Origin: a virus
Reading direction: 5' to 3' (one strand)
Virus record (IMG/VR): IMGVR_UViG_3300047378_001069
Coordinates: 1 to 23,164 of that record
DNA length: 23,164 nt
Under the pieces are notes generated by a model. The model was given only the letters and a program-made list of their open reading frames with translations, was not told the origin of the DNA and made no database searches. Of the stretch, positions 1 to 23,164 are shown piece by piece. Positions within the stretch are counted from its first letter, which is position 1. Every line of letters begins with the position of its first letter. Made by a program: the position numbers and the translations under genes.

Positions 1-696
1 GAGAATCAAAACATTGGTGATAAGATTGTAAAGAAGATTGCAGAAGTACAAGATAGAAAATCTATATTAGTTGCAGTACCAACGATAGAACAAGCTACTA
101 ATCTTGCAAAAAGAATACCACAAGCAGCAGTAGTTCATGGAGGAACTCCAAAAGCTGATAGAAAAAGAATCATAGAAGAATTTAGAAATCAACAGATACG
201 AGTTATTGTACAAGTTAATGTACTAACAGTTGGGTTTGATTATCCTGAATTAGATTGTTTGATTACAGGTAGACCAACTGCATCTATATCTTGGTGGTAT
301 CAGTTTGTTGGAAGAGGAACTCGTATTCACGAGGATAAAGAAGATTGTTTAGTTGTAGATTTTGTAGGTTCAGTAGAAAAGTTTGGTAAAGTAGAAGAAC
401 TATATTATAAAGATACTGGTGGTGAAGAATGGGAATTGTTTGGAGAAGGTAAAAAGCAACTTACAGGTATTCCAATGCACGAAATAGGAATCCACTTAGA
501 GGGTGGTATCAATCTTGCAGAAAAGAAAAACGAAGATGGTGATATAGAAAAGGTTTATATGACCTTTGGAAAGTATAAAGGTAAACCTGTTGCATCAATT
601 CCTCCTTATTATAGAAAATGGATGATAGATAATATCACATGGGGACCTTGGAATATAAAAATAAAAGAAGAAATAGAAAGATTACATAATTTATAA
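1..696 (+). CDS. SF2 DNA/RNA helicase, C-terminal part (5' end outside window)
   Basis: The frame is open from base 1, so this is the last 231 residues of a longer protein. Superfamily 2 helicase C-terminal (RecA2) motifs are visible: a SILVAVPT strand, an AAVVHGG segment, motif V as VLTVGFDYPELD (about residues 75-86) and motif VI as QFVGRGTR (about 101-108). These place it with the UvsW/RadD-like helicases that remodel branched DNA or RNA. The C-terminus (about residues 178-205) reads TFGKYKGKPVASIPPYYRKW, resembling the small DUF3820-type module also found fused to exonucleases. The ATPase lobe with Walker A/B is not in the window, so the exact family cannot be fixed. The stop is one base before the thymidylate synthase start, suggesting co-transcription. 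Confidence 0.85.
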   Translation, partial: ENQNIGDKIVKKIAEVQDRKSILVAVPTIEQATNLAKRIPQAAVVHGGTPKADRKRIIEEFRNQQIRVIVQVNVLTVGFDYPELDCLITGRPTASISWWYQFVGRGTRIHEDKEDCLVVDFVGSVEKFGKVEELYYKDTGGEEWELFGEGKKQLTGIPMHEIGIHLEGGINLAEKKNEDGDIEKVYMTFGKYKGKPVASIPPYYRKWMIDNITWGPWNIKIKEEIERLHNL

Positions 697-697
697 T

Positions 698-1585
698 ATG
701 AATAGTTTAGATTTACGATACCAAAAGATATTGCAAGATATCTTGATAGAAGGAAAGGAAAAGGGTGATAGAACTGGTACAGGTACTATATCTGTATTTG
801 GTAAACAAATCAGACATGATATGAGTGAAGGGTTTCCTTTACTAACCACAAAGAAGATGGCAGTTAAAACTATGATGACTGAATTGAAGTGGTTTCTAAA
901 AGGAGATACTAACATCAAATACTTAGTTGATAACAATTGTCATATTTGGGATGGTGATGCATATAAAGCATATCCACATAAAGATGAACTTACTCAAAAA
1001 GAGTTTATACAAAAAATAAAATCAGATTGGGAGTTTGCAAGAAACTATGGAGAACTTGGACCAATATATGGTAAACAATGGAGAGAATGGTCACCAGTTG
1101 CAGGTGAGATAAACAAAGGTGGTAAAGACCAAATCAAAGAATTAATTAAAAATATAAAAGAGAATCCTGATAGTAGAAGATTGATGGTATCAGCTTGGAA
1201 CGTAAGTGAGTTACCTCTAGTAGTTCTTCCTCCTTGTCATTATGGATTCCAATGTTATGTAAACGATGGTAAGTTATCTCTAATGTGGAATCAACGTTCA
1301 GTAGATACATTCTTAGGGTTACCATTTAATATTGCATCCTATGGTACTCTATTACTCTTATTATGTGAAGAAACAAATTTAGAACCAGGTGAACTGATTG
1401 GGAACTTAGGTGATACTCATTTATATAAAAATCATATTGAACAAGCAGAAGAACAGAGATTACGAAGTTCTTTTACATTACCAACAATAAAATTTTCTAA
1501 CGTAGATATTTTAAAAGGAGAATGGGATTATGAAATAGAAGGATACAAATATCACCCAACAATTAAAGCACCACTATCTAATTAA
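698..1585 (+). CDS. thyA: Thymidylate synthase (ThyA type)
   Basis: Converts dUMP to dTMP with methylenetetrahydrofolate, supplying thymidine for phage DNA synthesis. It is complete at 295 residues; E. coli ThyA has 264, and the extra length is mainly an insertion around residues 88-118. Visible signatures are DRTGTGT (24-30), the catalytic Cys180 in LPPCHYGFQCYV, the phosphate-binding pair in PDSRRLMVSAWN (158-168), QRSVDTFLGLPFNIASYG (199-216) and GDTHLYKNHIEQA (238-250). Asn211 in GLPFN matches the dUMP-selective Asn of thymidylate synthases. The homologous phage dCMP hydroxymethylases carry Asp there, so a hydroxymethylase is less likely. The ATG is two bases after the helicase stop, with no clear Shine-Dalgarno. 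Confidence 0.96.
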   Translation: MNSLDLRYQKILQDILIEGKEKGDRTGTGTISVFGKQIRHDMSEGFPLLTTKKMAVKTMMTELKWFLKGDTNIKYLVDNNCHIWDGDAYKAYPHKDELTQKEFIQKIKSDWEFARNYGELGPIYGKQWREWSPVAGEINKGGKDQIKELIKNIKENPDSRRLMVSAWNVSELPLVVLPPCHYGFQCYVNDGKLSLMWNQRSVDTFLGLPFNIASYGTLLLLLCEETNLEPGELIGNLGDTHLYKNHIEQAEEQRLRSSFTLPTIKFSNVDILKGEWDYEIEGYKYHPTIKAPLSN

Positions 1586-1588
1586 ATT

Positions 1589-1759
1589 ATGGAACATAAA
1601 AGATTATACGAGATTAAGATTCAACAACTCGAAAAAGAAAATAAAGAACTTAAATTAAAACTTGAAAAACAAGAATTAATTAAAGAAGGTTATAAGGAAG
1701 AAATTTCTAAGTGGAATAAAAAGTACAAGGATTTAAAAAAACAAATAACAAATGAATAG
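1589..1759 (+). CDS. Small charged coiled-coil protein, unknown function
   Basis: A 56-residue ORF starting MEHKRLYEIK and ending KQITNE, three bases after the thyA stop. It is almost entirely Lys/Glu-rich helix with leucines and isoleucines in heptad-like spacing (about residues 5-50), so a coiled coil is likely. No catalytic or metal-binding motif is visible. It fills the gap between thyA and the next ORF with the coding phase and AT-rich codon use of its neighbours, and its last bases overlap the next start. It could be a small regulator or structural helper, but nothing identifies a function. Confidence 0.6.
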   Translation: MEHKRLYEIKIQQLEKENKELKLKLEKQELIKEGYKEEISKWNKKYKDLKKQITNE

Positions 1760-1865
1760 AAAAGAAATTACCGCAGAGATAAGACGGTTGAAGCTAGTAA
1801 AACCACAAACACAAAAAATTAAATTAGAAATTCAAAAGTTACAACAAAAATTAGAAGATGATTAG
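1752..1865 (+). CDS. Very small basic helical ORF, unknown
   Basis: A 37-residue ORF (MNRKEITAEI... QKLEDD) whose ATG lies inside the end of the 56-residue ORF and whose stop lies inside the start of metK. It overlaps upstream by 8 bases and downstream by 8 bases. Such translational coupling and the tight packing are the main support. The product is a Lys/Gln-rich helix with no recognisable domain. It may be a genuine micro-protein, or a translation bridge between thyA and metK. Confidence is limited because ORFs of this size arise by chance in AT-rich DNA. Confidence 0.42.
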   Translation: MNRKEITAEIRRLKLVKPQTQKIKLEIQKLQQKLEDD

Positions 1866-2823
1866 AACAGCAGAATGTGTATCACCGATGCACCCAGATA
1901 AAATGTGTGATAGAATATCAGATAGATTATTAGATTTACATTTACAACAAGACCCAAACTCACGAGTAGCAATTGAAACTTGTGGAGGAATTGGTATGGT
2001 GTTTATCACAGGAGAAGTTACTTCAAATGCAGTAGTAACACGAGAAGATATCGTAAGAGCAGTACATAATATAACTACCGATGATACGATTGAAGTTATC
2101 ATTAACATCAACTCACAATCACCAGAGATTGCAAATGGAGTAGATACTGGTGGAGCAGGTGACCAAGGAATTATGATTGGTTATGCTTGTAGAGATAATG
2201 AAGAATTCTTACCACAAGAATATTATCTATCAAGAGAATTAAATAAATTCGTATTTGATAAATATCCATACGATGGTAAAACTCAAGTTACTATGAATGG
2301 TAACTCACTTAGAGTTGTTTGTTCATTCCAAAATGCACCAACCGAAATGTTAGAAGGTTTAGTGGGAGGATTCTTTAGTAGGTATCCACAATATCACATT
2401 GAAGCATTACATTGTAATCCTGCAGGTGATTGGAACATTGGTGGGTTTACTGCTGATGCTGGGTTAACTGGTAGAAAGTTAGCAGTAGATAATTACGGAC
2501 CGAGAGTTCCAATTGGTGGAGGAGCGTTTAGTGGGAAGGATGCTACGAAGGTAGATAGAAGTGCGGCATATATGGGAAGAAGAATCGCAGTAGATATCTT
2601 AGAAGAAAGACCAGAGGTACAGGAAGTGATGGTACAACTTGCATATGCAATTGGATATAATCAACCACTTCAAGCAACAGCAATTGTTGATGGAAAACAC
2701 GAATTTATTAAAGGATATGATTTATCTCCAAATGGAATTATTGATTTCCTAGAACTTAGAAATCCAATATTCGGTAGAACTGCTGGGTTTGGACACATGG
2801 GTGCAGGATTTAATTGGAAATAA
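1858..2823 (+). CDS. metK: S-adenosylmethionine synthetase (compact phage form)
   Basis: Makes S-adenosylmethionine from methionine and ATP. At 321 residues it is about 60 shorter than E. coli MetK (384) but keeps the active-site blocks. These are MHPDK (11-15; His12 and Asp14 match E. coli His14 and Asp16), GAGDQG (99-104), the lysine in GKTQVT (Lys141), NPAGDWNIGG (187-196), GLTGRK (202-207) and GGGAFSGKDATKVDRSAAY (220-238), which binds triphosphate and magnesium. Losses lie mainly in the loops before GAGDQG and before GKTQVT, and the C-terminal tail after FGHMG is short. Conserved catalytic residues argue for an active enzyme. A phage MetK could feed methylation or another SAM-dependent step, or offset host limitation. 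No methyltransferase is visible in this window. Confidence 0.95.
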   Translation: MIRTAECVSPMHPDKMCDRISDRLLDLHLQQDPNSRVAIETCGGIGMVFITGEVTSNAVVTREDIVRAVHNITTDDTIEVIININSQSPEIANGVDTGGAGDQGIMIGYACRDNEEFLPQEYYLSRELNKFVFDKYPYDGKTQVTMNGNSLRVVCSFQNAPTEMLEGLVGGFFSRYPQYHIEALHCNPAGDWNIGGFTADAGLTGRKLAVDNYGPRVPIGGGAFSGKDATKVDRSAAYMGRRIAVDILEERPEVQEVMVQLAYAIGYNQPLQATAIVDGKHEFIKGYDLSPNGIIDFLELRNPIFGRTAGFGHMGAGFNWK

Positions 2824-2824
2824 A

Positions 2825-2860
2825 TTAGGATATATGAAAATTTTTTCGTATATTTGTATA
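2825..2860 (+). promoter_or_regulatory. Bacteroidetes-type promoter, copy 1
   Basis: Immediately after the metK stop there is an AT-rich element with GGATATATG, a T-run, then CGTATATTTGTA. The -7 box TATATTTG (2849-2856) fits the Bacteroidetes consensus TAnnTTTG. The upstream TTAGGA (2825-2830) occupies the -33 position. The whole block is repeated almost exactly at 4685-4718. Transcription would begin a few bases after 2860 and give a leader of roughly a dozen bases before the nucleotidyltransferase ATG at 2875. Confidence 0.72.
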
Positions 2861-2874
2861 ACAAATAGCTTAAG

Positions 2875-3348
2875 ATGACTAAAAAATATAAAGTAATACT
2901 ATTGAGTGGAGGATTTGACCCTGTTCATAAAGGACACATTGAGTGTATTAATATAGCTAAAGAATTGGCAGATGAAGTTTGGATTGGATTAAACAACGAT
3001 AGTTGGTTACGAAGAAAAAAAGGTAAATCATTTATGAAAGAACAAGAAAGAGCTTTCATTATGAGTAATCTAAAAGCAGTTGATTGGGTTTATATAATGA
3101 ATCCAAAATCAAGTGGAGATAATACTGCAATTGACTTTATAGATGAAGCTAGATTAAAGTGGATAAAAGAAGGAAGAGGTGAGTTGAAAGGTAATATGGC
3201 ATTTGGTAATGGAGGAGATAGAACAGAAACAACTACACCAGAGAACGATGTATGTAACTCATATGGAATAGATTCAGTATGGGGATTGGGAGATAAAGTA
3301 CAATCTTCATCTTGGTTATTAGAAAAATATTTAAACATAGCAGAATAA
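2875..3348 (+). CDS. Cytidylyltransferase-like nucleotidyltransferase
   Basis: A 157-residue protein of the HxGH nucleotidyltransferase fold. The N-terminus VILLSGGFDPVHKGHIECI carries the nucleotide-binding motif HKGH at residues 18-21. Near the C-terminus are FGNGGDRTETTTPE (110-123) and KVQSSSWLL (141-149), matching the pattern in RfaE/HldE C-terminal and glycerol-3-phosphate cytidylyltransferase-like enzymes. Such enzymes transfer AMP or CMP onto a sugar phosphate, polyol phosphate or cofactor precursor. The substrate cannot be read from sequence. It is the first gene after promoter copy 1 and has no evident Shine-Dalgarno. Its stop overlaps the next ATG by one base (TAATG). Confidence 0.85.
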   Translation: MTKKYKVILLSGGFDPVHKGHIECINIAKELADEVWIGLNNDSWLRRKKGKSFMKEQERAFIMSNLKAVDWVYIMNPKSSGDNTAIDFIDEARLKWIKEGRGELKGNMAFGNGGDRTETTTPENDVCNSYGIDSVWGLGDKVQSSSWLLEKYLNIAE

Positions 3349-3575
3349 TGAATATAGAACAATTAGTAAAAGATTACCCAAACGATATGGAGTTGGGAAA
3401 GGTTGTACGAGATATATACAGAAAAGAAAAAGAATATCTCAACCAACATAAGGATATAAAAATATATGAATCACCTGATAAGGGAGAAACAATATATGAA
3501 AGACCTTTTGGTGGAGATGTAACGAAAAGAAAATTAGTAACAAAACAATTAAATTTATTCGATGAAATTAATTAA
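3348..3575 (+). CDS. Conserved-looking small phage protein, unknown function
   Basis: Seventy-five residues beginning MNIEQLVKDYPNDMEL. The frame is open further upstream, to an ATG at 3312, but that start would lie inside the nucleotidyltransferase. The ATG at 3348 overlaps its stop by one base and is the more natural coupled start. The protein is charged (many Lys, Glu, Asp), probably helical at the N-terminus, and lacks membrane segments or a signal peptide. It ends VTKQLNLFDEIN; the QLNLFDE tail looks like a short linear motif of the beta-clamp-binding type (Q-x-x-L-F), which is suggestive only. The last 14 bases overlap the deformylase gene. Confidence 0.72.
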   Translation: MNIEQLVKDYPNDMELGKVVRDIYRKEKEYLNQHKDIKIYESPDKGETIYERPFGGDVTKRKLVTKQLNLFDEIN

Positions 3576-4179
3576 AAAAGAAAGTCAATTAAAAACTCCA
3601 TTGATTGCAAAACCAATGAGTAAAAAAGAAATTGATTCAATATCAACAACTTTATTAACAGAACTTACTAAACATGGTGGTATCGGACTATCTGCAAATC
3701 AAATTGGTTTGGATATTCGTGCGTGTGTAATTAATGTTAAAGAACCATTGGTATTAATTAATCCACGAGTTATTGATGTATCTAAGGAAACTGTTGCGTA
3801 TGTAGAGCAATGTTTATCATTAGATAAAACCATGAGAAAACCAGTTAAAACAATAAGACATAAATCATTTAAACTAGAATGTGATAATTTAGGTGTAGTA
3901 GAATTTGGACCAGATAAGGTAGATTCTGAATGGAAAGATTCTAATGAATTCTTTTCAGATGAAGGATTATTAGAGTGTGTTTGTGCTCAACATGAGATAG
4001 ACCACCTTAATGGAGTTCTTATAACAGATTCTTCAAGAAGATATACTACTACAATTATTGCACCAAAAAAATATGGTAGAAACGAAAGGGTAATGGTAAA
4101 ATTACCAGATGGTTCTACTGAATTTATGAAATACAAAAAAGCAGAACCACTACTTTCAGTTGGTTGTGAAATCTTATAA
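3562..4179 (+). CDS. def: Peptide deformylase
   Basis: Removes the formyl group from N-terminal formyl-methionine of nascent proteins. All three family motifs are present: GIGLSANQ (40-47; family GxGLAAxQ), EQCLS (82-86; family EGCLS, with Cys84 as metal ligand) and QHEIDHLNG (143-151; metal ligands His144 and His148, catalytic Glu145). It should be an active metalloenzyme. Unlike the very short cyanophage deformylases, this 205-residue protein has about 45 extra residues after the core (from about 160, SRRYTTTIIAPKKYGRNERV to the C-terminus), of unknown role. The start at 3562 overlaps the upstream gene by 14 bases. Known phage deformylases are thought to support translation during infection of photosynthetic or marine hosts. 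Confidence 0.94.
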   Translation: MKLIKKESQLKTPLIAKPMSKKEIDSISTTLLTELTKHGGIGLSANQIGLDIRACVINVKEPLVLINPRVIDVSKETVAYVEQCLSLDKTMRKPVKTIRHKSFKLECDNLGVVEFGPDKVDSEWKDSNEFFSDEGLLECVCAQHEIDHLNGVLITDSSRRYTTTIIAPKKYGRNERVMVKLPDGSTEFMKYKKAEPLLSVGCEIL

Positions 4180-4192
4180 TTTAAACTAAAAC

Positions 4193-4453
4193 ATGGGAAA
4201 ACTTATATTTACATATACAGATAAAGACTACATAGAACATAATAGAGAAGTAAGTAAGATTGAATTAGATGTACCAGATGATATGGATATTCACGAATTC
4301 AAAGTAGTTTGTGTTAGGCTTGCATCTACAATCGGTTATAGTAATAAATCAATAACAAAGGCGTTTGGAGATTTAATCTACGGAGATGATAATCCAAATA
4401 CTATAAAAGAACTACTACATGAACTCAACGTCATTACAAATAAAAAAACTTAA
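4193..4453 (+). CDS. Small hypothetical phage protein
   Basis: Eighty-six residues starting MGKLIFTYTDKDYIEHNREV, 13 bases after the deformylase stop. The first half looks like beta strands (LIFTYTDKDY, VSKIELDVPDD). The second half looks helical and contains RLASTIGYSNKSITKAFGDLIYG, which could be a small helix-turn-helix-like or helical bundle segment. There is no signal peptide or membrane segment. I do not recognise the family. The tight spacing and the overlap with the next ORF indicate membership of the same operon. Confidence 0.75.
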   Translation: MGKLIFTYTDKDYIEHNREVSKIELDVPDDMDIHEFKVVCVRLASTIGYSNKSITKAFGDLIYGDDNPNTIKELLHELNVITNKKT

Positions 4454-4667
4454 CGATAGGTTGTTAACACAAAATGTGATTATACAAACACTTATAAATA
4501 TTTTGATTGAAAGCGAGTTAGTTACAGAAAAAGAATTACAAACAAAGATTGAAGATAACCTTGATGATATTCAAGATATAATAAATTCAATTGAGATAAC
4601 AACCTCAGATGATGAAGATGATTCAGTTATGAGCTCCATGTATTTTGGACCACATGGAGAAGCCTAA
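4419..4667 (+). CDS. Small acidic hypothetical protein
   Basis: Eighty-two residues starting MNSTSLQIKKLNDRLLTQNV, overlapping the previous gene by 35 bases in another frame. The first 60 residues are leucine/isoleucine-rich and probably form a helical coiled coil. The C-terminus is strongly acidic (TTSDDEDDSV) and ends MYFGPHGEA. Similar layouts, a short helical stretch followed by an acidic tail, are common among unassigned T4-like phage proteins, but I cannot assign one here. The next 81 bases contain a promoter and no gene. Confidence 0.7.
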   Translation: MNSTSLQIKKLNDRLLTQNVIIQTLINILIESELVTEKELQTKIEDNLDDIQDIINSIEITTSDDEDDSVMSSMYFGPHGEA

Positions 4668-4684
4668 AAATTTATTACATTTTA

Positions 4685-4718
4685 TTTGGATATATGGAAT
4701 TTTTTTCGTATATTAGTA
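4685..4718 (+). promoter_or_regulatory. Bacteroidetes-type promoter, copy 2
   Basis: TTTGGATATATGGAA, a run of seven T and CGTATATTAGTAG repeat the element at 2825-2860 with only a few changes. The -33 TTG is at 4686-4688 and the -7 box TATATTAG (variant of TAnnTTTG) at 4709-4716, separated by 20 bases, which fits the Bacteroidetes sigma-A spacing. The downstream leader contains the purine-rich AAAGGGAG (4737-4744), a plausible ribosome binding site just before the ATG at 4749. Confidence 0.72.
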
Positions 4719-4748
4719 GAATAATATGTTTAATTAAAGGGAGACCTT

Positions 4749-5357
4749 ATGAAAAGACAAGTAATATTTACGTTAGTACTTTCAGGACTATCGTTTGGAG
4801 TAATTGACTCCGCAGTAACTAAAGATAAATCAACTAATCAAACTGAATTAATTGATTTACAAAAAGAAAGAGAAGAAGAACTCTGTAAAATTGAAGAAGA
4901 AAAATACCTACTAGAATTGCATCATGAAGAAGAGTTACAAAACTTTTTAGATGCATTAGGATTCAGAGAAAGTGGTAATAGATATCACATAACAAACAAG
5001 TGGGGATACATGGGTAAGTATCAATTTGGAAGAAGTACTTTAAAAGGATTAGGATTCAAAGTAACTAAACAAGAATTTCTAAATAACCCACAACTACAAG
5101 AAGAAGCAATGATGGCTTTATTACTACACAACAAAGAAAAATTACAAAAGTACATTGATGTATTCGATGGACAAACTGTTAATGGAATGTTAATAACAGA
5201 AAGTGGTATATTAGCAGCTGCACATCTTGGAGGACAGGGTTCTGTAAAACGATACTTTAAAAATGGAAAAGTTTTTAAGGATGGTAATGGAACAAAAATC
5301 ACTTCTTATATGAATAAGTTTAGTGGTTATGAAATTAAATTAAAACCAAATTCATGA
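4749..5357 (+). CDS. Exported lysozyme/transglycosylase-like protein
   Basis: A 202-residue protein with a basic start (MKRQ) and a hydrophobic segment (about residues 4-22) that looks like a signal peptide or anchor. A Glu-rich helix follows (about 33-65). The catalytic-looking region starts at FRESGNRYH (72-80), where Glu74 would be the acid of a lysozyme-like glycosidase, followed by GYMGKYQFG (86-94), a pattern shared with lytic transglycosylases and phage muramidases. Later AAAHLGGQGSVKRYF (about 157-171) resembles the helical core of the same fold. It probably cleaves peptidoglycan for lysis or DNA entry. It has its own promoter and a good Shine-Dalgarno (AAAGGGAG). The stop overlaps the next gene by 4 bases, so it may be a lysis unit with the following membrane protein. 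Confidence 0.72.
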   Translation: MKRQVIFTLVLSGLSFGVIDSAVTKDKSTNQTELIDLQKEREEELCKIEEEKYLLELHHEEELQNFLDALGFRESGNRYHITNKWGYMGKYQFGRSTLKGLGFKVTKQEFLNNPQLQEEAMMALLLHNKEKLQKYIDVFDGQTVNGMLITESGILAAAHLGGQGSVKRYFKNGKVFKDGNGTKITSYMNKFSGYEIKLKPNS

Positions 5358-5629
5358 TAGAATTATTAACTACCTATAATATTGTTATAGGAATTTCGGT
5401 AGTCATAAATATCGTACTACTAATAGGAGTTCGAAACCTATTAAAACAAAACGAACAATTAGAAGATAGGGTAGTAAATACCATTTATTCAACTAGAGAT
5501 AAGGTAGAAAATGCATTAACTTCAATGAGAAAACTAGATACTAAACAAGCATTTGAAAAAGATGATGAGGTTGGTATAAGCTTTAGTGAAATAAAAAAAA
5601 TAATAGAAGAGTTAAACAACGAAATATAA
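5354..5629 (+). CDS. Small single-pass membrane protein
   Basis: Ninety-one residues. A strongly hydrophobic segment (about residues 8-27, TYNIVIGISVVINIVLLIGV) should span the membrane once. A charged helical domain of about 60 residues follows, with coiled-coil character (LLKQNEQLEDRVV) and the C-terminus KKIIEELNNEI. It overlaps the lysozyme-like gene by 4 bases and its stop shares one base with the sigma-factor start, so all three are coupled. It could be a lysis accessory (holin- or spanin-like) or a membrane-tethered regulator, and the sequence does not decide between them. Confidence 0.78.
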   Translation: MIELLTTYNIVIGISVVINIVLLIGVRNLLKQNEQLEDRVVNTIYSTRDKVENALTSMRKLDTKQAFEKDDEVGISFSEIKKIIEELNNEI

Positions 5630-6381
5630 TGGCGAAAAAAAGGAGAAAAAAATCCAAAATTTATTTTGGTACACCTGCACAGGAAGCAATAATAAAATAT
5701 AATGCAAGTGATAATTTTGAAGAAAGGTCTCAGATATATGAAGAAGGAATCAAATACCCATTCGAAAAACTTGCAGAAAATGTTCTTAATACATTCAAGT
5801 TTTCTTATTTCGATGTACCAAAAAAAGATATCCAAACAGAAGTAGTATCTACGATGGTAGAAAAAATGCATATGTTCAAACCTGGTAAAGGTAGAGCATT
5901 TTCTTACTTTACAATTATAGCAAAGAACCATTTAATTTTAAAAAATAATGGTAACTACAAAAGATGGAAACAAAACAATCTCCTTTCACAGATGCCCGAA
6001 ACATGGAATCCTGAAAATGATTTTAATGAAGTTGAAGAAAATAATGAATTCAAAGATTTTAAACAATTGATGTTAGAATTTTGGGATAGTAATTTAAACT
6101 CAATCTTTACAAAGAAAAGAGATTTACAAATAGCAGATGCTGTATTAGAATTATTTAGAAGAAGTGAGCATATTGAAAACTTTAATAAAAAACATTTATA
6201 TCTGTTAATCAGAGAAATGACTGATTGTAAAACTCACTACATTACTAAAGTTGTCAATGTAATGAAAATACATCAAAAGAGAATGTTAAATGATTATCTT
6301 GAACATGGGGATTTCAGAACAGAAAAAGAAAAGTTTGGTGTAGAAAAGAATAATGATTTTATAGATACTGATTACTTATAA
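5629..6381 (+). CDS. Late-transcription sigma factor, T4 gp55-like
   Basis: A 250-residue protein resembling T4 gp55, the sigma-70-family factor that directs host RNA polymerase to late promoters. Residues about 44-106 (FEKLAENVLNTFKF, then DIQTEVVSTMVEKMHMF, then RAFSYFTIIAKNHLI) match the sigma region 2 pattern in which helices contact core polymerase and melt the -10 region. T4 gp55 is 185 residues. This protein is longer, with an extra C-terminal helical part (about 165-225) containing KHLYLLIREMTDCKTHYITKVVNVMKI, which could be a helix-turn-helix of region-4 type; that is inference. The basic N-terminus is KKRRKKSK. Late structural genes follow downstream, three of them behind a shared TATTTATA box, the likely target. 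The ATG shares one base with the upstream stop. Confidence 0.8.
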   Translation: MAKKRRKKSKIYFGTPAQEAIIKYNASDNFEERSQIYEEGIKYPFEKLAENVLNTFKFSYFDVPKKDIQTEVVSTMVEKMHMFKPGKGRAFSYFTIIAKNHLILKNNGNYKRWKQNNLLSQMPETWNPENDFNEVEENNEFKDFKQLMLEFWDSNLNSIFTKKRDLQIADAVLELFRRSEHIENFNKKHLYLLIREMTDCKTHYITKVVNVMKIHQKRMLNDYLEHGDFRTEKEKFGVEKNNDFIDTDYL

Positions 6382-6393
6382 TAAAAAATATTA

Positions 6394-8094
6394 ATGAGTT
6401 ATATATTAGGAATTAGTTGTGGATATCATGACTCAGCGGCATCTTTAATAAAAGATGGTATAGTATTAGGAGCGTGTGAAGAAGAAAGATTCACAGGTAT
6501 AAAACACGATTCTTCATTTCCACATAATACGATTGATTGGTTATTTAAAAAGTATTCTATAACCAAAGAAGATTTAGATTCTATTTGTTTCTATGAAGTT
6601 CCTTTTGAAAAATTAGATAGAATAGAAACCTCTACAAAAAAAGGTGGAGTATTAAAATACTTTAACAGAAAAAGTATTATTAGTAATAACAAAACTGCAT
6701 ATAAAGAATTAATGTTAGATATTGATTCTTATACTGGTAGTAAAACAAATGTTGTGTTTACCGAACATCACCTATCTCATGCAGCGTATTCATATTATAC
6801 TTCTCCATACAATAACGCTATTGTAGTTTCAGTTGATGGGGTTGGTGAATGGGAAACAACTACAATATACGAGGGAACAAAAAACAAACTTAAAAAATTA
6901 GATTCAATAAAATTTCCACATTCACTTGGAATGTTCTATTCTGCATTTACTGCATTCTTGGGATTTAAACCAAATGAAGGGGAATATAAAATGATGGGAT
7001 TGGCACCGTATGGTGATTCATCTAGGTATATAGATAAATTCGATTCAATTATATCAGGTAAAGAGGGTAACTTTAAATTAAACATGGATTTATTTACATA
7101 TGAATATTCAGATACACATATGTTTAATGAAAAACTTGGAATGTTACTTGAACTACCAAACAGATTACCAGAAGAACCACTTACACAAGACCATAAAGAT
7201 TTAGCGGCATCTGTACAAGCTATATATGAAAAATATTTTTTTAATTTATTGGAAAAAGCTTTTTCGTTATCATCATCTCGTAACTTATGTTTAAGTGGAG
7301 GTTGTGCGTATAATGGAACTGCAAATGGAAAGATATTAGAAAAAACTTCTTATAATAATTTATGGATACCACCTGCACCATCTGATTCTGGTTCATCAAT
7401 TGGATGTGCTTTACATTATTACTATGATAATAATGTATCATTGAGAAAGATAAACACCAATCCATATTTAGGTCCAGAGTATTCAAAGGAATCTATAAAA
7501 TCTACTATTGATAAATTTAAGAAATATATCTATGGAGAATATGTAGTTAATCCTCAAATAATAAAAATTATATCTAAAGAAATTACTGATGGAAATATAA
7601 TTGGTTGGTTTGAGGGTAGAATGGAGTTTGGTGCAAGAGCACTAGGTAATCGTTCTATATTAGCAAATCCAAGAGACCCTCAAATGAAATCTCGTTTAAA
7701 TATGATGATTAAAAAAAGAGAAGGGTTTAGACCATTTGCTCCTATTGTACATAGAGAAAAACAGATTAAATATTTTAAATATAATAGATTAGTTCCATAT
7801 ATGAATCAAGTAGTAAAGGTTAAGAAAGAATTCGTTGATAAACTTCCTGCTATAACACACATTGATAATTCTGCAAGAATACAGAGTTTAGATTCTAAAG
7901 ATAATCCAAGAATATACTCTTTATTAACTCAACTTGAAATAGATAATGAGTATCCAATTGTTATCAATACCTCTTTCAATTTAAAAGACCAAACAATGGT
8001 TCTAACACCAGAAGATGCAATAAAAACATTCCTTGATTGTGAAATGGACACTCTTGTACTTGGAAATTATATTATTAGAAAAACAATTATTTAA
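6394..8094 (+). CDS. NodU/TobZ-family carbamoyltransferase
   Basis: A complete 566-residue O-carbamoyltransferase, close to the usual family length (about 570). The N-terminal ASKHA/Kae1-like domain shows ILGISCGYHDSAASLI (4-19), EERFTG (30-35), HHLSHAAYSYY (125-135, His metal site), VSVDGVGEW (145-153), GEYKMMGLAPYG (196-207) and LSGGCAYNG (about 300-308). The C-terminal domain shows MEFGARALGNRSILANPRD and GFRPFAPIV, then NTSFN. The family makes carbamoyl-adenylate from carbamoyl phosphate and ATP and passes the carbamoyl to a hydroxyl on a sugar, antibiotic or nucleotide. The phage target is unknown; options are a hydroxymethylated base, a virion glycan or a host metabolite. It is 12 bases after the sigma gene and probably co-transcribed with it. 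A terminator follows about 100 bases later. Confidence 0.93.
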   Translation: MSYILGISCGYHDSAASLIKDGIVLGACEEERFTGIKHDSSFPHNTIDWLFKKYSITKEDLDSICFYEVPFEKLDRIETSTKKGGVLKYFNRKSIISNNKTAYKELMLDIDSYTGSKTNVVFTEHHLSHAAYSYYTSPYNNAIVVSVDGVGEWETTTIYEGTKNKLKKLDSIKFPHSLGMFYSAFTAFLGFKPNEGEYKMMGLAPYGDSSRYIDKFDSIISGKEGNFKLNMDLFTYEYSDTHMFNEKLGMLLELPNRLPEEPLTQDHKDLAASVQAIYEKYFFNLLEKAFSLSSSRNLCLSGGCAYNGTANGKILEKTSYNNLWIPPAPSDSGSSIGCALHYYYDNNVSLRKINTNPYLGPEYSKESIKSTIDKFKKYIYGEYVVNPQIIKIISKEITDGNIIGWFEGRMEFGARALGNRSILANPRDPQMKSRLNMMIKKREGFRPFAPIVHREKQIKYFKYNRLVPYMNQVVKVKKEFVDKLPAITHIDNSARIQSLDSKDNPRIYSLLTQLEIDNEYPIVINTSFNLKDQTMVLTPEDAIKTFLDCEMDTLVLGNYIIRKTII

Positions 8095-8192
8095 TTATTA
8101 AAATATACTTATTGAAAGATAGAGGACACTGTTTTAAGTTATAAATTACCTCGGAAATCTCTAATCGTATAATAAAGTGGTTAGTACAAAAT
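8095..8192 (+). other. Non-coding stretch with possible folded RNA
   Basis: About 100 bases between the carbamoyltransferase stop and the terminator hold no convincing ORF. GATAGAG (8118-8124) can pair with CTCTAATC (8159-8166) with one bulged A. GAGG (8122-8125) could instead pair with CCTC (8149-8152). These two pairings exclude one another, so the stretch could be a 3' UTR structure, a processed small RNA or chance. It is not a tRNA: no T-loop or acceptor pairing is visible. Confidence 0.3.
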
Positions 8193-8218
8193 ACCCCTCC
8201 AATCGGTGGGGTTTTTTT
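8193..8218 (+). terminator. Rho-independent terminator after carbamoyltransferase
   Basis: ACCCC (8193-8197) pairs with GGGGT (8208-8212). After a T-T mismatch the stem continues with CC/GG around the loop AATC (8201-8204). Seven T (8212-8218) follow. It ends the operon that includes the sigma factor and isolates it from the 76-residue membrane protein gene downstream. Confidence 0.85.
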
Positions 8219-8377
8219 ATACATAAATATATAAACCCCTAATACACTTATTTAATTGAAGGTTGAATATATATTGTAATTTTTTTTATCATATATACCA
8301 TAGTTATTAACGGATATCCCTTAGTTTTGCAAGATGGAAAAGTTATTCACATTTAATTAAAACAAAAGGAGAACAAT
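8219..8377 (+). promoter_or_regulatory. Leader and probable promoter of the two-TM protein gene
   Basis: This 159-base gap has no ORF of note. Two candidate promoters are visible. One is a TTGAATATAT...T-run...CATATATACC stretch (8263-8299) that looks like a diverged relative of the promoters at 2825 and 4685. The other is TAGTTTTG (8322-8329), an exact match to the Bacteroidetes TAnnTTTG -7 box, but without a convincing -33 TTG at the right distance. AAAAGGAG (8365-8372) is a clear Shine-Dalgarno 5 bases before the ATG. Because the gene lies between two terminators, some promoter must be here. Confidence 0.5.
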
Positions 8378-8608
8378 ATGGAATTTTTGAAAAAAATAGG
8401 CTCTTGGGCTGAAGAATTAACAAAAATTGGTATTAGCATCATTGCCTTGGGAGTTGTACTTGAAGTACTCTTCAAAGGTACAAACATCCCTTTTTGGCCA
8501 GAAGTATCAGTAGTTGATAACATTATGGGCATTCTAGGAAGTTTAAGTGCTGAAGGTCTGTTAGGACTTGTAGGGGCTTTTGTACTGTACCACATTATTA
8601 AGAAGTAA
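8378..8608 (+). CDS. Small two-TM membrane protein in its own cassette
   Basis: Seventy-six residues, probably two transmembrane helices. The first is about residues 16-33 (KIGISIIALGVVLEVLF) and the second about 57-74 (AEGLLGLVGAFVLYHI), joined by FKGTNIPFWPEVSVVDNIMG. The N-terminus MEFLKKIGSWAEEL is amphipathic and the C-terminus is basic (IIKK). There is a strong AAAAGGAG ribosome site. Terminators on both sides mean it is expressed independently. The size and two-helix layout fit a class II-like holin or a membrane-associated virion protein. I recall similar small two-TM proteins near structural genes in marine T4-like phages, but cannot confirm homology here. Confidence 0.82.
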   Translation: MEFLKKIGSWAEELTKIGISIIALGVVLEVLFKGTNIPFWPEVSVVDNIMGILGSLSAEGLLGLVGAFVLYHIIKK

Positions 8609-8644
8609 GGATTAGAAGTAATTCTAACAACGCGTTTAAGATTA

Positions 8645-8671
8645 AACCTCACACTAAAAGTGGGGTTTTTT
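8645..8671 (+). terminator. Rho-independent terminator after the two-TM gene
   Basis: AACCTCAC (8645-8652) pairs with GTGGGGTT (8660-8667) over 8 bp with one T-G wobble, around the loop ACTAAAA. A run of six T (8666-8671) follows. It lies immediately before the first TATTTATA late-promoter candidate, giving a clean boundary between the small cassette and the late structural region. Confidence 0.85.
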
Positions 8672-8674
8672 CGT

Positions 8675-8694
8675 TTACTATATTTATATACAAC
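8675..8694 (+). promoter_or_regulatory. Candidate late promoter 1 (TATTTATA box)
   Basis: TATTTATA lies at 8681-8688 in TTACTATATTTATATACA, 21 bases before the ATG at 8710. The same octamer occurs at 10944-10951 and 18658-18665 at nearly the same distance from late structural starts. It directly follows a terminator, as expected for the first promoter of the structural operon. Assignment to the gp55-like sigma factor is inference. Confidence 0.6.
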
Positions 8695-8709
8695 TAATAT
8701 GGTATAATC

Positions 8710-9120
8710 ATGAGTATAGAATTTGAATTATTTCCTGGAAAAAACCTTAGTGGATTGTTTAAAGATATCTATGATAATCAACAAAACAAGAAACAAAGAA
8801 TATCAGAACTGATTTCAGAAATGAGAAATGTAATCAGACATGCTGGGGATATGGCAGTAATAGGACCAATCCTAAAAGACTTAATTGATTCATCAATCAG
8901 AAACGATGAATCATTAATTAAGATGAGTGCAATTGCACAAAGAATTATAGGTGCAGCACAAAAATCAGAAGGAGATACTGGTTTTCTTTCTGATATTGAA
9001 AAAGAACAACTACTAAGACAATTAGATGAAACTATTCTACAAGTAGCAGATGAACAAGATGTTAAGGTTGATGAACTTACTAACGAAATAGAAGAACTTA
9101 AACAAAAGGTTGGAGAGTAA
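8710..9120 (+). CDS. Helical late protein, probable baseplate/tail assembly component
   Basis: 136 residues starting MSIEFELFPGKNLSGLFKDI. After a short N-terminal strand it is nearly all helix. The C-terminus (about 105-136, QLDETILQVADEQDVKVDEL then EEIEELKQKVGE) has coiled-coil character. No signal peptide, membrane segment or catalytic motif is visible. It is the first gene after a terminator and late-promoter candidate, and its stop shares one base with the gp5-like gene, so it is translated with baseplate components. That suggests a structural or chaperone role in hub assembly, which is inference from position. Confidence 0.75.
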   Translation: MSIEFELFPGKNLSGLFKDIYDNQQNKKQRISELISEMRNVIRHAGDMAVIGPILKDLIDSSIRNDESLIKMSAIAQRIIGAAQKSEGDTGFLSDIEKEQLLRQLDETILQVADEQDVKVDELTNEIEELKQKVGE

Positions 9121-10352
9121 TGCAAAGAATACAAAAATCAAATTCTAGTTTTTTAACTAACAATCAAAATAATAAACAAAAGTTAGTTACAGGTACCGTA
9201 GTATATGTTCATATTAATGATACAGAGTTTGAATCAATAACAATACCAGATGATATAACTTCAGATGTATCGGATTTAGATTCAGTACTTGGATTTGCTA
9301 AAATTGTTGAAAAGGGAGATACTTCATATGATTTCGATGATTTAAATGATTACCCACCATTTAATATCGATGAAGGACTTCCATTACTTGGTGAGGTAGT
9401 TGAATTAATTAAAGTGGGTGGTAATTCACATTACAAAAGAATTCATAATATAGATATCAATGCAGGTAATGCAGTTGAGGATGCACAACTACAAGGATTG
9501 CCAGTAGAAAACTCAGATTCAAATTCATCCGGATATTCAGAAACATCTCAAACAGGAACTCCAAACTCAGGAGGTGATGGTGATAGAAGTAATAAACTTG
9601 GAGAATATTTTGAACCAACACAAATCAATCCACTTGTATATTATGAAGGTGATAAGGTAATACAATCGAGATTTGGACAATCAATTCGTTTTAGTGGATA
9701 TAACAATGAAGAAAATGTTTTTGCTCCAACTATACTAATAAGAAATAGGCAAAATGATAAATCTATTGAAGATTTAAAAGAGTTTGAAATAACAGAAGAG
9801 GATGTTGTAGAAGATGGTTCTACTATCGCTATAACTAGTGGAGATTATGAGTTAGCATTTACTCCTGGTACTGCTGATGTTCCATTTGAAACTGAACCTA
9901 TATATCATACCCCACCTGAAGAACTAAAGGCAACAGACCAAATTTTAATTAATAGTGGTAGAATAATACTATCTTCTAAAGATTCAGAAATGATATTCTT
10001 TTCTAAAGGAGATTATTCATTTATTTCCGATGGTAAGCTTACAATCGATAATGGATTAGATGGTGCTGAAATAGATTTAAATGGAGAATATAGAACAACT
10101 ACTAATGATAATAATATGTATTTTTTAGGTGGTAGTGGTGAAATATATTTAAATACCGAAGAAACAACAGAACCTTTGGTAAGAGGTGAAACTCTACTTG
10201 GATTAATGGAAGAGTTAATTGATGCCATAAATGTACAAGTATTTCAAACTCCATGTGGTCCAACTGCACCTGGTCCAACTAACAAACCTACCTTTAATCA
10301 GATTAAATCAAAATTGAATACATTTTTATCTACTTTAAATTATACGGAGTAA
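9120..10352 (+). CDS. Baseplate hub/tail spike protein, gp5-like
   Basis: 410 residues. The N-terminal region (about 20-115: KLVTGTVVYVHIND to FAKIV to LGEVVELIKVG) fits an OB-fold domain such as that at the N-terminus of T4 gp5. A Ser/Gly/Asn-rich linker follows (about 130-160). The block NPLVYYEGDKVIQSRFGQ then SIRFSG (about 172-195) is typical of gp5-like structural proteins of T4-like phages. Near the C-terminus, ILINSGRIILSSKDSEMIFF and short Gly-rich beta repeats suggest a trimeric beta-helical spike, and GETLLGLMEELIDAI is a helix often seen at the end of these proteins. No lysozyme domain is seen, unlike T4 gp5. Its start shares one base with the upstream stop, and position before gp25 and gp6 supports the role. 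Confidence 0.78.
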   Translation: MQRIQKSNSSFLTNNQNNKQKLVTGTVVYVHINDTEFESITIPDDITSDVSDLDSVLGFAKIVEKGDTSYDFDDLNDYPPFNIDEGLPLLGEVVELIKVGGNSHYKRIHNIDINAGNAVEDAQLQGLPVENSDSNSSGYSETSQTGTPNSGGDGDRSNKLGEYFEPTQINPLVYYEGDKVIQSRFGQSIRFSGYNNEENVFAPTILIRNRQNDKSIEDLKEFEITEEDVVEDGSTIAITSGDYELAFTPGTADVPFETEPIYHTPPEELKATDQILINSGRIILSSKDSEMIFFSKGDYSFISDGKLTIDNGLDGAEIDLNGEYRTTTNDNNMYFLGGSGEIYLNTEETTEPLVRGETLLGLMEELIDAINVQVFQTPCGPTAPGPTNKPTFNQIKSKLNTFLSTLNYTE

Positions 10353-10356
10353 TAAT

Positions 10357-10920
10357 ATGTCATTCAATACATTTAAAGCAAATATGGAAAACTATATGAC
10401 CAACCAAGGTGGTATAGGTGCATTTACTGATTTTGCTAAAAAGATTACTCAAGAATATAATATGTGTATTTTGAGAGGGTTTCAAGATACAAACATGATT
10501 CCATTATCTGCGGGAAATACTGCAGGAATGGAAGCGTTGGTAGCTATAGCGTGTGCAACTGCTTTATCAAAAACTGATGGGTTGCATACATTTGCAGATG
10601 ATATTGGTAAGGGAGTAGTTGCGTTTTGGACAGGTGCTACACTTACAGTTGGAATTCCTCCTATAATACCAGCAACTGGAGCAATTCAAAACATAACAAC
10701 AACTGCAGCGGTGTGTATGAATCCAGGTGCTTGGTCTCCAATCGGTCCTTTATCAAATACTAATGAAACAAGTACTTTTTTATCACTACTTGCAGCTGGT
10801 ATGCAAACCCATCTAACAACAACCGTATTTATGTATTCAACAATATCCATTTATCCTGGTGCACCACCACCCGTAGCACCTGGTGTTTTGATACATCCAG
10901 CATACTTAGTACCAGGTTAA
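10357..10920 (+). CDS. Unknown virion-region protein following the spike gene
   Basis: 187 residues starting MSFNTFKANMENYMTNQGGI, five bases after the spike stop, with GGAG upstream of the ATG. The first 55 residues look helical. The middle (about 60-110) is Ala/Gly/Thr-rich with moderately hydrophobic stretches (AGMEALVAIACATALS, TGATLTVGIPPIIPATGAI) but no clear membrane helix. The C-terminus is proline-rich (YPGAPPPVAPGVLIHPAYLVPG). It sits between the gp5-like gene and the next late promoter, so a tip, hub or tail-completion role is possible. I do not recognise the family. Confidence 0.78.
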   Translation: MSFNTFKANMENYMTNQGGIGAFTDFAKKITQEYNMCILRGFQDTNMIPLSAGNTAGMEALVAIACATALSKTDGLHTFADDIGKGVVAFWTGATLTVGIPPIIPATGAIQNITTTAAVCMNPGAWSPIGPLSNTNETSTFLSLLAAGMQTHLTTTVFMYSTISIYPGAPPPVAPGVLIHPAYLVPG

Positions 10921-10937
10921 TAACCATAAAATTAATA

Positions 10938-10957
10938 GTAATATATTTATATTAAGA
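10938..10957 (+). promoter_or_regulatory. Candidate late promoter 2 (TATTTATA box)
   Basis: TATTTATA at 10944-10951 within GTAATATATTTATATTAAG, 20 bases before the ATG at 10972, in the 51-base gap after the previous gene. The flanks make an almost perfect dyad (AATATA TT TATATT). It shares the octamer and position with the elements at 8681 and 18658. Confidence 0.6.
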
Positions 10958-10971
10958 TAAACAGAATCAAA

Positions 10972-11553
10972 ATGAACAACAAACAATTAATAAAAGTAAT
11001 AAGAACTCTTGTTGAGGTAGAAACTGCCAAACAACAAGAACGTTTTTTATCGAAAACTTTTCCAAGGATATTGGAAGAGGAAGTAAGTAGAAGATTAGCA
11101 GAGGTGAAGGGGGGTGTAGCCGTTCCCTCAACGCAAGTCGTTAGTGAAGAGATAGACCCTTTCCAACAAGTAGAACTTGCGTTAGAACAAGAACGAGCAA
11201 CACCAAAGAAAACATATTCTAAAAACAAATCTATAAACGAGGTTTTAAATATGACAACTCCCTTTACAAAGGCACAGAGAAGTAGCGGACCAGTTGGTGG
11301 AAAATCAGTATTAGATACTCTACCACAACAAGAACCAATTCAAGAGAGTATGGATAAAACCGTATCATTTACATCTCAAGGAGCAGGAGCTGGAGTTGAG
11401 GGAATGAGAACACAGATGGCACAAAAAATGGGGTATGGAGATGTATCACGAGGACCAAGTAAAAATGGTCTTGGAGTTAAGACAGGTTTAGCCGGTCTTG
11501 ATAAAATACTAAACAGAGATAATTCTGCATTGGTTAAGAAATTTAAAAAATAA
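10972..11553 (+). CDS. Unknown late protein, probable virion/assembly component
   Basis: 193 residues. The N-terminus MNNKQLIKVIRTLVEVETAK (to about residue 45) is a charged helix. The remainder is low in hydrophobics, rich in Gly, Ser, Gln and Lys, and probably disordered with short motifs (KKTYSKNKSINEVLNMTTPF about 83-102; GLAGLDKILNRDNSALVKKFKK at the end). Basic composition and position directly before gp25 suggest an assembly or wedge-associated protein. No enzyme motif is visible. The gene starts a unit behind late-promoter candidate 2 and is separated from gp25 by 17 bases. Confidence 0.75.
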   Translation: MNNKQLIKVIRTLVEVETAKQQERFLSKTFPRILEEEVSRRLAEVKGGVAVPSTQVVSEEIDPFQQVELALEQERATPKKTYSKNKSINEVLNMTTPFTKAQRSSGPVGGKSVLDTLPQQEPIQESMDKTVSFTSQGAGAGVEGMRTQMAQKMGYGDVSRGPSKNGLGVKTGLAGLDKILNRDNSALVKKFKK

Positions 11554-11570
11554 GATAAGGGGAGTGAGTA

Positions 11571-12005
11571 ATGGCATTTATACTTGGTAAAAAAACACTT
11601 AAAGATTCCGAAGAATTTGATTCTTATGCATATGGAATTACACTACCAATACAAGGTGGTAATACAGGATTTTTTTCACAAGCATTTACATCACTTGAGC
11701 AAGCAAAAGCTAATCTTAAAAATTTGTTATTAACTGCAAAGGGTGAAAGAATAATGCAGCCAGACTTTGGTTCAGGACTAAGGTCATTATTATTCGAACA
11801 AATGGATGATACTGAATTTAAAAAAAACATCCAACAAACTATTTTAAAAAGTGTAGAGTATTGGTTACCTTACATTAGAATAGAAGCAATTGATGTAGAT
11901 ATGGCAAGTGAATTAAAAGATAAAAATCAAGTAAATTTAAATTTGCAATTTACAGTTGGAAACGATATTGATTTACAAGAAATAACATTGGTAGTACAGG
12001 AATAA
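11571..12005 (+). CDS. Baseplate wedge protein gp25 (GPW/gp25 family)
   Basis: 144 residues, the usual length for T4 gp25 (132) and its contractile-injection relatives. The family signature is clear at about residues 46-76: ANLKNLLLTAKGERIMQPDF then GSGLRSLLFEQ, where the Glu of GER and the PxFG turn are highly conserved. gp25 forms part of the wedge ring and helps start sheath polymerisation. The C-terminus (NLQFTVGNDIDLQEITLVVQE) is the expected beta strand. A good ribosome site GGGGAGTGAG precedes the ATG. gp6 follows after 4 bases, the same order as in many T4-like phages. Confidence 0.93.
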   Translation: MAFILGKKTLKDSEEFDSYAYGITLPIQGGNTGFFSQAFTSLEQAKANLKNLLLTAKGERIMQPDFGSGLRSLLFEQMDDTEFKKNIQQTILKSVEYWLPYIRIEAIDVDMASELKDKNQVNLNLQFTVGNDIDLQEITLVVQE

Positions 12006-12009
12006 TATT

Positions 12010-14022
12010 ATGGCATTAAACTCAGCTAATTTTAAAAGTAACAATGGAAGAGATATAAAATATCTAAGTAAAGATTTTGCGTCTTTTAGAAGTAACTTAA
12101 TTGAATACTCTAAAACTTATTTTCCTAAAACATATTCTGATTTTAACGAAGCTTCTCCTGGTATGATGTTTATAGAAATGGCATCTTATCTTGGAGATAT
12201 ATTGTCATACTATACAGATGATTCATTGAAAGAATCATTAATGTTATATGCAGAAGATAAACAAAATGTAATTGCTCTTTCAAACTACTTAGGATATAAA
12301 CCAAAAGTTACTTCACCTGCAATCGTAACAATTGCGGTGTATCAATTAGCACCTTCTATTGGTAGTGGAGAAGATAACAGACCAGATTCTGATTATTACT
12401 TAAGAATAAGAGAAGGTATGGTTGTAGAAGCAGCTAAAACAAATGTTCAGTTTAGAACAACCGAACTTGTTGATTTTAATGATGCAACTGATAGAGAAAT
12501 TACGGTTTATACTGATTCAGCGGGAGAAGCAACACAATACCTTATTAAAAAATATGTAAAAGCAATTTCAGCTACATTAAAAACCGTAACTAAAACATTT
12601 AGTTCACCTCAACAATTTTCTAAAATAAATCTTGCAGATAAAAATGTAATTGATGTATTTGATGTACGAGATGCAAATGGTGGTAAGTGGTATCAAGTTC
12701 CATACTTAGCACAAGAAATGGTATATGTTGATTATCCAGTTTCAGAGCAAACTGATAAAGATTTAGCTCAATTTAAAGATTCTGTATCAAATATATTAAA
12801 AGTATTGAAAACTTCAAAAAGATATGTAACTAAGATTAATCAAGATAATACAACTACACTAGTATTTGGTGGTGGTAATTCAACAAATGATGAAGTATTA
12901 ATACCAAGTACAAAAAATGTTGGATTGGGATTAAATTCATCCATAGATAAAATGAGTTCTACGTTTGACCCTGCTAATTTCTTAAGAACATCATCTTATG
13001 GACAAGCACCTTCAAATACAACTCTTACAATTTCTTATCTAGTGGGTGGTGGTGTATCTTCTAATGTTTCTAAGGGAGAACTAACATCAATAAAAAGAAT
13101 TGAATTCGATGATGATGTAAAAACATTTTCACAAAACGAATCTACTTTATATAATAAAATGAAAGCTTCGGTAGCAGTTGATAATGAAACTCCAGCAACT
13201 GGTGGTAGGGGTGAAGAAACTATTGATGAGATTAGAGAAAACGCATTAGCTAACTTTGGTTCACAAGGTAGAGCAGTAACAAGAAAAGATTATCAAGTTA
13301 GAGCATTGGCATTGCCTCCTAAATATGGTGGAATCGCAAAGGCATATTGTTCACCAGATGGTCAATTGGATAATAACTCACCTGGTTCATTATTAAAAGA
13401 TACTGATTCAATTGAAGAACTAATGGGTGTGGTTAACATGGTTAAAGACCAAAACCTATCAGATGCAGAAACACGAGAAGAAGTTAAAAGATTATTAAAA
13501 AGTAAAAAGGGTAGTCCTGGTGAAAAAAATAATCCATTTGCAATTAACTTATATATTCTTGGATATAACTCAGATAAAAATTTATCTATATTGAATAGAG
13601 CAGTTAAAGAAAATCTGAAAACATATATTGGAGAATATAGAATGTTAACAGATGGAATTAATATTATTGATGGGTATGTTATAAACATAGGACTTGATTT
13701 TGAAATAAGAGTTTATGGTGGATATAATAAAAGAGAAGTACTTGCAAAATGTATATCAGAATTAAAGCAATATTTTAATATAGATAATTGGACGTTTAAT
13801 ATGCCAATTAATATATCTGCAATAGAAATTTTACTAGCAAGTATTGAGGGAGTACAATCTGTACCAAAATGTGAAGTTACTAATAAGTGTTTAGGAAAAT
13901 ACTCAGAACATTCATATGATATACAAGCAGCAACAAAGGGTAAAATGGTGTATCCATCAGTAGACCCTTCTGTATTTGAGGTTAAGTTTCCAAATAAAGA
14001 TTTAAAAGGGAGAGTAGTATAA
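12010..14022 (+). CDS. Baseplate wedge protein gp6 (gpJ-like)
   Basis: 670 residues, like T4 gp6 (660), the wedge subunit that forms the inner iris of the baseplate. The N-terminus contains RDIKYLSKDFASFRSNLIEY and SPGMMFIEMASYLGDILSYY (about 50-69), typical of gp6/gpJ. The mid region RENALANFGSQGRAVTRKDY (about 418-437) is the conserved block linking the domains. The C-terminal part (DGYVINIGLDFEIRVYGGYN; INISAIEILLASIEGVQSV) matches the gpJ-like end that contacts gp25. It lies 4 bases after gp25 and its stop overlaps the next ATG by one base. No truncation is seen. Confidence 0.92.
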   Translation: MALNSANFKSNNGRDIKYLSKDFASFRSNLIEYSKTYFPKTYSDFNEASPGMMFIEMASYLGDILSYYTDDSLKESLMLYAEDKQNVIALSNYLGYKPKVTSPAIVTIAVYQLAPSIGSGEDNRPDSDYYLRIREGMVVEAAKTNVQFRTTELVDFNDATDREITVYTDSAGEATQYLIKKYVKAISATLKTVTKTFSSPQQFSKINLADKNVIDVFDVRDANGGKWYQVPYLAQEMVYVDYPVSEQTDKDLAQFKDSVSNILKVLKTSKRYVTKINQDNTTTLVFGGGNSTNDEVLIPSTKNVGLGLNSSIDKMSSTFDPANFLRTSSYGQAPSNTTLTISYLVGGGVSSNVSKGELTSIKRIEFDDDVKTFSQNESTLYNKMKASVAVDNETPATGGRGEETIDEIRENALANFGSQGRAVTRKDYQVRALALPPKYGGIAKAYCSPDGQLDNNSPGSLLKDTDSIEELMGVVNMVKDQNLSDAETREEVKRLLKSKKGSPGEKNNPFAINLYILGYNSDKNLSILNRAVKENLKTYIGEYRMLTDGINIIDGYVINIGLDFEIRVYGGYNKREVLAKCISELKQYFNIDNWTFNMPINISAIEILLASIEGVQSVPKCEVTNKCLGKYSEHSYDIQAATKGKMVYPSVDPSVFEVKFPNKDLKGRVV

Positions 14023-15089
14023 TGTATCATTTCGTAACATCATCCAAAGATTCAACAATTTATTTACAACAACCAAGTCAAAACACTGGATTGGATGAGA
14101 TAATTGAGGTATCTAAAACTTTCTATGGTAATCTTAAAGATAATGCAAGAGCATTAATAAAATTTGATACTACTCCATTATCACAATCAATTGCTAGTGG
14201 AGATATCACAATGAGTTCTGCTCATTTATTATTAAAAGAATCTGATGCAAATGAGATTCCTATGGATTACACAATTTATGCATATCCTATATCACAATCA
14301 TGGGATATGGGTATTGGAACACGATTTGATGATATATCAACCGATGGTGTAAGTTGGGAAAACAGAGGAACATCCACAGAAAGTTGGTTAGGAGATGGTG
14401 GATATGCGAGTGGTACGAGTGGTTCTTTTAACGGAAAGGGTGGTACATGGTACACTGGTTCGGTTGGTTCACAAGATTTTTCATATCAATCGAGTGATAT
14501 AGAAATGAATGTACTCAGTTCAATGAATAGTTGGATTGGTGGTACACTACCAAATGAAGGATTTATAGTAAAACATTCAGATGCAAAAGAAGCAGATACA
14601 GTTGATTATGGAGAATTAAAATTCTTCGGTAAAGAAACTGCAACAATATACCAACCTAAAATTAGAATTGGTTGGGATGATTCGGTATTTACAACAGGTT
14701 CATTAACAGAATTAACTTCTGAAGAAATTAATGTAACGTTCAAAAGATTAAAAGTAAGATATAAGGTAGGGAGTACACCAATGATTAGAGTTTTTGGTAG
14801 AGAAAAGTATCCTCTTAAAACCTATACAAATACATACGCTTATAATGATTTATATTATTTACCATCTACAACATATTATCAAATAAAAGATATCGTAACA
14901 GGTGATGTAATAATACCATTCAATGATAACTATACAAAAGTTAGTTGTGATGCCAATGGTAATTATTTTAAATTAGATTTATCTAACTTTGAATATAATA
15001 GAGATTACTATATTGAAATAAAAACAATAAGAAGTGGTGTAGTAGAATATTTTAGTGATAAAGATTTAACATTTACCGTAGAGAAATAA
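14022..15089 (+). CDS. Beta-rich tail/baseplate protein with DNRLRE-like domain
   Basis: 355 residues. The N-terminal half resembles the DNRLRE type of beta-sandwich: DSTIYLQQPSQNTGLDEIIE (about 10-29) followed by ARALIKFDTTPL and later paired strands (SSAHLLLKES, TIYAYPISQSWDMG). The segment rich in Trp, Gly and Ser (about 105-155) fits carbohydrate or surface contact loops. The C-terminal 100 residues (KRLKVRYKVGSTPMIRVFGR to the end) look like an Ig/FN3-type beta domain. No signal peptide is present, so it is a virion protein rather than secreted. Position after gp6 suggests a wedge-attached or host-contacting protein. The start overlaps the gp6 stop by one base. Confidence 0.75.
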   Translation: MYHFVTSSKDSTIYLQQPSQNTGLDEIIEVSKTFYGNLKDNARALIKFDTTPLSQSIASGDITMSSAHLLLKESDANEIPMDYTIYAYPISQSWDMGIGTRFDDISTDGVSWENRGTSTESWLGDGGYASGTSGSFNGKGGTWYTGSVGSQDFSYQSSDIEMNVLSSMNSWIGGTLPNEGFIVKHSDAKEADTVDYGELKFFGKETATIYQPKIRIGWDDSVFTTGSLTELTSEEINVTFKRLKVRYKVGSTPMIRVFGREKYPLKTYTNTYAYNDLYYLPSTTYYQIKDIVTGDVIIPFNDNYTKVSCDANGNYFKLDLSNFEYNRDYYIEIKTIRSGVVEYFSDKDLTFTVEK

Positions 15090-15090
15090 C

Positions 15091-16386
15091 ATGGGGTTAA
15101 AAGATAGATTTCGAATTGATGAACTTGTTAAAAAAGGTTCTAAAGCAATTCCTCGTGATGAACGAGGTGGAATCCGAGTGCGCAAAAGAGATGGTAAAGC
15201 TTTACCACCGGGATACTATTTCAAAGAGGGTTCTAAATATCCAGTAAAATTACCAGAGAAATTTATACCATATGGTAAAAAGCCAATCAAATCTCCAAAC
15301 GATACAAAAAAATTCAAAGCTGATTTTGTAGATACATTGCCTCCACTAAAGAGTCTTGCGGATTTAGAAGCTCAAAAATCATTTGGGGGAGAAACATCTG
15401 GTTTCATTGAAAAACCTAATTATGATGAAAGTGAACTTAAAAAGGCAATTGATGTAAAAGTTGATGAGTTAATAAAACCCAAAAAAGTTCAAAGAGGTGA
15501 TTTTATTCCTAAACCAAGATATACTAGTTTAGAAAAAAAGTATGAAGAGGCACAAAAACAAATAAAGACAATAACCTCACAACGAGATAATGCGTTATCT
15601 AGTATTGCTTCACTTGAGGGGGAGATATCATCTTTACAATCACAACTTGATTCATGCCAAGCTCAACTTGATGCACAGATTATAGAAACCGAAAAAGCAA
15701 CCGATAGATATAGTGATTTACTAAAAGATTTTCAGACTTCTTTAATAAAGGGTACAAAGGAAGGTATTGAACGAGCATCTTTATCTGCACAAGCTCAAGG
15801 GTTACAAGCACAAAAAGAAACCTTACAAGCACAATTAGCATCACAACAAGATATTGTAAAATCGTTACAAAATCAACAAGAGATACAACAACAAGTTGCC
15901 GAACAACAACAAGAAGCAGCGGAACAACAAGTTGAGGCAGCTAAACAAACAAGTTTATTGGGGTTAGTTGAGGATAAAGGACAATACCAAGTTAAGGGTA
16001 CAGTTGGTTGGGCACTTCATCCATCAAGTAAAAATAGAAAACCAGAACAAGCTGCTAGATGGGATGATAGAAAGAAAGGTGATAGGGGAAGATTAACTGG
16101 TCTTAAATATGATTGGTATAACTTAGGTGAAGAAGCAGTCACACTTAGCGTAACGGAAACTGTAATTAAAAACAAAAAATGGTTAACAGGTGTTCCTAGT
16201 TCACTTACTATTCCTGCAAGTCCTGATGGTGGTTCAACACCTGGTAAGAAAACAGTTACTTTTGCTAGGGGAAGTATTGGTAAGGGAACTTATGAAACAG
16301 AAATAGAATGGACAAACACAACCACTAATGAGAAATTTAAAATGAAAACTCGTTATTGGCAAGCAAGAAGTAGGAGAAGAACCTAA
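15091..16386 (+). CDS. Coiled-coil late protein with C-terminal beta domain
   Basis: 431 residues in three parts. The basic, proline-containing N-terminus (1-140) begins MGLKDRFRIDELVKKGSKAI. A long heptad-like coiled coil runs from about residue 143 to 285, with Gln-rich repeats (LQAQKETLQAQLASQQDIV; QQQEAAEQQVEAAKQ). The C-terminal domain of about 140 residues is beta-rich with Thr/Ser/Gly (VTLSVTETVIKNKKWLTGVPSS) and looks Ig-like. This layout fits a fibre or a rod-like baseplate component, possibly trimeric. No enzymatic motif is visible. It abuts the previous gene by one base and precedes the Cys-repeat protein by 6. Confidence 0.75.
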   Translation: MGLKDRFRIDELVKKGSKAIPRDERGGIRVRKRDGKALPPGYYFKEGSKYPVKLPEKFIPYGKKPIKSPNDTKKFKADFVDTLPPLKSLADLEAQKSFGGETSGFIEKPNYDESELKKAIDVKVDELIKPKKVQRGDFIPKPRYTSLEKKYEEAQKQIKTITSQRDNALSSIASLEGEISSLQSQLDSCQAQLDAQIIETEKATDRYSDLLKDFQTSLIKGTKEGIERASLSAQAQGLQAQKETLQAQLASQQDIVKSLQNQQEIQQQVAEQQQEAAEQQVEAAKQTSLLGLVEDKGQYQVKGTVGWALHPSSKNRKPEQAARWDDRKKGDRGRLTGLKYDWYNLGEEAVTLSVTETVIKNKKWLTGVPSSLTIPASPDGGSTPGKKTVTFARGSIGKGTYETEIEWTNTTTNEKFKMKTRYWQARSRRRT

Positions 16387-16392
16387 TAGATT

Positions 16393-18630
16393 ATGGCTTT
16401 AGAAACATTTAAAGAAATAGTAGAGAGAAAAGGATATCTCGTAGAAAATGAAGATAGAAAAATTTTCGAAAAGGAAATTAAGAAATCTAACTTCGGACTT
16501 GGTGTGTCTGATATGATTGAATTCATTTTATATGATTCAAATGATAATCAACTACCACAAGGAGAGGATGCAAAACTTGTTAGATATATTCATATAGATG
16601 ATAAAAACATTAATGATTATTTTTTAATAACAAGAAATGAAGAAACTAAAAAGACAAATGATGCATCTGAGTTTATAATTGATTTAGAAAGATTAATTAG
16701 AGAAGCTGGATATTCTAATGGTATATTCAAGACTCAAATAACATTACTAAACAGAAGAATCGGTTCAGAAGAAGGAGAAACTGATAAATTATGGATACAT
16801 GAAATATCACCAACACGAACCGAAATAAGAGTTGTTCCTTTAAAAAATACAAATAAACCTAATGAAGATTTACTAAGAAGGTATGGGTTATTCACCGATG
16901 AAGGAAACTTTAGAGATGATACCATTTATTATGTTAGAAACTTTATTGATAGTATTGATATCTTTAAGGTTGTTGATAGCTTTATAAGAAGTAAGGGTAG
17001 AATTCGTGATGGAAGACGATATCAAAAATTAGTTCAACAAGAATTTAAAGTAGGTTCATTTGATAATTTGTTAAATGATATAAAAGCTAGATATCTTGAG
17101 TCTATGGATTATTTCATAGTTGGAAAAGATTGGGATATAACATCAAACACTTATGGTAAATCAATTAATAATCCTGATTTATTAGAATTAACAATTTCAA
17201 AAATAAAAAGAGTAGCAGAAACTGCTATACGAAATTCTGTTGAGTATTATTTACCAAAACGTAAAATACAAAATAGTATTGAATTAACCGCAGATGAACA
17301 AATTACGTTTGATAAGGTTAAGAAAATATTAAAAACTATTAAAGCAAATCAAAAATTTCCAAGTACCATACCATCTGAAGTAGGAGGTATAGTTAGAGGT
17401 TGTACAGATAAAGAAGCACTTAACTATAATCCACGAGCAAAAGAAAACGATGGTAGTTGTAGATATAAAGAAACAGAAGTAGCAGCTGCTGTTGTAGAGG
17501 GTTGTACTGATAAGAGTGCAGTAAACTATAATCAGTATGCAAATAAAGATGATGGTAGTTGTAAATATCAAGAAGTGGTTGAAGATTTTGCTGATTTAGG
17601 AGGAGGACTTGATACCGATACAGAGGTTGTAGTTGACCCTCCACCACCTCCACCACCAAAACCAGTGTACAAATATACAACAAAAATATACTATGTTTGG
17701 TCAGAAACTGGTTCAATAAATTATACCGATAGAACTGGAGGAAAGGTTGTATCATCTGGTATTGAATACGATGCTCTAAAAATAACTTTTAGAGATGATG
17801 GACCTCCGAAGTTTGTTAATGATGTAAGAGAAATACCAAAAATAAAAATTACACCACCACTTGTTGTTGAATATAGAGTTCAGAACCAAAGTAGGGTAAC
17901 AAGACAAAGACCAGAATTCTTAGAAAGAAAGAGATTTAATGATATTCACCCATTTGGTGATAGAGAAGGATATAACAGACGTAACAACCGTTTACAAAAG
18001 TATCCAAATGTAATTGAAGAGTTTGAAGAAATATTTGTGGGTTCTTCTTTATCTTTTTCTTATAAGAATAAGTTAAATCAACAAAAAACAAGTTCTACAA
18101 TAGAACCGAATGATTCGTTAATAATATGTGCAGTTGAAAATTCAATATCAAGTGTACCTGGTCTTAAAGTAACACGAGTAGGAACCTGTGGAGGAACATA
18201 TCCACAAGTAATTACCGTACCTAAACCAAAATATAAATGTAATAATTCACGAGCGATAAACTTTGGTGAAGTTGGTGTGTGTAAATATGCACCAAAACCA
18301 GCTGACCCAGTAATACCATTTGTTCCACCAACTCCACCACCACGAAAAAGGTGTCTTGACCCAAATGCAGATAATTATCAGCAATATGGGACTTGTACTT
18401 ATCCAATTTTTGTTGATGTTGTGGATAAACCAATTCAAATAGTTCAAAATACACCACCTAGAATCACTGGTGGAAATTCTGGCGGTTTTGGTGGTTCAAG
18501 AGAAGTTGAGGAGATATTAGATGCAATGGGAGGAAATTTTGATGGAGCAATTGAATTTAATAACGGAAGAAATAACAGAAGTAATAATTCAACGTTGAGA
18601 ATGGGTGGGTATAATGCCAACTTTTTCTAA
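16393..18630 (+). CDS. Large late protein with Cys-rich GCTD/DGSC repeats
   Basis: 745 residues. The first 320 form a globular baseplate-like part, including IEFILYDSNDNQLPQG, an EFIIDLERLIREAGYSNGIF segment and LWIHEISPTRTEIRVVP, blocks I associate with wedge-region proteins of T4-like phages. Then come two repeats of the form GC-D--A-NYN--A--DGSC-Y (residues 336-358 and 370-392), a polyproline linker (PPPPPPPKP, about 417-425), a beta-rich region, and two degenerate repeats near the end (616-632 and 654-670). The tail is Gly/Asn-rich. Similar Cys repeats are frequent in secreted Bacteroidetes proteins, probably as small disulfide or metal-stabilised loops. The likely role is a tail/baseplate surface protein. 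The function is not established. Confidence 0.75.
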   Translation: MALETFKEIVERKGYLVENEDRKIFEKEIKKSNFGLGVSDMIEFILYDSNDNQLPQGEDAKLVRYIHIDDKNINDYFLITRNEETKKTNDASEFIIDLERLIREAGYSNGIFKTQITLLNRRIGSEEGETDKLWIHEISPTRTEIRVVPLKNTNKPNEDLLRRYGLFTDEGNFRDDTIYYVRNFIDSIDIFKVVDSFIRSKGRIRDGRRYQKLVQQEFKVGSFDNLLNDIKARYLESMDYFIVGKDWDITSNTYGKSINNPDLLELTISKIKRVAETAIRNSVEYYLPKRKIQNSIELTADEQITFDKVKKILKTIKANQKFPSTIPSEVGGIVRGCTDKEALNYNPRAKENDGSCRYKETEVAAAVVEGCTDKSAVNYNQYANKDDGSCKYQEVVEDFADLGGGLDTDTEVVVDPPPPPPPKPVYKYTTKIYYVWSETGSINYTDRTGGKVVSSGIEYDALKITFRDDGPPKFVNDVREIPKIKITPPLVVEYRVQNQSRVTRQRPEFLERKRFNDIHPFGDREGYNRRNNRLQKYPNVIEEFEEIFVGSSLSFSYKNKLNQQKTSSTIEPNDSLIICAVENSISSVPGLKVTRVGTCGGTYPQVITVPKPKYKCNNSRAINFGEVGVCKYAPKPADPVIPFVPPTPPPRKRCLDPNADNYQQYGTCTYPIFVDVVDKPIQIVQNTPPRITGGNSGGFGGSREVEEILDAMGGNFDGAIEFNNGRNNRSNNSTLRMGGYNANFF
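17398..17568 (+). repeat. Two Cys-rich GCTD...DGSC peptide repeats
   Basis: Two in-frame copies of a 23-residue unit at 17398-17466 and 17500-17568. Both read GCTDK-A-NYN--A---DGSC-Y with two cysteines 19 residues apart. They are separated by an Ala/Val/Glu-rich linker of 11 residues. Confidence 0.85.
18238..18402 (+). repeat. Two degenerate copies of the Cys repeat
   Basis: Shortened units at 18238-18288 (CNNSRAINFGEVGVCKY) and 18352-18402 (CLDPNADNYQQYGTCTY) keep the two Cys, the A-N[YF] core and the final C-Y. They lack the leading Gly and the DDG segment. A proline-rich linker lies between them. Confidence 0.7.
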
Positions 18631-18651
18631 AAGATACAAAAGAAGATAATA

Positions 18652-18672
18652 ACTATATATTTATAGTAGAAA
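18652..18672 (+). promoter_or_regulatory. Candidate late promoter 3 (TATTTATA box)
   Basis: TATTTATA at 18658-18665 within AACTATATATTTATAGTAG, 23 bases before the ATG at 18689. CTATA/TATAG arms flank the centre. The 58-base gap (18631-18688) otherwise holds only the leader. The element matches those at 8681 and 10944. Confidence 0.6.
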
Positions 18673-18688
18673 TATTGTTGGGATATAA

Positions 18689-21600
18689 ATGAGAAACAGA
18701 AGAGAATTTAATTACGATGATTTCAGAGGTTATGAGGATAACTTTGGAAGAACTAATGGGGAAAATCCTTTCGGATATGAACCAGAGGTACTTCGTCCTA
18801 TTGGTAACGGTGGAGGCGGAGGTGGAGGTAGAGTATCAAGACCTACTCCACCTATAATTGTACCGAAACGTCCTGTGCCAGAAATAAGTAAACCTCGTTT
18901 CGTAAAACCGATACTTCCACCACCACCACCAATAAAACCTGATTTGCCACCAAATCCAATTATCCCAATAAAAATACCACCTCGTGTTTTTGTAAAAGGT
19001 GGGTGTATGGATTCGAAGGCAACTAACTTTGATAGAAGAGCAACTTACGATAATGGTAAATGTAGATATCCAAAACCAGAGATTAAACCTGTGGTAAAGG
19101 ATAAAAATGCACCAGTTACTGTGACCATAGCGAGTGATAGAGGACCAGCTGAAGTTAAAGTAAATGGTAAATCTGTGGGTACAACAAATGGTTCAGGTGA
19201 TTTTCATTCCAAAGTTTTAAATTTTACAGAAAAAGAATTACTTAGTAGAAAGACAATAACAGTAGAAAAAGCAGGATTTACATCAAGAGATGAGTGGAGA
19301 ATATCTTCTAAACAAAAAACTTTATATAAAGATGTAAAACCAGTTATTGATATTGTACAACCTGATTTACCACCACCAATTCGTACTAACCCACAACCAA
19401 CTAGAGGTAATGTAAGAAATAACACTCCTACAATCACTGCAACTACTGATGGTAGTGGTCAGTTTAGAGATTACATGGATGTGGACTTCCTTGACCCAAT
19501 AACTGAACAATTTGGTAGAAAAGGAGAAAATATCAACTTCGGAGGAAACAATCCCTTTGAACGTAATTTTAGGGGAGGAATTAATCCCAATTTTAATAGG
19601 CTATTAAAAAGAAGAGCTCCTAAACCATCATCTCCAAAAATTAATTTTAACAATCGTCTTGGTATTGAGCCACTATTTTCGAGACCTGTTAAGGGAAAGT
19701 CTTTACCAAAACCAGCACCACCAAAACTATCATTAGGTACAGTTGGATTTAATTATTTCGAAATTGTATTAGAGAGAAAAATAAATGGTAAATGGGTACA
19801 ACAACCGAATTCAAATGCTAAAATTGCAGATGTATCTATAAGACCTAAATCACACGCACTACGATGTGGATTTAGTTTAAGAAAATCATCTGTTGAAATT
19901 ATAGAACCACCTATCATTGAAGAAAGCTATTCAGTTAGCATAATTGGTGATGTACCAACGGATGATACCATTCTTTGGAAAACTAATTATGGACAAGTTG
20001 GGGGTGTATTAGATGATGATGATATTGTAACATTTAAAATTGAAAGACAAGAAGGAGACCCTATACCAAGTATTTCATTTTATGCAAATGGTATAACTGA
20101 TTTTACACATAGAGGAGAATTTCAATATTCATCTAATGGTAAAAAGGTTACTTCAAGAAAGGGATTGGAAACAACAATTCAACTTGTAGGTGGTCAAACA
20201 GATATACAAGTTCAAGTATTTAAAAATCCTATTGCAAGTGTACCTACACAACCAGCAGTTAAATTAAATAGAAGTAGTGTTAAGTTAAATCTAGCGGATA
20301 GAAACTCTGTTAAGATATCATACGAGTCAATTGATGCAGATAGTTTATTATATATCCTTGGTAAGAACAAAAAAACAATACCATTACGAGGTACTATTAC
20401 ATTATCACCAAGTGATTTTCCCAATGGTGCAGGAAATTATACATTATATGTTCAGCCTGTTTCAAAACGAGGAGGAAGTGGTGAAACTCAAAAGGTAGTA
20501 ATTGCAGTAGAAAGTAAAGCATATTTACCTGGTCCAGATATTACTCATATAAACTATCCACAATTAATTAAAGGAGCGGATTTTAAAGGATATGATGCAG
20601 ATTTTAATATATCTTGGCAATCTATTAATACGAACTATGTTGAAATATATCTTGATACTCCAAGAAGAGAATCTTTCTTAGGTAAATTCGAACCACAAGG
20701 AGTTTCTCAACTTAATATACAAGATATTATTAGAAAAGGTAGAAGATTTCAAACTTTAAGAAATAATAGAGATTTATTACAATTTAAAATATTACTAATT
20801 CCTTATAATACAGAAGGTGATTCTAAAACAAAAGGTAAAGTTGAATCAATAAATATTACTTTTGATAAGGGAGATTTAACACTTCGTAGAGGAAGAGTTG
20901 TTGGTGATATAAGAAATGCATTTGTTAGTGAATTTGAAGATAAAGGACTTGATGAACATACATCTCCATTTTTAACACACTATTTGCACCTAGGTGATGG
21001 TGATAATAGGTTAATTGGTACATGGGGAATCGATGAAACAACATTTTCAGATTTTAGAATTAATCCAGCAACTAACAAAAAGGAATTATATGGTGAGGTA
21101 CAGAAATCATTAGTTTTAAAACTATATGACCCATTACCACGAAATATAAATCCTAATGATAAAATTTGGATATCCAAAATACAATCAATTCCATTAATTG
21201 ATAGAATAACAATTACAGATGATATAGTTAACAACTGTACTCCATTAACTCCTAACTTTGAATTAGATGTTACTGATACAATTGGATATCAAATAATGGA
21301 TGATTTAATAACAAGTGGTTCTACCTCATCTACCGATGTTGTAAATCAATTTGTATCATCTAGTAATTTTTCATTAGATAATTTAAATATAGAATTTGTA
21401 AGTCAATCTTCAATAATAAATGAAGTTGGTACTGGACTAATATTAGAACAAACTGGTGATGAAGATTATAATTGGAAAGAGTTTATTAAATATTCATCTG
21501 CAGATGAGAGAGTTCAAAATTTTTACTATAAAGTAAAATTATTAGAATCATATCAATCTAAATATGATATTGTAAATTCACTAACTTCATCAATTGCAAC

Positions 21601-23164
21601 AACTCAAGAAGCTAAAAATATACAATTTAAAATAGGTGAAGTAAGAAGGGGATTTGATTCTTTTGAAAAATATCTATATAACGAATCAGGTTCATTAACG
21701 TATCCTGGAGCGGGAGAGAATACACTTTCATCATCAGATGACTCATCTACTATAAGTTGGTTTGCTGGAATATTAAACTCAGCTCAATCATTTGATTATA
21801 ATAACACATCTCGATTATCATTTAATTTACCAAAACATATTAAAGATGATGAAAACAATTCTGATTTCATTTTATTCTCTGATATGATTGGACAACACTT
21901 TGATGTTATATACACACATATCAAAGCAATATCTAAAAGTAATAGAATTGAAAATACACATGAATATGGTATAGATGATACTATGTTATATCATATGTTA
22001 GAATCCTTGGGATGGAATGCCGATATGGGTGTTTCTGGACAAGCACTTTGGGAATATGCATTTGGTAAAGATAAGGATGGTAATAAAACAACTTCCTTAA
22101 GTGGTAAGGATAGACAAAATGAAATATGGAGAAGATTATTAAACAATCTACCATATTTGTATAAACATAAAGGTACAAAACGAGCAATATCCGCAGCGTT
22201 AAGTTGTTATGGTGTTCCTGCTTCATTACTGACTGTGATGGAATTTGGAGGACCTAGTGACCCGGATGGAGATACTCCAACCAAATTCACATATGATGAT
22301 AGAACTGCTTCAATATTACTAAGTGGTTCTGCAGCTATTACTTTACCTTGGAAAGAACACACATCAGTATTTAGTGATGATTATCCTAATGCAGTTGAAC
22401 TAAGAATAAACTCGGAACAAAGACAAGACCAAGAGATAGTGAGTACCGATGGGTGGTCATTGAATTTAATCGCAAATACAGGTTCTCTTGCAGAAGTACA
22501 ATTTAAAATTAGTGGAAGTAATACTATACTTTCATCTTCAACTGGAACTGGTTCTTTATTTAATGATGAATATACTCAAATAGTAGTACAAAAAGTAGTA
22601 TCTGGTTCATTTGATGTATTTGATGTATATGCACAGGAATCATTTCAAGGAAGAATTAGAACTAAACTTAGTTCAAGTTTAGAAATACGTTCAGGAACAA
22701 ATTCATGGAAGAGTGGTAGTTTACTAACGTTAGGTGGTACTAACTTAACTGCTTCGGTTGATGAGTATAGATTATGGAGAACTCCATTATCACAATCAAG
22801 AATTGATAATCATACATTATTACCAGATGCAGTAGATGGAAATCATATATCTGCATCATCTACTGATTTATTATTTAGAAATGATTATGAGTATCCTAAA
22901 AACAGATACTCAAGTACCTCTATTAAAAACGTATCAATAATACAAACATATGTTACTGAATCGATTGCTTCTAATTTTACAGATATTAGTTCATATCCAT
23001 TTCAATATAAATCATATGATAGAGAAGTAACTGCAGTTGTACCATCAACGGGTAATAGTCTTGGAAATAAAGTTAGATTTGAAACACAAACATTAGTATC
23101 GGATTTAAATTATAGAAGTAGAGCTACTAAAAAATCATTTGACCAATCTCCTGTTGATTCAAAC
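18689..23164 (+). CDS. Giant multidomain baseplate/tail protein (3' end outside window)
   Basis: An open frame of 1492 codons without a stop to the window edge. The N-terminus (1-100) is Gly- and Pro-rich (a run of Gly codons, then PPPPPP), followed by one Cys repeat (105-127) and a PEGA-like beta domain (about 138-195: PAEVKVNGKSVGTT, then TITVEKAGF). Several Ig-like beta stretches follow. Around residues 1090-1190, GIDDTMLYHMLESLGW then DRQNEIWRRLLNNLPYLYKHKGTKRAI resembles the core of P2 gpI-type tail proteins. Residues about 1200-1370 look like a LamG/concanavalin-like lectin domain (strands, then VDEYRLWRTPLSQSRI). Its place after gp6 and its size suggest the role of T4 gp7 or an enlarged wedge/receptor-contact protein. 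Its start has no clear Shine-Dalgarno but lies behind a late-promoter candidate. Confidence 0.82.
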   Translation, partial: MRNRREFNYDDFRGYEDNFGRTNGENPFGYEPEVLRPIGNGGGGGGGRVSRPTPPIIVPKRPVPEISKPRFVKPILPPPPPIKPDLPPNPIIPIKIPPRVFVKGGCMDSKATNFDRRATYDNGKCRYPKPEIKPVVKDKNAPVTVTIASDRGPAEVKVNGKSVGTTNGSGDFHSKVLNFTEKELLSRKTITVEKAGFTSRDEWRISSKQKTLYKDVKPVIDIVQPDLPPPIRTNPQPTRGNVRNNTPTITATTDGSGQFRDYMDVDFLDPITEQFGRKGENINFGGNNPFERNFRGGINPNFNRLLKRRAPKPSSPKINFNNRLGIEPLFSRPVKGKSLPKPAPPKLSLGTVGFNYFEIVLERKINGKWVQQPNSNAKIADVSIRPKSHALRCGFSLRKSSVEIIEPPIIEESYSVSIIGDVPTDDTILWKTNYGQVGGVLDDDDIVTFKIERQEGDPIPSISFYANGITDFTHRGEFQYSSNGKKVTSRKGLETTIQLVGGQTDIQVQVFKNPIASVPTQPAVKLNRSSVKLNLADRNSVKISYESIDADSLLYILGKNKKTIPLRGTITLSPSDFPNGAGNYTLYVQPVSKRGGSGETQKVVIAVESKAYLPGPDITHINYPQLIKGADFKGYDADFNISWQSINTNYVEIYLDTPRRESFLGKFEPQGVSQLNIQDIIRKGRRFQTLRNNRDLLQFKILLIPYNTEGDSKTKGKVESINITFDKGDLTLRRGRVVGDIRNAFVSEFEDKGLDEHTSPFLTHYLHLGDGDNRLIGTWGIDETTFSDFRINPATNKKELYGEVQKSLVLKLYDPLPRNINPNDKIWISKIQSIPLIDRITITDDIVNNCTPLTPNFELDVTDTIGYQIMDDLITSGSTSSTDVVNQFVSSSNFSLDNLNIEFVSQSSIINEVGTGLILEQTGDEDYNWKEFIKYSSADERVQNFYYKVKLLESYQSKYDIVNSLTSSIATTQEAKNIQFKIGEVRRGFDSFEKYLYNESGSLTYPGAGENTLSSSDDSSTISWFAGILNSAQSFDYNNTSRLSFNLPKHIKDDENNSDFILFSDMIGQHFDVIYTHIKAISKSNRIENTHEYGIDDTMLYHMLESLGWNADMGVSGQALWEYAFGKDKDGNKTTSLSGKDRQNEIWRRLLNNLPYLYKHKGTKRAISAALSCYGVPASLLTVMEFGGPSDPDGDTPTKFTYDDRTASILLSGSAAITLPWKEHTSVFSDDYPNAVELRINSEQRQDQEIVSTDGWSLNLIANTGSLAEVQFKISGSNTILSSSTGTGSLFNDEYTQIVVQKVVSGSFDVFDVYAQESFQGRIRTKLSSSLEIRSGTNSWKSGSLLTLGGTNLTASVDEYRLWRTPLSQSRIDNHTLLPDAVDGNHISASSTDLLFRNDYEYPKNRYSSTSIKNVSIIQTYVTESIASNFTDISSYPFQYKSYDREVTAVVPSTGNSLGNKVRFETQTLVSDLNYRSRATKKSFDQSPVDSN
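19001..19069 (+). repeat. Fifth Cys repeat, in the giant protein
   Basis: One full-length unit GCMDSKATNFDRRATYDNGKC followed by RY, at residues 105-127 of the giant protein, with the same Cys spacing as the two complete copies in the upstream gene. It follows a proline-rich linker, as do the upstream copies. Confidence 0.8.

Follow-up and report, generated by a model that had tools for sequence, protein, structure and literature searches.

Absence of GATC across a lineage of uncultured T4-like phages is consistent with evasion of GATC-specific restriction

Gene content of the window

The stretch of DNA analyzed here in full, hereafter the window, comprises positions 1 to 23,164 of IMG/VR virus record IMGVR_UViG_3300047378_001069 and, judged by its predicted genes, is a fragment of an uncultured T4-like phage. 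Predicted genes, all on the plus strand, start with a DNA helicase whose 5' end is cut off by the fragment edge (1..696; phrog_16, E 4.9e-36), a thymidylate synthase (698..1585; phrog_160, E 4.5e-105), and a metK-like S-adenosylmethionine synthetase (1858..2823). The synthetase scores over the cut-offs of PF02773, PF00438, and PF02772 and under that of TIGR01034 (242.2 bits; cut-off 309.4). A peptide deformylase-like gene (3562..4179; phrog_2890, E 2.4e-20) and a Nol-like carbamoyltransferase gene (6394..8094; phrog_1601, E 2.4e-116) are followed by two baseplate wedge genes. The first encodes a wedge subunit that we take to be gp25-like (11571..12005; phrog_261, E 6.7e-20 and phrog_43, E 5.6e-14), and the second is presumably gp6-like (12010..14022; phrog_219, E 5.9e-21). 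A search of a phage collection for near-identical DNA with the whole window as query gave no match, and neither a tRNA scan nor an Rfam scan of the window found anything.

GATC is absent from the window

GATC does not occur in the 23,164 bases of the window (1..23164). An earlier note on this DNA had claimed its complete absence with about 60 sites expected, and programmatic counting bears out both points: the expectation is 63.7 sites from base composition, 85.2 from a second-order Markov model, and 64.4 ± 5.3 when synonymous codons are shuffled within 20 ORFs (lowest of 500 shuffles, 50). The count is thus far below a null model in which codons and composition are preserved, as restriction-site avoidance would have it, and GATC is the strongest outlier among the 256 tetramers under this shuffle. 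Other palindromes are present, again as the note had it. GTAC (77; 80 expected), TGCA (111; 107 expected), and AATT (300; 311 expected) are near expectation, CATG, CTAG, TCGA, and ACGT are slightly depleted, at 0.54–0.65 of expected, and the low-count CCGG, GGCC, and GCGC reach 0.44–0.48; there are 20 GATATC and 12 GAATTC sites. Depletion is likewise specific to GATC in the 52 relatives without the site (see below), and the tetramer counts from the window and these relatives reject a general loss of palindromes as its source.

Codon choice bears the mark of GATC avoidance. When codons are tabulated by the next base, Asp in the window is GAC in 22 of 22 cases before C and in 9 of 440 cases elsewhere (Fisher p 9e-31), confirming the contrast that the earlier note had drawn from eight examples. 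Seven of its coordinates are exact, including GACCAA at 2161..2166 (plus strand), and the eighth is off by one: GACCCT lies at 17635..17640 (plus strand), not at 17,634. Asp is just one of the residues involved, and avoidance is visible in all three coding frames. In window ORFs, ATC is used for 0 of 55 Ile codons that follow G, TCN for 0 of 16 Ser codons that follow GA, and GGA, AGA, or CGA for 0 of 32 Gly or Arg codons that precede TC. The window has 1,268 positions that are one substitution away from GATC, so its lasting absence would require continuing selection.

GATC avoidance is a trait of the lineage

The gp6-like ORF served as the query for relatives and for their tree. Among 80 IMG/VR loci kept from a first scan, 52 have no GATC, 18 have an observed/expected ratio above 0 and below 0.1, six are at 0.1–0.3, and four are at 0.3 or above. 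The 52 loci amount to 606,715 bases with 2,125 expected sites; across all 80, there are 180 sites compared with 3,464 expected over 981,606 bases. When the 52 are pooled, GATC is the lowest of the 256 tetramers, with CATG next at 0.38. A second scan added 19 new contigs, of which 13 have none, five have a ratio below 0.1, and one is at 0.1–0.3. Long relatives follow the same pattern: the 168,635-base record G022 has 0 of ~622 expected sites, G001, G004, G010, and G017 have 0 of 234, 221, 138, and 129, respectively, and Microcystis phage Mel-JY01 has 0 of 348 over 185,350 of its 190,001 bases.

On the tree of relatives, depletion persists among gp6 homologues as little as 59% identical, and the absence of GATC is a trait of the lineage with relaxed branches. 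Opposite the GATC sites of relaxed lineages, GACC is the most frequent state, alone or in a tie, in 11 of 11 pairwise comparisons, its share ranging from 4 of 5 sites to 1 of 6. The long-term selection against GATC proposed in the earlier note is strongly supported by this persistence. Literature searches for this clade found nothing. As a compositional property, the absence of GATC provides a marker for the lineage.

An origin in composition or artefact, be it biased codon usage, low GC, or digestion of the library with a GATC-cutting enzyme, is refuted by the counts. The GC content of the window is only 31% and, as noted, four other palindromes are also mildly low. Against this, codon shuffles retain dozens of sites, many contigs of up to 168.6 kb agree in having none, a cut library would be expected to yield short contigs, and GAC before C is an evolved signature.

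Modification genes and GATC-bearing relatives

Two GATC-bearing relatives have DNA modification genes. The first, G015, has 58 of 127 expected sites and carries the sole D12 methylase among the 65 first-scan records searched; the other 15 records, all under 7 kb, were outside this search. The methylase gene of G015 (L082:1402-2253) is predicted to encode a Dam/DpnM-like methylase, scoring 182.8 bits against the cut-off of 114.85 of the Dam model TIGR00571 and having the DpnII methylase 2dpm as best PDB match (E 3.1e-36). The second, Flavobacterium phage immuto, is a related T4-like phage whose large terminase is 55% identical to that of G022. Unlike most of the clade, immuto keeps GATC (444 of 500 expected over 137,635 bases read) and carries 7-deazaguanine genes. 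Pfam models identify QueC, a QueD-type PTPS, FolE, and QueF, and the annotation adds QueE and DpdA. The comparison offers three possible answers to one threat, namely, site deletion, methylation, and base hypermodification.

The earlier note had suggested that phage DNA is not protected at GATC by modification, which fits the searched records in part. In the 23,164-nt fragment that is the window, there is no D12, N6/N4, phage-Dam, or PF00145 cytosine methylase. Among 23 IMG/VR records, which are themselves fragments, none has an N6/N4 match over the cut-off or a phage-Dam methylase, PF05869 (phage Dam) is absent from 25 records, and homologues of the six 7-deazaguanine genes of immuto are absent from 178 sequences searched. 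Support is partial because the records are fragments and because four N6/N4 methylase matches exceed the cut-off in Mel-JY01, which has zero GATC.

Possession of a methylase does not account for every GATC-bearing relative. Searches for D12, N6/N4, and phage-Dam methylases were negative in G019, G006, G008, and G007, which have 25 of 71, 36 of 350, 22 of 157, and 19 of 85 expected sites, respectively, contradicting a general rule. D12 was also not found in L018, L036, L042, L049, and L064, all under 10 kb. Conversely, contigs with a methylase close to that of G015 are partly depleted of GATC, with observed/expected ratios of 0.17–0.26 in four of nine, and two with distant methylase relatives are near zero (L198, 6 of 72 expected sites; L225, 1 of 42). 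Five further flavobacterial phages include P12002L and P2559S, which are GATC-depleted despite annotated methylases, and phi14:2, which keeps GATC.

Probable hosts

Hosts of the clade are probably Bacteroidota, as suggested by a promoter motif and by the relationship to immuto. The motif TTG-N17-22-TAnnTTTG occurs upstream of ORFs 13 times in G022 (0.7 expected) and 17 times in Mel-JY01 (0.9 expected). It is absent from the eight upstream regions of the window and from the 42 kb of immuto tested, and is rare in 78 other first-scan loci, with three occurrences in 254 upstream regions and 10 on the wrong strand. Counts of Shine-Dalgarno sequences were too uneven to serve as a host indicator. The available part of one report describes an active MboI-like GATC restriction-modification system in Prevotella intermedia, a member of Bacteroidota (PMC5608340), and that of another describes the GATC methylase of F. 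psychrophilum as an orphan without an MboI-type nuclease (PMC11837570). A scan of genome contigs with the G015 methylase as query found no relative, and a scan with a methylase alignment yielded 37 loci, none with a Bacteroidota name in its title.

Probable evasion of GATC-cutting nucleases

We suggest, with a probability of roughly three in four, that this uncultured T4-like clade, probably infecting Bacteroidota, escapes GATC-specific restriction endonucleases by having no site for them. The enzymes evaded would be of the MboI/DpnII/Sau3AI type and possibly also of the DpnI type. A genome that gained a GATC would be open to cleavage, and purifying selection would then remove the site, mostly by synonymous swaps such as GAC for GAT before C, ATT or ATA for ATC after G, and AGY for TCN after GA. 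A GATC-cutting nuclease, which the earlier note had placed in the host range, is the best explanation of the pattern; we infer that the nuclease exists, that it resides in the host, and to which phylum the host belongs. The putative nuclease could belong to the host, to competing phages, or to both.

Elimination of GATC is already known; in this case, it characterizes an entire uncultured virus lineage. The 140-kb Staphylococcus phage K is likewise a large phage with its GATC sites eliminated, which the available part of the report reads as evasion of Sau3A (PMC6532042). The clade differs in having an unrelated host and a putative nuclease, and in that the trait spans diverse uncultured members with relaxed sub-lineages. 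In a survey of prokaryotic viruses, the part available reports that GATC is under-represented in 46 of 46 phages whose hosts encode a Type IIM enzyme (PMC6286503); here, the host enzyme is presumed, records of up to 168.6 kb avoid the site completely, and the trait maps onto a tree. Loss of a four-base word from a record of that length would be a very strong mark for any defence system to leave, and predicts that a GATC-cutting activity is common around this lineage.

Escape from Dam/MutHLS mismatch repair or from cutting by MutH, as put forward for phiX174 and enterobacterial phages, is a very unlikely source of the avoidance. The clade looks like phages of Bacteroidota, and to our knowledge Dam/MutH repair is essentially gammaproteobacterial. 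Like the clade, phiX174 is devoid of GATC, and added sites lower its mutation rate; unlike the clade, it is a 5.4-kb phage for which, in the available part of the report, the proposed pressure is mismatch repair (PMC5014478).

We also see little prospect that the phages carry a GATC-cutting nuclease of their own, which would degrade host DNA and make GATC a liability to themselves. Of 14 long clade records (some partial), 10 contain a GIY-YIG gene akin to one next to the primase of Mel-JY01, and EndoII of T4, which attacks host DNA, is a GIY-YIG nuclease. However, this gene is also in the GATC-bearing G015 and G006, and the DpnII family (PF04556) and the MutH/Sau3AI family (PF02976) are without a match in 22 and 25 records, respectively. 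A search for DpnI (PF06044; 0 of 14 records) shows little, as it gave no match in any control genome either. Family scans of G022 covered 126 of the 136 listed ORFs of 90–900 aa, ten of the longer ones being left out. For one part of these ORFs, the best 25 of 27 PADLOC families and the best 25 of 67 Pfam families were considered, and for the other part both of two PADLOC families; no plain type II nuclease is among the PADLOC matches listed, whereas models of type I, type IIG, and type IV systems were each hit by individual members.

It is doubtful that elimination in the clade partly reflects warfare among phages sharing hosts, in which swappable cassettes of a Dam-like methylase and a PD-(D/E)XK-like nuclease destroy unmethylated GATC, and to which GATC-free phages answered by deleting sites and others by a methylase or 7-deazaguanine. 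We consider it unlikely that the selecting nucleases are largely phage-borne, in which case competing phages in shared hosts would pair a Dam-like methylase with a small PD-(D/E)XK nuclease that cuts unmethylated GATC in other phages or in the host, and GATC-free phages would be immune. Nine distinct contigs have a methylase with 43% or more identity to that of G015, and in all nine an ORF of 192–243 aa lies directly upstream; by eye, these ORFs have a PD-(D/E)XK-like stretch and fall into several dissimilar types. One exceeds the cut-off of Pfam EcoO109I. The G015-type nuclease has the helix-strand order of the PD-(D/E)XK fold in a low-confidence model (pLDDT 54.8), and a 26% identical relative adjoins a Dam gene in Synechococcus phage S-WAM2. 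On the other hand, a fold search with this model gave no match at E <= 0.001, and L183, L186, and L191, with more distant methylases, lack such an upstream ORF by eye. The sole pointer to GATC specificity is the methylase family, and some D12 methylases have other specificities. G015 alone among the nine contigs is clearly in the clade, which it matches in 8 of 14 ORFs, compared with 0–2 ORFs in the others.

GATC Avoidance in the Window

GATC is absent from all 23,164 bases of the window, as the earlier note had claimed, which put the expectation at about 60; base composition gives 63.7 and a second-order Markov model 85.2. Shuffling synonymous codons in 20 ORFs yields 64.4 ± 5.3 sites (minimum of 50 in 500 shuffles), corresponding to a z of −12.1; the runner-up tetramer, TTTT, reaches −6.3. 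The proposed codon signature is borne out, with Asp encoded by GAC in 22 of 22 cases before C versus 9 of 440 elsewhere; of eight coordinates listed for it, seven match exactly and the eighth is displaced by a single base. ATC is used for none of the 55 Ile codons following G, AGY is used for all 16 Ser codons following GA, and none of 32 Gly and Arg codons preceding TC ends in GA. GATC is avoided in all three coding frames, and the escape form GACC is doubled (43 versus 21.4 expected).

GATC Depletion Across the Lineage

The window is a virus record from IMG/VR whose recognizable genes are all on the + strand and encode a helicase, thymidylate synthase, S-adenosylmethionine synthetase, peptide deformylase, carbamoyltransferase, and T4-like baseplate wedge proteins. 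The phage collection holds no DNA-level match to the window. Judged by its gp6-like wedge protein, the window is closest among isolates to Microcystis phage Mel-JY01 (41.7%), with Flavobacterium phage immuto next (37.7%). The large terminase of G022 (G and L numbers denote longer IMG/VR relatives and individual loci or stretches, respectively) is likewise nearest to those of Mel-JY01 (55.7%) and immuto (55.0%), followed by an uncultured 484 kb phage (45.8%), with the remaining matches among those listed at or below 36.1%. The phage-encoded S-adenosylmethionine synthetase is at 1858–2823 of the window, where the match to the central domain is short. Clade records G004, G008, and G010 also have the synthetase, and no D12 or N6/N4 methylase was detected in these three.

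Depletion of GATC is a trait of the lineage. Searched with the gp6-like protein, IMG/VR yielded at least 597 relatives; in the best 80, which were kept, GATC totals 180 versus 3,464 expected, though the loci are not independent cases because some are near-copies of one another. Fifty-two have no GATC (606,715 bases, 2,125 expected), 18 have an observed/expected ratio (o/e) below 0.1, six are at 0.1–0.3 (L015–L018, L049, and L064), and four are at 0.3 or above (L036, L040, L042, and L058). A second scan with a different gp6 added 19 contigs (13 at zero, five below 0.1, and one at 0.1–0.3). Among longer records (observed/expected sites), GATC is missing from G022 (0/622 in 168,635 bases), G001 (0/234), G004 (0/221), G010 (0/138), G017 (0/129), G002 (0/79; 20 of 29.6 kb counted), and Mel-JY01 (0/348; 185,350 of 190,001 bases). 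It is nearly so from G021 (1/242) and G014 (1/147). Counts are higher in G020 (10/169), G006 (36/350), G008 (22/157; 40 of 41 kb), G007 (19/85; 20 of 21.7 kb), G019 (25/71), and G015 (58/127).

In a gp6 tree of 83 proteins (window, 80 loci, Mel-JY01, and immuto), 72 rows have an o/e below 0.1, six are at 0.1–0.3, and five are above, requiring six changes of class. The common state is low GATC, with several relaxed branches. Opposite GATC sites of relaxed branches, GACC is the commonest or joint commonest form in kin in 11 of 11 comparisons; its share is, for example, 5 of 12 sites in L017 versus L013 but only 1 of 6 in L049 versus L043. GACC and GATC are one synonymous Asp change apart.

Hosts and GATC Restriction

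The motif TTG-N17-22-TAnnTTTG, the Bacteroidota vegetative promoter, occurs upstream of ORFs 13 times in G022 (0.7 expected) and 17 times in Mel-JY01 (0.9 expected). With slightly longer upstream regions, counts are 14 and 19, versus three and one on the wrong strand, and twelve wrong spacings in the same regions together give two and nine. The motif is absent from the window's eight upstream regions and from the tested 42 kb of immuto, and rare in 254 upstream regions of 78 other loci (three, versus 10 on the wrong strand). Bacteroidota hosts, as predicted from the promoter sequences of G022 and Mel-JY01, are likely for the clade.

Published accounts indicate that GATC restriction exists in Bacteroidota. 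An active MboI-like system is described in P. intermedia (PMC5608340), F. psychrophilum counts a GATC methylase among its most prevalent ones, although this enzyme has no nuclease partner (PMC11837570), and relatives from flavobacteria are named for both a GATC methylase and a MutH-like protein (PMC8099122). Some uncultured Caudovirales are reported to carry methylated GATC (PMC9516812); therefore, the site is not deleted by every seawater phage.

The deposited host of Mel-JY01 (PP395634.1; L123, L125–L127) is Microcystis elabens, yet its promoters are of Bacteroidota type, and the two isolates closest to the G022 terminase are Mel-JY01 and a Flavobacterium phage. The phage may in fact infect a member of the Bacteroidota that accompanies the culture. 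Mel-JY01 also lacks CTAG (0/152 expected in 185,350 of 190,001 bases) and is low in CCAG (33/186). Its bS21 gene has a match in G006, where Shine–Dalgarno-like motifs precede 10 of 11 ORFs among head genes in the first 10 kb (L083, G006:1–20000). Such motifs are absent from L084 (0 of 18 ORFs) and L087 (0 of 16), and the pattern was not seen in G021.

Modification Genes and Putative Methylase–Nuclease Cassettes

In the 65 of 80 first-scan records searched for a D12 adenine methylase (the other 15 are each under 7 kb), only GATC-bearing G015 was found to have one. Among solved structures, this enzyme is best matched by the DpnII methylase, and it also passes the Dam model. No D12 methylase was found in the window, Mel-JY01, or immuto. 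GATC is kept in immuto (444/500; three stretches, 137,635 of 160,410 bases), which encodes QueC, QueD-type PTPS, FolE, and QueF by Pfam, together with a radical-SAM protein labelled QueE by annotation and, on annotation only, DpdA. This set is the pathway for 7-deazaguanine in DNA, which protects from many restriction enzymes. Homologues of the six genes were found in none of 178 overlapping sequences, among them clade loci, methylase contigs, and Mel-JY01; a parallel search for thymidylate synthase identified it in five of these.

Nevertheless, modification and GATC content are linked by a tendency at most. No D12, N6/N4, or phage-Dam methylase was detected in GATC-bearing G019, G006, G008, and G007, and Mel-JY01 has zero GATC yet four N6/N4 matches above cut-off. 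Five further flavobacterial phages vary in GATC content. GATC is depleted in P12002L (21/98) despite several annotated methylases and a Mom-like gene, and in P2559S (10/48) despite an annotated DNA methylase. Counts are 74/152 in phi38:1 (50 of 72.5 kb), 115/149 in phi14:2 (50 of 100 kb), and 79/85 in P12024L, which has an annotated hydroxymethylcytosine glucosyltransferase and oxygenase. Of the 53 loci from IMG/VR that carry Dam relatives, two are near zero (L198, 6/72; L225, 1/42), and their methylases are distant (29% and 25% identical). GTAC is strongly depleted too in L015/G006 (36/232) and L024 (12/54), which suggests a second restriction pressure, and TCGA is depleted in GATC-bearing L121/G019 (3/27).

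Next to the G015 methylase lies an ORF of 201 residues that contains a conserved D...E-x-K stretch; counterparts of this ORF adjoin a methylase in L138 (60% identical) and a Dam gene in Synechococcus phage S-WAM2 (26%). An upstream ORF of this kind occurs in all nine distinct contigs whose methylase is 43% or more identical to that of G015. These ORFs are of several different-looking types (motif recognized by eye), one exceeding the EcoO109I Pfam cut-off. These cassettes of a Dam-like methylase and a variable PD-(D/E)XK-like nuclease (phage contigs L135, L138, and L176–L182; KU686211.1 44280–45705) look like phage-carried restriction–modification units, and such putative units could select against GATC in competitor phages. 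None of the nine cassette contigs is GATC-free; four are depleted (o/e 0.17–0.26) and the rest are at 0.43–1.02.

This kind of phenomenon is already known from published accounts: GATC is under-represented in 46 of 46 phages whose hosts have a matching Type IIM enzyme (PMC6286503), and its loss from phage K is attributed to Sau3A (PMC6532042). As far as the literature searched shows, what is new is the clade, the contrast with modified relatives, and completeness over 168.6 kb, with 0 of 622 expected sites in the 168,635 bases of G022.
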